A DNA stretch of 64,000 nucleotides from Sutcliffiella sp. FSL R7-0096 (GTDB taxonomy: Bacteria > Bacillota > Bacilli > Bacillales > Bacillaceae_I), in NCBI RefSeq assembly GCF_038595065.1, contig NZ_CP152003.1:3204001-3268000 (forward strand), written 5' to 3'. Position numbers and translations under genes: made by a program. Positions 1 to 64,000 of the stretch are shown in pieces (position 1 is the stretch's first letter; the number at the start of each line of letters is the position of its first letter). A model generated the notes under the pieces. The model ran no database searches and had not been told where the DNA came from. It saw only the letters and a program-made list of their open reading frames with translations.

Positions 1-365
1 TTTGGGAACGGGTTAGGCTTTTGGAATACCATTCCTACACTTGTTCTTAGTTCTTCCACTTTATAGGGCTTTGCCAAAATGTTATTTTCACGGTAAAGGA
101 TATCGCCTGATACTTTGACACTTGGTACAAGCTCCACCATACGGTTCAATGTTTTGATATACGTGGATTTACCACAACCGGATGGACCGATGATTGCTGT
201 CACTTCATTTTCATAGATTGGCAAGTTGATGTTTTTCAATGCCAAATTTTCTCCGTACCACAGGTTTAAATCTTTTGTATGATAAACAATGTTCTTTTCT
301 TTTGGAGTAGTAATAATGGAAGAAGGATTGTACTTCGTTTCACGTTCAGGTACCGCAATTTGCAT
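1..365 (-). CDS. pstB: Phosphate ABC transporter ATP-binding protein PstB (partial, N-terminal part)
   Basis: ATPase subunit of the high-affinity phosphate importer PstSCAB. It sits on the inner face of the membrane, binds PstC/PstA and hydrolyses ATP to drive uptake. Only about the first 121 codons lie in the window; the gene runs off the left edge. The Walker A motif GPSGCGKST is readable at about residues 57-65, and the segment after it ([13 protein letters not shown]) is typical of PstB. The ATG at 365 has an AGGAGG site 8 nt upstream. It follows pstA by 18 nt in the same direction and is the last pst gene visible. B. subtilis carries two pstB genes in tandem; whether a second copy follows cannot be seen. 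Confidence 0.93.
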
Positions 366-383
366 AGATGATTCCTCCTATGA

Positions 384-1268
384 TTAAAATCTTCTTTGGA
401 ATTTATTTCGAATGATAACCGCTATGGAATTCATGAATAATAATATGAAAAGTAGTACCACAATGGTTGCTGCTGCAAGGTTCGCGTATTCTGCCACAAG
501 AGCTGCGTCAATGGTCCAATAGTAAATTTGCATAGGTAGCACAGTAAATTTGTCAAAGATTCCTTCAGGTAGCGGAATCAATAATGCAGGTATACCCAAT
601 ACAACTAGTGGAGCTGTTTCCCCGATCGCACGGGATAACGCTAAAATAACTCCTGTCAAGATACCTGGTAATGATGCTGGCAACACGATATTCTTGATTG
701 TCTGCCACTTTGTCGCACCCATACCATAGGATGCTTCCCTCAAATAACCAGGTACAGAACGAATTGCTTCTTGACTTGCTACAACCACAATAGGAAGAAC
801 TAATAATGCCATTGTAAGTCCACCGGCTAAAACGATGTTTCCAAGTCCTGCCGCTCTTACAAAAATAGTTAATCCCAAGATACCAAATACAATGGAAGGT
901 ACACCCGCCAGGTTAGAAATATTCGTCTGTAGAAAACGTTGAAGGCGTCCTTTTTTTGCATACTCTTCTAGATAGATAGCCGTTCCGACTCCAAGGAACA
1001 TGGTAAGTGGTGCTACCACCAACATCAGCCATACTGTCCCCATGATGGCTCCCATGATTCCTGCTCTATCTGCCATGGTAGACAGTTTACTCGTAATAAA
1101 TTGAAGATCAATCCACCCCATACTTTGGGAGATAACACGGTAGAATAAGATAACTAGAACAACAAGACCAATTAACGTAGCTGCTAGGAATAATGATTTA
1201 GCCAATTTATTTATGCTCAATCTTGTGTTCATTTTCTTTTGTACTTGCGCTGCATCAACATACTTCAT
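384..1268 (-). CDS. pstA: Phosphate ABC transporter permease PstA
   Basis: One of the two membrane subunits forming the phosphate channel. The 294-residue product has about six hydrophobic segments and the binding-protein-dependent permease (EAA-loop) region EASYGMGATKWQTIKNIVLP at about residues 180-200, followed by SRAIGETAPLVVLG, a signature shared by PstA proteins. The stop is separated from the pstB start by 18 nt and the start lies 1 nt after the pstC stop, so translation is probably coupled. The ATG is followed by a charged stretch before the first membrane segment, as usual for the family. Confidence 0.95.
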   Translation of the reverse strand: MKYVDAAQVQKKMNTRLSINKLAKSLFLAATLIGLVVLVILFYRVISQSMGWIDLQFITSKLSTMADRAGIMGAIMGTVWLMLVVAPLTMFLGVGTAIYLEEYAKKGRLQRFLQTNISNLAGVPSIVFGILGLTIFVRAAGLGNIVLAGGLTMALLVLPIVVVASQEAIRSVPGYLREASYGMGATKWQTIKNIVLPASLPGILTGVILALSRAIGETAPLVVLGIPALLIPLPEGIFDKFTVLPMQIYYWTIDAALVAEYANLAAATIVVLLFILLFMNSIAVIIRNKFQRRF

Positions 1269-1269
1269 C

Positions 1270-2211
1270 TTAATATTCCTCCCTGTACTTGCGAGAGATA
1301 TACTGGGCGATTAGGTTCATGACTAGTGTAAACACGAACAATGTCATCGCAACAGCGTACAAGCTGTAATATAAAGTTGAACCAGCTGGTGCATCTCCAC
1401 CGGTTACTTCCACAATGTATGCAGTCATCGTTTGCATAGATTGCGTTACATCAAACGTAAAATTCTTGGTACTTCCACTTGCAATTGTCACGATCATCGT
1501 TTCACCGATTGCACGGGAAATAGCCAGGACAAAGGAAGCGATAATGCCAGACATAGCTGCAGGAACAACAACCTTCCAAGCCACCTCTAATTTAGTAGAT
1601 CCAAGCGCCAATGCTCCTTCTCTCATTGCATTAGGAACAGAGCTCATCGCATCTTCAGATAAAGAGGCAACCATCGGGATGATCATGATTCCCATCACTA
1701 TTCCGGGACTGAGGATATTGGTTGATTGTAATCCAGGAATGATTGCTTGTAAGATCGGTGTCACAAAAGTGAATGCAAAGAATCCATAAACAATAGTTGG
1801 AATACCGGCAAGGACTTCTAAAATTGGTTTTAAGACTCTTCTAACTCTATCAGAAGCATATTCACTTAAGAAAATAGCGGACATCAGTCCGATTGGGATC
1901 GCAACCACCATTGCTATCAAAGAGGAAATCAATGTTCCCATTAGCAATGGAAGAACCCCAAATTGAGCGTTCTGTCCCAGTGGCTTTAGCACAGTACCTG
2001 TAAAAAATTCGACGAAAGGTACTCTTTTGAAGAATTCCACCGTTTCAAATAATAAAGTAAAAATGATACCAAGCGTTGTGAAGATTGAAATTGTTGCTAT
2101 TACTAATAAAAATTTCGGCACAAACGCTTCAATAAACCTGTTTATGTTAAGAGTTGTCTTTTTTTCATTGATCAACTCACGTACATTTAAGCTTTCCTTC
2201 TGAGTAGCCAA
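1270..2211 (-). CDS. pstC: Phosphate ABC transporter permease PstC
   Basis: Partner of PstA in the phosphate-translocating membrane channel. The product has six predicted membrane segments and an EAA loop (REGALALGSTKLEVAWKVVV) followed by SRAIGETM. I place the start at the TTG at 2211 (MATQKESLNVREL), giving 313 residues, because an AAAGGGG ribosome binding site lies 6-7 nt upstream. The in-frame ATG at 2229 (MKGDFKL) would place that ribosome binding site inside the gene. A stem-loop without a U-tract (2282-2312) separates it from pstS and probably sets a higher pstS mRNA level. The extended N-terminus before the first membrane helix is normal for PstC of Bacillus. Confidence 0.93.
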   Translation of the reverse strand: MATQKESLNVRELINEKKTTLNINRFIEAFVPKFLLVIATISIFTTLGIIFTLLFETVEFFKRVPFVEFFTGTVLKPLGQNAQFGVLPLLMGTLISSLIAMVVAIPIGLMSAIFLSEYASDRVRRVLKPILEVLAGIPTIVYGFFAFTFVTPILQAIIPGLQSTNILSPGIVMGIMIIPMVASLSEDAMSSVPNAMREGALALGSTKLEVAWKVVVPAAMSGIIASFVLAISRAIGETMIVTIASGSTKNFTFDVTQSMQTMTAYIVEVTGGDAPAGSTLYYSLYAVAMTLFVFTLVMNLIAQYISRKYREEY

Positions 2212-2281
2212 TTTGAAATCCCCTTTCATCCTTCACCCTGTAACAAGGACCATCCAAGGCCTAATTGTTGAATACATAGAG

Positions 2282-2312
2282 GAAGATGAGCAGCCTTCAG
2301 CTCCTCATCTTC
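2282..2312 (-). other. Intergenic stem-loop between pstS and pstC
   Basis: Inverted repeat GAAGATGAG...CTCATCTTC in the gap after pstS. On the transcribed (minus) strand it is not followed by a U-run, so it is more likely an mRNA-stabilising or processing hairpin than a terminator. Such hairpins after genes for abundant binding proteins usually raise the amount of the first gene product over the permease genes. This role is inferred from position. Confidence 0.6.
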
Positions 2313-2322
2313 AGGTTGTTCC

Positions 2323-3309
2323 TTACTTTAAAGCTTCAAGCTCTTCAACTGCAGCTTTGATTTCTTCATCTGTCAATGGAGCAAATCCTGTTTCACTTGC
2401 AATAGTTTGGGCATTTTGCATCGTGAAGATAGCAAAGTCCAATACTTGAGGTTTTTCTTTAGCCAAACCTTTGTTCAAGTAAGTGAATACCGGACGAGTG
2501 AAATCAGCGTAGTCACCATCTTCAGCGATTGTGTCAAGAGATGGCTCAACTGGCCCGTTACCAAAGTCAACATTTACAGCCGTTAATTTGTCAGTGTTGC
2601 TTGCATAGTATCCGTAACCGAAGAATCCGATTGCGTTTTTATCTTTAGAAACAAGGTCTACAAGTGTAGAATATTCTTGTTGTAAGTTTGTACCTTCAGC
2701 TAAATCTTTTTCTTCAAGGATTTTTTCCCAGAAGAATTCGTAAGTTCCGTGGTTTTCGTTAGGTCCATAAGTCTTGATCTCTTCATCAGGGAATTCAGGA
2801 CGTACATCGGACCATTTCTTCTTGTTTCCTTCAGCTAAGAAAATATCGATGATCTCTTGTTCTGTAAGCTCTTTAGCCCAGTCATTTTCCGGGTTGATTA
2901 CGATTGTCAATCCATCAAGTGCTACTTTCATTTCATGTACATCCATGCCAAGCTCTTCTGCTTGTGCTTTCTCTTCATCCTTGATAGTACGGGAAGCATT
3001 GTTAAAGTCAGTACCATTGTCCACTAAGAATTTTTTGAATCCTGCAGACGTACCAGCACGACTCACTTCAACAGAAACACCTTCTTGAGCTTCTGTCATG
3101 TATTTTTCAGCCATTACAGCCATGAAAGGAAATACCGTACCAGATCCATCAATTACTACACTACCTTCAAGTTCTTCTCCATCCGCAGCAGCCGTTCCTT
3201 CTGCTGATGCTCCCTCAGAAGTTCCGTTGTTTGAGTTGCCGCACGCCGCAGCAAATACTGCAAGAGATGCTACGATTGCTAGTAATAAAAAACGTTTGAA
3301 GCTTTTCAT
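2323..3309 (-). CDS. pstS: Phosphate-binding lipoprotein PstS
   Basis: Extracytoplasmic phosphate receptor of the Pst importer, anchored to the outer face of the membrane. The N-terminus is a lipoprotein signal peptide (MKSFKRFLLLAIVASLAVFAAACG; lipobox AAC with the modified cysteine near residue 23), followed by a low-complexity Gly/Ala/Glu linker. The mature domain contains IDGSGTVFPF near its start and VSRAGTSAGFKKF, typical phosphate-contacting segments of PstS, plus the FFGYGYYASN region. First gene of the pst operon, preceded by the PhoP box at 3389-3427, so it should be strongly induced by phosphate starvation through PhoPR. The length of 328 is slightly above B. subtilis PstS. Confidence 0.96.
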   Translation of the reverse strand: MKSFKRFLLLAIVASLAVFAAACGNSNNGTSEGASAEGTAAADGEELEGSVVIDGSGTVFPFMAVMAEKYMTEAQEGVSVEVSRAGTSAGFKKFLVDNGTDFNNASRTIKDEEKAQAEELGMDVHEMKVALDGLTIVINPENDWAKELTEQEIIDIFLAEGNKKKWSDVRPEFPDEEIKTYGPNENHGTYEFFWEKILEEKDLAEGTNLQQEYSTLVDLVSKDKNAIGFFGYGYYASNTDKLTAVNVDFGNGPVEPSLDTIAEDGDYADFTRPVFTYLNKGLAKEKPQVLDFAIFTMQNAQTIASETGFAPLTDEEIKAAVEELEALK

Positions 3310-3375
3310 TTCTTAATTCCCCCTAAGGTTTCTGTTTAGTTGATGTTTCTGTTTGTCTTGCCCTACGAGTAATAG

Positions 3376-3427
3376 AATATAACTTATGTGTTAACTGGAT
3401 ATGAATCATGTGTAAAGGTTTTGTAAA
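3376..3427 (-). promoter_or_regulatory. PhoP box and -10 region of the pst operon
   Basis: On the minus strand four TTNANA hexamers stand exactly 11 bp apart: TTTACA (3422-3427), TTTACA (3411-3416), TTCATA (3400-3405) and TTAACA (3389-3394), each separated by 5 nt. This is the standard layout of a PhoP~P binding site in Bacillus. A TATATT -10-like hexamer follows at 3376-3381, 7 nt after the last repeat. The site is about 80 nt upstream of the pstS ATG. Control by phosphate limitation is established for this promoter in B. subtilis; for this genome it is inferred from the motif. Confidence 0.88.
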
Positions 3428-3514
3428 TGTCGTATTTTCGGAGAATTATTGGGGAAAATAGCGGGATTTAGGGGTTGATTCTATTACAAATTGCATATAT
3501 CGTCTATTTCACAT

Positions 3515-3543
3515 AAAAAAGCACTCCGTCATGGAGTGCTTTC
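3515..3543 (-). terminator. Rho-independent terminator downstream of pbpA
   Basis: Hairpin GCACTCC-GTCA-GGAGTGC (stem 3521-3527/3533-3539) followed on the minus strand by a U-rich tract. It is the only hairpin with a U-run downstream of pbpA, and it lies beyond repeat element R1. A near copy of the hairpin without the U-run sits at 3755-3775. Confidence 0.75.
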
Positions 3544-3587
3544 AGACTGTTGACAAACTATAAACTAGTTAGGTTATCTGTTGGAAG

Positions 3588-3715
3588 AGTTGATCTTCGT
3601 TGCAGGAGCTTCGCTTTCCGCGGGCAGTCCGGAAGCCTCCTCGGGCTACGCCCTGCGGGGTCTTCCATGTCCTTTCTTCCCGCAGGAGTCTTCGCTCCTT
3701 CCACTGCGATCAACT
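3588..3715 (-). repeat. Dispersed structured repeat, copy R1
   Basis: About 128 bp palindromic element between the pbpA stop and its terminator. On the minus strand it starts AGTTGATC and ends GATCAACT (outer stem), contains GACTCCTGCGGG, the core GAGGAGGCTTCC and CCCGCGGAAAGCGAAG. Inner stems include GGAGC/GCTCC, GGAAG/CTTCC and GGGC/GCCC. Five related copies (R2-R6) occur in this window. Open reading frames across this stretch (3581-3860, plus strand) are produced by the repeat and are not genes. Confidence 0.85.
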
Positions 3716-3754
3716 AGAGAATTTCATTATTTTAAGCTTTGTCTACACACTGAT

Positions 3755-3775
3755 AGCACTTCGTCATGGAGTGCT
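3755..3775 (-). other. Terminator-like hairpin without U-run, duplicate of 3515-3543
   Basis: AGCACT...AGTGCT hairpin 9 nt past the pbpA stop, nearly identical over about 22 nt to the true terminator on the other side of R1. On the minus strand it is followed by ATCAGTG rather than a U-run. It looks like a duplicated copy that lost, or never had, the U-run. Confidence 0.6.
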
Positions 3776-3784
3776 TTACAACTA

Positions 3785-5956
3785 TTATTCTGTGTCTTCT
3801 TCATTATCTTCTTGGTTTTCCTCTTCTTCTTTCTGCTCTTCAAGTGAAGGTTGTCCCTGAGCACGCTTCTGCTTCAAGTCGAAATAGGCTTCCATCACGG
3901 CATCTCCAATTTCAGTTGTAACTCCACCGGTTACACTGAAGTTTGTAGATGCTTTTGGAACAACGATCGCAAAAGCCATTTCCGGATTATCATAAGGTGC
4001 ATAGCCTACAAGATTGAAGTTTAGGGTTTCTATTTTTTCATATCTTGGATTTCCATCTTCATCTTGACCAATTACATTGAAGATTGGGGATTCGGCTGTT
4101 CCTGATTTACCGGCAGGCTTATATTTTTTTACTTTAGAACCTCTTGCAGTTCCGGCTGTACCATGATAAACACGAATGAATCCTTCCTGAACCCGTTTAA
4201 TCTGATCGTCTGTAACCTCTAAACGGTTTAATACTTCCGGCTTGAATCCCCTTGCAACGGCCCCAAGGCCTTCCTCTTGTGACGGTTCACGTATTTCCCT
4301 CACTAATTGAGGCTTCATACGGTAGCCACCATTAGCAATAGTGGATACATATTGCGCCAATTGAAGGGTTGTATAGTTATCATATTGACCAATGGATAAA
4401 TCGAGGTATTTACCTGGCAAGCTTCTATCTGTTCCGATTACACCAGTTGATTCCCTCGGTAGGTCTATGCCTGTCTCAACACCAAGGCCAAACTGTGCAA
4501 AGGATTTTCTGAACACATCATAAGCATTCGGATCAATGAACAACGGGTTATACGGTCTATAATTCGCTTTGGCAATATCCAATGCGATATTGAACATATA
4601 AACGTTGGAAGATCTTTCAAGGGCAGTGAGCTCATTGATCGTACCCATGTTCACGTAAGATGCTTTTCGAGTGAAATTATCTCTTGTCCCAATATACACA
4701 GGAGCATCATGATAGTATTTATTGTTATGCACTACTCCATGTTCCATCCCCGCCAGTACACTTGCTCCCTTGACGGTTGAACCAGGTTCATAAGCTTCCT
4801 GGAATGTTCCTAGTGCATTATCAAGCACCTCATACTTTCCATTTTCCAGAACGATTTGCTTTCCGGCAAGTGATAGAACCTCACCTGTTTTCGGATCCAT
4901 TACAACCACAAATGCTCTGTCAAGATACTTGGCTTCTGGTTTCGGCTTTGTTCTAAGCAAGGCATCTGTCAGAATTTCTTCGACCTTTTGCTGGAATTCC
5001 ATGTCAATGGATAAAATAAGGTCCTTTCCTCTTGAACCATCAAATACTTTTTCTTGATGAAGGAGGTTTCCAGCTGTATCTGTAACGTTACGGACACGGG
5101 CCTTTTGTCCCTGTAGTACATTTTCATATTGTGCTTCAATCTGACTTATCCCTATACGGTCATTCCGACTGTAGCCTCTTGCAAGAAATTCATCAATACG
5201 CTCACTTGGAATACCAGTTTCCGATGTCGATACTTTTCCAAAGATGGAGCGTAAGGTATTCTCATATACATAGTCGCGGACGAAATCGGTTGTGATATCT
5301 ACCCCAGGCAAATCACCAAGCATTTCACTGACCATCGCAAACTCTTTAGCTGTAACCTCTTGGTTTTTTACAATTTGTGGAGTAAGTGAGTACCCTTTGT
5401 TAAACTCTCGGAAGATGGCAAGTACCTCTTCTTCCTCCGCTGTGATTTCAGCTATTTGGCTATTCGTAATACGATCCAATTGAAGTTGATAAAGGTCACT
5501 CTCTTCCATCTCACCGTCGGCAACCTTTTTAAGGTCCTCATCTGTGATTAGTGCTGCGGCTTCATCAGGCCGGGTAAGGATCCAATAATCCTTCCTATCA
5601 CGTTCCTGGATTTTCTTCTTATCCATGGTAATGATTTCTGAAAGTTTCTTGGCTACTTCTAGTTGTTCCTTTGCCGTGGTTGATTGCATTCTTGTATATG
5701 TAATAGCATTCAGAGGGGTGTTATCCACCACGACGTTTTCATAGCGGTCAAAAATTTTACCTCTTGGGGCAAGCGTGTTAACCGTAACGTTCTCCGTCCG
5801 ATCCACTTCCTTGCGATAATCCTCACCAAATACAATCTGTACGAATCCCAGTCTTAAAATCAAGGCCGAGAAGAGTAAGAATACCGCAAAAAACAAAAGG
5901 TTCAAACGAGATGGGACATAATTCTTCTTTTTCTTTTTTTGCTTTTGATTGGTCAT
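3785..5956 (-). CDS. pbpA: Class B penicillin-binding protein, PBP2A-type transpeptidase
   Basis: Membrane-anchored D,D-transpeptidase that cross-links peptidoglycan, probably during cylindrical wall growth. The 723-residue product has one N-terminal membrane segment (about 15-35), a PBP dimer domain, and the transpeptidase domain with the three active-site motifs: STVK (serine near 393), SSN (near 448) and KSGTA (near 617). The C-terminus is a very acidic Glu/Asp tail rich in QEEE. The position next to pst and yqgE matches B. subtilis pbpA. No MrcA-type glycosyltransferase domain is present. The start ATG at 5956 is followed by a poly-lysine stretch before the membrane helix, as in the family. 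Confidence 0.94.
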   Translation of the reverse strand: MTNQKQKKKKKNYVPSRLNLLFFAVFLLFSALILRLGFVQIVFGEDYRKEVDRTENVTVNTLAPRGKIFDRYENVVVDNTPLNAITYTRMQSTTAKEQLEVAKKLSEIITMDKKKIQERDRKDYWILTRPDEAAALITDEDLKKVADGEMEESDLYQLQLDRITNSQIAEITAEEEEVLAIFREFNKGYSLTPQIVKNQEVTAKEFAMVSEMLGDLPGVDITTDFVRDYVYENTLRSIFGKVSTSETGIPSERIDEFLARGYSRNDRIGISQIEAQYENVLQGQKARVRNVTDTAGNLLHQEKVFDGSRGKDLILSIDMEFQQKVEEILTDALLRTKPKPEAKYLDRAFVVVMDPKTGEVLSLAGKQIVLENGKYEVLDNALGTFQEAYEPGSTVKGASVLAGMEHGVVHNNKYYHDAPVYIGTRDNFTRKASYVNMGTINELTALERSSNVYMFNIALDIAKANYRPYNPLFIDPNAYDVFRKSFAQFGLGVETGIDLPRESTGVIGTDRSLPGKYLDLSIGQYDNYTTLQLAQYVSTIANGGYRMKPQLVREIREPSQEEGLGAVARGFKPEVLNRLEVTDDQIKRVQEGFIRVYHGTAGTARGSKVKKYKPAGKSGTAESPIFNVIGQDEDGNPRYEKIETLNFNLVGYAPYDNPEMAFAIVVPKASTNFSVTGGVTTEIGDAVMEAYFDLKQKRAQGQPSLEEQKEEEENQEDNEEDTE

Positions 5957-6017
5957 TCCCTACACCTTTTCGTTTTATTTTTATGGCTATTAATAGCCCT
6001 TTGAATAAAAAATCAAG

Positions 6018-6047
6018 AGACACCTACATTTGCTTGGCTAGGTGTCT
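6018..6047 (-). terminator. Rho-independent terminator of yqgE
   Basis: Stem AGACACCTA/TAGGTGTCT with a 12-nt loop. On the minus strand it is followed by CTTGATTTTTTATT. It lies 56 nt past the yqgE stop and 61 nt upstream of pbpA, so the two genes are probably separate transcripts. Confidence 0.8.
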
Positions 6048-6102
6048 GTGTCTTCTTCTTATTGTATAGGAAATTGCCTAGAATTTCTATTAATAAATAT
6101 AA

Positions 6103-7386
6103 CTATGGTGTCGATTCTCCTTCTCCGTCTCGCAAAGTTGTCACAATTGGATGAGGCTCCTCTCTAGGGGGTGGTGCATCCAACTCCACTTTACGGACAA
6201 ATGGGTAAATAAGAGCATGTCCCGCTCCAATGATACATAAAAGTATAGGAATGCTCTTTTCTGTATCGAAAAATATCACGGCAATTAAGAATAGAATGAT
6301 GGAACCAGCACGACCTATGTTCAAGAAGACTTCCCTTACCACTATATACTCTATCCGCATTTCTGCTGCTTTCCATCCACGTCCAATTACATCATAGGTC
6401 AGTGACACATACGGGACAAGAAGTAGCGGATATGCGATGGCTATCGTCACAGCATACATCAGAAGCTTCACATAGGTCAGGTCAAAAATAAGAAAGAAAA
6501 TCGCTCCGTATAGGATCAGCCCTCCGACTAGAATGGACTTTTTTCTATACTCTTTTTTGATCATCCTTGTTGCCAGAAAGTAGCATACAAATGCAACAGC
6601 GGAATTTAGAAGCCCAAATGTACCAAGTGCCAGTTCACTATTGGTAGTAATGAACACTAAGACAGAAATCGCAAATAGAAATGTACCCTCCCTCAATCCT
6701 TGAAAGAAATGGGCGTTTGTTATGTATCGCCAATTGTCATTGTTCTTTCTTTCATGAAAGATACGACGAAGTTCATAACTCCCTTCCGCTCCACGTCTTT
6801 TCAAAAATAGGCTCAAGATGACGGCAGCAAAGAATAAAACGAGAGAAATGCTAAATATAACAGTGTAACCCGTAAATTTTTCTAAAGTAGAAATAATGTA
6901 TCCTGCTGCAAAGGGACCGATCATTCCGCCAACTGACGTTAATATACCTAGAAACCCATTGAAGAAGTCCCTTGTTTCCGGTTCTGTAATCTCAAAAGTC
7001 AATACATTGAATGCAAGCCAATAGAAACCATACCCTATCCCAAGTAATGCCCCAAGCATCAAAAGATAGGTGGAAGCCTTGTCTCCGATAAACAAAACAA
7101 ACAAATAAAAAAGTGCTAAGAATACGACACCTAAACGTAGCACAATGACTCGATCGATTTTTTTTGCCCACCTTCCTGCCAATATGAAGGTGAGTGGTTG
7201 GAAAACGACTATCGCTAAATTGTAGAAGCCAAGATCACTGAATTCACCTGATTGCTTCCAAAGATAGACGTTCACAAATGTATTGGATAAAGCGATGCTC
7301 AACGAATAGAGTCCACCTATGATCAGCAGTAGCATGAGGTCCTTGTTGACTTCCACATCACCAATTAATTTTTTTAAAGCTGCCAT
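6103..7386 (-). CDS. yqgE: MFS transporter, YqgE family
   Basis: Predicted multi-pass major facilitator protein of 427 residues with 12 hydrophobic segments. The first half holds the MFS-like loop AGRWAKKIDRVIVLR (about residues 76-90), the usual GRWxDRxGRR-type motif between helices 2 and 3. Substrate is unknown. The gene sits between sodA and pbpA exactly as yqgE does in B. subtilis, which is the main reason for the name. The C-terminus ends in a polar, proline-rich tail. It is bounded by a repeat upstream and its own terminator downstream, so it is probably monocistronic. Confidence 0.8.
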   Translation of the reverse strand: MAALKKLIGDVEVNKDLMLLLIIGGLYSLSIALSNTFVNVYLWKQSGEFSDLGFYNLAIVVFQPLTFILAGRWAKKIDRVIVLRLGVVFLALFYLFVLFIGDKASTYLLMLGALLGIGYGFYWLAFNVLTFEITEPETRDFFNGFLGILTSVGGMIGPFAAGYIISTLEKFTGYTVIFSISLVLFFAAVILSLFLKRRGAEGSYELRRIFHERKNNDNWRYITNAHFFQGLREGTFLFAISVLVFITTNSELALGTFGLLNSAVAFVCYFLATRMIKKEYRKKSILVGGLILYGAIFFLIFDLTYVKLLMYAVTIAIAYPLLLVPYVSLTYDVIGRGWKAAEMRIEYIVVREVFLNIGRAGSIILFLIAVIFFDTEKSIPILLCIIGAGHALIYPFVRKVELDAPPPREEPHPIVTTLRDGEGESTP

Positions 7387-7483
7387 CTTTACCCCGCTCC
7401 TTTATCTACGTTTATTGTGGCTTAAAGGAGTGGGAGTTATGTACTTTGATTTATGAACATCTGGGTAGGTTCTGTTTAACGTC

Positions 7484-7610
7484 GCTGATGCTTTCCGCAA
7501 AAGGCTTCGCTTTCCGCGGGACGATGCTTGAGCCTCCTCACTTCGTTGCGGGGTCTTAAGCAACCGTTACTCCCCCGCAGGAGTCTTCGCCTTTTGCTCC
7601 AAGCATCAGC
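7484..7610 (-). repeat. Dispersed structured repeat, copy R2
   Basis: 127 bp element between the sodA terminator and yqgE. On the minus strand the ends pair as GCTGATGCTT/AAGCATCAGC, the next stem is GCAAAAGGC/GCCTTTTGC, and the core GACTCCTGCGGG ... GAGGAGGCTCAA ... CCCGCGGAAAGCGAAG matches the other copies. It has the same orientation relative to the preceding gene (sodA) as every other copy. Confidence 0.87.
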
Positions 7611-7630
7611 TATAAATCACATTTAAAATA

Positions 7631-7662
7631 AAAACTCCCATCTTCTTAAAGATGAGAGTTTT
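7631..7662 (-). terminator. Rho-independent terminator of sodA
   Basis: Stem AAAACTCCCATCTT/AAGATGAGAGTTTT, 8 nt past the sodA stop, with a U-rich tail on the minus strand. The A-run on the other side means it could also act in the opposite direction. Confidence 0.85.
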
Positions 7663-7669
7663 TGGTTTA

Positions 7670-8278
7670 TTATTTTGCTTCGTTGTAAAGTTTTCCTACT
7701 ACATCCCAGTTAATTACGTTGAAGAACGCGTTGATGTAGTCAGGGCGACGGTTTTGGTAGTTTAGGTAGTATGCATGCTCCCAAACGTCAAGACCTAGAA
7801 CCGGAGTCTTGCCTTCCATTAATGGAGAGTCTTGGTTTGGTGTGCTAGTGATTTCCAACTCACCGTTGTTTACTACTAACCAAGCCCAACCAGATCCGAA
7901 ACGAGTAGCCGCTGCTTTAGCGAATTCGTCTTTGAAGTTGTCAAAGCTACCGAACTTGCTTGTTAGAGCATCTGCTAATTCGCCATTTGGAGATGTAGCT
8001 CCACCTGGAGTAAGGATATTCCAGAATAAGCTGTGGTTAGCATGTCCGCCACCGTGGTTGCGTACAGGTGTTTTGATGTTTTCAGGAACAGCGTCCATGT
8101 TGGAGATTAACTCTTCCACACTTTTGCCTTGAAGATCTGTTTGACCTTCTAATGCAGCGTTAATACCAGTAACGTAAGTATTGTGATGCTTTGTGTGGTG
8201 GATGTTCATTGTTTCTTTGTCGATGTGAGGCTCCAATGCGTCGTATGCATAAGGTAATTGTGGTAGTTCGTATGCCAT
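7670..8278 (-). CDS. sodA: Superoxide dismutase (Mn/Fe type)
   Basis: Cytoplasmic enzyme that dismutates superoxide to O2 and H2O2. The 202-residue protein is full length and shows the metal ligands His27, His82, Asp164 and His168 (motif DVWEHAYY), as well as the N-terminal [10 protein letters not shown] helix. The glycine-rich HGGGHANH stretch before the second ligand fits the manganese class. The ATG at 8278 has an AGGAGGAGA site 7-8 nt upstream. It has its own promoter (8353-8381) and terminator, consistent with an independently expressed gene. Position next to yqgE and a yqgC homologue matches B. subtilis. Confidence 0.97.
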
Positions 8279-8352
8279 AATTATCTCCTCCTAATTTTTA
8301 TGTAGTTAAACTAAATCAAAAAAAGTGGAACCCTTTTTGATCCGTTAGTTTC

Positions 8353-8381
8353 AGATTACCAAAACTTGTACAATCTTTCAA
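8353..8381 (-). promoter_or_regulatory. Likely sigma-A promoter of sodA
   Basis: On the minus strand TTGAAA (8376-8381), 17-nt spacer, TAATCT (8353-8358). It lies about 75 nt upstream of the sodA start. The -35 is good; the -10 is weak. Confidence 0.5.
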
Positions 8382-8438
8382 TCAATCTGCTTTGCTCAGC
8401 TGGAATTATTTATCTATCCTCAAAAAGGTGGTCCCCAT

Positions 8439-9413
<975 letters not shown>

Positions 9414-9518
9414 TTATGTATCTATCATTGTTATTACACGAAAGCGCCAAATGCAAACACTTCTAGTATATCCTTATTAAACCATTCCATTAGCCGATCT
9501 ATCCACTGATAAGGTTGG

Positions 9519-9998
9519 TCATATGAAAATAAAGAAAATGATGATCATCACCGCTTGAATGATACCTTTTACAAGGGCACTGCTGAACAGGCCTACCACT
9601 GAACCAAAACCCGCTTTAATGGATGCTTTCATATCGTTCCTTTTAACAATTAGTTCCCCTAATATGGCACCAAGAAATGGACCAAGAATGATACCGGCAA
9701 CTGGAATGATAAAAGGTCCAACTAATAATCCAATCGTACTTCCCCAGATTGATGCATTACTGCCACCGAACTTTTTCACCCCTAAAAGATTGGCGAAATA
9801 ATCTGCCACGAATAACAATATTACAAAAAGAAAGGTGATGACCCAAAACAGAAATGTAAGTTCTTCAAAAGAAAACAATATGCCGTAAAGTAAAAAGCCC
9901 CCTACTAAAAAAAGCACACTCGGAATGATTGGATAGACGAGCCCTATAAATGAAATGACAAATAAAGCGATAATAATAATCCAATATACCACTTCCAT
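9519..9998 (-). CDS. yqgC: DUF456 membrane protein, YqgC-like
   Basis: Small integral membrane protein of 159 residues with roughly four to five hydrophobic stretches and the glycine-rich repeats GPFIIPVAGIILGPFLGAILGE and GFGSVVGLFSSALVKGIIQ that characterise DUF456. Function is unknown. The name rests on the family and on position near sodA, as in B. subtilis. The upstream neighbour (symporter) ends in its own terminator, so yqgC is probably transcribed from the intervening 20-nt region or from weak readthrough. Confidence 0.75.
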   Translation of the reverse strand: MEVVYWIIIIALFVISFIGLVYPIIPSVLFLVGGFLLYGILFSFEELTFLFWVITFLFVILLFVADYFANLLGVKKFGGSNASIWGSTIGLLVGPFIIPVAGIILGPFLGAILGELIVKRNDMKASIKAGFGSVVGLFSSALVKGIIQAVMIIIFFIFI

Positions 9999-10022
9999 GA
10001 GAAAACCTCCTTATTGTGAAAA

Positions 10023-10050
10023 GAACCAGACCCTAATATGAGTCTGGTTC
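10023..10050 (-). terminator. Rho-independent terminator of the phosphate symporter gene
   Basis: Stem GAACCAGAC/GTCTGGTTC followed on the minus strand by TTTTCAC. It lies 21 nt past the symporter stop. Confidence 0.75.
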
Positions 10051-10070
10051 CTAATATACGGTATTGGCTA

Positions 10071-11711
10071 TTATAATGTTTCGTGCTCTTCACCAAGAAC
10101 GGCTTCAGCAATATTAACAGCATGATCGCCAATACGTTCTAGGTTACTGATGATGTCTACAAACACGATTCCCGCTTGACCTGTGCACAGTCCTTCGTTC
10201 ATACGCAGGATATGTTTTTTACGAAGAGAACGTTCCATTTTGTCAATTTGGTCTTCTTTTAATCTTACATCATTAGCTAAATCTTTGTTATTCGTTCTTA
10301 AAGCTTCAATCGCTTCTTTCACAGTGGATTGAGTTAGAGTGAACATTTCCTCAAGGTCTTTCTCTGCTTTATCTGTCAGTTCCACTTTGTTTCTGATTTG
10401 GTAATCAACCAACTCAACGATATTTTCGAAATGGTCACCGATACGCTCAATATCACGAACTGTATCCATTAAAGTGGAGTGTTCTTCGGACTCACTATCA
10501 GATAATGAAGCAGAAGAAAGTTTAACAAGATAATCCGTAATTTTTCTATCCAAGTTATTAATGGCATCTTCCAAAGAATACGCTTGTTCTGAATATTTGG
10601 AAGTTCCGGTTTTCAAATAATTATGCGTTGATTCTAAACCGACAACAGAGAATTCACCCATTCTTAACACTTCTTCCTTAGCTTGTCCTAAGGCTAGTGA
10701 AGGGGATTGTTCAATGAAGATTGGATCCAAATGTTTTGCTTTATATTCTACAATGGCATCATCACCAGGGATGATTTTCGTTGCAATTAACGCCAGCAGG
10801 CCGATGAACGGGAACTGGATTATAACATTGGCAATATTGAAGGAGCCATGGGCAAATGCAATTGTCATATGTGGATTTAGGTTTAAACTGCTTTGCAAGA
10901 ATAATACAAATTGCTCAAATGGAATCAACAATAATAAGACAATGGTCGTTCCGACTAGATTAAAAATAACGTGTGATAATGCAGCTCTTCTTGCAGCAAC
11001 TGAAGCACCAATCGCAGCTAAGACAGCGGTAATCGTTGTACCAATATTATCTCCAAAAAGAACTGGTAATGCTGCATCTAAGTTGATTGCCCCTTGTCCA
11101 TATAATTCCTGCAAGATCCCAATCGTTGCACTGGAACTTTGAACAAGTACCGTAAAGACCGTACCTACCACTACTCCAAGAATTGGATTATCACTCATGG
11201 ATACTGTTAAATCAATGAAAGCCTGTACTTCACGCAGTGGTTTAAGTCCATCCCCCATCGTCTTCAATCCATAGAATAAAGCTCCGAAACCGAAAACAAT
11301 TTGACCAAAGTATTGAATTTTTTGATTTTTAAAGAAGAAAAGTAATACCGCACCTAAAGCTATGATAGGCAAAGCATATTCATCAATCTTAATACCGATA
11401 ATGAATGCCGTTACCGTTGTACCAACATTGGCACCCATTATAACTCCAATCGCCTGACGCAGCGACATGAACCCTGCACTAACTAACCCTACAGTCAATG
11501 CTGTTGTCCCTGAACTGGATTGAATTAGAATTGTCACTAAAATACCAGCTAGCACACCCATAAAAGGATTCGTTGTAAAACGATCGAGGATATCCCTCAG
11601 CTTATCACCAGCTGACTTTTGTAGTCCGTCACCCATGTATTTAATCCCGAAAAGGAAAATACCCAGACCACCAAAAAATTCAAATATCAACCTCTGAACA
11701 TCCAATTCCAA
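10071..11711 (-). CDS. Na+/phosphate symporter with C-terminal PhoU-like domain (NptA family)
   Basis: Predicted sodium-coupled phosphate carrier. The membrane part contains the two inverted family repeats, each with a QSSS motif: ILIQSSSGTTALTVGLVSAG and VLVQSSSATIGILQ. After about residue 320 comes a soluble helical PhoU-type region (RDIERIGDHFENI and NLERIGDHAVNIAE), which usually tunes uptake or senses phosphate status. The ORF extends to 11777, but the TTG at 11711 has an AAGGGG site with 9-nt spacing, giving 546 residues starting MELDVQRLIFEFFGG, so I chose it. Placement between yqgC and yqgB homologues is an insertion relative to B. subtilis. A PhoP-box-like repeat lies in the divergent upstream region. 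Confidence 0.87.
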   Translation of the reverse strand: MELDVQRLIFEFFGGLGIFLFGIKYMGDGLQKSAGDKLRDILDRFTTNPFMGVLAGILVTILIQSSSGTTALTVGLVSAGFMSLRQAIGVIMGANVGTTVTAFIIGIKIDEYALPIIALGAVLLFFFKNQKIQYFGQIVFGFGALFYGLKTMGDGLKPLREVQAFIDLTVSMSDNPILGVVVGTVFTVLVQSSSATIGILQELYGQGAINLDAALPVLFGDNIGTTITAVLAAIGASVAARRAALSHVIFNLVGTTIVLLLLIPFEQFVLFLQSSLNLNPHMTIAFAHGSFNIANVIIQFPFIGLLALIATKIIPGDDAIVEYKAKHLDPIFIEQSPSLALGQAKEEVLRMGEFSVVGLESTHNYLKTGTSKYSEQAYSLEDAINNLDRKITDYLVKLSSASLSDSESEEHSTLMDTVRDIERIGDHFENIVELVDYQIRNKVELTDKAEKDLEEMFTLTQSTVKEAIEALRTNNKDLANDVRLKEDQIDKMERSLRKKHILRMNEGLCTGQAGIVFVDIISNLERIGDHAVNIAEAVLGEEHETL

Positions 11712-11822
11712 TACATTCAACCCCTTATTCCGAAAAGACTTGATAAAATCGACAAAAATCAACAAAACCAAGTACAATTATTAACCTAAATGTATTCCAA
11801 TGTAAATAGAATTCCTGATAAA

Positions 11823-11860
11823 TTTACATTATCTTTACAAACCGTAACTTGAAATTTACA
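11823..11860 (+). promoter_or_regulatory. PhoP-box-like direct repeats in the divergent intergenic region
   Basis: On the plus strand TTTACA occurs at 11823-11828 and 11834-11839 (11-bp spacing, as in a PhoP box) and again at 11855-11860, 1 bp off the next-but-one register. An inverted TGTAAA is at 11801-11806. The region separates the phosphate symporter (minus) from the DUF1189 gene (plus). Two of the expected four hexamers are clean, so this is only a candidate PhoP site. Confidence 0.4.
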
Positions 11861-11950
11861 TTCGATGATATTTAGCAATTAATTATTGTTCACATACCCA
11901 AATTAAGGTAACATAAAATTGTTATATTACATTAAAAGGACTGATAGGAA

Positions 11951-12739
11951 TTGAATATTATCTCTCAATTTGTAAAAAGTTTGTATTCTCCGAAAGCAAT
12001 GGCCTCCTTCCGCTTTCAAGGAATTGGAAAAACCATTCTGTACGTATTTTTTCTCGTTCTCCTTACTTCTATTCCCATGTTTATCACTTTTGGAACCAGT
12101 GCCATGAATTTAGTAAAGAGCACGGATGAATTTCTAGTAAATGAAACACCTGATTTTTACATTCAAAACGGTGAATTTTATGCGGATGTCGAAGAACCGT
12201 TCATTTCCGAAGAAGGCGGTTTTACCATCATCCTCGATCCAGATAATGAGCTTACCTTAAATGAAATACGTTCTTATCAAGAAGTCGTAGCCATCCAATC
12301 CAATGAAATCATCTTCCAGGGAGCAGGTACGACCGACTTTGTCCCACTAAGTGACTTCCAGGGAACGGAAGTAACCAAGGATGATTTGATCTCCTTCATG
12401 AATTCAGTTGGCAGTTCATTTCCTATTATAATTACCATCCTGTTGTTGGTTGGCTACGTGTTCTTCAGTGCTACCAAATTTATTCAAGTAACCATATTGG
12501 CACTCTTCGGTCTGATTGTAAAAAATAGCCTTAAACGAAACAATTTACGCTATCGCCATACTTGGATCTTATCAGCGTATGCCGTTACCCTGCCTACTTT
12601 AATCTTTGCTTTATTACAGGCCATGCAAATTGCTTTACCATACTCTACACTAGTAAGCTTTGTGGTTAGCCTTTTCATCCTATTCCTAATCATTAAAGAA
12701 GTAAAAGTAAAAAAACCAGTCAATAATACAGTCGAATAA
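11951..12739 (+). CDS. yqgB: DUF1189 membrane protein, YqgB-like
   Basis: Predicted multi-pass membrane protein of 262 residues. An N-terminal hydrophobic segment (about 28-50) is followed by an extracytoplasmic acidic region of about 90 residues (EFYADVEEPFISEEGGFTIILDPDN) and then four closely spaced hydrophobic helices. This layout and the opening FVKSLYSPKAMASFRFQGIGKTI identify DUF1189, which includes B. subtilis YqgB. Function unknown. The start is the TTG at 11951 with AAAAGGA about 10 nt upstream. It is followed by a strong terminator and is the first of the plus-strand genes in this stretch. Confidence 0.78.
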   Translation: MNIISQFVKSLYSPKAMASFRFQGIGKTILYVFFLVLLTSIPMFITFGTSAMNLVKSTDEFLVNETPDFYIQNGEFYADVEEPFISEEGGFTIILDPDNELTLNEIRSYQEVVAIQSNEIIFQGAGTTDFVPLSDFQGTEVTKDDLISFMNSVGSSFPIIITILLLVGYVFFSATKFIQVTILALFGLIVKNSLKRNNLRYRHTWILSAYAVTLPTLIFALLQAMQIALPYSTLVSFVVSLFILFLIIKEVKVKKPVNNTVE

Positions 12740-12751
12740 ACCTTTTAAATG

Positions 12752-12791
12752 CACCGACTATTTGCTTTGCAAAAATTGTCGGTGTTTTTTT
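12752..12791 (+). terminator. Rho-independent terminator of the DUF1189 gene
   Basis: Stem CACCGAC/GTCGGTG with an A/T-rich loop and a following TTTTTTT run, 13 nt past the stop. Confidence 0.88.
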
Positions 12792-12856
12792 GTCATACCC
12801 TCCCTTGACGGTCATATAGTGGTAAAAAGCTTGGACAATCAAGGAGGAGTAAATTC

Positions 12857-13210
12857 ATGATTCGACTATTCATTGCAGCATTAATTCTCATTACGATATA
12901 CAGCATCTATTACGATTTATCGGCTGGCACGATTCCTGAACAGGCAACTCCTGCGACAGCAGCGGTAGTCCCACAAACTACGTCGCCAGAAACTGAAGAA
13001 GAAACTTCTCCTGAGCTTTCAAGTGAGAATATGTACATAGAAGTGGAAGTCAAAGCGGGTGACACTGTGTTGACGATTGCAGAAAGGATCGCTAATAAGC
13101 CAATTCCTGTATCCATCACACAGCTGGTTGAAGACTTTGCTCATATGAATGAAGGAATCACCCCAGAAAAAATCCAAATAGGAAAAATCTACAAGTTTCC
13201 TGTCTACTGA
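12857..13210 (+). CDS. yqfZ: YqfZ-like secreted/anchored protein with LysM-type C-terminus
   Basis: Protein of 117 residues with an N-terminal hydrophobic segment (about 2-18) and then a Thr/Pro/Glu-rich linker. The C-terminal part (about 55-117) reads VEVKAGDTVLTIAERI...PEKIQIGKIYKFP, which has the pattern of a degenerate LysM domain (peptidoglycan or spore-coat binding). The position directly upstream of ispG is that of yqfZ in B. subtilis. Start ATG at 12857 with AAGGAGGAG 8-10 nt upstream. A terminator overlaps the stop codon, so ispG has its own promoter. Function in wall binding is inferred. Confidence 0.7.
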   Translation: MIRLFIAALILITIYSIYYDLSAGTIPEQATPATAAVVPQTTSPETEEETSPELSSENMYIEVEVKAGDTVLTIAERIANKPIPVSITQLVEDFAHMNEGITPEKIQIGKIYKFPVY

Positions 13211-13228
13211 ACATCAGGAAACTTTTTC
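13193..13228 (+). terminator. Rho-independent terminator overlapping the yqfZ stop
   Basis: Stem AAGTTTCCTG/CAGGAAACTT followed by TTTTC. The 5' arm is inside the last codons of the gene. Confidence 0.75.
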
Positions 13229-13366
13229 ACTTGTCAGAAGTGGCGGCGATTGTTAAAATATGTTGGGAGTTAGTGGATAATACTAGCTTTTTCTCTCGTT
13301 TATAGGTAATCTGATGAGAGAAAGATGTTTTGATCAATAGATCATTCCTAAAGGAGCGATTCACTC

Positions 13367-14473
13367 GTGAATGAAATAATACATCGTACTAAAACCCGCC
13401 CAGTTAAGGTTGGAGACATAACCATCGGCGGTAGTAACGAACTATTTATCCAAAGTATGACCACCACAAAAACACATGATGTGGAAGCAACGGTTGCAGA
13501 AATCAAGCGCCTAGAAGAAGCGGGTTGCCAGGTTGTCCGTGTTGCATGCCCTGACGAGCGCGCTGCAAATGCCATCGCTGATATAAAACGACAAATCAAT
13601 ATTCCACTTGTTGTGGACATTCATTTTGACTATAAGTTAGCACTAAAGGCCATTGAAGGTGGAGCGGACAAAATCCGCATCAATCCGGGTAATATCGGTC
13701 GCCGAGAGAAAGTAGAAGCAGTAGTGAAGGCTTGTAAGGAAAAAGGGATTCCGATTCGTATCGGTGTAAACGCTGGCTCACTTGAAAAGCGCATCATCGA
13801 AAAGTACGGGTACCCTACTGCGGACGGCATGGTGGAAAGTGCCCTTCACCATATCAAGATATTGGAAGACCTTGATTTTTACGATATCATCGTGTCCATG
13901 AAGGCGTCCGATGTGAATTTAGCTATTGAAGCTTATGAAAAAGCTGCAAAAGCTTTCGATTATCCGCTACACTTAGGTATCACGGAATCAGGTACCCTTT
14001 TCGCAGGCACAGTTAAAAGTGCTGCAGGCTTAGGTGCTATTCTAAGCAAAGGAATCGGGAATACATTGCGTATCTCCTTAAGCGCAGACCCTGTTGAAGA
14101 AGTAAAAGTTGCGCGTGAGCTATTGAAATCGTTTGGGTTATCTTCAAACGCAGCAACATTGATTTCTTGCCCTACATGTGGCCGGATTGAAATTGACCTG
14201 ATTAGCATTGCTAATGAAGTGGAAGAATACATTTCCACCATCAAAGCACCAATCAAGGTTGCTGTGCTTGGCTGTGCCGTTAACGGACCTGGTGAAGCCC
14301 GTGAAGCAGATATCGGAATTGCTGGAGCCCGTAATGAAGGATTACTCTTCCGCAAAGGGGAAATTGTCCGTAAAGTACCGGAAGCAACCATGGTTGACGA
14401 ACTAAAGAAAGAAATAGATAAAATTGCAGAAGAATATTTTGCAAAGCAAGAAGAAGAAAAGGCAAAAGCTTGA
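13367..14473 (+). CDS. ispG: 4-hydroxy-3-methylbut-2-enyl-diphosphate synthase (flavodoxin) IspG
   Basis: Sixth step of the MEP isoprenoid pathway: converts MEcPP to HMBPP using a [4Fe-4S] cluster. The 368-residue protein begins [19 protein letters not shown], has the TIM-barrel segment [15 protein letters not shown], and the C-terminal cluster-binding cysteines in SCPTCGR (about residues 268-274) and [10 protein letters not shown] (about 303-312). Start is GTG at 13367 with AAAGGAG 10 nt upstream; the nearby ATG at 13371 is out of frame. IspH, which uses the product, is also in this window at 24076. Length and both cluster motifs indicate a complete enzyme. Confidence 0.97.
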
Positions 14474-14497
14474 CACCATTTGGTGCCAAGCTTTTTT
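14464..14497 (+). terminator. Rho-independent terminator overlapping the ispG stop
   Basis: Stem AAGCTTG...CACC/GGTG...CAAGCTT followed by TTTTTTCTTTT. The stop codon TGA lies inside the 5' arm. Confidence 0.85.
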
Positions 14498-14546
14498 CTT
14501 TTCACATGACTTTGTTAAAGTTGGTTGTGGATATGACCTGTTTCTA

Positions 14547-14673
14547 GCTGTTGATTGTAGCAAAAGGCGTAGACTCCAGCGGGAGAGTAGCGACAATATT
14601 GAGGCCCCAAGTGTAGCGTGCGAGGAGGCTCAAGGTCGCCCCGCGGTAAGGAGCCTATTGCGGAAATCAGCAG
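14547..14673 (+). repeat. Dispersed structured repeat, copy R3
   Basis: 127 bp copy read on the plus strand downstream of ispG (plus). Elements visible: GCTGTTGATT at the 5' end, GCAAAAGGCGTAGACTCC, TTGAGGCCCC, GAGGAGGCTCAA, GGTCGCCCCGCGG and AATCAGCAG at the 3' end. Inner pairing GCGAC/GTCGC is kept. The 3' half is more diverged (CGCGGTAAGGAGCC where the others have CGCGGAAAGCGAAG), so this is the most degenerate copy. Confidence 0.78.
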
Positions 14674-14703
14674 CGGCGTTTATCAAAGCCTTTCACATAA
14701 TAA

Positions 14704-14729
14704 GACTGGTGAGGTTGCCCTCACCAGTC
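14704..14729 (-). terminator. Rho-independent terminator of yqfX
   Basis: Strong stem GACTGGTGAGG/CCTCACCAGTC with a TTGC loop, 12 nt past the yqfX stop. On the minus strand it is followed by TTATTATG, a weak U-tract. Confidence 0.7.
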
Positions 14730-14740
14730 CCATGGTGGTG

Positions 14741-15154
14741 TTAAAACAATGGTAGAACGAAAATACCAACGACGATGGAAACGATACCGATTCCGATCGC
14801 CCATGCTCCTAACCCAGCTGCCCCACGTTTACGGGCAATAAAACCGACGATAATACCTGCAGCTCCCATGATGATTGGCAGAAAGAACAAGGAAAGGATC
14901 GATAAAGCCAGTCCTAGAATCCCAAGTCCTCTCCCGCTCATCCCCATTACGTCACTGCGCTCTTCTTCAAAAACCGCTTCTCTTTCCCTGCTTCTATCGG
15001 ATTCAATAACAGGAGGCACCGCAGCCACTTCAGCAGCGTGCTCTTCTAAATAGTCCCTATGTCCCTTCGCTCTCGAAACATGAGGTTCTTCATAAGCTAA
15101 GTCTGAATCAAAACGGTCAAGTTTCTCTTCGTTATTCTCAAATTCACTTGCCAT
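14741..15154 (-). CDS. yqfX: Small membrane protein, YqfX-like
   Basis: Protein of 137 residues with a very charged N-terminal half (MASEFENNEEKLDRFDSDL...) and two C-terminal hydrophobic segments separated by the short basic loop FIARKRGAAGLGAWAIGIG. The hydrophobic part resembles DUF4190-type double-helix hairpins. I chose the ATG at 15154 because AGGGAT stands about 6-8 nt upstream; the ORF can be extended to 15205 but without a ribosome binding site. Position between ispG and yqfW matches B. subtilis yqfX, whose function is unknown. Confidence 0.7.
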   Translation of the reverse strand: MASEFENNEEKLDRFDSDLAYEEPHVSRAKGHRDYLEEHAAEVAAVPPVIESDRSREREAVFEEERSDVMGMSGRGLGILGLALSILSLFFLPIIMGAAGIIVGFIARKRGAAGLGAWAIGIGIVSIVVGIFVLPLF

Positions 15155-15339
15155 TCGTATCCCTCGCTTTCTTAGGAAGTTAGGAGCATTTATTAGTATG
15201 AACAAGCGAACCGAAAATAATTGGTGTCAATCTTTGTTATATTTTTTTGTTACTGCTTTTATGTAAATCATTCAACATAATGACAGATATAAGGACAAAA
15301 TATGATAAACTATTGGTAGAAAAAAGACTGGAGGCAACT

Positions 15340-15921
15340 ATGAGAAAACGATTCGGAATTGACATTGACGGGACATTGACTTGCCCCACTACATTTGTAC
15401 CTTTTATTAATAAAACATTGGATAAAAACATAACCTTGGATGACATGACACAATATGACCTTACCCCTTTAATGGGCTTGGATGAAGAAGGGTTCTGGAA
15501 GTGGATGGACGAAATGGAACCCCTCATCTACAAGGACGCCCCACTTGCTAAAGGTGCAAAGGGTGTAGTGCAAAAATGGAAAAGTCAATTTGATCTATTT
15601 TTCATCAGCGCCCGTAGAAATCACCTATATGAAGTAACGAACAATTGGTTTGCCAAACAAGAAATTGATTATGATCATCTTGAGTTAATTGGTAGCCATA
15701 ATAAAATTGCCGCCGTCAAAAAACATGATATCGAACTCTTTTTTGAAGACAAACATGATAATGCGTGTGATATCAGCGAGGAGTGTGGGATTCCTGTCAT
15801 ATTATTTGACACCCCTTACAACCGCGAACCTGTTCCATCTAATGTATTCAGGGTTTCTAATTGGTCAGAGGCCGATCGTAAAGTTCAAGCGATTCTTGAA
15901 CAGATGAGTGTGACACGATAA
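15340..15921 (+). CDS. yqfW: Putative 5'(3')-deoxyribonucleotidase, NT5C/HAD type (YqfW)
   Basis: HAD-superfamily hydrolase of 193 residues. The catalytic motif I is MRKRFGIDIDGTLTCP at the very N-terminus, followed by DLFFISARRN (motif II region) and ELFFEDKHDNACDISEE (motif III/IV region), the pattern of the NT5C nucleotidase group. Likely dephosphorylates a nucleoside monophosphate or similar small substrate; the true substrate is unknown. The ATG at 15340 has GGAGG 6-7 nt upstream; the ORF can be read back to 15247 but that would bury the ribosome binding site. Position matches B. subtilis yqfW. Confidence 0.8.
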   Translation: MRKRFGIDIDGTLTCPTTFVPFINKTLDKNITLDDMTQYDLTPLMGLDEEGFWKWMDEMEPLIYKDAPLAKGAKGVVQKWKSQFDLFFISARRNHLYEVTNNWFAKQEIDYDHLELIGSHNKIAAVKKHDIELFFEDKHDNACDISEECGIPVILFDTPYNREPVPSNVFRVSNWSEADRKVQAILEQMSVTR

Positions 15922-15936
15922 TTAAGGAGTATTCAG

Positions 15937-16053
15937 GTTGGTTGAAGTGCGCAGACTCCAGCGGGAGGAAGGGACATGGGAGACCCCGCAGGCTTGCCGA
16001 GGAGGCTCCCAGACCGCCCGCAGGAAAGCGAAGCACCTGTAATGAAAGCAACC
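15937..16053 (+). repeat. Dispersed structured repeat, copy R4
   Basis: 117 bp copy read on the plus strand directly downstream of yqfW (plus). Outer stem GGTTG/CAACC, second stem GTGC/GCAC, then GACTCCAGCGGGAGG, GGGAGACCCCGCAGGC, GCCGAGGAGGCTCCC and CCGCCCGCAGGAAAGCGAAG. The inner stem is GGGAG/CTCCC where other copies have TTGAG/CTCAA, so pairing is conserved while sequence is not. Confidence 0.83.
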
Positions 16054-16076
16054 GTTCCATGCAACAACTCAAAAAA

Positions 16077-16104
16077 CTGCCATCCCCTTCATGGGATGGC
16101 AGTT
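16077..16104. terminator. Bidirectional hairpin terminator between yqfW and the 56-aa gene
   Basis: Stem AACTGCCATCCC/GGGATGGCAGTT with loop CTTCAT. It is flanked by an A-run on one side and CTATTTTGATTTTG on the other. It sits between two converging genes, so it may serve both. Confidence 0.75.
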
Positions 16105-16275
16105 CTATTTTGATTTTGATCTGGACATAGCATCTAAAAGTTGCCCTTCTATCGCCTTCACAAAGTCTTCGGTGCTTATATCTTTTTTGTTTGACCCCAT
16201 ATCTTTAACCTTTTTCATAATATTTACAAGGTCTTCCCTATTTAGAGAAGATAGCTGTTCACTCTCTGCTGTCAT
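16105..16275 (-). CDS. Small hypothetical protein (56 aa) downstream of zur
   Basis: Open frame of 57 codons reading MTAESEQLSSLNRED...KKDISTEDFVKAIEG...SRSKSK. It has an AAGGGTG site before the ATG at 16275, is followed directly by a terminator hairpin, and lies 119 nt after zur in the same direction. The product is polar, helix-rich, with no membrane segment, signal peptide or cysteine. I do not recognise a family. Codon choice looks like its neighbours. It may be co-transcribed with znuCB-zur or have its own promoter. Confidence 0.55.
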   Translation of the reverse strand: MTAESEQLSSLNREDLVNIMKKVKDMGSNKKDISTEDFVKAIEGQLLDAMSRSKSK

Positions 16276-16394
16276 CTCAGTCACCCTTACATTTCTTTTA
16301 GAAAATGGTTCGTCTACAACCAGCTGTTTTCAGAGGGCAAGTAATGAAAATAGGTGGTTATAACTATATATGGGATAATTATAAAAATGCTACT

Positions 16395-16805
16395 TTAGAT
16401 ACACTCCGGGCATTTTCCGTATATTTCAAATTTATGGCCGGTGATGTCATAACCTTTCAAGTTATCCTCGAGGTCTTGCATCGGGCAGGATTCAATCTCT
16501 TTTGTTTTACCGCAATCCATGCAGATGAAATGATGATGGTGATGCTTTGTTGAACATGTGAATCGGAAGTGCTTTTCACCGGATAATTCTGTGGTTTCCA
16601 ATATACCAAGATCCACGAACACGGCAAGGTTACGATAGATGGTGTCAAAGCTTAAACCAGGATAATTATCCTTCATGGAGTCCAACACATCTTTTGCCGT
16701 CAGATACTTATCTTCTGTTGCAAAAAGCTCCAGCATTTCCTGCCTTTTCCCGGTATATTTGAACCCTTTATCTTTCATTAAAGTCAGCGCTTGAGAAACA
16801 TTCAC
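16395..16805 (-). CDS. zur: Zinc uptake repressor Zur (Fur family)
   Basis: Zn(II)-responsive DNA-binding repressor of zinc uptake genes. The 136-residue protein has the Fur-type winged helix (residues 1-80; [29 protein letters not shown]) and a dimerisation domain with metal-binding residues: [18 protein letters not shown] and the C-terminal CPECI pair, forming the structural four-cysteine site. Start is GTG at 16805, overlapping the znuB stop by 4 nt, so it is translated with znuB. The operon promoter carries a matching operator (18435-18455), which suggests autorepression. The position next to yqfW is that of yqfV (zur) in B. subtilis. Confidence 0.9.
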
Positions 16806-17641
16806 TTTTTTCCACTCCTTACTTTATTCCAAAGAATGGTGATAATCAAAATAAGTACTGAAATGATCACAATCGTTCCACCTGGTGCAAGATCTAGATA
16901 GAAGGACGATATGAGCCCGCCTATCACGGCAATCTCGCCAAACAATATCGCTAAAAGGATTGTTTGTTTAAATCCTCTGCTCAACCTCATGCTTGCAGCA
17001 ACAGGCAATGTCATAAGAGACGATACAAGAAGAATTCCTACAATACGCATGGATGCAGCTATGACGAGGGCTACCATGACAATGAAAATCAAATGGAATA
17101 CCCTGGCGTTTACACCTGATACTTTGGCATGTTCTTCATCAAATGAAAGGACAAACAATTCTTTATAGAATGCCACAATCGTGATAATCACCCCGATTGA
17201 TACAATCAACACCGTCCAAAAATCGGCTCTTGTTACGGCACTGACACTTCCAAAGAGAAAATTGAATAAATCCGTATTAAAACCATCCGCCAACGAGATG
17301 AATATGACTCCTAATCCAATCCCTGAGGAAAGAATAATCGGTATCGCCAATTCTTGATAGTGCTTATAGACTGCTCGTAGCTTTTCAATAAAGAGTGCTC
17401 CCGTTACAGAGAAAGCCATACCGAAATAAATCGGGCTTACGCCTACCATTAAACCGAACCTCTTTTCCACAAGCAAGCTCGCTGCTATTCCCGCCAAAGT
17501 GACATGGCTCAAAGCATCAGCAATAAGGGACAATCTTCTTACGACGACAAATACTCCTAACATAGGAGCAAGGAACCCAATCAGAATACCTGTATAAAAC
17601 GCATTCCTTAAAAATTCAAATTGCATAAAAGCTGATATCAT
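16802..17641 (-). CDS. znuB: Zinc ABC transporter permease ZnuB
   Basis: Membrane subunit of a zinc/manganese-type (ABC-3 family) importer. The 279-residue protein has about eight hydrophobic segments and begins [42 protein letters not shown], which is the conserved N-terminal signature of ZnuB/MntB permeases. A single zinc binding protein (ZnuA) is not encoded nearby. Assignment to zinc rather than manganese rests on the co-transcribed zur and on the operator. It overlaps znuC by 1 nt and zur by 4 nt, so the three genes are tightly coupled. Confidence 0.88.
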
Positions 17642-18417
17642 TACATATGCCCTCCATCATGGTGATGGTGATCATGACTTAAAACATGCACATCATGGCC
17701 ATAAAACTGGGATAGGTCATTTGTGCGTAATTTTTCAAACTCATCTGTCACACCGTGAAAATGTAAATTTTTGTTCAAGCAGGCCACATGTGTCACCTTT
17801 TCTGTAATTGTCCCAACATCATGGGTCACAAGGATCAGTGTGATGCCAAGTTTTTTGTTTAGATGAGCCAGCATGGAATAGAAATTTTGGACATTTTTAA
17901 TATCCACTCCGACTGTAGGTTCATCCAAAATAAGCAGCTCTGGTTCACTGACTAAGGCACGAGCAATAAAAACTCGTTGTTGCTGTCCACCGGATAGATC
18001 ACCGATGTTTCTGTCAGAGAAATCCTCCATACCTACCGCTCTGATAGCTTCCACTATCTGTTTTTTATGCTGCTTATTGAAGAATCGGAACAGGCCTACC
18101 TTTGAAACAAGACCGGTTGATACCACCTCAAAAACAGTTGCGGGAAACCCCGAATTGAAGCTGTTAGCCTTTTGGGAAACGAATCCAATTTTACTCCAAT
18201 CCTTGAACTTGCGGATATCTTTGCCAAATAGTTCAATGGATCCCTTTTGAGGGCGTAAAAGCCCGAGTATACACTTTAAAAGAGTCGATTTACCGGAACC
18301 ATTTGGCCCAACAAGACCAAGAAAAGCTCCTTTTGGTATAGTCAAGTTTATATTTTCAATTACATTCTGTTTATCATATTTATAGGAAAGCCCTTTGATT
18401 TCCAGCACTTTTTCCAA
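17641..18417 (-). CDS. znuC: Zinc ABC transporter ATP-binding protein ZnuC
   Basis: ATPase driving zinc import with ZnuB. Walker A GPNGSGKST (about residues 38-46), signature LSGGQQQ and Walker B ELLILDEP are all present. The protein ends in a histidine-rich tail (HVLSHDHHHHDGGHM), which could bind or buffer zinc. I chose the TTG at 18417 (MEKVLEIKGL, 258 residues), because AAGGTG stands 7-8 nt upstream; the GTG at 18426 would overlap that site. It is the first gene of znuC-znuB-zur. A Zur box overlaps the leader just upstream. Confidence 0.9.
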   Translation of the reverse strand: MEKVLEIKGLSYKYDKQNVIENINLTIPKGAFLGLVGPNGSGKSTLLKCILGLLRPQKGSIELFGKDIRKFKDWSKIGFVSQKANSFNSGFPATVFEVVSTGLVSKVGLFRFFNKQHKKQIVEAIRAVGMEDFSDRNIGDLSGGQQQRVFIARALVSEPELLILDEPTVGVDIKNVQNFYSMLAHLNKKLGITLILVTHDVGTITEKVTHVACLNKNLHFHGVTDEFEKLRTNDLSQFYGHDVHVLSHDHHHHDGGHM

Positions 18418-18434
18418 ATTTATCACACCTTAAA

Positions 18435-18455
18435 GGATAAGAATCATTACGATTT
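18435..18455 (-). promoter_or_regulatory. Candidate Zur operator of znuC-znuB-zur
   Basis: 21-bp site whose left half on the minus strand is AAATCGTAAT, identical to the half-site of the known Bacillus Zur box (AAATCGTAAT-N-ATTACGATTT); the right half ATTCTTATCC is diverged. It lies about 8-28 nt downstream of the likely transcription start and just upstream of the znuC ribosome binding site, a position suited to roadblock repression. Confidence 0.7.
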
Positions 18456-18469
18456 TCTAACAATAGATT

Positions 18470-18498
18470 AGTATACATCAGGCAGGCGGAAAAGTAAA
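18470..18498 (-). promoter_or_regulatory. Likely sigma-A promoter of the zinc operon
   Basis: TTTACT (18493-18498), 17-nt spacer, TATACT (18470-18475) on the minus strand. The expected start at about 18463 places the Zur box in the initially transcribed region. Confidence 0.55.
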
Positions 18499-18538
18499 TA
18501 TAACCGACTTTTGTTTTGAGTGGATTCGGGTCACTGGG

Positions 18539-18642
18539 TGATGACGACAATTCCTCTTGGGTTTTCTGGCTGAGATTGTCTTCATACCCTTGATGATGAC
18601 AATTCCACACGGTTTATCTGACTATGATAGTCTTCATAATCA
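18539..18642. repeat. Tandem 52-bp repeat upstream of znuC
   Basis: Two head-to-tail units, 18539-18590 and 18591-18642, about 75% identical, both starting TGATGA-GACAATTCC and ending GTCTTCATA. The first unit contains an inverted pair GACAAT/ATTGTC. A weaker third start (TCATGATAACATTT) follows. No open frame spans the region. It lies between the histidine kinase and the zinc operon promoter. Confidence 0.65.
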
Positions 18643-18696
18643 TCATGATAACATTTACCCATCATACCCCATTTAACAATAATTAAGGCCAAACAA

Positions 18697-18720
18697 AAAA
18701 AGCCCTATTCAGGCTTTTCC
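18697..18720 (-). terminator. Rho-independent terminator of the histidine kinase gene
   Basis: Stem AAAAGCC/GGCTTTT with loop CTATTCA, overlapping the stop codon; on the minus strand it is followed by a TTTTTTTGTTT run. Confidence 0.85.
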
Positions 18721-20114
18721 TCAAGTAATGGTAGTCGATAACAAAAAGTCGATCCTTCCCCTGCTTTACTATCAATGAATAATTCCCCATCATGATCTTC
18801 AATAATTTTTTTACAAAGTGGAATTCCGAGACCATTCCCTTTCTCTTTGGTCGTAAAGAAAGGTTTTCCTACACGTTCCAATACGTCTTCTGCCATACCT
18901 TTCCCGTTATCAATGACTGTAATCTCATAAAAGGAGTCAATTTTTTTGGCACGCAGGAGAAACAGTTTGTTTTTCTGATCTTTTGGGTAAGCCTCGATCG
19001 CATTTCGAAGGAAGTTCAGCATGACCTGCTTGATCATGGCTTCATTAACAAGCACATGTTCCTCCACTTCATCAATTTCAAAGTCAAAATCTATATTATG
19101 TAAAAGACATTCTGATTGAAAGATATATACAAGCGATTGATAAATGCTTTGTGGCTGAATGAGCTGTTTCTTGACTTTCTTTCTCGAAACAGACAAGAAG
19201 TCTTCTATGATAGAATTCATCCTGTTGATTTCAGCCATGATCGTATCGTAGTATTTACTCCAATTGTTCGTAATTTGGGATAGCTGAATAAAGCCCTTAA
19301 TGACGGAAAGTGGGTTCCTCAGTTCATGTGCCATGCCAGCAGATATCTGGGAAACGGATTCCATCTGCTGTTTGTACACGAGCAGGTTCTCAAATTTCTG
19401 CTGGTAGGAACGGTCATGGATAATAAAGAATACTTTTTCCGTTCGTTCAAAAAGAATCCCTTGAATCTGATAGAGCACTTCGTCATCATAACAAATTCGC
19501 TCTTTAAACTTTTTATTGGCCAATACTTCTTCATATATTTCAAATAATTTTTCCTTTAAGAAAACAGGCGTGATTATTTCATCAAATTCAAGATTTATGT
19601 ACTCTTCTTCCACATCCAACTCCAATAAGGTCAAGCAACGCTTATTGATATACTCTATTTTCCCACCCTTTGAAAGCACCAATATGGCAATGTCGAGTGA
19701 ATGTGTCATAAACTCATTGACCTTTAGAGATTGTTCAATGGTCCCATAATGGAGTGGCAGGACGGTGGAAATGTCTTTGTTCTCAATGACATGGCCAGAT
19801 AAGTATATCCGTTCACCAGAAAGCACACCGGTATAAACCACTTCAAAGTAGCTACGATTTATCCGATGAAAAAGAATTCTTTTTAAGGGTTTGCCTTCTG
19901 CTTCAATGATTTCCTGAAGATATGTATAGACCTCATGGCGATAACTTGATGGAAAACTGAGAAAAAAAGATCGGTCCTCATCCAAGGAGGATAGAAATGT
20001 GCTAGCCCTCTCATTCCACTCTTCTATAAAGCCATTTGCGTTAATTATAATTCGTAGGTCTGAGCTTAAATGCTGAAAGATATCTTGTTCTTTCTCATCT
20101 ATTATAAACGACAA
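18705..20114 (-). CDS. Cytosolic PAS-domain sensor histidine kinase
   Basis: Protein of 469 residues with two PAS-like regions (about 15-120 and 130-235) and a HisKA/HATPase_c module: H-box AHELRNPLSVIKGFIQL (phospho-His near 262), N-box NFLRNAIEAYP, G1 DNGKGM and G2 GNGLGIPLCKKI. No membrane segment is evident, so it would sense an internal signal. The H-box and overall layout resemble the sporulation kinases KinA/KinD/KinE and related orphan kinases, but no response regulator is encoded next to it. TTG start at 20114 with AAGGGGGA about 8 nt upstream. It is not part of the B. subtilis order at this place. Confidence 0.82.
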   Translation of the reverse strand: MSFIIDEKEQDIFQHLSSDLRIIINANGFIEEWNERASTFLSSLDEDRSFFLSFPSSYRHEVYTYLQEIIEAEGKPLKRILFHRINRSYFEVVYTGVLSGERIYLSGHVIENKDISTVLPLHYGTIEQSLKVNEFMTHSLDIAILVLSKGGKIEYINKRCLTLLELDVEEEYINLEFDEIITPVFLKEKLFEIYEEVLANKKFKERICYDDEVLYQIQGILFERTEKVFFIIHDRSYQQKFENLLVYKQQMESVSQISAGMAHELRNPLSVIKGFIQLSQITNNWSKYYDTIMAEINRMNSIIEDFLSVSRKKVKKQLIQPQSIYQSLVYIFQSECLLHNIDFDFEIDEVEEHVLVNEAMIKQVMLNFLRNAIEAYPKDQKNKLFLLRAKKIDSFYEITVIDNGKGMAEDVLERVGKPFFTTKEKGNGLGIPLCKKIIEDHDGELFIDSKAGEGSTFCYRLPLLEEKPE

Positions 20115-20257
20115 GGTGACTCCCCCTTGTTACTCCTTTGAATATCATTCGTTTATGGAATGTTTTAATTATACAATAATTTCCCAACAGTTGTCATATT
20201 ATTTCGTAAAGGTAGCCTTTTTGTTTTTTCATCATAGGCTACTATGGGAGGGATAAT

Positions 20258-20515
20258 ATGATGAATATTTATCAACAAATCGTCAACAAAAAGCTTCATA
20301 ACATTACTGCAGAAGAATTAATGAAGTATAGCGGGGAATATAATATTTCGTTGACACCTGATCAGGCAAAAAAGGTTTCCGCCCTATTACAGTCGAAAAA
20401 AGTGAATGTATTTAACACCTCGGAAAGAATCCAGCTGATGAAGGAAGTCGCAAAGATTACCGGACATGAAACTGCCAAAAAAGTGAATCAGCTTTTTTTG
20501 GAATTTACCAAATAA
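20258..20515 (+). CDS. yqfT: DUF2624 protein, YqfT-like
   Basis: Protein of 85 residues with the pattern MMNIYQQIVNKKLHNITAEELMKYSGEYNISLTPDQAKKVSALLQS, typical of DUF2624. Function unknown. Start ATG with GGGAGGGA 5-8 nt upstream. It precedes nfo, on the opposite strand, as in B. subtilis. The 3' end (EFTK, stop) lies inside a 22-24-bp tandem repeat that continues past the stop codon. Confidence 0.75.
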   Translation: MMNIYQQIVNKKLHNITAEELMKYSGEYNISLTPDQAKKVSALLQSKKVNVFNTSERIQLMKEVAKITGHETAKKVNQLFLEFTK

Positions 20516-20559
20516 TTTTTTGAAAATTACCAAGTAATTTTTTTGAAAATTACCAAATG
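20501..20559. repeat. Short tandem repeat at the yqfT 3' end
   Basis: Three consecutive units of about 23 bp built on AATTACCAA(A/G)TAATTTTTTTGAA. The first is the last codons and stop of yqfT (GAATTTACCAAATAA). It looks like a recent slippage or duplication of the gene terminus. Confidence 0.7.
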
Positions 20560-20564
20560 AAAAA

Positions 20565-20591
20565 AGAAGCCAGGAACTTGGTTCCCGGCTT
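20565..20591. terminator. Bidirectional terminator between yqfT and nfo
   Basis: Stem GAAGCC-GGAAC/GTTCC-GGCTTC with a U-rich side for the plus-strand gene (TTCAGTCTTTTAG) and A-rich flank for the minus-strand gene. Confidence 0.75.
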
Positions 20592-20598
20592 CAGTCTT

Positions 20599-21498
20599 TT
20601 AGTCGTTCATAATCTTGTTTAACAGTTCCTCATCAAACTGTCCATTTTTAAGCATTTCAATCTCATGCTTATATGGCGGTTTCCGGTCTTTCTTATCTTC
20701 CCCGACATAAGGCGTCTCCAATATCTTTGGAATATGCTTCAACTGGTCATGGTGCACGATATAGTTTATTGCTTCAAATCCGATATGACCAAATCCGATG
20801 TTCTCGTGACGGTCTTTAGCCGCCCCGCATATATTCTTACTATCATTGATATGAAGAACTTTAAGACGTTCCAAACCGATGATGTCATCAAACTGTTTCA
20901 ATACCCCATCAAAATCGTTCACAATATCATATCCTGCGTCATGAACGTGACAGGTATCCAAGCAGATGGAAAGCTTCTCGTTCAGATGTACCCCATCAAT
21001 GATTGCAGCCAGTTCTTCAAAGGTACGACCACATTCTGAACCTTTCCCTGCCATCGTTTCCAATGCAATCTGGACGTTCTGCTCTTTTGTCAGCGCTTCG
21101 TTCAATCCTTTTATGATCTGGGAAATGCCAACTTCCGTACCTGCACTAACATGGGCACCAGGATGCAAGACAATCTGCTTTGCGCCTAATGCCTCTGTCC
21201 TTCTAACTTCTTCTGCGAGGAAGTTCACGCCTAGCTCGAATGTCTCAGGTTTTTGTGAGTTACCGATATTGATGATATATGGTGCGTGAACGATAATTTC
21301 CTTTAGTCCATGCTCTTTCATATGTGCAAGACCTGCTTCGATGTTTAGGTCTTCGATTTTTTTTCTTCTTGTATTCTGGGGAGCACCTGTATAGACCATG
21401 AATACGTTCGACCCGTAGGATGCAGCCTCTTCACTCGCTGCAAGCAGCATTTTTTTTCCGCTCATGGATACATGAGAACCAATCAGTAAATTTTCCAC
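20599..21498 (-). CDS. nfo: Endonuclease IV (AP endonuclease)
   Basis: Zinc-dependent apurinic/apyrimidinic endonuclease of base excision repair. 299 residues, TIM barrel with family signatures [67 protein letters not shown] and HINDSKN; the His/Glu/Asp ligands of the three-zinc centre fall in these segments. I chose the GTG at 21498, because GAGGTG lies 5 nt before it; the ORF upstream to 21561 has no ribosome binding site. It is the yqfS position of B. subtilis, between yqfT and cshB. Confidence 0.94.
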
Positions 21499-21570
21499 AA
21501 CATCACCTCTTTTAAAATCAGTCTTTATTTTAACATAAGGATGCCGTGAAAGGTTATCCAAGTACTTTGA

Positions 21571-22878
21571 TTATCTCTTTTTGAGGCGGCGTTGTCTTTT
21601 CTTGTATTGCTCTACCTCGTATTTATGTTTCTTTTTATAGCCAGGCTTGACTTTGGTGGATTTTTTAACAGCTGTTTTAGCTGCTACATCAATCTCATTG
21701 ATCTGTTTTTTACGGTTTTGTCGCTTGTTACGTGGACCAATTTCAACAAGTTCACCATTCTTCAGGTCTATTTGAGTGAATTCAATGCCCAGCTTTTCAA
21801 TCTGTGCCAATGCATTCTCATCCGCTGGCTCATAAAGGGTGATGGCATTACCTGAATAATCGGCACGTGCTGTACGGCCTACACGGTGAACGTAGAAATC
21901 CAGGTCTGATGGGAGTTCATAGTTGATGACATGGCTTACTCCTTCAATATCGATTCCTCTTGCCGCAAGGTCTGTCGCCACTACATATTGATATTCAAGA
22001 TCATTGATCTGCTTCATCATCTTCTTACGTTCACGAGGGTTAAGATCTCCATGAATTCTTCCGACTTTCAGCCCCTGTTCCAATAGGCTGTCTGCCACTT
22101 CATCCGCTTTCTTCTTCGTGTTTGTAAACACAATCGCCAAATAGGGATTATATTGAACAAGGACATCATGTAGAAGCTTAGTCTTGCTTTTTGATTTGAC
22201 TGGAATCAATAGGTGCTTGATTTTTGCTGCTGTCACCTGCTTAGGGGCAACATGTGTATATCTTGGGTTTTCCATATATTTACGCAAGAAAGGTTTCAAC
22301 TTTTCTGGGATTGTCGCCGAGAATACCATGATTTGCAGATTCTTAGGCATTGCCGCTGCAACTTTATCAATATCCTCTATAAATCCCATATCAAGCATCA
22401 GATCCGCTTCATCCACGACAATCGTTTTTGCTGTATGGACCAAAAGGGCATTTTCCACCATTAGGTCTTTTATTCGTCCAGGTGTCCCAACCACGATATG
22501 GGGCTGTTGCTTCAAACGGTCAATCGTTCGTTGCTTGTCCGTCCCGCCGATATAACAGCGTGCTGTGATCATTTCTTCCTCTGAACTGAATTTAGTAATC
22601 TTCAGCACTTCTTGGTAAATCTGATTCGCCAGTTCTCTTGTAGGCGCAGTAATGACTGCTTGTACTTCCTGCACAGATGGATCGATTTTACTTATGATTG
22701 GAATGAGGTAGGCATGGGTTTTCCCTGTCCCTGTTTGGGATTGACCGATGGCACTTTCTCCATTCAATAAAGATGGAATCATTCTCTCTTGGACTTCTGT
22801 CGGCTTCTGAAAACCCAATTCTTTTACCGCTTCCAAAATAAACGGCTTTACCTTAAATTTTTCAAACGTTGTATTCAT
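21571..22878 (-). CDS. cshB: DEAD-box RNA helicase CshB
   Basis: ATP-dependent RNA helicase of the cold-shock helicase group. 435 residues; Q-motif FLxPTEVQERMIPSLLNG, motif I GQSQTGTGKT, motif II VVDEADLMLD, motif III SAT, motif V ATDLAARGIDI, motif VI HRVGRTARADY, then a basic C-terminal tail (KSTKVKPGYKKKHKYEVEQYKKRQRRLKKR). Length and tail match B. subtilis CshB (YqfR). It lies next to nfo in the same order. It may share a transcript with nfo; the gap between them is about 70 nt and contains no terminator. Confidence 0.92.
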   Translation of the reverse strand: MNTTFEKFKVKPFILEAVKELGFQKPTEVQERMIPSLLNGESAIGQSQTGTGKTHAYLIPIISKIDPSVQEVQAVITAPTRELANQIYQEVLKITKFSSEEEMITARCYIGGTDKQRTIDRLKQQPHIVVGTPGRIKDLMVENALLVHTAKTIVVDEADLMLDMGFIEDIDKVAAAMPKNLQIMVFSATIPEKLKPFLRKYMENPRYTHVAPKQVTAAKIKHLLIPVKSKSKTKLLHDVLVQYNPYLAIVFTNTKKKADEVADSLLEQGLKVGRIHGDLNPRERKKMMKQINDLEYQYVVATDLAARGIDIEGVSHVINYELPSDLDFYVHRVGRTARADYSGNAITLYEPADENALAQIEKLGIEFTQIDLKNGELVEIGPRNKRQNRKKQINEIDVAAKTAVKKSTKVKPGYKKKHKYEVEQYKKRQRRLKKR

Positions 22879-23204
22879 CTATTTACCTCCACTTTTAAAA
22901 TCATGCATGGAATATGTATCTATGTCATTATTTTAAAGTTCTATTTTAATTGTTAAAATTGTTAATTCTTGTTGTGTTGTTCGTTCTTTTCAACCCAAAC
23001 CACTATTATAAAGCAGTTTTTCCATTTTGGCTACACTACGGTTGTGCCCATTCTTTCCACACAATAAACATGCCAAGCACCATTCGCATAAATTATAGGA
23101 GACTAGAAAAGATTAGGCTTTTTTCATTTATTCATCTTGTGGAAAATACGCCGAGGCTGATAAAAAAATTAATACATTCTTTTTAGGAAGAAAGGAGGAT
23201 TACC

Positions 23205-23951
23205 ATGTTTTTTGGACCAAATCGATCTATGTCACCGATGCAGCAATCCCCTTTTCGCATGGGCAATGGCCCATCTCCATTTATGCAACAACAGCCGAAT
23301 AACATGTTCAATATGTTTACTATGCCCAATTCTAATATGAGCAATATGTCCAACATGCAAAATCCTATGATGATGAGAAACCCTTCTCCATTTATGGGTG
23401 GAGCGGGCAGAGGAATGGCTATGGGCGGAGCAGGCAGAGGAATGGGCATGGGAGGTGGTAATGGAGGCGGCGGTCTGCTTGCCAAACTTTTCGGAAGAAG
23501 CGGTGCCAACAGCATTGGAAATATGAGCGGACTTGGACAGATGGCAGCCAATACAGGTGCAAGGGGAGGAATTAGCCAGCTCGCAAACGCCGGTACCCTT
23601 CAGCAACTTATTAATCCCAACAATTTAACAGGCATGCTTGGCAATGTTCAAAAAGCGCTAAAAATGGCAGAAGGTGTCATGCCGATGGTTCAGCAATATG
23701 GACCTCTTGTAAGAAATGTACCTGCCATGATTAAGCTTTATAGTGAATTGAAAAATGTAGATGACACCGACGATGAAACAGAAGACACTTCCTCTGACGA
23801 AAAATCTGGTGAGGATACAGAGGTTAAGGTGACTGCGGACAGTGGTGATGAAACAACCAAAAAGAAAAAAGTGCGACTTAAACCAAAATCTGATACTGCT
23901 GATGCTGAAGCAAAGCCAAAAGGTAGCTCTGCACCAAAACTTTATATCTAA
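23205..23951 (+). CDS. yqfQ: VrrA/YqfQ-like protein rich in Met, Asn and Gln
   Basis: Protein of 248 residues, low-complexity in the first third (NMFTMPNSNMSNMSNMQNPMM, glycine-rich GGAGRGM repeats), then a conserved helix-forming core (LQQLINPNNLTGMLGNVQKALKMAEGVMPMVQQYGPLVRNVPAMIKLYSELKN) and an acidic-then-basic C-terminus (DTDDETEDTSSDEKSGED; KKKKVRLKPK). The core and position upstream of ispH match YqfQ of B. subtilis and VrrA of B. anthracis. Function unknown; the C-terminal part may be spore-associated (inference). A 27-bp tandem duplication at 23400-23453 is the same kind of variable region seen in vrrA. Good AGGAGG site before ATG. Confidence 0.72.
   Translation: MFFGPNRSMSPMQQSPFRMGNGPSPFMQQQPNNMFNMFTMPNSNMSNMSNMQNPMMMRNPSPFMGGAGRGMAMGGAGRGMGMGGGNGGGGLLAKLFGRSGANSIGNMSGLGQMAANTGARGGISQLANAGTLQQLINPNNLTGMLGNVQKALKMAEGVMPMVQQYGPLVRNVPAMIKLYSELKNVDDTDDETEDTSSDEKSGEDTEVKVTADSGDETTKKKKVRLKPKSDTADAEAKPKGSSAPKLYI
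23400..23453 (+). repeat. Tandem 27-bp repeat inside the yqfQ-like gene (two units)
   Basis: Units 23400-23426 and 23427-23453 encode GAGRGMAMG and GAGRGMGMG. Both begin GGAGC-GGCAGAGGAATGG. In-frame nine-codon repeats of this kind vary in number between strains in the B. anthracis gene vrrA. Confidence 0.75.
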
Positions 23952-24001
23952 TATCTTCTTTTGTACTAACCCTTCATTTTATACTATAATAGGAAGTAGT
24001 G

Positions 24002-24025
24002 AGAGAGTGTTGATCACTCTCTTTA
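24002..24025 (+). terminator. Weak terminator-like hairpin after the yqfQ-like gene
   Basis: AGAGAGTG/CACTCTCT stem followed by TTATTTAGG. The U-tract is poor, so termination would be partial and transcription may continue into ispH. Confidence 0.45.
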
Positions 24026-24075
24026 TTTAGGCTCTTTTTTCAAGCCTATATCGATGTAAGGAGGGTTTTCCCTAT

Positions 24076-25026
24076 ATGGAACTTATTAAAATCGCCCCTC
24101 GTGGCTACTGCTACGGTGTAGTGGATGCTATGGTGATTGCCAGAAATGCAGCATTAGATAAGACGTTACCACGCCCAATCTACATTCTAGGTATGATTGT
24201 TCATAATAAACATGTAACAGATGCTTTTGAAGAAGAAGGTATCATCACATTGGATGGTGCAAACCGTCTTGAAATTCTCAACCAGATCAATGAAGGGACC
24301 GTCATCTTTACTGCACATGGTGTATCACCTGAAGTAAAGGTTCGTGCCAAGGAAAAAGGATTGACTACCATTGACGCGACATGCCCGGACGTTACCCGAA
24401 CACATGACTTGATTCGCATGAAAGAAGCTCAAGGGTATGAAGTGATCTATATCGGTAAAAAAGGACACCCGGAGCCGGAGGGTGCAGTAGGTGTCGCCCC
24501 ATCCATCGTTCACCTGGTGGAATCTGCTGAAGATGTGGAGGCCCTTTCCCTCGATAGTGAAAAAATCATTGTCACCAATCAGACGACGATGAGTCAATGG
24601 GATGTTGCAGACATCATGGTGAAGGTACAGGAAAAATACCCACATGTAGAGCAGCACAAGGAAATCTGCCTTGCGACCCAGGTCAGACAGGAAGCAGTGG
24701 CCGAACAGGCAGGAAAAGCTGATGTGACAATAGTTGTCGGTGACCCTAAAAGTAATAACTCGAATCGATTGGCACAGGTATCACAGGAGATTGCAGGAAC
24801 CCCTGCATATCGCATTTCCGATATCAGCGAGTTGAATGTAGAGTGGTTGATGGGTGCCAGCACAGTAGCAGTTACAGCAGGCGCATCCACTCCAACCCCA
24901 ATTACAAAAGAAGTCATTCGCTTTGTGGAGCAGTTCGATCCATTGAATAAAAATACGTGGAACACCACGAAAAATGTTCCATTGCAAAAGATTTTGCCAA
25001 AAGTGAAAAAAGCGAAAACCTCATAA
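24076..25026 (+). CDS. ispH: 4-hydroxy-3-methylbut-2-enyl diphosphate reductase IspH
   Basis: Last step of the MEP pathway: reduces HMBPP to IPP and DMAPP with a [4Fe-4S] cluster. 316 residues with the three cluster cysteines in [21 protein letters not shown] and [11 protein letters not shown], and other conserved stretches ([33 protein letters not shown]). ATG at 24076 with AAGGAGG 11 nt upstream. IspG is also in this window, so the two iron-sulphur enzymes are within 10 kb. Position follows B. subtilis yqfP. Confidence 0.97.
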
Positions 25027-25042
25027 GGTTCATTGTTTTTTT

Positions 25043-25070
25043 GCACCCTCTCTTTCGAGGGTGTTTTTTT
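25043..25070 (+). terminator. Rho-independent terminator of ispH
   Basis: Stem CACCCTC/GAGGGTG with TCTTTC loop and TTTTTTT tail, 16 nt past the stop. Confidence 0.92.
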
Positions 25071-25079
25071 GAATGAAAC

Positions 25080-25225
25080 GAGATAGTTGGCTTCTATGTT
25101 GCCTTCGAGTTTTTTGTTGGTTCGCTTTAGGCACTGAGACGCCCTCTCGTTACCTTTTACCCCTTCTTAGAAACGCTTTGGGCATTGATAGACCATACTC
25201 CCAGTTCCGCTCCGCTCATCTTTAA
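25080..25225. other. Unassigned intergenic stretch between two converging terminators
   Basis: About 145 bp between the ispH terminator and the yqfO terminator. It is less A/T-rich than neighbouring gaps, reads like neither strand's coding sequence, and includes CGCTTTAGGCACTGAGACG and CCCTTCTTAGAAACGC. I find no second copy in this window. It may be a remnant of another repeat family. Confidence 0.3.
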
Positions 25226-25235
25226 TCTACAAAAA

Positions 25236-25267
25236 AAAGAAACATCCCTGCAAAGGATCGTTTCTTT
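25236..25267 (-). terminator. Rho-independent terminator of yqfO
   Basis: Stem AAAGAAAC/GTTTCTTT with an inner ATCC/GGAT pair; on the minus strand followed by a TTTTTTTT run. 15 nt past the yqfO stop. Confidence 0.85.
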
Positions 25268-25281
25268 CCACAACAAATTCA

Positions 25282-26400
25282 TTATATAAACGTAAAAGGA
25301 TCTGTGTTGGTCTCTGAAACTAGGACTTCGAGCTCCCAATTCTTCTCCTGCACTGCCTTCTCCAGTCTCTGTGCTACACCATTTTTCATGATTTTCTCGG
25401 CATAATGTCCTGGATCGATTACATTCAACCCGATTGCCATGGCATCATGAGCCGTATGAAAGTATAGATCACCAGTTACATATACATCAGCGCCGGCGAA
25501 TTTTGCGGCATGAATGTATTTATTTCCGTCTCCACCCAGCACAGCCACTTTTTTAATCTCGCTGTTCAAATCTCCGACCACTCTGACATTTTCAACACCC
25601 AGCCCCTTTTTAACATGGGTGGCAAAGTTGGATAGGGTCATACCTGCTTTCAATTTTCCAACACGTCCCAATCCAAGTAAGTCCAATGCATTTTCAAGTT
25701 TGAAAAGATCATAGGCTACTTCTTCATAAGGGTGGGCTTTAAACAGCGCATTCAATACTCGCCTCTCTAAATTTACAGGATAAACGGTCTCTACCCGGAC
25801 TTCCTCTACTTTTTCAAGCTTGCCCTTCTTTCCGATAAAGGGGTCTGTCCCATCTAAAGGAAGAAAACGACCTTCGCCTTCCACGCTAAAAGAACAGTGG
25901 CTATAGTTCCCGATATGACCTGCTCCTGCCTCTCCAAGTGCTTCCCTCACCTCTTCCGCATGCGAAATAGGAACAAACACACTCAGTTTACGCAGTTCAT
26001 CGGAATAAGTGGGTACAAGAACTTTCACGTCTTCCAACTCCAAAGCTTCAGCAAGGAGGTCATTCACCCCACCGGTTGCCACATCGAGATTCGTGTGTGC
26101 TACATATACACTGATGTCATGTTTGATACACTTAGTGACAATCTTTCCTGCTGGAGAATTGTCGGTTACATTTGGAAGAGCTCTAAAGATAGGTGGATGA
26201 TGTGCAATAATCAAATCCACATCAAAAGCAATCGCTTCATCCACGACCTGTTCAAGCACATCTAATGTAACCATCACTTTGTGTACAGGCTTCTTCAACG
26301 TTCCAATCTGAAGGCCGATCTTGTCCCCTTCAACGGCGTATTTCTTTGGAGAGAACTGTTCAAACCATTCTATTACCTGTAAACCATTAACTGTTTTCAA
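25282..26400 (-). CDS. yqfO: Nif3-family (YqfO/YbgI) metal-binding protein
   Basis: Protein of 372 residues in two conserved Nif3 halves around an inserted CutA/PII-like domain of about 100 residues. The N-terminal half shows IAHHPPIFRALPNV (histidine metal ligands) and VAHTNLDVATGG; the C-terminal half VTGDLYFHTAHDAMAIGLNVIDPGHYAEK. Family members bind two divalent metals; a cyclohydrolase activity has been proposed for some but is not settled. TTG start at 26400 overlaps the trmK stop, so translation is coupled. Order trmK-yqfO matches B. subtilis. Confidence 0.88.
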   Translation of the reverse strand: MKTVNGLQVIEWFEQFSPKKYAVEGDKIGLQIGTLKKPVHKVMVTLDVLEQVVDEAIAFDVDLIIAHHPPIFRALPNVTDNSPAGKIVTKCIKHDISVYVAHTNLDVATGGVNDLLAEALELEDVKVLVPTYSDELRKLSVFVPISHAEEVREALGEAGAGHIGNYSHCSFSVEGEGRFLPLDGTDPFIGKKGKLEKVEEVRVETVYPVNLERRVLNALFKAHPYEEVAYDLFKLENALDLLGLGRVGKLKAGMTLSNFATHVKKGLGVENVRVVGDLNSEIKKVAVLGGDGNKYIHAAKFAGADVYVTGDLYFHTAHDAMAIGLNVIDPGHYAEKIMKNGVAQRLEKAVQEKNWELEVLVSETNTDPFTFI

Positions 26401-27106
26401 CCCCTAATACCTCCTCTACCAGATGGATTTTTTCACCAAGTTCTTTCATTTTCATCTCATTCGCTTCTGTTTTGGCAGCTACCTCCAGCTGTGCTACAAT
26501 TTTCTTCCAATGGGCAAGCTCATAGGTCCACTTTTGCACAAAGACATCATTTTTTTCTTTAGCAAGGAACGGGCCTACAAGTAAGTACGCATCCTTTTTG
26601 AAAGTATATGGCTTTTCGCTATCGCCACGCTCTGCCACTAAGATTTCATATATTCTGCCGTCATCCAATAATATCTGTTCTGCTATAAGTTGCCATCCAT
26701 TTGCAAGGAGCCACTCCCTGATTTTTTTCGCACCTATATTCGGTTGTAGAATAAGCGTTTGAACTCCTTCGAGCTTCTCCTTCCCCTTCTCTAGGATGGA
26801 TTGGATCAGGGATCCACCCATTCCCGCAATGGTAATGCAAGTAACTTCATTTGGAGAGATGACTTCAAGTCCATCCCCTTTTCTAACTTCAATGACACGG
26901 TCTAGTTCTGTTTTTCGAACCTGTTGAACAGCAGATTGAAAGGGACCTTCCACCACTTCACCTGCTATCCCCTTCTCAATCATTCCTTGCAAATAGGCAT
27001 AACATGGCAAGTACGCGTGGTCGGAGCCGATATCCGCCAATACGCTACCTTTGGGTATAAAAGAAGCCACGGCTTCCAAACGTTTTGAGAGCTTTAATTC
27101 ATTCAT
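26387..27106 (-). CDS. trmK: tRNA (adenine(22)-N1)-methyltransferase TrmK
   Basis: SAM-dependent enzyme that methylates A22 in the D-loop of some tRNAs. 239 residues; N-terminal Rossmann-type domain with SAM motif VLADIGSDHAYLP (about 21-33) and TCITIAGMGGSLI (catalytic region), and a C-terminal coiled-coil (EKNDVFVQKWTYELAHWKKIVAQLEVAAKTEANEMKMKELGEKIHLVEEV), the architecture of YqfN. Downstream of cccA with a terminator between. It is translationally coupled to yqfO. Confidence 0.9.
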   Translation of the reverse strand: MNELKLSKRLEAVASFIPKGSVLADIGSDHAYLPCYAYLQGMIEKGIAGEVVEGPFQSAVQQVRKTELDRVIEVRKGDGLEVISPNEVTCITIAGMGGSLIQSILEKGKEKLEGVQTLILQPNIGAKKIREWLLANGWQLIAEQILLDDGRIYEILVAERGDSEKPYTFKKDAYLLVGPFLAKEKNDVFVQKWTYELAHWKKIVAQLEVAAKTEANEMKMKELGEKIHLVEEVLGVENS

Positions 27107-27152
27107 GTCTATATCCTCTTTGTTATGTATTTTAATTGCTTAACACCAAGTA

Positions 27153-27187
27153 TAAAAAAAAACCCTTCACAAATGCAAAGGATCTTT
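27153..27187 (-). terminator. Rho-independent terminator of cccA
   Basis: Stem ATCCTT/AAGGGT (with G-U pairs) and a TTTTTTTTT run on the minus strand, 34 nt past the cccA stop. Confidence 0.7.
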
Positions 27188-27220
27188 TATATGTGTAACA
27201 TTTTGCTAATAAAACAAATC

Positions 27221-27604
27221 TTACTCTTCGCCTTCTTCTTGGCCTTCTTCACTTTCAGCACCATTGGCAAGCCACTCAGCAAGAACTTCAGCTTCTTGAG
27301 GTGTAGCTAGGTTAGCTGGCATTGACCCCTGCCCATTGATGATAACGTCTTTAATCTCTTCTTGAGAAAGTTTTTCGCCTACATCAGTTAATGCCGGTGC
27401 AGCTCCCGCACCTTCCAAGTTGCCGCCGTGACAGCCGATACAAGAGTTTTGTTGGTAAAGTTCTTCCGCAGTTAATTCTACAGTTTCATCTTCGCCTGAT
27501 GCGATTTTTTCTGCTTGATCAAGTCCAACGAAAGATAGTAAGAACATTAGTCCGAGACCTAATACCGCAATAAATGCAAAAGGAATAAGCGGATTACGAT
27601 TCAT
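27221..27604 (-). CDS. cccA: Membrane-anchored cytochrome c550
   Basis: Small c-type cytochrome of the aerobic respiratory chain. 127 residues: N-terminal membrane anchor (NPLIPFAFIAVLGLGLMFLLSFVG), acidic linker, then a class I haem domain with CIGCH haem-binding motif (about residues 66-70) and the axial methionine in GQGSMPANL. The C-terminus is an acidic GAESEEGQEEGEE tail. I start at the ATG 27604, because AAGGAGG lies 10 nt before it; the TTG 9 nt upstream would be too close. Position beside trmK and not far from sigA matches B. subtilis. Confidence 0.92.
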   Translation of the reverse strand: MNRNPLIPFAFIAVLGLGLMFLLSFVGLDQAEKIASGEDETVELTAEELYQQNSCIGCHGGNLEGAGAAPALTDVGEKLSQEEIKDVIINGQGSMPANLATPQEAEVLAEWLANGAESEEGQEEGEE

Positions 27605-27736
27605 GCTATTCAAACCTCCTTATGTACATGTACGTGAGTCTAATCTTATACAAGCACTCTCTATTTTACTTTATATTTTACTATAGGAAAAGACTAAAAT
27701 GCCAACTTCTCTCTTAAATTCACAGTTTAGACAAAA

Positions 27737-27766
27737 ACCTTCATCATGGAGGATGAAGGTTTTTAT
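27737..27766. terminator. Bidirectional terminator beyond repeat R5
   Basis: Stem AAAACCTTCATC/GATGAAGGTTTTT with loop ATGGAG. It is the first hairpin with a U-run downstream of the acyl-CoA dehydrogenase gene on the minus strand. Confidence 0.75.
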
Positions 27767-27854
27767 ATTTCTTGACTATATTGTACCTCAAAAAGTGACA
27801 AGTGATGTGTTTTTAGTAATTTTTTTGTTAATAATGAATCTCTATATAAACACC

Positions 27855-27983
27855 GCTGTTGATTTCCGCAAAAGGCTTCGCTTTCCGCGGGGCGACCTTG
27901 AGCCTCCTCGGCTTCGTCTGTGGGGTCTCAAGATTGTCTCTACTCCCCCGCTGGAGTCTACGTCTTTTGCTCCAATCAACAGC
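27855..27983 (-). repeat. Dispersed structured repeat, copy R5
   Basis: 129 bp copy between the acyl-CoA dehydrogenase stop and its terminator. On the minus strand: ends GCTGTTGATT/AAATCAACAGC, second stem GCAAAAG/CTTTTGC, GACTCCAGCGGGGGAG, GACAATCTTGAG, GCCGAGGAGGCTCAAGGTCG and CCCCGCGGAAAGCGAAG. Same orientation relative to the upstream gene as the other copies. Confidence 0.87.
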
Positions 27984-28018
27984 TAGGAATCCTAAAAATC
28001 ATTGGCTAATTCCAATTA

Positions 28019-29158
28019 TCAAATCCCTAATGATCTAGCAATGACCATTCTTTGTACTTCGGATGTGCCTTCGCCGATTTCTAAGAGTTTCCCGTCGCGC
28101 ATGAAACGTTCAACGTGATATTCTTTCATATAGCCATATCCGCCGTGAAGTTGGACAGCCTGATCGGCAATTTCCATGCAAACCTCTGAAGCGTAGAGTT
28201 TACACATGGAGGCTTCCTTTGAAAACGGTCTGCCTTGATCCTTCAGCCAAGCAGCTTTGTAGACCATATTTCTTGCTAGTTCTAGTTTCATTGCCATATC
28301 GGCAAGTTTGAATTGGTTGATCTGGAAGCTTGATAGGGAACGACCGAATTGTTTTCTTTCAGTTGAGTAAGCGAGCGCTCGCTCAAAAGCAGCCTGGGCA
28401 ATACCCACAGCCATCGCACCAATCCCGATACGCCCTCCATCAAGTGTGATAAGAAACTGCCTAAAGCCTTCCCCACGCTTTCCTAAGAGGTTCTCTTGAG
28501 GAACTCGTACGTCCTCTAGTACCAATTCCGTCGTATTGGAAGCATTTAGCCCCATTTTTTCATAGTTATCAATTACTTGGAATCCTTTAGCATCCGTCGG
28601 AACGATTACTGCTGAGATTTCCTTTTCGTTTCCTTTTTTATCGGTGATAGCAGTCAAGGCCAAATGCTTTGCATATGAAGCATTGGTAATGAAGCATTTG
28701 TTACCGTTTATGATAAAGTCATTTCCATCTTCCACAGCTGTGGTCTGTGTACCACCTGCATCAGATCCTGCATTGGGTTCAGTCAACCCGAACGCACCAA
28801 GTGATTCTCCCGTACAAATCGGCACTAGATATTTACGCTTTTGCTCCTCTGTACCGAATAAATTTAAAGGTGCCCCTCCAAGGGATACGTGTGCGGAATA
28901 GGTGATTCCCGTTGATCCACAAGCACGGCTCAATTCTTCCACCACAATTGCAAAGCTTACCGTATCTGCACCGGCTCCTTCATATTCCTCTGGAAATGGT
29001 AATCCCATCATTCCCAGCTGTGATAATTGTTGAAAAACCTCAATAGGAAATTTCTTATCCCGATCTCGTTGTAATGCTCCAGGAGCTACCACTTCATCGG
29101 AAAATTCTCTAATTGTTTTCTTAATCATCGCTTGTTCTGACGTTAAATCAAAGTTCAA
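28019..29158 (-). CDS. Acyl-CoA dehydrogenase
   Basis: FAD-dependent oxidation of acyl-CoA to trans-2-enoyl-CoA. 379 residues with the two PROSITE-type signatures of the family: GAFGLTEPNAGSDAG (about 131-145) and QLHGGYGYMKEYHVERFMRD (about 338-357). The catalytic base is the Glu of EIGEGTSEVQRM near 366. TTG start with AGGGGGGG about 7-9 nt upstream. Resembles short/branched-chain AcdA-type enzymes; the exact chain length cannot be read. The gene stands alone, without other beta-oxidation genes, and is an addition relative to B. subtilis at this place. Confidence 0.88.
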   Translation of the reverse strand: MNFDLTSEQAMIKKTIREFSDEVVAPGALQRDRDKKFPIEVFQQLSQLGMMGLPFPEEYEGAGADTVSFAIVVEELSRACGSTGITYSAHVSLGGAPLNLFGTEEQKRKYLVPICTGESLGAFGLTEPNAGSDAGGTQTTAVEDGNDFIINGNKCFITNASYAKHLALTAITDKKGNEKEISAVIVPTDAKGFQVIDNYEKMGLNASNTTELVLEDVRVPQENLLGKRGEGFRQFLITLDGGRIGIGAMAVGIAQAAFERALAYSTERKQFGRSLSSFQINQFKLADMAMKLELARNMVYKAAWLKDQGRPFSKEASMCKLYASEVCMEIADQAVQLHGGYGYMKEYHVERFMRDGKLLEIGEGTSEVQRMVIARSLGI

Positions 29159-29301
29159 AATCTTTCCCCCCCTGTTGTTTGAAAAACATTAGCCGTTAAT
29201 TGTTCTACCATCCTACAAAATGTTGAATGCGCTTTCATTTGTATTATAATAGATATGAGGGAATTTTCACAACTTTTTAAAATAAATAAATTATAAGTAA
29301 A

Positions 29302-29829
29302 TTACATTAAAATAATGTTCACAACAAGCAACACTACGGTTATGATTGCTGCAATGTTCAAATAGTACCACTTTTTCATAAAACCTAGAATGAACCAAAT
29401 CAATGCCTGAAAAGTAATGATGATAAAGGTTGCGGGCAGTTGGAAAGCATTCAGTTCCAGCAGTTTGATGGATAGGATGAGAAAAAGCAACGCACTTACA
29501 ATGACTGGGATATGTATCAGAATTTGTTCTTTTCGAAAAGTAAAATTTCCGATAAAAGAAAGCAGAATAAAAAAAGTTATCAGGACCATTTGCAAATGAA
29601 CTGGCATTTCAGTAAAATAAATGACAAGAAATGTTATTGGAATAAGTGAAAGTATCAGGCATGCAAAAACGGTAGAAAAGATTTTTTTCCTTTTTCTATC
29701 TTGTTGCTCAACCACTTTTCCCTCTGTATATAACGCCAATAAATAATCACAATATTGTTCTGGGAGCATTCGACTTTTCTTCCAATATTCAATTTCTTGT
29801 ACGATTGTTTGTTTCCTTTGTAAATTCAC
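29302..29829 (-). CDS. Conserved membrane protein of unknown function
   Basis: Protein of 175 residues. The N-terminus is a soluble helical part with KKSRMLPEQYCDYLLALYTEG, a segment I know from Bacillus membrane proteins related to DUF2157, followed by five to six hydrophobic stretches from about residue 48 to the C-terminus. ATG at 29829; no clear terminator after it. No function can be given. It sits between sigA and the acyl-CoA dehydrogenase. Confidence 0.65.
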   Translation of the reverse strand: MNLQRKQTIVQEIEYWKKSRMLPEQYCDYLLALYTEGKVVEQQDRKRKKIFSTVFACLILSLIPITFLVIYFTEMPVHLQMVLITFFILLSFIGNFTFRKEQILIHIPVIVSALLFLILSIKLLELNAFQLPATFIIITFQALIWFILGFMKKWYYLNIAAIITVVLLVVNIILM

Positions 29830-29893
29830 GGATTAACACTCCAGTAATAAGTCCAGTTTTAGATAACTGAATATTATAAAAGTAAAGAATTGC

Positions 29894-29940
29894 AAAAAAA
29901 GAGAAATAGCTTACTCTTTTAAGAAAAGCAAACTATTTCC
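29894..29940 (-). terminator. Rho-independent terminator of the dnaG-sigA operon
   Basis: Stem GAAATAG.../...CTATTTC with internal loop, followed on the minus strand by CTCTTTTTTTGC. It lies 11 nt past the sigA stop. Confidence 0.78.
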
Positions 29941-29950
29941 GTATGAGGTT

Positions 29951-31078
29951 CTATTCTAAGAAATCCTTTAGACGTTTACTGCGACTTGGGTGTCTCAGTT
30001 TACGCAGTGCTTTGGCTTCAATTTGGCGGATACGCTCCCTGGTGACCCCGAAGACCTTACCAACTTCTTCAAGAGTTCGTGTACGGCCGTCATCCAGTCC
30101 GAAGCGCAGTCGCAAAACATTCTCTTCACGATCAGTAAGTGTATCAAGAACATCTTCCAATTGTTCCTTTAATAGTTCGTAGGCAGCGTGATCGGAAGGA
30201 GACGTTGCATCCTGGTCTTCAATGAAGTCTCCAAGGTGGGAGTCATCCTCTTCCCCGATCGGAGTTTCAAGTGAAACAGGTTCCTGGGCTATTTTAAGGA
30301 TTTCACGAACCTTATCAGGTGTCAGATCCATATCTTCTGCGATTTCTTCTGGACTCGGTTCACGACCAAGGTCCTGTAGCAACTGGCGTTGTACCCGGAT
30401 CAGCTTGTTAATGGTCTCCACCATATGAACTGGGATACGGATGGTTCTTGCCTGGTCAGCGATAGCACGCGTGATAGCCTGACGGATCCACCATGTTGCA
30501 TATGTAGAAAATTTGAACCCTTTACGATAATCAAACTTTTCTACCGCTTTGATTAGCCCCATATTTCCTTCTTGGATAAGGTCTAGGAACAACATTCCAC
30601 GGCCCACATAGCGTTTGGCGATACTTACAACCAAGCGCAGGTTCGCTTCAGCAAGTCGGCGTTTCGCTTCTTCGTCACCTTCTTCAATCCGGTTAGCAAG
30701 GCTGATTTCTTCTTCTGCAGATAGAAGGTCGACACGGCCGATTTCTTTCAGGTACATTCTTACCGGGTCATTGATTTTCACACCAGGTGGTACAGTAAGG
30801 TCGTTCAGGTCAAATTCTTCTTCTTTTGCTAGCTGTTGAGTGTTTGGATCATCATCGGATTCTGCTTCACCAATGATTTCCACACCTTGTTCACCAAGGT
30901 ACTCGTAGTATTCATCCATCTGATCGGACTCTATCTCAAATCCAGCCATTTTTTCGGCTATCTCTTCATAGGTTAGGACACCACGTTTTTTACCCACTTC
31001 TGTTAGTTGCTCTTTTACTTGATCGATGGTCAATTCTGTTTCCATCTCTTTTGATTGCGCTGATTTTTCAGCCATCAA
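29951..31078 (-). CDS. sigA: RNA polymerase primary sigma factor SigA
   Basis: Housekeeping sigma factor. 375 residues: region 1.1 (residues ~20-80), regions 1.2/2 ([62 protein letters not shown]), region 3 ([30 protein letters not shown]), region 4 with the -35-recognition helix [20 protein letters not shown] at the C-terminus. Length matches B. subtilis SigA (about 371). Follows dnaG by 42 nt; part of the macromolecular synthesis operon yqxD-dnaG-sigA. ATG with GGAGGGG upstream. Confidence 0.98.
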
Positions 31079-31120
31079 CTGTCCCCTCCTTCCAACATTG
31101 AACGCGATAAAGAGGTATAT

Positions 31121-32935
31121 TTATTGTTTTAACTCTTTTTTCATTTGGATAATTTCCATCGCGATTTGTGCAGCACCCAGAAAGTCACTTTGTGCTTCTG
31201 CCTGTTTCTTTTCTTGCTCTTTTTCTTTTATTGTTAACAATTTTGGATAATTAAACACCTGTTTCATATAATCATGTAAAACCGCATCACTTAATTCTTC
31301 CTCAAGCGTAAGCATTCCGAGTTCGGAAATGATTTTCTTGAGCTCCTGTTCCGGGATGCGCTCCATGAAAATGCTGATGTTCGGTTCATAGCCTTCTTCG
31401 TAAAAGGCATATAAATAAGTGGCTATAGCCCGATGCTCCTCTATAATGAAGGAACCTTCAATCGCCGCTTGCACTTTTTCCGAAACATTCCTATCCTTCA
31501 GCATATGTGCCAGCAAATAGCGTTCTGCATTTAAATAAGCCGGCTTTAACGCTTGTGTGAAGATTTTAGGCTTATTAGGTATATTTATTCTATTCTGCTC
31601 GTTATAATCCTTTTTTTGAATCAAAGATTTATACACTTGGAACTGCTGCTGCTTTAAAGCCTCCAAGGAGATGGAAAATTCATCAGATAATTGACGAAGA
31701 TAATGATCCCGCTCCACCGCTTTGGTCAGCATGCTAATCTCCTTCAGAACATCTTCCACATACCGCATCCGTTCGCCTTCATCGTTCATGTTTCTTCCTC
31801 TGCGTAAATACCTGAGCTTGAATGCCATGAACGTTAAACTTGCCCCTATTACATCCTTTTGGAATGCGTCTGATCCTTTAGTGCGGATATAGTCATCAGG
31901 GTCCATTTTATCTGGCATCATGGCAATCCTTACATAGCAACCTTGCTGTATCAGTATATTGGCTGCCCTGTAAGCAGCTTCAATACCAGCATTATCTCCA
32001 TCGTAGCAGATGATGACACTTTCCACATGTCTACGGATGATACGGGCCTGTTCCTCTGTCAAGGACGTCCCCATTGTAGCTATTGCATTTGGAAACCCCG
32101 CTCCATCAGCCGCTATGACGTCAGCAAAGCCTTCAAAGAGGATGACCTGTTCTTGCTTTCTGATATGAGGGCGCGCATGATGGAAATTGTAGAGAATTTT
32201 ACTTTTATTGAAAAGGGGAGTCTCAGGTGAGTTCAAGTATTTCGGTTCTCCCTCTCCAAGTACCCTTCCCGAAAAAGCAATAACATTTCCTTTATGATCA
32301 TGGATAGGAAACATAATTCTATTTCTGAAGCGGTCGAAGTATTCTGCCGTATGTTCCTTCTCGATCAGCAGACCCGCTTTCTCGAGAAGCTGTTGGTTAT
32401 AGCCTCTTTTGGTCAGGAATTTCAAAGCAAAATCCCAACTGTTAAGAGCATAGCCTACTCCGAATTTCTTCAAGGTTTCATCGCTAAAGCCCCTGCCAGT
32501 CACATAATCATACGCTTCTTGACCCTCTTTTGTATTTAAAAGCAAATGATGGTAAAATTTATGCAAAAGCAAGTGTGCATCCATCATCCATTTTGTTTCC
32601 TTAGACTGTCCGGATTGCTCACGTTGTGATACTTCCGGTACTTCCACATCTACATTGGATGACTTGGCGAGCTTCTGTGCTGCCTCAACAAAACTTACCC
32701 CATCTATCTCCATGATAAAATTAAAAGCATTCCCACCAGCTCCACAGCCGAAACAGTGGTAGATTTGTTTGTCTGGCGAAACAGAAAAAGATGGAGTACT
32801 TTCCCCATGGAATGGACATAGTCCAAAATAGTTGCGACCTTGCTTTTTCAGTTGCACGTATTCACTTATTACATCAACAATGTCGGTAGACTGCCTAATC
32901 TGATCAATTGTTTGTTCAGGAATTCGATAATTCAT
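31121..32935 (-). CDS. dnaG: DNA primase DnaG
   Basis: Synthesises RNA primers for replication. 604 residues: N-terminal CHC2 zinc finger (CPFHGESTPSFSVSPDKQIYHCFGCGAGG, about 40-68), TOPRIM domain with EGFADVIAAD and the acidic CYDGDNAGIEAA motif, and a C-terminal helicase-binding domain (about 450-604). Located between yqxD and sigA as in B. subtilis. Confidence 0.97.
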   Translation of the reverse strand: MNYRIPEQTIDQIRQSTDIVDVISEYVQLKKQGRNYFGLCPFHGESTPSFSVSPDKQIYHCFGCGAGGNAFNFIMEIDGVSFVEAAQKLAKSSNVDVEVPEVSQREQSGQSKETKWMMDAHLLLHKFYHHLLLNTKEGQEAYDYVTGRGFSDETLKKFGVGYALNSWDFALKFLTKRGYNQQLLEKAGLLIEKEHTAEYFDRFRNRIMFPIHDHKGNVIAFSGRVLGEGEPKYLNSPETPLFNKSKILYNFHHARPHIRKQEQVILFEGFADVIAADGAGFPNAIATMGTSLTEEQARIIRRHVESVIICYDGDNAGIEAAYRAANILIQQGCYVRIAMMPDKMDPDDYIRTKGSDAFQKDVIGASLTFMAFKLRYLRRGRNMNDEGERMRYVEDVLKEISMLTKAVERDHYLRQLSDEFSISLEALKQQQFQVYKSLIQKKDYNEQNRINIPNKPKIFTQALKPAYLNAERYLLAHMLKDRNVSEKVQAAIEGSFIIEEHRAIATYLYAFYEEGYEPNISIFMERIPEQELKKIISELGMLTLEEELSDAVLHDYMKQVFNYPKLLTIKEKEQEKKQAEAQSDFLGAAQIAMEIIQMKKELKQ

Positions 32936-32966
32936 AACAACACTCCGTGATTAACTATTTCTATCT

Positions 32967-33437
32967 CTATTCGAGAATTCCTGCAATTTTCGACAAAGTT
33001 TTTTTAAGTGAGTGGACAAATCTTTCTCGGTCATTCGCCGAAAAAGCTTTGGGTCCCTTTGAATAGTTACCTTTCCGGCGTTCTTTCGCGGACAAAAATC
33101 TCATATGAAGGCTCAGTTCCATTTCACTCTCTTCATATTGTTTTCCACGAGGAGTGAGCACGTAAACGTTTCGAGACACCAACATACTTGCTAGACCAAT
33201 ATCTTGCGTGACTACTACATCATTCTTCTTCGCATGATTTAAAATATATAGATCTGCAGATTCCTTTTCATCATCCACATAGATCCAGGTACCTTCTGTT
33301 TTATTGGTCATGACATGGGAATAAGAAGCAACATAGCAGACATCTATTTCATATGTATGACTTATCCTGCTTATTTCTTCTTTTACAGGACAAGCATCCG
33401 CGTCCACCAAAATAATAGGTTTTCGATTATTTTGCAT
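32967..33437 (-). CDS. yqxD: UPF0178 (YaiI/YqxD) family protein
   Basis: Protein of 156 residues of the DUF188 family, with the motifs ILVDADACPVKEEI near the N-terminus and VVTQDIGLASMLV in the middle, predicted to form a PIN-like fold; catalytic acidic residues are present. Function not established. It is first in the yqxD-dnaG-sigA cluster. The 31-nt gap to dnaG and absence of a terminator suggest co-transcription. Confidence 0.88.
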   Translation of the reverse strand: MQNNRKPIILVDADACPVKEEISRISHTYEIDVCYVASYSHVMTNKTEGTWIYVDDEKESADLYILNHAKKNDVVVTQDIGLASMLVSRNVYVLTPRGKQYEESEMELSLHMRFLSAKERRKGNYSKGPKAFSANDRERFVHSLKKTLSKIAGILE

Positions 33438-33670
33438 GTTAAATGGTTTCTACATCCCTTCCCAAAAACCTTCTTTTTTCGCTATGTTTTTTTCAGTTGT
33501 CGAACGAAACTATAAAATTGCCCTTGACTTATAGCTAGTTTTAGTTTATTCGATAATCCTTCACTCTAAACCTTATCAAGTAATTTTTATCACAATTTTT
33601 TATTATAGTATAAAGTTTATGAATTGACTACTGTTTCGCACTGATAAATCAATGGATATTTAGTCCATGA

Positions 33671-33693
33671 AAAAGAGCACTTATAAAAGCGCT
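33671..33693 (-). terminator. Rho-independent terminator of ppsR
   Basis: Stem GAGCGC/GTGCTC with TTTTATAA loop and a TTTTT tail on the minus strand. 4 nt past the ppsR stop. Confidence 0.7.
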
Positions 33694-33696
33694 CCG

Positions 33697-34506
33697 TTAT
33701 TTCAATCGTTTGTTATATATGTTGGCTATCATGTTGGCGGTCTCTTCTACGGCTTTGTTGGTAACGTCGATAACCTCACAACCTATTTTATTTACAACAG
33801 ATTCGAAAAATGACAATTCTTCTTTAATTCTTTCGAGGTTGGCGTAAGCTGCTTTATCATTAAGTCCCAACGCTTTCAATCTTTCTTTACGGATATCATT
33901 CAATTTCTCCGGGCTGATTTTTAGGCCAAAGCATTTTTCCGGATTCACTTTAAATAATTCTTCCGGTGGATCCACTTCCGGCACAATCGGCACGTTCGCC
34001 ACTTTAAGGCGCTTGTGGGCAAGGTATTGTGATAGAGGTGTTTTGGATGTTCTGGATACCCCTACAAGTACGATATCGGCTTTGATGATTCCCCTTGGAT
34101 CTCTTCCATCATCATACTTTACAGCAAATTCGACTGCTTCTATTTTTTTGAAATAATCATCATCCAATTGACGTACGAGGCCAGGTTGGTATTTCGGTTT
34201 AACACCGTATTCCTGTTCCATCAAATCAACCAACGGTCCAATGATATCATACACTGGAACTCCCTCTTTTTTGGAAAGTGATACGAGGTGCTTTCTCATT
34301 TCTGGAACAACAAGGGTAAATGCAATCAACGCATGGTTGAGTTTTGCAATGGAGACCACTTCCGTCAAGGTAGCGATATCCTCTACATAAGGTATTCTTT
34401 TTAGGTGAAAGTTTGCACCATTAAATTGGCTTATTGCCGCTTTGACTGCCAACTCTGCTGTTTCCCCAACAGAATCCGATACAATATATACGGTACGCTT
34501 TTCCAT
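33697..34506 (-). CDS. yqfL: Pyruvate, phosphate dikinase / PEP synthase regulatory protein (PpsR family, YqfL)
   Basis: Bifunctional serine/threonine kinase and phosphorylase of the DUF299 family, which inactivates and reactivates PPDK or PEP synthase. 269 residues: [28 protein letters not shown] at the N-terminus and the P-loop-like [20 protein letters not shown] (about 150-168). In B. subtilis it follows ccpN (same order here, 14-nt gap) and is linked to control of gluconeogenesis. The target kinase is not in the window. Confidence 0.9.
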
Positions 34507-34520
34507 GATTCTCCTCCAAT

Positions 34521-35150
34521 CTAGATAATTTCATCGTGTGCCAGGGCAACCAGCACTTTCGTGATGTTTGTTTTTGTGATTCTACCGATCACTTCATAGC
34601 CTTTGTCTGTTTTCTTTACGACCGGAAGAGCATCTATTTGTTTTTCAATCAGTTTTTGCGCTACATCAATAATAAGATCTTCCTTAAAGCAAAACGTAAC
34701 ATTAGGCATTCTCGTCATAATAATATTAACCGGGATAGAAGTAAGCTCCTGCTTCCCGATGCTAGCTCGCAACAGGTCCTTACGGGAAAGCACTCCCACA
34801 ATGATGGAGAAGTTGTCCACTACGAAAAGTGTCCCTACGTCCTCTAAAAACATCGTACAGATTGCATCATAAACGGAAACACTTTCATGCACTACGACTG
34901 GTATGGACTGGTGGTCATTCACCTGTATTTTGTTTATCTTATCAGACAAAAGCTGTGAGCCCGTTTTGCCAGTATAAAAATAGCCGACACGGGGCCTTGC
35001 GTCAAGATAACCCGCCATAGTCAATATCGCAAGGTCCGGACGTAGAGTTGCCCTTGTCAGGTTCAGTTGATCTGCTATTGCTTCACCTGTAATCGGTCCC
35101 TGATCTTTTACAATTTGTAAAATGGTTTCTTGCCGTTTATTCAGTTCGAT
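34521..35150 (-). CDS. ccpN: Catabolite control repressor of gluconeogenesis CcpN, with unusual start
   Basis: Transcriptional repressor of gapB and pckA in B. subtilis. Winged-helix domain (about residues 1-60: [37 protein letters not shown]) followed by two CBS domains that bind nucleotides. The reading frame is intact through the whole helix-turn-helix, but between the in-frame TGA (35159-35157) and TTG 35024 there is no ATG, GTG or TTG. AGGTGGTGA (minus strand) lies 7-9 nt before an ATC codon at 35150, which I use as the provisional start (209 residues). Starting at the TTG 35024 would delete the DNA-binding domain. A GTG just upstream (GTGA-ACGACAATC) is one base out of frame; removing one A would give a normal start. 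See findings. Confidence 0.8.
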
Positions 35151-35159
35151 TGTCGTTCA

Positions 35160-35366
35160 CCACCTATTCGGTTATGGAGCGGTCGAGGTGCCCTCCGCTT
35201 TTCTATTTGTCCAGCTCCGGACACCCAGCGTCTATCAAACTTCCCTCGCCTCCTTACGATAAGCTCAACATCGAATCGCTATCGCCCTTCGTGTTTCCTT
35301 TATCTCATACGACTCAGTCCAGTTTGTACGCCGCTGAACGGTTGCCCTCCGCTTCTCTATTTGTGA
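35160..35366. repeat. Second dispersed-type repeat element between glyS and ccpN
   Basis: About 200 bp, reading neither frame as a gene. It carries GCCCTCCGCTT(T/C)TCTATTTGT twice, at 35190-35210 and 35344-35364, and CCAGCTCCGGACACCCAGCG. It resembles the kind of element common in Bacillaceae genomes that contains CTCCGCTTTTCTATTTGTC and TCCGGACAC. It ends about 10 bp from the ccpN ribosome binding site. Confidence 0.55.
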
Positions 35367-35421
35367 CATACTGTATATGTAATTGATATATACTAATTAT
35401 ACTGATAAACAGAAGAATTGG

Positions 35422-35470
35422 AAAGAGGCTGACTAAATATTGTGAGGTAATGCCTTTAGTCAGCCTCTTT
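35422..35470. terminator. Bidirectional terminator downstream of glyS
   Basis: Long stem AAAGAGGCTGACTAAA/TTTAGTCAGCCTCTTT, followed on both sides by short U-runs. It ends the glyQS transcript 48 nt past the glyS stop. Confidence 0.88.
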
Positions 35471-35518
35471 TGCATGTTTAACCATTTTATCATAGGGTTA
35501 TGGCTTTGTCTTTTTTAA

Positions 35519-37600
35519 TTACTTGACGATGATCCCATTCACATTTCCGAAAATGGAAATGACTTTAGAAAGGTTATCCATTAATGCTAAACGGTTCGTT
35601 TTGATTGCTTCATCATCTGTCATTACCATGATGTTATCAAAGAATGCATCAATGGCAGGCTTCAAGGAAGCAAGTTCATCATAAGCGGATACGAAATCTT
35701 GGGCTTCCGCTGCCTCCAGGACACGTGCTTTTTTGTCATTGTATTGTTTATAAAGCTCTTGTTCTTCCGCTTGCTTTAGCAGTTCTTCCTGTACATCAAC
35801 AGAAGCTGTTGCTTTTTTAGCAATGTTACAAACACGGCTCAATGATTCCATTGTTTCTTTAAAGTTCGTTTCATTTTTCTTCGCTTCCAACGTTTCTGCT
35901 TTTTTCACTGTGGAGCAGATATTTTCCAATGGAAGCTCAAGCGTTGCGTCTACGATATCGTATCGTACACCGCGCTCAGACAGATTGTTTTTAAGACGCA
36001 ATTTGAAGAATGCCAATAGTTCATCAAGAATCGCTGTTGTATCCTTCTTTGCTATCCCTTTCTCCACATAACGTTCAACAACTGATAGAATGAATTTCTC
36101 TACCGATATGGTCCACTGTTTGTTAAGGATGGTCTGCAAAATTCCTGCAGCCTGACGTCTTAACGCATAAGGATCCTGAGAACCAGTAGGGATTACACCG
36201 ATTGCAAAGAAACCGACAATGGTATCCATCTTCTCTGCGATGCTTAAGATTGCTCCAACATCAGAAGATGGTGTCTGATCTTCAGCAGATCGTGGCATAT
36301 AATGCTCATTGATTGCCTTAGCAACTATCGGACTTTCCCCTTTTGCCACTGCATATTTTTCTCCCATGATTCCTTGTAGTTCCGGGAATTCATAGACCAT
36401 ATGGGAAACAAGGTCAAATTTATAGATAGATGCAGCACGCTCGACATGGTTCTTTGTTTCATATTCGACATTTAAGAGTTCTGCCAGATCTGAAGCAATG
36501 GTTTGGACACGCCTAACTTTCTCACCGGTAGTTCCAATTTCCTCATGGAAGACGATTTTATCCAACTTTTTAACAGCTTCTTCTATGACCAGCTTTTCAT
36601 CTTCTTTGGAGAAGAAGGCTGCGTCTGACAATCTCGCACGCAATACTTTTTCATTCCCTCTCGCAACAATATCTAGGTTCTCATGATTTCCGTTGCGGAC
36701 CGTCACGAAATAAGGAAGCAGGGTTCCCTCCTCGCTTTTTACTGGAAAATAGCGCTGATGCTCTTTCATGGACGTGATCAATACTTCTTCAGGCAAGGAG
36801 AGATATTCTGATTCGAACGTACCAAACAATGCAGTTGGATATTCCACAAGATTATTTACTTCTTCAAGAAGATCTTCATCTACAGGGATGTCCCAGCCAT
36901 TTTCTTCTCCAATGATAGAAAGCTGTTTCCTGATAGCTTCTTTTCTTTCCGTAGCATCGACGATTACATAGTTGGAAAGCATCTCTTCTACGTAACTTCC
37001 TGCATCCTTCAGTTCAACCTGACCTCCAAGGAAACGATGCCCGGAAGAAACGCGGTCTGACTTTACCTTTGCAATCTCAAATCGGATGATATCTTCTCCA
37101 AATAGGGCAATCAGCCATTTAATTGGACGCACATACCTTAAGTCCTCATCAGCCCAGCGCATGTTTTTAGGAAAGTGCAGGCTTGTTGCAACAGAAGCAA
37201 TAGAGCTAAGAATCTCTTTCGTTTCTTTTCCTTCCACATGTTTTTGAACATGTACGTATTCAACGCCGTTAATCTCTTTGAAATAGATATCTTCCACAGT
37301 TAGTCCTTGACCTCTTGTAAAGCCTTGGGCTGCCTTTGACCACTCTCCGTCTGCTGTAAGAGCGACCTTTTTGGCAGGACCTTTCGCTTCTAACGTAACA
37401 TCTTCTTGTTTTTCCACAAGTCCTTCTACCACCACTGCAAGTCTTCTTGGAGTAGAATACGCATGGATGTTTTCATAGGTAAGTTGATTTGTCTCCAACC
37501 AAGATTTCACTTTTTCCTGAAGCTGATTCATGGAATCTGTCACAAACCGCGCCGGCATCTCTTCTAATCCTATTTCAAATAAAAAGTCTCTCTTATTCAT
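35519..37600 (-). CDS. glyS: Glycyl-tRNA synthetase beta subunit
   Basis: Large subunit of the bacterial-type (alpha2beta2) glycyl-tRNA synthetase, needed for tRNA recognition. 693 residues; opens [31 protein letters not shown], contains [16 protein letters not shown] and [17 protein letters not shown], and ends in an anticodon-binding domain with [12 protein letters not shown]. Overlaps glyQ by 8 nt and ends in a strong terminator. Complete. Confidence 0.97.
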
Positions 37601-38480
37601 GGTCGCTCTCCTCCTTTTTCAAAATTGGGAAACCGAGCTTTTCTCTTTCCTCATAGAATGTTCTTGCCACTTTCCGAGCCAGGTTTCTGACGCGGCCGAT
37701 ATAGCCCGTTCGTTCTGTAACAGAAATGGCACCCCGTGCATCTAGTTGGTTAAAGGTGTGAGAGCACTTAAGCACATAATCATATGCAGGGTGCACAAGG
37801 CCGTGGTCCATCTGACGGTGTGCTTCTTTCTCATAAATGTCAAATAAAGAGAAGAGCATGTCAGGATCAGATGTTTCAAAGGTATATTTAGAATGTTCAT
37901 ATTCTGGTTGCAGGAAAATATCGCGAACCGTGAACCCTTCTGTCCATTCCAGGTCAAATACATTTTCTTTGTCCTGAATATAGGAAGCAAGACGCTCAAT
38001 CCCGTAAGTGATTTCTACAGATACCGGTTTACATTCGATTCCGCCAACCTGTTGGAAGTAGGTGAATTGGGTGATTTCCATTCCATCTAGCCAAACCTCC
38101 CAGCCAAGTCCCGCCGCTCCAAGAGTCGGTGCTTCCCAGTTGTCTTCTACAAAACGGATATCGTGCTTGAGCGGATCGATTCCAAGTTTTTTCAAAGATT
38201 CTAGATAAAGCTCCTGAATATTATCTGGTGAAGGCTTCATGATGACTTGGAACTGATGATGTTGGTATAGACGGTTCGGGTTTTCACCGTAACGGCCATC
38301 GACAGGTCTTCTGGATGGTTCCACGTATGCTACATTCCACGGCTCGGGGCCGATGCTTCTTAGGAATGTATAGGGGCTCATGGTTCCGGCACCTTTTTCT
38401 ACGTCGTAGGCTTGCATGAGGATACAGCCTTGTTCTGACCAGTGGTTTTGCAGGGTCAGGATCATGTTTTGGATGTTCAT
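37593..38480 (-). CDS. glyQ: Glycyl-tRNA synthetase alpha subunit
   Basis: Catalytic class II core of glycyl-tRNA synthetase. 295 residues: [65 protein letters not shown], the family hallmark. First gene of glyQS. The gene is preceded by a long leader: T-box (38705-38942) and, after its terminator, repeat R6 (38523-38650). ATG at 38480 with GGAAGGTGT 4-8 nt upstream. Confidence 0.97.
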
Positions 38481-38522
38481 TGTGACACCTTCCTTTTTTT
38501 ATTGGGGTACTGCTTGTGACTC

Positions 38523-38650
38523 CTGTAGATTTCCGTTCCAGGTGTTCGCTTTCCGCGGGACGGTGCTTGAGCCTCCTCACTTCGTTGCGGGGTCTCAATC
38601 AACCGTTACTCCCCCGCAGGAGTCTCACACCTTGCACTCCAATCAACAGG
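38523..38650 (-). repeat. Dispersed structured repeat, copy R6, inside the glyQS leader
   Basis: 128 bp copy between the T-box terminator and glyQ. On the minus strand: CTGTTGATT/AATCTACAG ends, second stem CAAGGTGT/ACACCT, then GACTCCTGCGGGGGAG, ACGGTTGATTGAG, GTGAGGAGGCTCAAGCACCGT and CCCGCGGAAAGCGAA. All paired stems are kept with different bases from R2 (ACGGT/ACCGT here). When the T-box reads through, this element is part of the glyQ mRNA leader. Confidence 0.87.
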
Positions 38651-38704
38651 GGATATCCATCTTTGAGCCAAAAACAAAAACCATTTAACTTTATTTGTTG
38701 GCTT

Positions 38705-38942
38705 GAGTACAAAAGGAAGAACCTCTTGTCTCTATGCCAACTGTTTTGTCAGCATAGGGACGAGAGGTTCTCCCGCGGTTCCACCCTATTTGTAAAGGAT
38801 GTAAGGACAGCCTTTACCACTTTATCCGTATCGCTCCAGAACGCCTTCCTTACCGCTTGATTCCCTAGCTCACACCGTCCTAGGTTCGCTTTAATCGAGT
38901 TTGATAAGTACTACTTTCCTTCAACGCAATCTTTATGAATGT
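38705..38942 (-). ncRNA. Glycine T-box riboswitch controlling glyQS
   Basis: Leader element that binds uncharged tRNA-Gly. The T-box sequence AGGGTGGAACCGCGGG is on the minus strand at 38774-38789; its UGGA pairs with tRNA ending UCCA, which fits the U discriminator of bacterial tRNA-Gly. It is followed by a terminator hairpin (38719-38772; AGAACCTCTCGTCCCTATGC with its complement) and a CCTTTTG tail. The upstream half folds into stem I with an AGTA-type motif; the specifier codon is probably a GGC in this half, which I did not prove. Confidence 0.93.
38719..38772 (-). terminator. T-box terminator of glyQS
   Basis: Stem AGAACCTCT-GTC-CTATGC with loop TGACAAAACAGTTG. Competes with the antiterminator that contains the T-box sequence. 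Confidence 0.88.
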
Positions 38943-38948
38943 AATTGG

Positions 38949-38977
38949 ATAATATATGATTTCTTTTGCAAAGTCAA
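38949..38977 (-). promoter_or_regulatory. Sigma-A promoter of glyQS
   Basis: On the minus strand TTGACT (38972-38977), 17-nt spacer, TATTAT (38949-38954). The start of transcription would be near 38942. The -35 overlaps the recO stop codon. Confidence 0.75.
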
Positions 38978-39750
38978 TCTGGTTTTTCTTTTTTTTCAGG
39001 CAGACTTGCTTTCAATGAGCCTATTTGTTTCAGAAAGCGCTTGGATTTTAACATTATCCCTGAATAGGCCTCGTAATATTCATCTATGATGAAACGCAGT
39101 TCTTTTCTTGTCTCTTCTTTTAAGGAAAGATTACCGATGCGATTCAGGTCATAATAATAAAACGTTCGTAATAGCCTCAACGTTGCTGGGGATACTTTGA
39201 TTAGATATGGATCCTTATGGAAGCATCTGTTACAAAGAAAACCGCCCTCTTTTATGGAAAAGGCAAATGTCCCTTCCGTTGCCCCGCAAGATGCACAACG
39301 ATTCAATTCCGGTGTGATTCCAATAACATCGCACATCTTCATTTCAAAGATGAATGTCAATATTTCAGCATCAAAGCCCTCGTCAATATAATGTAAAACT
39401 TGATAAAGCAATTCATAAAGAGCTGGATTTCGTTTTCCTTCATCGGTTGTTTTGTCCATCAATTCCACAATAAACGAAGCGTAGGCGGTAAGAAAGATAT
39501 CTTCCCTTATAGATCTCATGGAATCCATTATTTCGCCTTGCTGGAGGCTACCAAGGCCAGTTCCCCTTTGGAAGACAAAGGTCCCATGGGAAAATAGCTG
39601 GGAGACGGCGGTAAAACGGCTGCTTGGTTTGTTCGCCCCTCTGGCCATCACGCCAACTTTTCCAAGCTCTTTGGAATAGATGGTTACAATTTTATTATTT
39701 TCTCCATAGGCATTCGTTCGAATGACAATACCTTCGCATTTATGTAGCAA
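38974..39750 (-). CDS. recO: DNA repair protein RecO
   Basis: Mediator that helps RecA load on SSB-coated DNA together with RecR. 258 residues from the TTG at 39750 ([32 protein letters not shown]), chosen because GGACGG lies 8 nt upstream; GTG 39759 is an alternative. N-terminal OB fold, C-terminal zinc finger: CASCG...CNRC (about residues 149-172). Flanked upstream by a terminator (39808-39845) that closes the era/yqzL transcript. Order glyQ-recO-yqzL-era is as in B. subtilis. Confidence 0.94.
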
Positions 39751-39807
39751 ATCGTACACCGTCCATTTTTATCAGGCTTTAAATTTATTGTAAAGTTTCC
39801 AAAATAA

Positions 39808-39845
39808 AAAGGCAATCCACAACATCCATGTGTGCAAATTGCCTT
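39808..39845 (-). terminator. Rho-independent terminator downstream of yqzL
   Basis: Stem AAGGCAATCCACA/TGTGcAAATTGCCTT (nearly perfect) and, on the minus strand, a TTTTATTTTGG tail. It separates yqzL from recO. Confidence 0.75.
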
Positions 39846-39865
39846 CATTATTTGATCATCCTTCA

Positions 39866-40006
39866 TTATGAAATTGGTAAGTCACGATTCGCTAGCTCTT
39901 CTGTCTGTTCGGGTAAATCGCCATTTTCTTTCTCAAGCTCTTTAAAAAGTAGATAGGTATCAATATTACCTGTTTCCTTAAAGACCTTCCAGGTAAAATC
40001 CAACAT
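39866..40006 (-). CDS. yqzL: YqzL family small protein (46 aa)
   Basis: Short gene between era and recO. It reads MLDFTWKVFKETGNID, then TYLLFKELEKE and ends in ANRDLPIS, the highly conserved pattern of YqzL. Function unknown. ATG at 40006 with GGGTGGGG about 6 nt upstream. It keeps the B. subtilis order exactly. Confidence 0.88.
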   Translation of the reverse strand: MLDFTWKVFKETGNIDTYLLFKELEKENGDLPEQTEELANRDLPIS

Positions 40007-40153
40007 TGTAAACCCCACCCTTTCTGTAGTAAAGACCAGCATACTTGTTCCAATTCCTATATGACTATGATGACCGTAGAAGGGTCAAAACATGTTAGAT
40101 AAATATTGTAAATTTCCTGTTTTGATTTGACTGCGTTCCGCTCGTCTTCCCGA

Positions 40154-41501
<1,348 letters not shown>

Positions 41502-41584
41502 TTACTTATATTTTACCTCAATCGGCATCGTAAATCACCCTCAAATTAAATAAAAATATAAAAGATTTTAAATTTTCAATTTAT

Positions 41585-41980
41585 TTAAGGGTGTCCCATT
41601 ATATAAGGGCCAAATAAGATTACACCAATTATAACAGAGATACAAGCAAAAACTAAGGCCGCAGAAGCAGCCACATCTTTCGCCGTTTTTGCAAGGGGAT
41701 GGAACTCTTCTGTCACTAGATCTACCACATTCTCGATCGCTGTATTGATGATTTCAATGACGAACATCCCACCGATAACCAGAAAAAGAATCAACCATTC
41801 CACTTTCGTAATTTCAAAATATATGGATAATCCAATCATCATTATAGCTATGACTAGGTGAAATTTTATGTTTCTTTCTGTTCGAAGTACAAAAAGCAGT
41901 CCTTCAAATGCATAGGAAAAACTTCGAGTGAAGGACCCCCGGTATCCCTTATTGTTACGATCGCGTGAGTCCATATGCAT
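41585..41980 (-). CDS. dgkA: Undecaprenol kinase / diacylglycerol kinase (DgkA-type)
   Basis: Small integral membrane kinase that makes undecaprenyl phosphate in Gram-positives. 131 residues, three membrane helices and the family motif [38 protein letters not shown] (the EXXNTAXE core). I start at the ATG 41980 ([12 protein letters not shown]), because AAGGA lies 8 nt upstream; a longer reading to 42004 lacks a ribosome binding site. It overlaps ybeY by 26 nt. Confidence 0.9.
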
Positions 41981-42425
41981 CCAATATTTCCTTTTGTTTA
42001 TCAAACATCACTTTTTCATCCGCTTCGTTTTCATGATCATATCCTAGGAGATGCAATAGTCCATGAAGGGCAAGAAACCCAAGTTCCCGCTTAACGGAAT
42101 GTCCGTATTCTTTTGCTTGTTCTTCCGCTTTTTCAATGGAAATGATGATGTCTCCAAGCATTCTCGGTGCTTCGTCATCATAATGAATTTCTATTTCCCC
42201 ATCGCCCATTTCCTCCATGGCGAAAGAAATGACATCTGTCGGTCGATCCTTTTCTCGATATTCACGGTTGATTTCCTGGATTTTCTCATTATCCACAAAG
42301 GTTACCGATAGTTCACCTGTTTGGATGGATTCTTTTTCAGCAGCAAAGGTCAACAAGTCTTTGATATCCTTCCATTGCTCATCCGTCAGTCTTGACGTTT
42401 CGTCTATCATATCGATTTCCATCAT
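41955..42425 (-). CDS. ybeY: Endoribonuclease YbeY
   Basis: Zinc metalloprotein required for 16S rRNA 3' maturation and ribosome quality control. 156 residues, hallmark [21 protein letters not shown] (His ligands, about residues 124-144) and the [14 protein letters not shown]-type motif. Overlaps pgpH stop by 4 nt and dgkA by 26 nt. Same order as yqfG in B. subtilis. Confidence 0.96.
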
Positions 42426-44632
42426 GATTCTTCTTCTCCTTTCGGGTACTCGATTCTCGAATGAAAGATACCTTGTAAAGTTTCACAGAAGGATCGGCCG
42501 ATTTCCTCGAGCTCTTTGAATGTCAATGAACAATCACTATATTGGCCATCCTGAAGTCGATCTTTAATGATAGCTTTTACAATACTCTCAATTTTATCGG
42601 GGGTTGGGTTATTCAAGGATCTTACCGCCGCTTCGATGCTATCGGCTGTCCCCACTATCGCCGCCTCCTTGGAGGAAGCTTTCGGTCCAGGATAACGGTA
42701 CTCGTCTTCAGGGATATCTTCATTCTGTTCTTTTGCTTTAAAATAAAAGTACTTTAATAGTGTTGTCCCATGATGTTGGGCTGCAATGTCCACAATTTCT
42801 TTTGGCATATTATGTTCACGAAGGATCTGTGCCCCATCCGTCGCGTGGGCTACAATGATATTCCTGCTCGTCTGAGGAGGGAGCTTGTCATGTGGGTTGG
42901 ATCTTCCCATCTGATTTTCAATGAAATAATGCGGCCTTTTTGTTTTGCCTATATCATGGTAATAGGAAGCCACCCGGGCAAGCAATCCATTAGCACCCAC
43001 GGCTTCACAAGCAGATTCGGATAAATTCGCCACCATGACACTATGATGATACGTACCAGGCGTTTCCATCAGGATTTTTCTTAATAGAGGATGGTTCGGA
43101 TTAGAAAGCTCCAACAATTTCATGGTGGAAAGCATTCCGAATCCAACCTCGAAGAATGGTAATATCCCGATGGTCAGAACAGCGGAAACCACGCCTGAAC
43201 CAACAGCCATGGTTCCATTTACTCCAAGCTCCAATAATTCCGTCATTCCTGATAGATCCCTGTTTGTGAGCAGGACCATGGCAATCACGGTTACCACGTT
43301 AATGAATGAAACAAACAAACCTGTCTGCAAAATGGTGAGTCGCCTGTTATGCTGATTCAAAAATAGCACAGATGCCACTGCAGAAATGATAAGGTAGGAA
43401 CCTACCGTATAGTTCATCGCACCTGGAACCATATTAAAAATAAAGCTTCCACATATGCCGAAAATAATACTAGAAAGTATGGCGATGCGATCATTTATCA
43501 ACATTTTAATCAGCATTGCTCCCATTGCAACAGGGGCAATATAGCCAATTTCGGTCGTATTCAATGTTTGAAAGAAACTGAAGATCTTTAACAATATCAG
43601 CGTAATGGAAAATATCAACAAGTACATCGTCAAATACGTATTTTTACTATGAATGGTCGTTTCGATGTTCTTAAACAGATAGACTAATGCACTGATCATT
43701 AATCCGATAATAATCAATAAGCCGACAAATGGGGTGATACTTTTGGATTGATCAACAAATCCAGCAACCGTAAGGAGTCGATAGATATCGCGATCAATGA
43801 ATTGACCGGCCTTCACTATTGTATCCCCTTGCGAAATTCTTACAGGTTCAACAGAATCGATTGCCTGTTGCCGCTTCTCCTGCGTCTGGGCAGAATCATA
43901 GATGACATTCGGCACGACAGAAAGGCTGGAAAGATTGATGATGACACTTGGAACATTGCCTGATAGGGATAGTTCTGTTCTGGCAATATTTCTCGCCTCA
44001 GTGAGGTTCTCGGGTGTACGAATATCCCTAGACATGGCATTGTTGATAGCTGTAACGGAGGCATTCTTGTACCTGATTAAATCGGTTTCTTTGGAAGCCA
44101 GTAAAAACAATAGATCTTCATCATCGAGTTCATCGTTCCATTGCTCAGGCACTTGGCCGCCAAGAGATTCTTCCAAAAGTTTCAGCTTTTCTGCATCCGT
44201 CAATTGTACAGCTTCTGACTCTTCAGGGGTTGCAGAAGCATCACCCTCTTCTTCAGTGGAAGTGGATGGTTCTGGCGGTTTCTCGAGTTCTGCCACCTGT
44301 TTTTTCGTATCTATTAAAACGTCAAAAAAGTTCTCTACCCTTGCAACCTGTTGGTAAGCTTGATCCTTGTCACGATTGTACTGATCCGGAACTTGATCTT
44401 CTGCTTCTTTTCTCAAGTTCTCTGTCGCTTCCCTGTCTTCGAAGCTATGAGGTGCCACAATCGTCTTTTCTGCATTGGTGAACAGCTGTACATTTATTTT
44501 CTCTGGTTTCACATTACTGAACATGATACCGAACATGATAAGTCCCAATAAAATGTAAATGATAACATGATAAAACTTAAAGGTCTTCAAGTGTTGAAAA
44601 GAAATACTCCGTTGTTTCGATTTCTTTTTCAC
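42422..44632 (-). CDS. pgpH: c-di-AMP phosphodiesterase PgpH (7TMR-HD, YqfF)
   Basis: Membrane protein degrading cyclic di-AMP. 736 residues: N-terminal extracytoplasmic 7TMR-HDED domain (about 60-270), seven membrane helices (about 280-480) and a C-terminal HD domain with [24 protein letters not shown] and HATDGAQIL motifs (metal-binding His/Asp). GTG start at 44632 with AAGGGGAT upstream. Preceded by the phoH terminator. Confidence 0.93.
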
Positions 44633-44696
44633 TTTTTTTATCCCCTTCCATAAACGACGTGCCTGAAGATTTTATCCGCTTCAAGTGAAAAGTGAA

Positions 44697-44718
44697 AGAG
44701 CCCCAGTTAAGGGGCTTT
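44697..44718 (-). terminator. Rho-independent terminator of phoH
   Basis: Stem AAAGCCCC/GGGGCTCT with loop TTAACT, overlapping the phoH stop; minus-strand tail TTTCACTTTTC. Moderate U-run, so some readthrough into pgpH is likely. Confidence 0.7.
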
Positions 44719-45682
44719 ATTTTGTTTCCAACTTATCATATGCTTCGATAATTCGAGCCACCAATGGGTGACGGACTACATCGGACTGTTCCAATTCAAT
44801 AAATTGAATGCCTGAAGTATTCTTTAATATATCACGAACAACTGCAAGTCCTGACTTCATCCCCTTAGGAAGATCGACTTGGGAGATATCTCCCGTTATC
44901 ACCATTTTCGATCCAAAGCCTAGTCTTGTAAGGAACATTTTCATCTGGGCTGCCGTTGTATTCTGCGCTTCATCCAGGATGACAAATGCATCGTCTAATG
45001 TCCGGCCCCTCATATATGCCAATGGAGCAATTTCGATTGTCCCTCTTTCAATCAATCTTTGTGTGTGCTCAGACCCAAACACATCATGCAGTGCATCATA
45101 CAATGGGCGGAGATACGGATCCACTTTCTCTTTTAAGTCTCCTGGAAGAAAGCCCAGACTTTCTCCTGCTTCCACTGCGGGTCGGGTTAGGATGATACGC
45201 TTCACTTGTCCATTTTTCAATGCGGTGACTGCCATCACGACAGCCAAATAGGTTTTCCCTGTTCCCGCTGGACCGATACCGAATACCAGATCTTTTTTAC
45301 GGATGGCTGAAACGTACTGTCTTTGTCCCAATGTTTTAACGCGGATGGATTTACCTTTAACATTCTTGGTCAATTCTTCATCATAAAGCTCTAAAAAAGA
45401 GTCAATCTTATCCTCTTTTGCGAGCTGTATTGCATAGATGACATCTCGCTCACTGATGGAAACACCCTTTCGGATAACCTGCAACAGATGTTGAATGACG
45501 ATGTCCACTATCTCCACCTGTTTCACATCTCCGGATACATTCACTGTTTCTCCGCGTGTCACAATGGACACATTCAACTCTTCTTCCATTCTCTTCAGAT
45601 GTACATCCTGGTTTCCAAATAGTGCAATTGCTTCGTTTGGATTATTTAGTTGTTGATTCATCATCACTAGTTCTTCTGACAT
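44717..45682 (-). CDS. phoH: PhoH-family ATPase
   Basis: Predicted ATP-binding RNA-associated protein. 321 residues, N-terminal KH-like part and a P-loop NTPase with GPAGTGKTYLAV (about 139-150), ILTRPAVEAGESLGFLPGDLKEKVDPYLRPLYDAL and DEAQNTTAAQMKMFLTRLG. Follows yqfD by 3 nt, so coupled. In B. subtilis this is yqfE/phoH. Real function in ribosome metabolism is inferred from YbeZ-type relatives, which neighbour ybeY. Confidence 0.92.
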   Translation of the reverse strand: MSEELVMMNQQLNNPNEAIALFGNQDVHLKRMEEELNVSIVTRGETVNVSGDVKQVEIVDIVIQHLLQVIRKGVSISERDVIYAIQLAKEDKIDSFLELYDEELTKNVKGKSIRVKTLGQRQYVSAIRKKDLVFGIGPAGTGKTYLAVVMAVTALKNGQVKRIILTRPAVEAGESLGFLPGDLKEKVDPYLRPLYDALHDVFGSEHTQRLIERGTIEIAPLAYMRGRTLDDAFVILDEAQNTTAAQMKMFLTRLGFGSKMVITGDISQVDLPKGMKSGLAVVRDILKNTSGIQFIELEQSDVVRHPLVARIIEAYDKLETK

Positions 45683-45685
45683 TCA

Positions 45686-46873
45686 TTAGTCTCCTTGAAT
45701 AATTGGTTCGATTTTGACAATATTTTCAATGACTTGGTAATGTATATCTACCCTTACTTTACCATTCTCCTTATGAGTGCGCAAAACTTTTTCACCTTTT
45801 ATCGCCGCATCTCCATCCAGATTGGAGAGAACTTGATTTCTTCCCATTTCCAGTGCCTGTTCAATCACTTCTTCATCATCATAAATTCTCTCGACAATTT
45901 CTTGTTCATAAACGGTTTTCCCTACATAGGAGATGGGCAGCTTCCATTTCCAGAAATAAAAAGGTCGTTCCGCTTCATATTCCTCTTGTCTTTCAAAATC
46001 CTTGTTGAAAAATCCCCATACCGGCATTTTCAGACTACCCACCTTAATAGAGTGCCTGTTAAAAGCTTCTCCTGTTAAAACCGGCAGTGTCGTCTTGATA
46101 GGGATATCCGCTTGCGTTAAGTACCAAGTTTCCCCTAACACCTCTCCAACAGCCGCAATCGATTTTTTATTATCTTCTTTCCCTATAAGTCCAGATACCA
46201 AAACTTGACCTTTATCCACGTAATCATTTACCTGTACAAGTGGTTGTCCTTTTTCCACATATATTTTAGCAATCATCGCTTTTTTCTTTGCAACAAGGCT
46301 TCTAGGGCTTAAGGTTTCTATCTTTTTCGGTTCATTTTTTTCCACCACTTCAAAATGGTAGGATGTTCCGTTTAAAACAACACCTATCCATGTAATTTCA
46401 CTTATTGTGTCCGTTAAACTGCGCTGAATACTCTCAACATCCATAAGGAAAAATTGGAACTTCCCCTTTTTCACGCCAAGCTTGTCCAACTCCTGCATAA
46501 TCTTGTGCTCAGTTGCAGGCTCAGCCCCCTTTATTTCAATACTCCAAACCATATTAGATAATAAGAATACGGTGAGGAAGCAAAGGATAACCCCGACAAT
46601 CAATCCGCTATTCTTAAGGGAATACTGTGTTAGGAAAGGGAGTCCTTTTCTCGTAAGAAATCGGAAAGTACAATCCTGCCTCTTAATGAGGGATCTGAGC
46701 TTCTTTACATCCTTCAAAAGTACATGGCAGGTATATGCCTCCTGCCCCAGTTTTTTCACATTCCATATCTGTATCCCGTTCCGGGTACAATCATTAAGGA
46801 ACCTTTCTATACCTTTGCCATGAATAATTATCTTAACGCTACCTGTAAAAAAGTTCATCCATTGATTTTTCAT
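45686..46873 (-). CDS. yqfD: Sporulation protein YqfD
   Basis: Sporulation-associated membrane protein. 395 residues: N-terminal soluble part, one membrane helix (about 92-115; GLIVGVILCFLTVFLLSNMVWSI), then an extracytoplasmic domain with KVLVSGLIG and QGDTVVKGQVLVSG-like beta-rich pattern. Function at engulfment or cortex stage is suggested for its relatives (stage IV). It follows yqfC by 15 nt and is likely co-transcribed from the sigma-E-like promoter upstream of yqfC. Confidence 0.88.
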   Translation of the reverse strand: MKNQWMNFFTGSVKIIIHGKGIERFLNDCTRNGIQIWNVKKLGQEAYTCHVLLKDVKKLRSLIKRQDCTFRFLTRKGLPFLTQYSLKNSGLIVGVILCFLTVFLLSNMVWSIEIKGAEPATEHKIMQELDKLGVKKGKFQFFLMDVESIQRSLTDTISEITWIGVVLNGTSYHFEVVEKNEPKKIETLSPRSLVAKKKAMIAKIYVEKGQPLVQVNDYVDKGQVLVSGLIGKEDNKKSIAAVGEVLGETWYLTQADIPIKTTLPVLTGEAFNRHSIKVGSLKMPVWGFFNKDFERQEEYEAERPFYFWKWKLPISYVGKTVYEQEIVERIYDDEEVIEQALEMGRNQVLSNLDGDAAIKGEKVLRTHKENGKVRVDIHYQVIENIVKIEPIIQGD

Positions 46874-46888
46874 GTGAATCCCCCTATT

Positions 46889-47173
46889 TTATTCTTCCAG
46901 ATACATTACTTGACTGATCTTCCCTTCAAGTAGGATCTCTTCAGGTAAGATGGTTCTGATCACAAACGAATCCCCTTTTACGAGAAGCTGTCCCTGTTTC
47001 AGCAGCAAGCGAATTTCCGTATCGCTAAACGTAATCAACCCTCGGTGATTTTCAATATATATATGTATTTGTCCTATCATTGTTATGCGTGGCAGATCCA
47101 TCATGACATCTGCGGGTAATTCCATATTGTTGGTGATCCAGTTATTCATACGGGAACGAAACTTTTTCAGCAT
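46889..47173 (-). CDS. yqfC: Sporulation protein YqfC
   Basis: Small beta-rich protein of 94 residues (MLKKFRSRMNNWITNNMELPADVMMDLPRITMIGQIHIYIENHRGLITFSDTEIRLLLKQGQLLVKGDSFVIRTI), the YabP/YqfC family. Required for sporulation in B. subtilis with yqfD. ATG at 47173, GGAAAGGGGG about 9 nt upstream. Preceded by a CATACATAT box. Confidence 0.9.
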   Translation of the reverse strand: MLKKFRSRMNNWITNNMELPADVMMDLPRITMIGQIHIYIENHRGLITFSDTEIRLLLKQGQLLVKGDSFVIRTILPEEILLEGKISQVMYLEE

Positions 47174-47194
47174 GGAATAACCCCCTTTCCTTTC

Positions 47195-47220
47195 ATATGT
47201 ATGAAGGGAGGAGAGGGTTT
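47195..47220 (-). promoter_or_regulatory. Sigma-E-like promoter of yqfC-yqfD
   Basis: CATACATAT (47195-47203) on the minus strand matches the sigma-E -10 consensus (CATACANT), about 22 nt before the yqfC ATG. A TGTTAAA-type -35 candidate lies about 14 nt further upstream. B. subtilis yqfCD is in the sigma-E regulon; here it is inferred from the motif. Confidence 0.5.
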
Positions 47221-47279
47221 AACACAGAATTTTTCGGTCTGTTATGGCGGTGGACCCTGTTTGATTTTAATGCACATAA

Positions 47280-47316
47280 AAACCCCTGTAGAAACATTAG
47301 ATTCCTACAGGGGTTT
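47280..47316 (-). terminator. Rho-independent terminator of the nfeD-floA operon
   Basis: Stem AAACCCCTGTAG/CTACAGGGGTTT with a 12-nt loop and TTTTTATG tail on the minus strand, 9 nt past the stop of the 204-aa gene. Confidence 0.85.
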
Positions 47317-47324
47317 AACGTTAA

Positions 47325-47939
47325 TTATTTTCTTTTGGAAAAGTGTTCTGCGTAAACAGGACGATGAGGGTTTCTAGAACGAGGCTGGCCTAAAATTTCA
47401 GACCACATCACACCTTCTACCACACGGTTCGGTTTAATACGATGACGGGAATTCACGACTTTTCCTTCTGAAAGCTTAAGTTCATCCCTTAGGATAGGAC
47501 TGTCCTTGGAGATTTCCTGACCTTTAATGGACAGCTCTTTCACCTCTTGGGACACCCTCTCTCTAATAGGGGTAACCTGTTCTCTCTTCTTTTCCACTTT
47601 CTCTAGGTAAGGGTTCACTTTTTCCCGAACTTTTTGTTCAAGCTCTTCAAGTTTGCCTTCACCGAATACATCTATATCCCAGTCAAAACGTGGTTTTTCT
47701 TCCCTCTTAGGAGTAGAGGCGCTTTCGCGTCTGTAATCCTCATAGTCATCCTGCCTTTTTTGTGCAGCCTGTGAAGCAGCTTGTTGACGTTGTTGTTGCT
47801 GTCGCTTTTGCTGTTGCTGCTGTTGTCGCTGCTGCTCTTCTTGCTTCTTGCCCCTAAATAGGCTCGAAATGATACCTAGCAGTACAATCAATAGCCAGGG
47901 AGCCTGCTGAAAAATATCAAAAATCATTTCCAATTGCAC
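47325..47939 (-). CDS. Membrane-anchored Gln-rich protein in the yqfB position
   Basis: Protein of 204 residues. N-terminal hydrophobic helix (about 11-27; PWLLIVLLGIISSLF) then a Gln/Arg-rich stretch (about 32-60), then a charged, helical cytosolic tail. No domain recognised. GTG start at 47939 with AGGGAGG about 6-8 nt upstream. It is third after nfeD and floA and shares the sigma-W operon. B. subtilis yqfB, which holds this place, is much shorter, so I do not transfer the name. It may assist floA/nfeD at membrane microdomains (inference). Confidence 0.65.
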   Translation of the reverse strand: MQLEMIFDIFQQAPWLLIVLLGIISSLFRGKKQEEQQRQQQQQQKRQQQQRQQAASQAAQKRQDDYEDYRRESASTPKREEKPRFDWDIDVFGEGKLEELEQKVREKVNPYLEKVEKKREQVTPIRERVSQEVKELSIKGQEISKDSPILRDELKLSEGKVVNSRHRIKPNRVVEGVMWSEILGQPRSRNPHRPVYAEHFSKRK

Positions 47940-48006
47940 ATCATCCTCCCTTCCTTAAAGGAGTTGCAGGAAAAGCGATTCAGCTTTTCCCGTTTCATTT
48001 TCTAGC

Positions 48007-48996
48007 TTACTTCTCGCCATCTTCAGGCTGATCAGAAAGTTTTCCAATGGAGTCTCTCATATCCGTATCAGCTGTAATGTTCTGGATATTCATGTAATCC
48101 ATTACACCGATGTTGCCAGAACGTAAAGCTTCTGCCATTGCAAGAGGTACTTCCGCTTCGGCTTCCACCACTTTCGCACGCATTTCTTCTACGCGGGCGC
48201 GCATTTCTTGTTCTTGGGCAACGGCCATTGCACGACGTTCTTCTGCTTTTGCTTGTGCAATTTTCTTATCCGCTTCCGCTTGGTCAGTTTGTAATTCAGC
48301 ACCAATATTTTTCCCGATATCAATATCAGCAATATCGATGGATAAGATTTCAAATGCTGTACCTGCGTCCAGCCCTTTTGATAAAACCGTTTGTGAAATC
48401 ATGTCAGGGTTTTCCAGTACTTTCTTATGATCTGTTGCAGAACCGATTGTACTTACGATCCCCTCACCTACACGTGCGATAACTGTTTCTTCACCAGCAC
48501 CACCGACAAGACGCTCAATGTTTGCACGAACGGTGATACGCGCTTTTGCTTTCACTTCAATACCATCCATCGCAACACCGGCGATGAATGGTGTTTCGAT
48601 TACTTTCGGGTTAACGGACATCTGTACTGCTTCTAAAACGTCACGACCTGCAAGATCAATAGCAGCCGCACGTTCAAATGTCAATTCAATGTTTGCACGT
48701 TGAGCCGCGATAAGTGCGTTTACTACACGGTCAACATTACCACCAGCTAAATAATGACTCTCTAATTGATTCGTTGAAACCGCTAATCCAGCTTTATGAG
48801 CCTTAATCAGTGGATTAATTACACGACTTGGAATAACACGTCTTAATCTCATCCCTACAAGCGTGAAGATGCTGACTCTTACCCCCGCTGCCAATGCGGA
48901 GATCCACAGCATTACCGGTACAAATGTCAGTAATACGGATAAAAAGATAATTCCTAGTACAACAGCTAACAAAATTACTAAAGTAGTTGGATCCAT
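48007..48996 (-). CDS. floA: Flotillin-like protein FloA
   Basis: Scaffold protein of functional membrane microdomains. 329 residues: N-terminal hairpin-like hydrophobic segment (about 5-40), SPFH-like region ([40 protein letters not shown]) and a coiled coil rich in Glu/Ala ([56 protein letters not shown]). Matches B. subtilis YqfA in length. Directly after nfeD. Confidence 0.95.
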
Positions 48997-49016
48997 AATC
49001 TAATTCCTCCTAAATA

Positions 49017-50354
49017 TTATTCAACAGAATGGATTTCCCGAACGACGATACGGGATCCTTCCGCTTTTACAATTCTCACTTTTTTGTTTGCCCCAATAAA
49101 GTTCCCCTCTGTCACAACGTCAATACGTTCTTCGTTGATAACAGCGGTTCCTGCAGGCCGCAGTGGTGTCATGGTGACCCCTTCCTGACCTACCAATTCA
49201 ATTCTCGATACGTTTGATACATAGCCCTGCTCCGTATTGGTGGAATCCCGGAGTACAATCCGGTCGAACAAACGAATTTTCTTACCGAATACCGTAAATA
49301 GAAGCACCATCGCAATTATAGTTACCAACATAGCAATCAATAAGGATAACCCCATTCCTGCAATATCATCTGTCGCCAAAAAGAAACTTGTAATAACTGC
49401 GCCCAGTCCGATAACACCAAGTATCCCACCAGGCACAAAGAGCTCTAGCACAATCAGCACCACCCCTACGACAAACAGGATGATCGTTTCCAATCCTGCC
49501 AACCCAGCTACAAGATGGCCGTAAAAGAATAATAACAGCGCACTGATTCCCATCGCACCAGGAATACCAAAACCGGGGGAATACAATTCAAGTACGAGTC
49601 CAAGCGACCCTATCGACAATAAAATCGGGACCACAATAGGGTCAGTCAAAAATCGCGCAATCTTCTCAGCGAAAGTCACTTCAGAAGTAACAACCTCTGC
49701 ATTTTCAAATCCTAAGTTACTTAGAAGTTCATCCAGAGTGGAAACAGTTCCTTCTGAATAACCAACCTCCAGGGCATTCTTAGGACCTAATGTAAGCAAA
49801 GAGCCTTTTGCAGCCCCTACTTCCGGCAGGTCAATCTCTTTATCTGCCATAGCCATCGCGTATTGTGGATCACGATCATTTGACTCTGCAGCATTTTTCA
49901 TTTCATTAAGCCAATACGACTGTGCCTTATCTTCCGCAGCATTACCGTCTCCAGTTATAACAGCAGCTGCCCCCATACTTGCATTTGGCGTCATATATAT
50001 TTCATCAGCATATAATGCTAAGTATGCACCTGCAGATAATGCCCGATTGTTGACAAAGGCAACTGTTGGAATGGAAGTGCCTTGGAAGCTGTCGGCAATT
50101 TCACTTGCAGCATCTACAGCCCCACCTGGTGTATTTATTTCAAATACTATTAGATCGGCCCCTGATTCCTCTGCGGTTTCAATGGACCTATTGATAAATG
50201 CAAGCAGCCCCTTCTCCACCGTTCCATTGACAGGTATCACATGCACCAACTTCTCGGCACTGCTAGTATGAGATGGAAAAAGCGGTAACGCCGATAAAAT
50301 AAGTGCAAGGACAAAAGCGCTAATATAACTAATACGAAGAACTTTTTTCATCAT
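49017..50354 (-). CDS. yqeZ: NfeD-family membrane protease YqeZ
   Basis: Membrane protein associated with flotillins. 445 residues: signal/anchor (1-30), ClpP-like serine protease domain (about 40-220; NNRALSAGAYLALYADEIYM with catalytic Ser and Lys in the following segment), four membrane helices (about 235-340) and a C-terminal OB fold (about 370-445). Belongs with floA. Preceded by a sigma-W promoter (50405-50433), typical of the B. subtilis yqeZ-yqfA-yqfB operon. Confidence 0.93.
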   Translation of the reverse strand: MMKKVLRISYISAFVLALILSALPLFPSHTSSAEKLVHVIPVNGTVEKGLLAFINRSIETAEESGADLIVFEINTPGGAVDAASEIADSFQGTSIPTVAFVNNRALSAGAYLALYADEIYMTPNASMGAAAVITGDGNAAEDKAQSYWLNEMKNAAESNDRDPQYAMAMADKEIDLPEVGAAKGSLLTLGPKNALEVGYSEGTVSTLDELLSNLGFENAEVVTSEVTFAEKIARFLTDPIVVPILLSIGSLGLVLELYSPGFGIPGAMGISALLLFFYGHLVAGLAGLETIILFVVGVVLIVLELFVPGGILGVIGLGAVITSFFLATDDIAGMGLSLLIAMLVTIIAMVLLFTVFGKKIRLFDRIVLRDSTNTEQGYVSNVSRIELVGQEGVTMTPLRPAGTAVINEERIDVVTEGNFIGANKKVRIVKAEGSRIVVREIHSVE

Positions 50355-50404
50355 GTCCTCCTCTCCAAATACCTTTTCTTTTTATTTTCACCGTAACCAG
50401 TATG

Positions 50405-50433
50405 TAATACGCATGAAAAACCACAAAGTTTCA
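50405..50433 (-). promoter_or_regulatory. Sigma-W promoter of the yqeZ-floA operon
   Basis: TGAAAC (50428-50433), 16-nt spacer, CGTATTA (50405-50411) on the minus strand; the sigma-W consensus is TGAAAC-N16-CGTA. About 50 nt upstream of the yqeZ ATG. Envelope-stress control is known for the B. subtilis operon. Confidence 0.82.
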
Positions 50434-50587
50434 TCGTTGCAGATTTTTTATGCACTATTAGCTAAAATGTGGCGGTTATGTGAACAACATGATTAAAAAA
50501 GGGTTTTAATTTCTTAGGAGATTGATTAAAAAATGCAATAAGTCGGATACTACCAATCCTATCGGTGGACTTGGCTAACACAGCTTA

Positions 50588-50622
50588 AAAAATAGCACCT
50601 TACAAAGGTAAGGTGCTATTTT
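50588..50622. terminator. Rho-independent terminator of yqeY
   Basis: Stem AAAATAGCACCTTAC/GTAAGGTGCTATTTT with AAAG loop, close past the yqeY stop. Symmetrical, may act both ways. Confidence 0.9.
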
Positions 50623-50628
50623 GGGTTT

Positions 50629-51072
50629 TTATGAAAGATGTTGTTGTACAAGTTTGTTAACAAGGCTACCGTCCGCTTTGCCTTTAACTTTAGGCATCAG
50701 TGCTCCCATTACTTTACCCATATCAGCTTTCGAAGAAGCATTAACATCCGCAATCGTCTGTTGGACGATTGCAGACAATTCTTCTTCAGATAGCTGTTTA
50801 GGCATATAATGTTCAACTATTGCAATTTCACCCTGTAATTTATGAACCAAGTCTTCACGACCGGCTTTATCAAATTCTTGGAGGGAGTCTTTACGTTGCT
50901 TTAATTCACGAGACAATACGGTAAGTTCTTCCTCTTCAGATAAGTCTCTGCCGTGCTTGATCGATTCGTTTTGAATCGAAGACTTAACCATTCGGAGTAC
51001 GGAAAGCTTCTCTTTGTCCTTATCCTTCATAGCTTGCTTAATATCGGTATTTAAACGCTCGAGAAGACTCAT
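50629..51072 (-). CDS. yqeY: GatB/YqeY domain protein
   Basis: Small protein of 147 residues, same fold as the tail domain of GatB, suggested tRNA-binding. [38 protein letters not shown] and [31 protein letters not shown] are the family's conserved ends. Directly follows rpsU (15-nt gap). Confidence 0.93.
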
Positions 51073-51087
51073 TCTTACACCCTCTTG

Positions 51088-51261
51088 TTAAAATTTACGC
51101 TTTCTAGCAGCTTCAGACTTCTTCTTGCGTCTTACGCTTGGTTTTTCATAGAATTCACGCTTTCTTGCTTCTTGCAACGTTCCAGTCTTTGAAACTGAAC
51201 GTTTGAAACGGCGAAGAGCATCTTCAAGCGATTCGTTTTTACGAACAACTGTTTTTGACAT
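51088..51261 (-). CDS. rpsU: 30S ribosomal protein S21
   Basis: 57 residues from the ATG at 51261 ([19 protein letters not shown]), full-length basic S21 ending RKRKF. GGAGGGA site 7-9 nt upstream. In B. subtilis rpsU-yqeY are adjacent as here. Confidence 0.97.
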
Positions 51262-51417
51262 TCTAATTCCCTCCCTCCAGAACAACCACTAACATTTTCA
51301 GAAAAAACATGATCCCATAAATGCAAAAAAGCATGTATAGAACATGTACTTACCAATTATAATATATTCACTATTGCTGGTCAACAATTATAAGGAATTG
51401 GTTTAAAACTATCTGGA

Positions 51418-51981
51418 CTAACTATTATTCCGATATAGGTTTAACACCTTGGAATCCTTATTTGCCAGCATGTATTGGGACCTCCCCAAGTATAACGGGA
51501 TCGAAAGTTCATCCCAGTTTGGCAGTCCATTTTCGGCAAAAAGTGCTTGATCTTTGTAAAATCCTGTCATCTCACCTACAAACCAGTCATGATCACCTTA
51601 AGTCTGCTGATCCATCACTTTACATTCATATGCGATGTAAGCCTCTTTTAAAATTGGTGCAGAAACGGTTCTGCCTTGGTCATATTCCATATTCAGTTCT
51701 TCAAATTTATTATGCTCTTTTCCAGTCAGCATACCTGACTGCTGAATATAGTGAGCAAATTTTTCCGGGACAAAATTTATCGCAAACTCTCTGGAATTTT
51801 CCATTAAGTGATGTGTATATCTTTCCTTCGCAATCGCAACCCCATAGATTGGAGGGTCGTATGAAATATAGCTGTGCCAGCCGGCAGCCATAATGTTCTG
51901 CTCCCCGTTCCATTTTGCGGTTACCAGGGCAACCATGCCTGGATAGCTATGCATGACGGTATTGGTCGTCCACTCCCTCAT
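51418..51981 (-). pseudogene. Flavin reductase-like (DIM6/NTAB) domain protein, interrupted by an in-frame stop
   Basis: FMN-binding, flavin-reductase fold protein. The first 127 codons (MREWTTNTVMHSYPGMVALVTAKW...YIAYECKVMDQQT) end in TAA at 51598-51600. The same frame then continues without another stop for 59 codons: GDHDWFVGEMTGFYKDQALFAENGLPNW...LYLGRSQYMLANKDSKVLNLYRNNS, to TAG at 51418-51420. The GDHDW-FVGE segment is the conserved C-terminal half of this family. The usual residue before GDHDW is often Tyr, so a TAT/TAC-to-TAA change is a simple explanation. Total length (187 codons before the final stop) fits an intact relative. Confidence 0.8.
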
Positions 51982-52049
51982 GTATCCTCTCCCCTTTTCT
52001 TGTCATTCTTGTCCATCACCCGCCATATATTGAAAAGGAGGTGATGGGC

Positions 52050-52970
52050 TTGTTTTCTATTATAACGTTATTATCTGTTTATTTAGCTATCTTTTTGATT
52101 GGGATGACCGTCATGAGGTCGGGATTGCTTCAATTGTCCGAGGAGAGGACAAAAGGGTATCTCACCAAATTTACCGATATGCCTTGGAAAGGTCTATTGA
52201 TCGGGATATTGATTACCGGTCTACTGCAGAGCAGTTCAGCTGTCATGGTCATCACCGTTGGGTTGGTAGCGGCAGGGTATCTCACTTTTTATCAATCAAT
52301 CGGCATTATGCTCGGAAGCAATATCGGTTCTACTTTTATAACAGAGCTTATCACCATAGATATTTCACAATTGATTCTCCCGATGCTTGTTATCGGATTT
52401 TTATTTTTGTTTTCTAAAAAGAAATTACCTTTCAGTTTCGGGTCTAGCATGTTCGGGTTGGGATGCTTGTTTGTTGCGATGAACGGTTTTGAATCTTTGG
52501 CTATTCCATTGTCAGGCTTCCCGAAGGTACAGGACATGCTTGCCATGACAAATGATCATCACTTATTCGGTGTAGGCATCGGAACACTCCTTACAGCCAT
52601 CATCCAATCCAGCTCTGCTACAACGGGAATCAGCATGAGCTTTTTGAATAATGATCTGTTGTCCCTTCCCGCAGGAATTGCCATTATGCTTGGATCGAAT
52701 ATTGGGACATGTGTGACTGCCTATTTGGCCAGCCTGGGCTCCATCAGGGAGGCCAAATTGACAGCATATGCGCACATTTGGTTGAACGTTATCGGGGTGG
52801 CAGTGTTCTTTCCATTGATCCCTTGGTTGGGCGACTTGGTGGCAATGCTTGCTTCAAGTGCCGATGTGCAGTTAGCACACTCCAGCTTAATTTTTAATGT
52901 GCTAAGTTCTGCGGCGGCGTTACCGTTTTTGCGGCCGTTTGCAAGGTTTGTGGAGAGGCTACATGGATAA
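52050..52970 (+). CDS. yqeW: Na+/phosphate cotransporter-type protein YqeW
   Basis: Shorter relative of the symporter at 10071, without a PhoU tail. 306 residues from the TTG at 52050, which lies 8 nt after AAGGAGG (the ATG at 52044 would be too close). QSSSAVMVITVGLVAAG and QSSSATTGISMSFL are the two family motifs. Position between rpsU and mtaB is that of yqeW in B. subtilis, hence the name. Convergent with deoC. Confidence 0.85.
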   Translation: MFSIITLLSVYLAIFLIGMTVMRSGLLQLSEERTKGYLTKFTDMPWKGLLIGILITGLLQSSSAVMVITVGLVAAGYLTFYQSIGIMLGSNIGSTFITELITIDISQLILPMLVIGFLFLFSKKKLPFSFGSSMFGLGCLFVAMNGFESLAIPLSGFPKVQDMLAMTNDHHLFGVGIGTLLTAIIQSSSATTGISMSFLNNDLLSLPAGIAIMLGSNIGTCVTAYLASLGSIREAKLTAYAHIWLNVIGVAVFFPLIPWLGDLVAMLASSADVQLAHSSLIFNVLSSAAALPFLRPFARFVERLHG

Positions 52971-53028
52971 AGGGGCAAATATTTTAGGCTGAAGGGATTA
53001 ATCCAGTTAAATTTAGCTTCCCAACAGG

Positions 53029-53127
53029 TTATTGTGAGTTTTTTCGGAGTTATTGTGAGTTTTAGGTGCGTTATTATGAGTTTTTCATTGGTTATTGTGA
53101 GTTTTCCATCAGTTATTGTGACAATAG
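53029..53127. repeat. 21-bp tandem repeat (4.7 units)
   Basis: TTATTGTGAGTTTT followed by 7 variable bases, repeated at 53029, 53050, 53071, 53092 with a truncated unit at 53113. Unit 3 has TTATTATGAG. No coding frame survives on either strand (TGA or TAA in each unit). Lies between yqeW and deoC in a non-coding gap. Confidence 0.85.
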
Positions 53128-53209
53128 TACAATTTGATCAATCAAATATCGCCACACACTAAACACCCACACCATCCACAGAAAACCCGCAAAGCTAAGT
53201 AAAAACAAA

Positions 53210-53249
53210 AAAGCACTCCTTCAAGCAGAAATGCTCAAGGGAGTGCTTT
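53210..53249 (-). terminator. Rho-independent terminator of deoC
   Basis: Stem AAAGCACTCC/GGAGTGCTTT with a loop containing a small second hairpin; U-run follows on the minus strand (TTTTTTGTTTTT). Confidence 0.88.
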
Positions 53250-53259
53250 ATTTTATATC

Positions 53260-53937
53260 TTAATAATCCGTATCAGCCGTTAAACCTTTAACAATTGCGA
53301 TACCAGAACTTGCTCCGATACGTGTAGCTCCAGCTGCGATCATTTCTTCCGCACCTTTTGCATCACGAACACCACCGGAAGCTTTTACTCCGATTTCAGG
53401 TCCAACTGTTTGTCTCATCAGTGCAATATCAGCAACTGTTGCTCCGCCTGTTGAGAATCCAGTGGAAGTTTTCACGTAGTCCGCTCCAGCTTTAACAGCC
53501 AACTGGCATGCTCTTACTTTCTCTTCTTTTGTAAGCAGGCAAGTTTCGATGATCACTTTAGTCAACGCGCGACCTTTTGCAGCGTCTACAACTGCACGGA
53601 TGTCCCGTTCCACTAACTCATCGTCGCCATCTTTAAGTGCGCTGATGTTGATAACCATGTCCACTTCAGTGGCACCGTTTTCAATTGCATTCGTCGTTTC
53701 GAATGCTTTTACTTCAGGAGTGTTTGCCCCAAGAGGAAATCCAATTACCGTACACACTTTTACGTTGCTGCCTTCTAAAAGCTCTGCAGATGTTTTTACC
53801 CAAGTCGGGTTAACACAGACAGATGCAAAGTTATATTCTCTCGCTTCTTGGCAAAGTACTTCTACTTGTTCTTTTTTTGTATCGGCTTTCAATAATGTAT
53901 GATCAATCATTTCTCCAATGTTTGTATGCATGTTCAT
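53260..53937 (-). CDS. deoC: Deoxyribose-phosphate aldolase
   Basis: Class I aldolase splitting 2-deoxyribose 5-phosphate into acetaldehyde and glyceraldehyde 3-phosphate. 225 residues, Schiff-base lysine in [15 protein letters not shown] and [12 protein letters not shown]-terminal end GLTADTDY with the catalytic tyrosine. ATG at 53937. Monocistronic, not with other deoxynucleoside genes. Confidence 0.96.
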
Positions 53938-54074
53938 ACTCCTTTCAAGTTAAGAGGTCTGACCTCTAACATCATAACATGATTCCATTATTTTGGCGAG
54001 TACAATGTTAGTATTGCCTTCAGAAAAAAATAAACAGATTTAACAAATTGGACTAACTGGATATTAATAACAAT

Positions 54075-54114
54075 AAAACCTAAGCTTGTAGAATATCCTT
54101 CAAGCTTAGGTTTT
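54075..54114. terminator. Bidirectional terminator at the end of the murQ operon
   Basis: Stem AAAACCTAAGCTTG/CAAGCTTAGGTTTT with 12-nt loop, 22 nt past the rpiR-family regulator stop. Confidence 0.88.
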
Positions 54115-54136
54115 GTTTAAGATAAAATTATTAATG

Positions 54137-55006
54137 TTACCGTTCTTTTGTATTACGAATTGATCGAATTGCCTCCCTTGTTTCATCAATATGCTGAATT
54201 GCATCACTGTACAACTCATTTGCAACACATGTAAAAAGAATATCTATCACATGTAGTTGTGCCAATCTAGAAGAAGTAGCTCCACTCCTAAAGGTAGCTT
54301 CCCTTGAGGTGGACGTTTTTAAGGCTATCTTAGCCAAACTGGCTACATTTGAAGAACCTAGTTTGGTAAGGCTTATAGTTGTTACTCCTTTTTTGTTGGC
54401 TAATTCCAGTACCTTTTCCACTTCATATGTGTTTCCTGAAAAAGATATCCCAAAGACTACGTCATTTTCTTTAAGGTTTGCCACATGCATAATCGCCATA
54501 TGAAAGTCTGTAAAGGCACTTGCATGCTTATTGATTCGTATAAATTTAAGTTGTGCATCCTGAGCGATAATATTGGATGCACCAACTCCAAAGAAATGAA
54601 TATTCTCCCCATTAGTAATTGCTTTCACAGCTTTTTTAAGTTCATTTTTGTCAATCACATCTATTGTTTCCTTAAGAGTTTGAATACTGTTATTTGTCAT
54701 TTTCATAATAACTTCTGATTGAGGCTCCCCAGGTTTAATATCACGATAACCATCTACCTGGTCTTTTTTATGAAGGTCCCCAGCAATTTTTATTTTTAAT
54801 TGTTGAAAACCTTTTAAGCCTAATGATTTACAGAGTCTAATAACAGCGGCACTACTTGTTTTGCTTCGTTCTCCAAGCTGACTTGCCGTTAATGATGTTG
54901 TTTCTTCGGGAAACTCAAGAATAAACTCAGCTATTTTGCGCTCTGAAGGTGGAAGCGCATCAATCATTTCTTTAATTATCAACAAAGCTCCTGAAGTATG
55001 CTGCAT
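54137..55006 (-). CDS. RpiR/MurR-family transcriptional regulator
   Basis: Sugar-phosphate-responsive regulator. 289 residues: RpiR HTH (about 1-75; LTASQLGERSKTSSAAVIRLCKSLGLKGFQQLKI), then SIS domain (about 120-250; ENIHFFGVGASNIIAQDAQLKF, GISFSGNTYEVEKVLE). Last gene of the murQ operon and presumed local regulator; candidate operator at 60004-60027. The ligand is probably MurNAc-6-phosphate or GlcNAc-6-phosphate (inference from murQ). Confidence 0.85.
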   Translation of the reverse strand: MQHTSGALLIIKEMIDALPPSERKIAEFILEFPEETTSLTASQLGERSKTSSAAVIRLCKSLGLKGFQQLKIKIAGDLHKKDQVDGYRDIKPGEPQSEVIMKMTNNSIQTLKETIDVIDKNELKKAVKAITNGENIHFFGVGASNIIAQDAQLKFIRINKHASAFTDFHMAIMHVANLKENDVVFGISFSGNTYEVEKVLELANKKGVTTISLTKLGSSNVASLAKIALKTSTSREATFRSGATSSRLAQLHVIDILFTCVANELYSDAIQHIDETREAIRSIRNTKER

Positions 55007-55041
55007 TTAAACACTCCACTCCAATAAATCTTACTTTACAT

Positions 55042-55818
55042 TTAATATAACTTATCAAGTTCTTTTATTGAAGTGATAATACAGTCAGGAATACATGAAG
55101 CAGGGATTGCAGTATCTTGACTCTGGATTTCCTTATTCCATTTCTTTTTCAATAATTCAATAACTTCATTTTGTTTAGGTCTTTCATCTGCTGGGATATT
55201 TACTATGCTATCGGGATACGATCGCATAATAAATATTGATTTAGTTTGACATTCATTTGCATAACGGACATCATGGTCAATTCTATCCCCCACATGGGCT
55301 ATAACTTCATCTTCTAATGTAAATGCTGATGCCATTCCAATATTAGGTTTTGCCACCCCTATTTTTTCTGGGGTAATAATCTTATCAAAAACATGATAAA
55401 TATTTAGTTGTACTAAAACCGGGGCCTGATATTTGTAGTATCCATTTGTGATAATAGCCAATTTATAGCCTTTTGCTTTTAAGCTTTCTAGCGTAGAAAG
55501 AATATCCTCTTCTAGGAGATATACCTTCCCATCACTTAAATGCTTATTAACTAAAGCTTCAACATCTATTTTATGTTTAATGTTATGTTGGGTAAAAATC
55601 TGCTCAATGATACCATCCCAATCGTAGGCAGCAACAATTTCCTCCTCTAACATTCTTCTATTATGTTCATCAATAACCAATTCAAATTTCAATTCATTCA
55701 ATTGATTTACTTTTGACACTTCTTGAAAAACTTGTTCTATTTCAGGGAAAACCCATCCTATAAAAGGGTTTTGCATTAGAGTCCCATCCAAATCAAACGT
55801 GATCCATTTATTTTTCAT
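55042..55818 (-). CDS. HAD-superfamily hydrolase
   Basis: Phosphatase-type HAD protein. 258 residues; motif I FDLDGTLM near the N-terminus, IITNGYYKYQAPV (motif II), motif III Lys in EKIGVAKPN and motif IV HVGDRIDHDVRYANECQ. The long helical cap is C1 type (YjjG/PhnX-like). Start overlaps the permease stop by 1 nt, so it is translated with the importer. Substrate unknown; it may dephosphorylate a sugar phosphate made in the pathway. Confidence 0.83.
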   Translation of the reverse strand: MKNKWITFDLDGTLMQNPFIGWVFPEIEQVFQEVSKVNQLNELKFELVIDEHNRRMLEEEIVAAYDWDGIIEQIFTQHNIKHKIDVEALVNKHLSDGKVYLLEEDILSTLESLKAKGYKLAIITNGYYKYQAPVLVQLNIYHVFDKIITPEKIGVAKPNIGMASAFTLEDEVIAHVGDRIDHDVRYANECQTKSIFIMRSYPDSIVNIPADERPKQNEVIELLKKKWNKEIQSQDTAIPASCIPDCIITSIKELDKLY

Positions 55819-56642
55819 TATTTAATCGCTCCTGAGGTAAGACCTTCCATAAATTGTTTCGACGCAAACAAAAATGCGATGATCATTGGAAGGGCAGATA
55901 TTGTTAATCCAGCGAACAATAGATTCCATTGCGTATCGAATTCTCCAAATAAAGTTAACATTCCTAACGGTATAGTTTTTAGAGCGTCACTTCTTATAAA
56001 AATTAACGGATAAAAGAAATCGTTCCATACGCCAATCAAATTAATGATCCCAATCGTAGCTACAGGTGCTTTCATTAGCGGTAATACAATTTTTGTATAG
56101 ACCTGAAATTCATTGCATCCATCCATTCTAGCCGATTGTTCAAGTTCAGATGGCAATGTACGGAAAAAAGCATAGAAAACAAATACCGCTAAAGGGATAC
56201 CCCCGGCCACATAAACAATAATGAGCGGTATCAAAGTATCAAGAATTCCAAGGTTCATAAAAATTAAATATAATGGTAATATTGCAAGCTTCATTGGAAC
56301 CATTAAACCTATTAAGAAAAAGAACAATATTAAACCATTCCATTTAAATTTATACCTCGCAAGGTAGTAGGCACCAAGTGATGATACAAATAAAACCAGA
56401 AAAACCGATGATACACTTACAATTACACTGTTGAGGAAATAAGAAGAGAAATTAACTTTGTTCCAAACAGTGGCGTAATTTTCAAACATTACTTGGCTTG
56501 GCAACCCAAGAGGGGATGTGAAAATATCCTTATTTGACTTCAAAGAACTAGAAATCATCAAGAATATTGGATATAAAAAGATAAAAGCAAAGAAGAATAA
56601 AATCATATATTTAAAAAGTTGTGCCCACCATTTTGTACGCAT
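55818..56642 (-). CDS. Sugar ABC transporter permease (MalG/UgpE family)
   Basis: Second membrane subunit of the importer. 274 residues, six membrane helices, C-terminal EAA loop QSARMDGCNEFQVYTKIVLPLMKAPV (about 165-190) and a final QFMEGLTSGAIK typical of carbohydrate-uptake CUT1 permeases. 7 nt from the preceding permease. Belongs with 56650 and 57690. Confidence 0.9.
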   Translation of the reverse strand: MRTKWWAQLFKYMILFFFAFIFLYPIFLMISSSLKSNKDIFTSPLGLPSQVMFENYATVWNKVNFSSYFLNSVIVSVSSVFLVLFVSSLGAYYLARYKFKWNGLILFFFLIGLMVPMKLAILPLYLIFMNLGILDTLIPLIIVYVAGGIPLAVFVFYAFFRTLPSELEQSARMDGCNEFQVYTKIVLPLMKAPVATIGIINLIGVWNDFFYPLIFIRSDALKTIPLGMLTLFGEFDTQWNLLFAGLTISALPMIIAFLFASKQFMEGLTSGAIK

Positions 56643-56649
56643 GTTCCCC

Positions 56650-57606
56650 CTACCTTTCGAAATCTTTTTTTCTAAATAAAATCAGTGATAATGCAGATAC
56701 ACTTGCAATAATTAAAAATAACACCACCACGACTGCGGAACCCAGGCCTATTGATTGTCCTCCTTCAATAGAACCGAAAATCAAACGATAAAAATACGTC
56801 CCAAGTACATCTGTGGAATAGAAAGGTCCACCTGTAGATCCTTGCAAAGCGTAGATTAGCTCAAAAGTTTCAAATGAACTAATAAAAGTCAGAATAGTTA
56901 CTATCATGATTGCTGGCATAACCATAGGAATTGTTATCTTTAGTATTTGTGTAACTATTTTCGCTCCATCGATTTTAGCAGCTTCATAAATTTCCTTATC
57001 GACACCTTGGAGAGCTGCCAAGAAAATCAACATAGAAAAACCAATACTATTCCAGCTGTCTACCAAAATAATGGTGTATAAAGCAGTAGTCGTGCTTCCT
57101 AGCCAAGGTTGAGCCAAACTTCCTAACCCGACTAAATCCAAAAAAGAATTAAGGGCCCCACTGGTTGGATTAAGGATCAAGCTAAAAAGATATCCAACAA
57201 CTATAATGGAGAGCATTCTAGGAAGAAAGAAAACAGTTTTGAAAAACTCCTTCCCTTTTATTTTGCTATGTATCAGAAGTGCAAGAAGAAAGGAAACAAC
57301 TATTTTAGAAAAGAACGTGACCACAAAATATATCCAGTTATGATGAAGTGCATTATAAAAAGTCTCTTTAAAAGGTGATTGTGTAAACAACATCTTAAAG
57401 TTATCCAACCCAATAAATGTATCTCTTGCAAAACCTTGAAAGGAATAAAAACTATTCATCAACGCGGAAATGATAGGATATACTTGAAACATTGAATATA
57501 ACAATAAGGATGGCAGGATAAACAAATGTATTAAGTATTTCTTCATATTTCTACTCTTTTTTTGAGTTACTGACACCTGCTCCAACCCTTTTTCTGTCTG
57601 TTGCAT
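56650..57606 (-). CDS. Sugar ABC transporter permease (MalF/UgpA family)
   Basis: First membrane subunit of the CUT1-type importer. 318 residues from the ATG at 57606 (second of two tandem ATGs), 7 nt after AGGAGG. Six membrane helices and the EAA loop EIYEAAKIDGAKIVTQILKITIPMVMPAI. A stem-loop (57648-57674) separates it from the binding-protein gene. Confidence 0.9.
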   Translation of the reverse strand: MQQTEKGLEQVSVTQKKSRNMKKYLIHLFILPSLLLYSMFQVYPIISALMNSFYSFQGFARDTFIGLDNFKMLFTQSPFKETFYNALHHNWIYFVVTFFSKIVVSFLLALLIHSKIKGKEFFKTVFFLPRMLSIIVVGYLFSLILNPTSGALNSFLDLVGLGSLAQPWLGSTTTALYTIILVDSWNSIGFSMLIFLAALQGVDKEIYEAAKIDGAKIVTQILKITIPMVMPAIMIVTILTFISSFETFELIYALQGSTGGPFYSTDVLGTYFYRLIFGSIEGGQSIGLGSAVVVVLFLIIASVSALSLILFRKKDFER

Positions 57607-57647
57607 CATTGAACCTCCTTTTTTATGAACAATCGTAGGAAACAACT

Positions 57648-57674
57648 GTACCCCGCAAGATTTTTACGGGGTAC
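57648..57674 (-). other. Stem-loop between the sugar-binding protein and permease genes
   Basis: GTACCCCG/CGGGGTAC with a 11-nt loop, 16 nt past the binding-protein stop. No U-run afterwards. Probably protects the upstream mRNA, giving more binding protein than permease. Confidence 0.65.
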
Positions 57675-57689
57675 GGGGGACAATTTTTT

Positions 57690-58994
57690 TTACTCAGATG
57701 CCCTATCTGCGTTCTTTTGGGCTTCTTCTATAACTTCTTGTGGAGATAATTCTCCCAAGTACATTCCTTGTAGGTGATCTTCAAAAACTGTTTTAGTTGT
57801 TGGTGAACCATCTCCAAAGTGAACAAGCAATAAGTAAGGAGTGGACTCCTTTTCTACAGCGGCTGCAATTTCATTTACAATGGGGTGTGATGGATTGACT
57901 CCATTAATAGCACCTAAGCGATTAAGTTCATCTGCAAATAACTGACCAAACTCTTGGCTAGCTAAGAACTCCATGAATAATAACGCCTCTTCCTGATGTT
58001 TAGTGTTTTTAACCACACCATATGAACCATCTACCCATGTTGTAACAGGAGCATTTCCACCTTTTTCTTCTGCAAGGGATGGTATAACCCCTAGATTCAT
58101 ATCTGGTATATTACTTTCAAATGTCTCAAGTCGATAGCTACCATTGATATACATTGCTGCCTGCTCTGAATAGAACATTCTCTGTGCATCTTGATCATCT
58201 AGAGCAATAAAGTCTTTTGGAAAATACTGTTCAAGTTGCTTCATTCGGTTAACAGATTCAACGAACCTAGCGTCTTTTAAATCTGCAGACCCAGCTAAAA
58301 TCTCTTCAACAAACTCATTACCATTATATGCCGGAGGAGCAATCACTCCATGTACTAAGGAAAGTACGTAAGCAGCTCTACCACTTTGTGCAATAGGGAC
58401 TACACCTGCCGCATTTAATTTATCAGAAACTTCTAAAAATTCCCCCCATGTCTCTGGTACTTCAAGGTGGTGCTCTTCAAAAATATCTTTATTGAAGAAA
58501 ATAACTCCTGCATTAAGGGCCAATGGTACTCCATAAACCTTTCCGTCACTACCTTTTGCTGCATCCAGGAAATCTTCATTTATTTCATCAAGACCAGGAA
58601 CCCCTTCTAAAGGTACTAAATAATCACTATCAGCTACACTTGCAGCTCCTTGATATGGGCGTAATTGCACAATATCAGGCCCAGTACCACTAACTAATGC
58701 ATTATTAAGAATTGTGTTATATTCCGTTGATTGAAAAGGTTCAAATTTCACTCTTATATTAGGATGAATAGATTCAAATTTTTCAATGAATACTTCATAT
58801 GCTTCTCGGTCTTCCGCTCTCCAGCTATACATTACTAATTCAACTTGTTCTTCTGATTCCACGTTCCCCTGATCATTTGTTTGATTATTGTTTGAAGTAT
58901 TTTCTTGATTGTTTACATTAACAGTCGCGCAGCCCATCAGAAAGATACTTACACTCAAAAAACAAATCAATAACAATGAAAAATGCTTTTTCAT
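57690..58994 (-). CDS. Sugar-binding lipoprotein (ABC transporter substrate-binding protein)
   Basis: Extracellular receptor of the importer. 434 residues from the ATG at 58994 (AGGGGTGG 5-7 nt upstream). Lipoprotein signal peptide MKKHFSLLLICFLSVSIFLMGC (Cys about residue 22), acidic linker, then a family-1 solute-binding fold (VELVMYSWRAEDREAYEVFIEKFESIHPNIRVKFE; AMYINGSYRLETF). Carbohydrate-type by similarity; the exact sugar is not readable. No ATPase is encoded, so a shared MsmX-type ATPase would be needed. Confidence 0.9.
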   Translation of the reverse strand: MKKHFSLLLICFLSVSIFLMGCATVNVNNQENTSNNNQTNDQGNVESEEQVELVMYSWRAEDREAYEVFIEKFESIHPNIRVKFEPFQSTEYNTILNNALVSGTGPDIVQLRPYQGAASVADSDYLVPLEGVPGLDEINEDFLDAAKGSDGKVYGVPLALNAGVIFFNKDIFEEHHLEVPETWGEFLEVSDKLNAAGVVPIAQSGRAAYVLSLVHGVIAPPAYNGNEFVEEILAGSADLKDARFVESVNRMKQLEQYFPKDFIALDDQDAQRMFYSEQAAMYINGSYRLETFESNIPDMNLGVIPSLAEEKGGNAPVTTWVDGSYGVVKNTKHQEEALLFMEFLASQEFGQLFADELNRLGAINGVNPSHPIVNEIAAAVEKESTPYLLLVHFGDGSPTTKTVFEDHLQGMYLGELSPQEVIEEAQKNADRASE

Positions 58995-59075
58995 CAAATC
59001 CACCCCTAAATAGTTTATTTACCTTTGCTCACTTACCATTTTTCACATACAATCCTTATCTTTCTAAAAAATATA

Positions 59076-59987
59076 TTATTCGTATTTGGAAAGTTCAATC
59101 GCAGCCCTTACTTTTCCATCTGTTTTTTCAAGTAAGCGTTCGGCCTGGCTCCTAGTCACTTTTCCCAATATCATCACTAGTCCTTTTTTTACATCGTAAT
59201 CCGTTTCTTCCAGAATAAAAACTGATTCTTCATGGGCTGCATTTGTAAGTGTTTTGATGATATTTATTGCCCTGCCTTTTAGTTTTTCATTACTTACGTT
59301 CATATCAACCATTAGGTTTTCGTAAACTTTTCCTAACTTTACCATTGATACGGTGGTCAACATATTTAATATCATCTTATGTGCGCTCGCGGCTTTCAAT
59401 CTAGTGGACCCAGCTATTACTTCAGGTCCCACAGGCACGTCCAAAGACACATCACAAAGGTAACTTAATTCCGAATTATGATTGCATGTTAAACCTACAG
59501 TGTTGGCACCACAGCTATTTGCATAATTAATTGCTCCTAATACATATGGTGTTCTACCACTGGCTGCAATCCCCACTACGACATCGTTAGACGTAATCTG
59601 TTCTTTCTTGAGATCCCCCGCCCCTCTATCCGCATCATCCTCAGCACCTTCTACTGCTTGGAAGATAGCATCATATCCACCGGCAATGATACCTTTAATC
59701 ACTTCTGGATCTGTCCTGAATGTAGGTGGACATTCTACTGCATCCAATACACCCAACCTGCCGCTAGTTCCAGCACCGATATAAATCAATCTCCCCCCTT
59801 TTTTTAATGCCTCGAAAATTATCTCTATACTAATTTCAATTTGTGGAAGTATGTATGAAATTGCTACAGGGACAGAATGATCTTCTTCATTCATTAACAG
59901 TAGAATTTCTCTTGTTGAAAGATTGTCAATATTTCTAGTTCGTTCATTTCGTGATTCTGTCATAAGCGTAGATAAAGTATCTTTCAT
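59076..59987 (-). CDS. murQ: N-acetylmuramic acid 6-phosphate etherase MurQ
   Basis: Cleaves the lactyl ether of MurNAc-6-phosphate to GlcNAc-6-phosphate and D-lactate. 303 residues, SIS domain with GGRLIYIGAGTSGRLGVLDAVECPPTF (catalytic Glu in VECPPT), GGYDAIFQAVEGAEDD and AGSTRLKAASAHKMILNMLTT. First gene of the operon, start ATG at 59987, promoter at 60033-60061. Full length for the family. Confidence 0.94.
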   Translation of the reverse strand: MKDTLSTLMTESRNERTRNIDNLSTREILLLMNEEDHSVPVAISYILPQIEISIEIIFEALKKGGRLIYIGAGTSGRLGVLDAVECPPTFRTDPEVIKGIIAGGYDAIFQAVEGAEDDADRGAGDLKKEQITSNDVVVGIAASGRTPYVLGAINYANSCGANTVGLTCNHNSELSYLCDVSLDVPVGPEVIAGSTRLKAASAHKMILNMLTTVSMVKLGKVYENLMVDMNVSNEKLKGRAINIIKTLTNAAHEESVFILEETDYDVKKGLVMILGKVTRSQAERLLEKTDGKVRAAIELSKYE

Positions 59988-60003
59988 AACATCACCAAAC
60001 TCC

Positions 60004-60027
60004 TGAAAATTTTAAAATTATATTTCA
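60004..60027 (-). promoter_or_regulatory. Candidate operator of the murQ operon
   Basis: Inverted repeat TGAAAnnnnn...TTTCA (TGAAAAT / ATTTTCA type) of 24 bp, spanning the likely transcription start of murQ. Position and symmetry fit an RpiR/MurR-type binding site. The match is by symmetry only. Confidence 0.45.
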
Positions 60028-60032
60028 ATTTA

Positions 60033-60061
60033 ATTGTAAGTAAACCGAAAGAAAATTTCAA
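60033..60061 (-). promoter_or_regulatory. Likely sigma-A promoter of the murQ operon
   Basis: TTGAAA (60056-60061), 17-nt spacer, TACAAT (60033-60038) on the minus strand. 46 nt upstream of the murQ ATG. Confidence 0.65.
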
Positions 60062-60102
60062 CACTATTTTTAAAATTCTGTAAATATAATTCAGCATTAA
60101 AA

Positions 60103-60135
60103 AAAGTAACCCTATTTTAATAATAGGATTACTTT
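60103..60135 (-). terminator. Rho-independent terminator of mtaB
   Basis: Stem AAAGTAA-CCTATT/AATAGG-TTACTTT followed on the minus strand by a TTTTTTT tail. Confidence 0.8.
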
Positions 60136-60144
60136 ATAGTACAC

Positions 60145-61509
60145 TTATGAACTCAAACGAACACTCTCTTCTTCCAAGCGTGGTGCATCCTCAAGCACGC
60201 GGACGAATTGACCTTCGTTGTATGGATAACCAGCTTTGGCAATTTTTACTTTAACAAGCTTGCCGACCATTCCTTCTGTTGCAGGGAAAACCACTTTCAA
60301 ATAGTTGTCTGTGTATCCAACATATAGTCCTTGGTCTGGTGCTTCTTTATAGATTTCTTCCGGAATGACTTCCAATACTTCGTCTTCAAAAGTGGATGCA
60401 TATTCTTTTGCCAGTTGATCAGAAAGTGCAATCAGGCGATGAACTCGCTCATTCTTCACTTCTTCATCCACTTGATCGGTCATTCTCGCTGCTGGAGTTC
60501 CTGTACGTTTGGAGTACGGGAATACATGCAGCTCAGAGAATTTATGTTCTTTAATGAAATTGTACGTTTCCATGAACTCTTCTTCTGTTTCACCAGGGAA
60601 TCCCACAATTACATCGGATGTAATCGCAAGCCCAGGTAATGCTTCTTTCAAACGGTCTAGTCGTTCTGCAAAGAACTCCATCGTGTATTTACGACGCATT
60701 CTCTTAAGTACCGTATTTGAGGCTGATTGAATAGGGATATGGAGATGGCGGACAATTTTATCGGAATTGTTCAGTACTTCAATTACTTCATCCGTGATTT
60801 GACTTGCCTCAATGGATGAAATACGGATACGCTTTAAGCCTGTCACTTTTTCATCCAATTCACGAAGAAGCATGGCAAAGTTGTAATCCTTCATGTCTTC
60901 TCCGTAACCGCCTGTGTGGATTCCGGTCAGGACGATCTCCTTGTATCCTGCATCTACAAGTTGCTGTGCTTGAGTGACAACCTCTTGTGGATCGCGGGAA
61001 CGCATAAGGCCGCGAGCCCAAGGGATGATACAGAAGGTACAGAAGTTATTGCAACCTTCTTGGATCTTCAGGGAAGCACGGGTACGGTCTGTAAATGCCG
61101 GTACGTCCAACTCTTCATAAACACGAGCCTTCATGATGTTTCCAACGCCATTAATTGGCTGGCGCTCCTGTTTGAATTGCTCGATATAATCAAGCATTTT
61201 CACACGGTCCTGCGTACCAACGACAACATCCACTCCAGGAATCGCCATGATCTCTGCAGGAGAAGTTTGCGCATAGCATCCAGTTACACAGATGACTGCA
61301 TCCGGGTTCTTACGGATCGCACGACGGATGACTTGACGGCTCTTTTTATCTCCGGTATTCGTAACGGTACAGGTATTGATGACATACACATCTGCCGTAC
61401 CTTCAAATTCTGTACGTTCATAATCATTTGCTTTGAAAAGCTGCCAGATAGCTTCTGTTTCATAATGGTTCACTTTACACCCTAGTGTGTGAAAGGCAAC
61501 AGTTGGCAT
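60145..61509 (-). CDS. mtaB: tRNA threonylcarbamoyladenosine methylthiotransferase MtaB (YqeV)
   Basis: Radical-SAM enzyme converting t6A37 to ms2t6A in tRNA. 454 residues from the ATG at 61509 (GAGGTGG 5-8 nt upstream; GTG 9 nt further is too near). N-terminal UPF0004 domain with 3 Cys (TLGCKVNHYE, TCTVTN, VTGCYAQ), radical-SAM motif CNNFCTFC (about residues 154-161), C-terminal TRAM domain. Matches yqeV order beside rsmE and prmA. Confidence 0.95.
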   Translation of the reverse strand: MPTVAFHTLGCKVNHYETEAIWQLFKANDYERTEFEGTADVYVINTCTVTNTGDKKSRQVIRRAIRKNPDAVICVTGCYAQTSPAEIMAIPGVDVVVGTQDRVKMLDYIEQFKQERQPINGVGNIMKARVYEELDVPAFTDRTRASLKIQEGCNNFCTFCIIPWARGLMRSRDPQEVVTQAQQLVDAGYKEIVLTGIHTGGYGEDMKDYNFAMLLRELDEKVTGLKRIRISSIEASQITDEVIEVLNNSDKIVRHLHIPIQSASNTVLKRMRRKYTMEFFAERLDRLKEALPGLAITSDVIVGFPGETEEEFMETYNFIKEHKFSELHVFPYSKRTGTPAARMTDQVDEEVKNERVHRLIALSDQLAKEYASTFEDEVLEVIPEEIYKEAPDQGLYVGYTDNYLKVVFPATEGMVGKLVKVKIAKAGYPYNEGQFVRVLEDAPRLEEESVRLSS

Positions 61510-61519
61510 GTTTTCCACC

Positions 61520-62272
61520 TCACATTAATTCAAAATGATACGAAATGGCGGCAAGCGCATATAGCGGTGCCGTTTCCGTCCTTAATATTCTTGGCCCAAG
61601 AGCACAAGGAACAAATCCATGCTCCAAAAGTCGATCAATTTCTTTTTCTGTCAGGCCCCCTTCAGGACCGAACACACATAAAATCGATTCACCATGTTTC
61701 ATCTTTTGGAGAGTGGAGGCAAAAGCTGCATGCTCCCCTTCTTTTGCACTCTCTTCATAGGCGACAATCTTATAAGTATAGTTTTTGCTCTTCTCTAAAA
61801 GCAGGGCTAGTGAAGCAGTCTCCTCTACAACAGGCACCATCGAACGATGTGACTGCTCAGCCGCTTCTTTGGCAATCTTATTCCAGCGTTCCACTTTCTT
61901 TTTGCCCTTTTTTTCGTCCCACTTCACTATCGAACGAGCAGCATTAAAAGGGATAAACGACTCTGCTCCGAGTTCTGTTCCCTTTTGTATTACTAACTCC
62001 AATTTATCCCCTTTAGGCAGCCCGTTCGCAATCGTAACACGAACTGGAATTTCCGTTTCAGCCTTTATCCATTCTACAATATCCGTCACTACCATATCAT
62101 TGGTAATTTCAGCAATTTTGCAAAGGGCCGTCTGCCTGGTTTCCGAACAGCTGCAAAGAAGTTGATCGTCAACGCTCATCCTCATAACCCGAACTATATG
62201 ATGAACATCTTCCCCTGTAATAGTTATGGATGTATCATCTATTTGATTGGAGTCAATAAAATAACGTTGCAC
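61520..62272 (-). CDS. rsmE: 16S rRNA (uracil(1498)-N3)-methyltransferase RsmE
   Basis: SPOUT-family methyltransferase. 250 residues from the GTG at 62272 (MQRYFIDSN; CGAGGGTG about 5-8 nt upstream; the GTG at 62281 is inside that site). C-terminal knot: SILCVFGPEGGLTEKEID and ALGPRILRTETAPLYALAAISYH. Order yqeU-like. Confidence 0.93.
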   Translation of the reverse strand: MQRYFIDSNQIDDTSITITGEDVHHIVRVMRMSVDDQLLCSCSETRQTALCKIAEITNDMVVTDIVEWIKAETEIPVRVTIANGLPKGDKLELVIQKGTELGAESFIPFNAARSIVKWDEKKGKKKVERWNKIAKEAAEQSHRSMVPVVEETASLALLLEKSKNYTYKIVAYEESAKEGEHAAFASTLQKMKHGESILCVFGPEGGLTEKEIDRLLEHGFVPCALGPRILRTETAPLYALAAISYHFELM

Positions 62273-62287
62273 GATCTTCACCCTCGC

Positions 62288-63229
62288 TTATTCTTCTTTT
62301 TTGGCGATAAATGCCACCCAATCTTCCATCATCATCGTTTCTTCAATTTTGAAGCCTGATTTGATGAGGGCGTCTTTCACTTCCTGCTTTTTCATGCTGA
62401 TGATTCCTGAGGAGATAAATGTCCCTCCATTTTCTAGGACGCGGTACACATCATCTGTGAAACGGACAATAACCTCTGCCAAAATATTAGCAACAACTAC
62501 ATCAACAGGACCTTCTACATTTTTTAGTAGGTTATTTTGTTTCACTGTCACTGTTGGATGCACTTTGTTCAATTTGATATTCAGTTTAGCAGATTCCACT
62601 GCCACGTCATCGAGATCAAGAGCCAGAACTTCCTTCGCATCAAGCATGGCTGCAGCGATACTTAAAACCCCGGAACCTGTACCTACATCAATCACTTTAT
62701 CTTGTGGCTTGACGGTTCTTTCGATCGCCTGTATGCAAAGTACCGTTGTCGGGTGGGTACCCGTTCCAAACGCCATCCCCGGATCAAGCTCGATGATCTT
62801 CTCATCAGAGCTTACTGGTTCGTACGTCTCCCACGTAGGCACGATAGTAAACTTCTCAGAAATTTTCACAGGATTGTAGTACTTTTTCCAAGCAGTTGCC
62901 CATTCTTCTTCGTTCACTTCACTGATGGAGATATTGTTTAATCCAAGGTCAATATCATAAACCAACAGATTATTGATTGCGTCCTTTATCCCTTCCACTG
63001 TTTCACCTAAAAAACTGTTTACAGGAAGGTACGCTTTCATTACGACACCTTCTTCGGGGTAGTCATCTGGATTGAGTTGGTATATCTCCCCGAACTGATC
63101 TTCTCTTTCTTTTGTAAGTTCAAAAGGGTCCTCTATGACCACTCCACTCGCCCCTGCTTCGTGAAGTATATGAGAGATCGGTTCTACCGCCTCATTAGTT
63201 GTATGGATACTAATTTCTGACCATTTCAT
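62288..63229 (-). CDS. prmA: Ribosomal protein L11 methyltransferase PrmA
   Basis: Trimethylates L11. 313 residues: N-terminal substrate-binding part and SAM-binding domain with [16 protein letters not shown] (about 177-192) and [16 protein letters not shown]. Stop overlaps nothing; 15 nt before rsmE start. ATG at 63229. Follows dnaJ by 46 nt. Confidence 0.95.
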
Positions 63230-63275
63230 TCATACCAACTCCAATCCTGACTTAATGATAGCTATTAACACTTAT

Positions 63276-64000
63276 TTATTCACCTTTAAGGACACGTTTT
63301 ACTTTTGCAAAGAAGCTGTCTTCCTGCTCATCCGGCGCTTGCCCACTTGTTTCCGCAAATTCGCGTATCAACTGTTTTTGTTTCTCGGACAGTTTTGTAG
63401 GGGTGATCACACGGATCTTGATATGCTGATCTCCTTGGCCATAGCCGCGGACATTGGCAATACCTTTTCCTTTTAGACGGAAGTTAGTACCTGTTTGCGT
63501 CCCACCAGGTACTTTCAATTTCACTTTCCCGTGCAAGGTCGGCACTTCCACCTCATCACCAAGTGCTGCCTGAGCAAAAGTTATCGGCATTTCGCAGTAC
63601 ACATCATCGCCGTCCCTTTCAAAGAACTCGTGCCTGCGAACATGGAATACAACATATAAGTCCCCAGCAGGACCGCCGTTCACTCCAGCTTCCCCTTTTC
63701 CAGCTACGCGCAATTGTTGTCCTTCATCCACACCAGCCGGGATGTTGACTTTGATTTTATTGCGTTTCTTCACACGGCCTGCGCCATGGCATGTTGTACA
63801 TTTGTTGGGAATGGACTTTCCTGAACCATTACATTTTGAACAGGTTCTTCTGTTTACAATTCGTCCAAATGGAGTGTTTTGTTCCACACTTTCCTGCCCG
63901 GTTCCTCGGCAATGTGAACATGTTTCCACTTTTGTACCGGGTTTTGCTCCTGTTCCTGAACATGTATCACATGTTTCTTCAACAGGAATTTCAATGGTCG
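63276..64000 (-). CDS. dnaJ: Chaperone DnaJ (partial, C-terminal part)
   Basis: Co-chaperone of DnaK. Only the zinc-finger and C-terminal domains lie in the window: repeats [47 protein letters not shown] (CXXCXGXG), then the peptide-binding beta domains, ending [15 protein letters not shown]. The frame continues past the right edge; the J domain and G/F stretch are outside. An internal ATG at 63929 is not the start. Confidence 0.97.

What the first reader, a model, noticed from the sequence alone, without database searches (positions are those of the whole stretch)
3588..38650. Six copies of a ~120-130 bp structured element, always co-oriented with the preceding gene and with compensatory stem changes
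Seen directly: copies at 3588-3715, 7484-7610, 14547-14673, 15937-16053, 27855-27983 and 38523-38650. Each is downstream of a gene (pbpA, sodA, ispG, yqfW, acyl-CoA dehydrogenase, recO/T-box) and read in the direction of that gene it gives GACTCC-GCGGG ... GAGGAGGCT ... CCCGCGG-AAGCGAAG. 6 of 6 share this orientation even though two genes are on the plus strand and four on the minus. Base pairs are preserved while bases change: inner stem TTGAG/CTCAA, GGGAG/CTCCC, GGAAG/CTTCC; next stem ACGGT/ACCGT versus GCGAC/GTCGC; outer arms GCTGATGCTT/AAGCATCAGC versus AGTTGATC/GATCAACT. This points to selection on an RNA (or DNA hairpin) fold. Similar dispersed repeats are known in Bacillaceae, but I cannot name this one.
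Basis: partly seen in the sequence, partly recalled or inferred. Interest (0 to 1): 0.75.

Follow-up and report, generated by a model that had tools for sequence, protein, structure and literature searches.

The report
Structured core riding three transposon frames
The six repeats are copies of a folded DNA element, scattered in hundreds through this Bacillus-like genome and found in most sampled relatives, that travels inside at least three kinds of small parasitic transposon, one of which lands on the stop signals of genes and leaves the whole stop-signal hairpin duplicated.

Summary
In detail: six co-oriented structured copies are present, and the fold shows strong, tree-aware covariation. 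They belong to a dispersed family: 235 near-full copies in the 1.31 Mb I held of the 4.91-Mb genome (probably Sutcliffiella), with matches in 72 of 101 sampled genomes of the order. They are mobile-element DNA. One conserved core sits in three non-autonomous frames. T2 (~184 bp, 8-bp target duplications) matches IS1595-family insertion sequences of other genomes; T1 (~211 bp) and T3 (~213 bp) match two distant IS1182-family groups. T1 sits at terminator-like hairpins and is flanked by two whole copies of the hairpin (55 of 55; repeat length follows hairpin length), whereas IS1272, of the same family, is reported to delete or replace its hairpin. T3 insertion sequences in two related species carry the core and sit in the apical hairpin of other cores. 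Orientation is biased, not absolute (137 of 174 in tandem gaps). Between species some loci differ by whole hairpin blocks, so part of the 'compensation' is block replacement. G-T only slightly exceeds A-C in stems, so RNA-level selection is unproven. What the core does is inferred; 106 of 235 copies have no recognised frame. New variant of a known kind (MITEs).

The parts
3543..3752 (-). T1 element (IS1182-type MITE frame) that contains core copy 1
   Evidence: Terminal repeats at 3737-3752 and 3542-3557. No core at this place in 9 of 10 same-genus loci compared.
3588..3715 (-). core copy 1
3755..3777 (-). terminator hairpin, copy left without its T-tract (5' of T1)
   Evidence: Direct repeat of 3520-3542.
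3520..3542 (-). terminator hairpin, copy that keeps its T-tract (3' of T1)
   Evidence: A single such hairpin at the empty site in each of the four relatives looked at: G011, G006, G008, G015.
7472..7623 (-). core copy 2, with a T2-like 3' end
   Evidence: Present at the same place in 10 of 13 same-genus loci compared.
14508..14690 (+). T2 element (IS1595-type MITE frame) that contains core copy 3 (14536-14687)
   Evidence: Present in 3 of 13 same-genus loci compared, absent in 10.
14500..14507 (+). 8-bp target-site duplication TTTCACAT, left
14691..14698 (+). 8-bp target-site duplication TTTCACAT, right
15921..16066 (+). core copy 4, no recognised frame; not found at this place in relatives
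   Evidence: Absent in 13 of 13 same-genus loci compared.
27845..27997 (-). core copy 5, no recognised frame
   Evidence: Present in 7 of 7 same-genus loci compared.
38516..38660 (-). core copy 6, no recognised frame, between the T-box leader and glyQ
   Evidence: Present in 4 of 5 same-genus loci compared.
38753..38933 (-). T-box leader of glyQS (context)
   Evidence: RF00230, 92.4 bits, gathering score 93.

Best explanation
SHOWN: the repeats are copies of one structured core (about 125-135 nt, one long imperfect hairpin), and many of them lie in non-autonomous transposon frames. Three frames carry the core. T2 has IS1595-type ends and 8-bp AT-rich target duplications. T1 has IS1182-type ends and each insertion examined is flanked by two whole copies of a terminator-like hairpin. 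T3 has ends of a second IS1182 group; the autonomous form in two related species carries the core itself and sits in the apical hairpin of other core copies. 106 of 235 copies (45%) have no recognised frame; they may be decayed T2-like insertions (inferred). INFERRED MECHANISM for T1 and T3: the IS1182-family transposase recognises a folded hairpin and joins the element at opposite strands of its two feet, so the single-strand gap that is repaired equals the hairpin and the hairpin is duplicated. For T1 this leaves the upstream hairpin without its T-tract and rebuilds a complete terminator on the far side, so the core should lie in the sense 3' untranslated region while the gene keeps its terminator: a nearly harmless insertion. 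INFERRED for the core: its fold and its invariant blocks are kept because they help the carrier persist (a tolerated sense-strand 3' module and/or a hairpin landing site); copies exchange hairpin blocks, probably by gene conversion.
For: T1: 55 of 55 copies with both ends have flanking direct repeats (score 13 or more; 0.1% of crossed flanks reach it), with stable hairpins on both sides in 52 of 55. In 50 of 55 the repeat is a hairpin with at most 3 unpaired bases at either end, and repeat length follows hairpin span, rho 0.92. Empty site of the window's T1: one hairpin in 4 of 4 relatives looked at. Autonomous T1-type ISs of related genomes: 7 of 7 with both ends show the same duplication (four of the seven are one IS at four sites in one genome). 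T2: of 26 frames with both ends, 11 have an exact 8-bp repeat and 11 more match at 7 of 8; crossed flanks give 0.15% and 3.8% for 8 and for 7 or more. Of 10 frames of 181-186 bp around cores in loci, 6 have exact 8-bp repeats. IS1595-family ISs with the same ends and 8-bp repeats: 5 loci (two proteins confirmed). T3: 6 of 6 ISs of about 1.86 kb carry a core inside and have core halves on both sides (five are one IS in one genome; in L158 one half is a weak partial match). In the own genome, 6 of 9 rows with both T3 ends lie between core halves. Recent spread: 180 of 1485 pairs of T1 cores are at least 97% identical. Filled/empty loci and block differences. Fold. Terminator found after the core in 31 of 43 and before it in 3 of 43 co-oriented T1 copies.
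Against: No transposase of these families was found in the own genome: PF01610, PF13751, PF05598 and PF12762 gave 0, so current mobility there is not shown. None of the autonomous T1-type (7) or T2-type (5) ISs examined contains the core, so how it entered those frames is unknown. 106 of 235 copies have no recognised frame, and the frameless copy at 15921 shows no clean duplication. 3 of 9 rows with both T3 ends have no core halves beside them, and two T3-like ISs (L163, L172) hold no core and sit elsewhere. T1 orientation is only weakly biased: 26 co to 13 opposed, p = 0.05. For T2 and frameless copies a terminator was found before the core more often than after it (10 against 3 of 33; 18 against 11 of 75) and neither in most (21 of 33; 48 of 75); my terminator finder is insensitive or many genes are in operons (50 of 250 genes without element, same). 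So the '3' untranslated region' reading fits T1 best. G-T versus A-C gives little strand asymmetry. No transcript data were available.
Confidence: 0.8

Rival explanations
1. The core is primarily a cis-acting structured RNA (for example a 3'-end stabiliser or processing element) that benefits host genes; transposon frames are only how it got there.
For: Orientation with the preceding gene in 137 of 174 tandem gaps. Nearly invariant sequence blocks besides covarying helices. Three of the six window copies kept at orthologous places, same orientation, in most related species compared (10 of 13, 7 of 7, 4 of 5).
Against: G-T 167 against A-C 131 in stems, less than I would expect for a sense RNA (expectation from general knowledge, no RNA control was run). 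The other three window copies are patchy or private. T1 orientation may be set by the terminator target. No Rfam family at gathering scores in the window.
Confidence: 0.3
2. The core is kept as a DNA hairpin: a landing site and recombination substrate for hairpin-seeking IS1182 elements, with its arms kept complementary by intrastrand template switching or gene conversion rather than by RNA selection.
For: T3 ISs and MITEs lie in the core's apical hairpin. Whole hairpin blocks differ at orthologous loci. Double changes such as GC to TA and TA to AT, which cannot pass through G-U, are common. Little strand asymmetry.
Against: Does not by itself explain the orientation bias of frameless (68 to 15) and T2 copies (31 to 3), nor why an IS1595 frame would carry it.
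Confidence: 0.35
3. Chance hitch-hiking: a T2 MITE happened to contain the core, its hairpins attracted IS1182 elements, and these captured it without benefit to anyone; covariation reflects descent of a few master copies.
For: T2 frames were found outside Sutcliffiella and T1-type repeats were not (1 of 146 copies tested, itself Sutcliffiella). T3 inserts into cores, which offers a capture route. Near-identical young T1 copies.
Against: 73 double changes on the tree against at most 20 in permutations indicate continued maintenance. Matches in 50 of 66 genera sampled.
Confidence: 0.25
4. The cores are ordinary intrinsic terminators shared by common descent.
For: Position after genes.
Against: No T-tract directly follows the core in the copies printed; terminators lie outside it. 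Copies are dispersed with target duplications.
Confidence: 0.02

Closest known systems
IS1272 / TnSha1 (IS1182 family, staphylococci; PMC4923244: passages seen; PMC5678879: abstract and passages seen)
   Same: Same transposase family (the T1 and T3 partners tested exceed the NF033551 IS1182 cut-off); target is a hairpin, often a terminator, without shared primary sequence.
   Different: IS1272/TnSha1 insertion is reported to delete part of the hairpin or replace it, with no target duplication. Here the whole hairpin is duplicated, for autonomous T1 ISs and for the T1 MITE.
IS1595-family insertion sequences
   Same: T2 ends GGCTCTGTTAAAG and 8-bp AT-rich duplications match IS1595-family ISs in other genomes of the order.
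   Different: The five ISs with such ends examined do not contain the core; T2 has no transposase.
BOX / RUP / SPRITE of Streptococcus pneumoniae (passages of PMC10969869)
   Same: Short structured intergenic repeats that cluster and insert into one another.
   Different: Not compared by sequence here; no core shared by unrelated frames is described in the passages seen.
bcr1 of the Bacillus cereus group (table row and reference title in passages of PMC2267715)
   Same: About 150-bp intergenic repeat with a conserved fold in Bacillus.
   Different: The cited title calls it specific to the B. cereus group. No sequence comparison was made.
Bhal-1 / Bhal-2 of B. halodurans (passages of PMC2267715)
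   Same: Intergenic stem-loop families in a related organism.
   Different: 74-76 bp and 36-50 copies; sequences not in the passages seen, so identity was not tested.

Membership tests
MITE (non-autonomous transposon) | Short, terminal inverted repeats, no transposase | tested here: met
   T1, T2 and T3 are about 211, 184 and 213 bp with fixed ends. Met for framed copies only.
MITE (non-autonomous transposon) | Target-site duplication and empty sites | tested here: met
   T1 hairpin repeats in 55 of 55; T2 exact 8-bp repeats in 11 of 26, 7 of 8 in 11 more; presence/absence between species and a single hairpin at the empty T1 site.
MITE (non-autonomous transposon) | Autonomous partner with the same ends | tested here: met
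   IS1182 family for T1 and T3; IS1595 family for T2; all in related genomes, none found in the own genome.
MITE (non-autonomous transposon) | Frameless copies (106 of 235) also mobile | tested here: inconclusive
   One (15921-16066) is absent in 13 of 13 relatives, but no clean duplication was seen.
IS1182-family insertion mode as published for IS1272 | Hairpin target | tested here: met
IS1182-family insertion mode as published for IS1272 | Hairpin partly deleted or replaced, no duplication | tested here: not met
   Hairpin duplicated whole.
Known Rfam RNA family | Match at or above gathering score | tested here: not met
   0 matches in the window; 38400-39000 searched up to E = 1 gave the T-box and three sub-threshold matches, none over the core at 38516-38660.
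REP/BIME moved by RAYT (Y1) transposase | RAYT gene in the genome flanked by the repeat | not tested
   No search with the Y1 transposase family was made.
Intrinsic terminator | Hairpin followed directly by a T-tract | tested here: not met
   No T-tract directly after the core in the copies printed.

The most novel reading that the evidence does not exclude
The core is a portable functional module, an RNA or DNA hairpin that makes insertion at gene 3' ends tolerable or useful, which unrelated transposon families (IS1595 and two distant IS1182 groups) have each captured; and some IS1182 elements transpose by a hairpin-duplicating mode in which target-duplication length is set by the hairpin rather than by the transposase.
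Probability: 0.35. Interest if true: 0.8.

Novelty: new variant of a known kind. Interest (0 to 1): 0.62.

Why it matters
Target duplications are normally of near-fixed length set by the transposase (general knowledge). T1 gives a natural series of 55 insertions in which the length tracks the target hairpin, which makes the mechanism of hairpin-seeking IS1182 transposases directly testable and contrasts with the hairpin-replacing mode reported for IS1272. The rebuilt terminator would explain how so many insertions at gene ends are tolerated. A single structured core kept in frames of unrelated transposases, with matches in 72 of 101 sampled genomes of the order, is an abundant feature of Bacillus-like genomes for which the scan of the window against Rfam release 15 found no family, and it affects gene 3' ends, annotation and assembly.

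Tried and rejected
Rejected: ordinary terminators (no T-tract directly after the core). Known Rfam RNA. ISL3 as T2 partner (PF01610 gives 0 in the own genome; the IS1595 ends settled it). Phage carriage (the T2 copy at 14512-14700 gave no match in the phage collection). Consensus folding of all 141 sequences with RNAalifold gave no structure, so the fold of the consensus sequence was used. A long fixed pattern found 1 match only and was dropped. A first IS1595 search in the family gave ISs with other ends. Searching the element's letters in papers gave 5 papers on unrelated subjects. Text searches showed no paper on this repeat among the titles and abstracts listed; lists were cut at 12-20 papers (of 58; of 620; of 1,434), one search found none, and a B. 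infantis genome paper seen in passages (PMC5001198) did not mention it there. The library lacks most subscription journals, and ISfinder was not available, so absence from print is not established.

Limits: gene calls are my own simple ORF scoring and missed at least the ORF at 38974-39759; the 235 copies come from stretches chosen mostly around known copies, so they are not an unbiased sample; the genome search scored at most 150 or 32 candidates per genome, so counts per genome are lower bounds; of the 30 loci, only those with both ends were counted as T1- or T3-type (7 and 8); others had one end or none within the stretch; the tree test used parsimony on a FastTree tree and does not model block exchange.
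Full report
What was checked. The six copies are in the window at the stated places, in the orientation stated, and they fold as described. The 9-mer GAGGAGGCT occurs 285 times against 32 for the reversed control, so about 250 copies are likely. I took stretches of the genome, mostly around copies (1.31 Mb held with the window), and a profile found 295 matches there, 235 of them near-full.

The core is mobile-element DNA. Looking outward from the core shows fixed ends at fixed distances. T1 frames (55 with both ends) run from CAGTGTGTAGACAAAG to TTTGTCAACAGTCTGA. T2 frames (26 with both ends) run from GGCTCTGTTAAAG to TTTAACAGAGCC. T3 frames (9 with both ends) run from CCACTGATAAA to TTTTTCAGTGG. 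106 of 235 copies show none of these ends; the remaining 39 show one end or a mixture.

T1 is flanked by duplicated hairpins. In 55 of 55 T1 copies the two flanks carry a direct repeat (crossed flanks of different copies reach the same score in 0.1% of pairs), and in 52 of 55 both copies fold stably. The repeat is the hairpin itself, with at most 3 unpaired bases at either end, in 50 of 55; its length (16-34 bp in this measure) follows the hairpin span with rho 0.92; and in 52 of 55 it abuts the element's 5' end exactly. The downstream copy usually keeps the T-tract: 43 of 55 have at least five T in ten bases at its end. A terminator was found after the core in 31 of 43 co-oriented T1 copies, between stop codon and core in 3, and in neither place in 11. 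In the window the repeats are 3755-3777 and 3520-3542. The four relatives looked at (G011, G006, G008, G015) have one hairpin there and no element; a core is absent in 9 of 10 same-genus loci compared, the tenth (G005) holding other core pieces. T1 cores are often nearly identical: 180 of 1485 pairs at 97% or more.

Partners. A search for the domain PF05598 in the 18 genomes of the family gave none in the own genome and matches in 9. Of the 30 loci fetched, seven carry T1-type ends about 1.5 kb apart (four in G014, which is one IS at four sites, and one each in G010, G001 and G005). All seven are flanked by a repeated hairpin (repeat scores 17.5-30) and none has a core match. Six carry T3-type ends about 1.86 kb apart (one in G011, five in G008, apparently one IS at five sites). 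All six contain a complete core near one end and have core halves on both sides, one half in L158 being a weak partial match, so they sit in another core's apical hairpin. Two further T3-like ISs with both ends (L163, L172) have no core match; several other loci show a single end. In L157 and L158 the inner core lies upstream of the transposase gene and on the other strand. The four proteins tested are IS1182-family transposases (NF033551, above cut-off), and one T1 and one T3 protein compared are only 20% identical. In the own genome 23 rows carry a T3-type end: 7 have core halves on both sides (two of these rows are one place read on both strands), 10 on one side and 6 on none; of the 9 rows with exactly both T3 ends, 6 lie between halves and 3 do not.

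For T2, 26 own frames with both ends give 11 exact 8-bp repeats and 11 more at 7 of 8, against 0.15% and 3.8% (7 or more) for crossed flanks. IS1595-family ISs in other genomes of the order have the same kind of ends: of 34 loci examined, five (L339, L343, L346, L352, L358) show such ends with exact 8-bp repeats. Proteins of L352 and L358 were confirmed as IS1595; L339 and L343 have no open frame of 250 codons. No core lies inside these. T2-like frames of 181-186 bp enclose a core in 10 places among the loci, 6 of them with exact 8-bp repeats, including Mesobacillus. T1-type hairpin repeats were found in 1 of 146 copies in the same loci, and that one is Sutcliffiella.

Fold. On 141 copies non-redundant at 85% identity, the fold of the consensus (46 pairs) is kept in 82.8% of cells against 38-46% for slid partners. 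The number of pairs with any double change does not discriminate (32 observed, 33-38 slid), but the number of such cells does (419 against 136-198). On a tree, with 37 of these pairs, pair-to-pair double changes occur 73 times, against 1-10 for slid partners and a mean of 5 (maximum 20 of 500) for permuted partners. Of the 60 strongest covarying column pairs without tree correction, 13 are pairs of the fold, of 46 among 11,628 candidates; many others join positions that mark subtypes. Many double changes are of kinds that cannot pass through G-U, such as GC to TA. G-T exceeds A-C only 167 to 131 over the stems, and 35 to 20 in the 51 best-scoring copies. Other stretches, such as AGACTCC, GAGACCCC, GAGGAGGCT and GGAAAGCG, are nearly invariant, so sequence as well as shape is kept. 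GAGGAGGCT contains the ribosome-binding consensus AGGAGG (consensus recalled; meaning here unknown).

Between species. With flanking genes as anchors, the copy at 7472 is present in 10 of 13 same-genus loci, 27845 in 7 of 7, 38516 in 4 of 5, 14508 in 3 of 13, and 15921 in 0 of 13; where present, orientation is the same. At 7472, 27845 and 38516 whole hairpin blocks differ between species although flanks align, and at 7472 part of the T2-like 3' end is shared across block types. This looks like gene conversion between copies, or repeated insertion at one site; part of the 'compensatory' signal therefore moves as blocks.

Orientation. In tandem gene gaps 137 copies are co-oriented and 37 opposed; by class T2 31:3, frameless 68:15, T3 9:3, T1 26:13, mixed 3:3. 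Convergent gaps hold 46 copies and divergent gaps 12, although divergent gaps of at least 150 bp are more numerous in the held sequence (99 against 77); 3 copies could not be placed. So the elements avoid promoter regions and prefer gene ends. For T1 the terminator target can set orientation; for T2 and frameless copies the cause, targeting or selection, is open.

Spread. Model matches at E of 1e-6 or better occur in 72 of 101 genomes of the order and 50 of 66 genera. Similar DNA also occurs in 14 plasmid records, none covering 80% of the T1 query.

Reading. The framed copies are MITEs with a shared structured core; that part is well supported. The hairpin-duplicating insertion is supported by flanks, empty sites and autonomous partners, but the enzymology is inferred. 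The published IS1182 examples IS1272 and TnSha1 also seek hairpins but are reported to delete or replace them (PMC4923244 passages; PMC5678879 abstract and passages). What the core does for its carriers, or for the host, is not shown; the best guesses are a tolerated sense 3' module or a hairpin landing site.

Noticed in passing
window 38753-38933 (-): glyQS T-box leader scores 92.4 bits, just under Rfam's gathering score of 93, so default scanning misses it; a core copy lies between it and glyQ.
   Followed up: partly
L071 (G000:C1:3190497-3190973): Three head-to-tail core copies with similar spacers between them.
   Followed up: no
L149 and L150, locus 4001-4087: Core-like DNA lies between gnd and the next gene in a zwf-gnd cluster on plasmids of B. 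subtilis and Paenibacillus urinalis; in L150 a Tn3-family transposase gene is 3 kb away. It may therefore also spread as plasmid cargo.
   Followed up: partly
L151, locus 4002-4184: A core copy on a Priestia plasmid is annotated as a hypothetical protein; such calls are probably spurious.
   Followed up: no
window, all six core copies: The GAGGAGGCT block holds a ribosome-binding consensus that is mostly paired in the predicted fold.
   Followed up: no
L183 and L184 (G004): IS1595-family elements with other ends (GCCTGTTTTCTAAAATATTGTGG) and 8-bp repeats, without a core.
   Followed up: no
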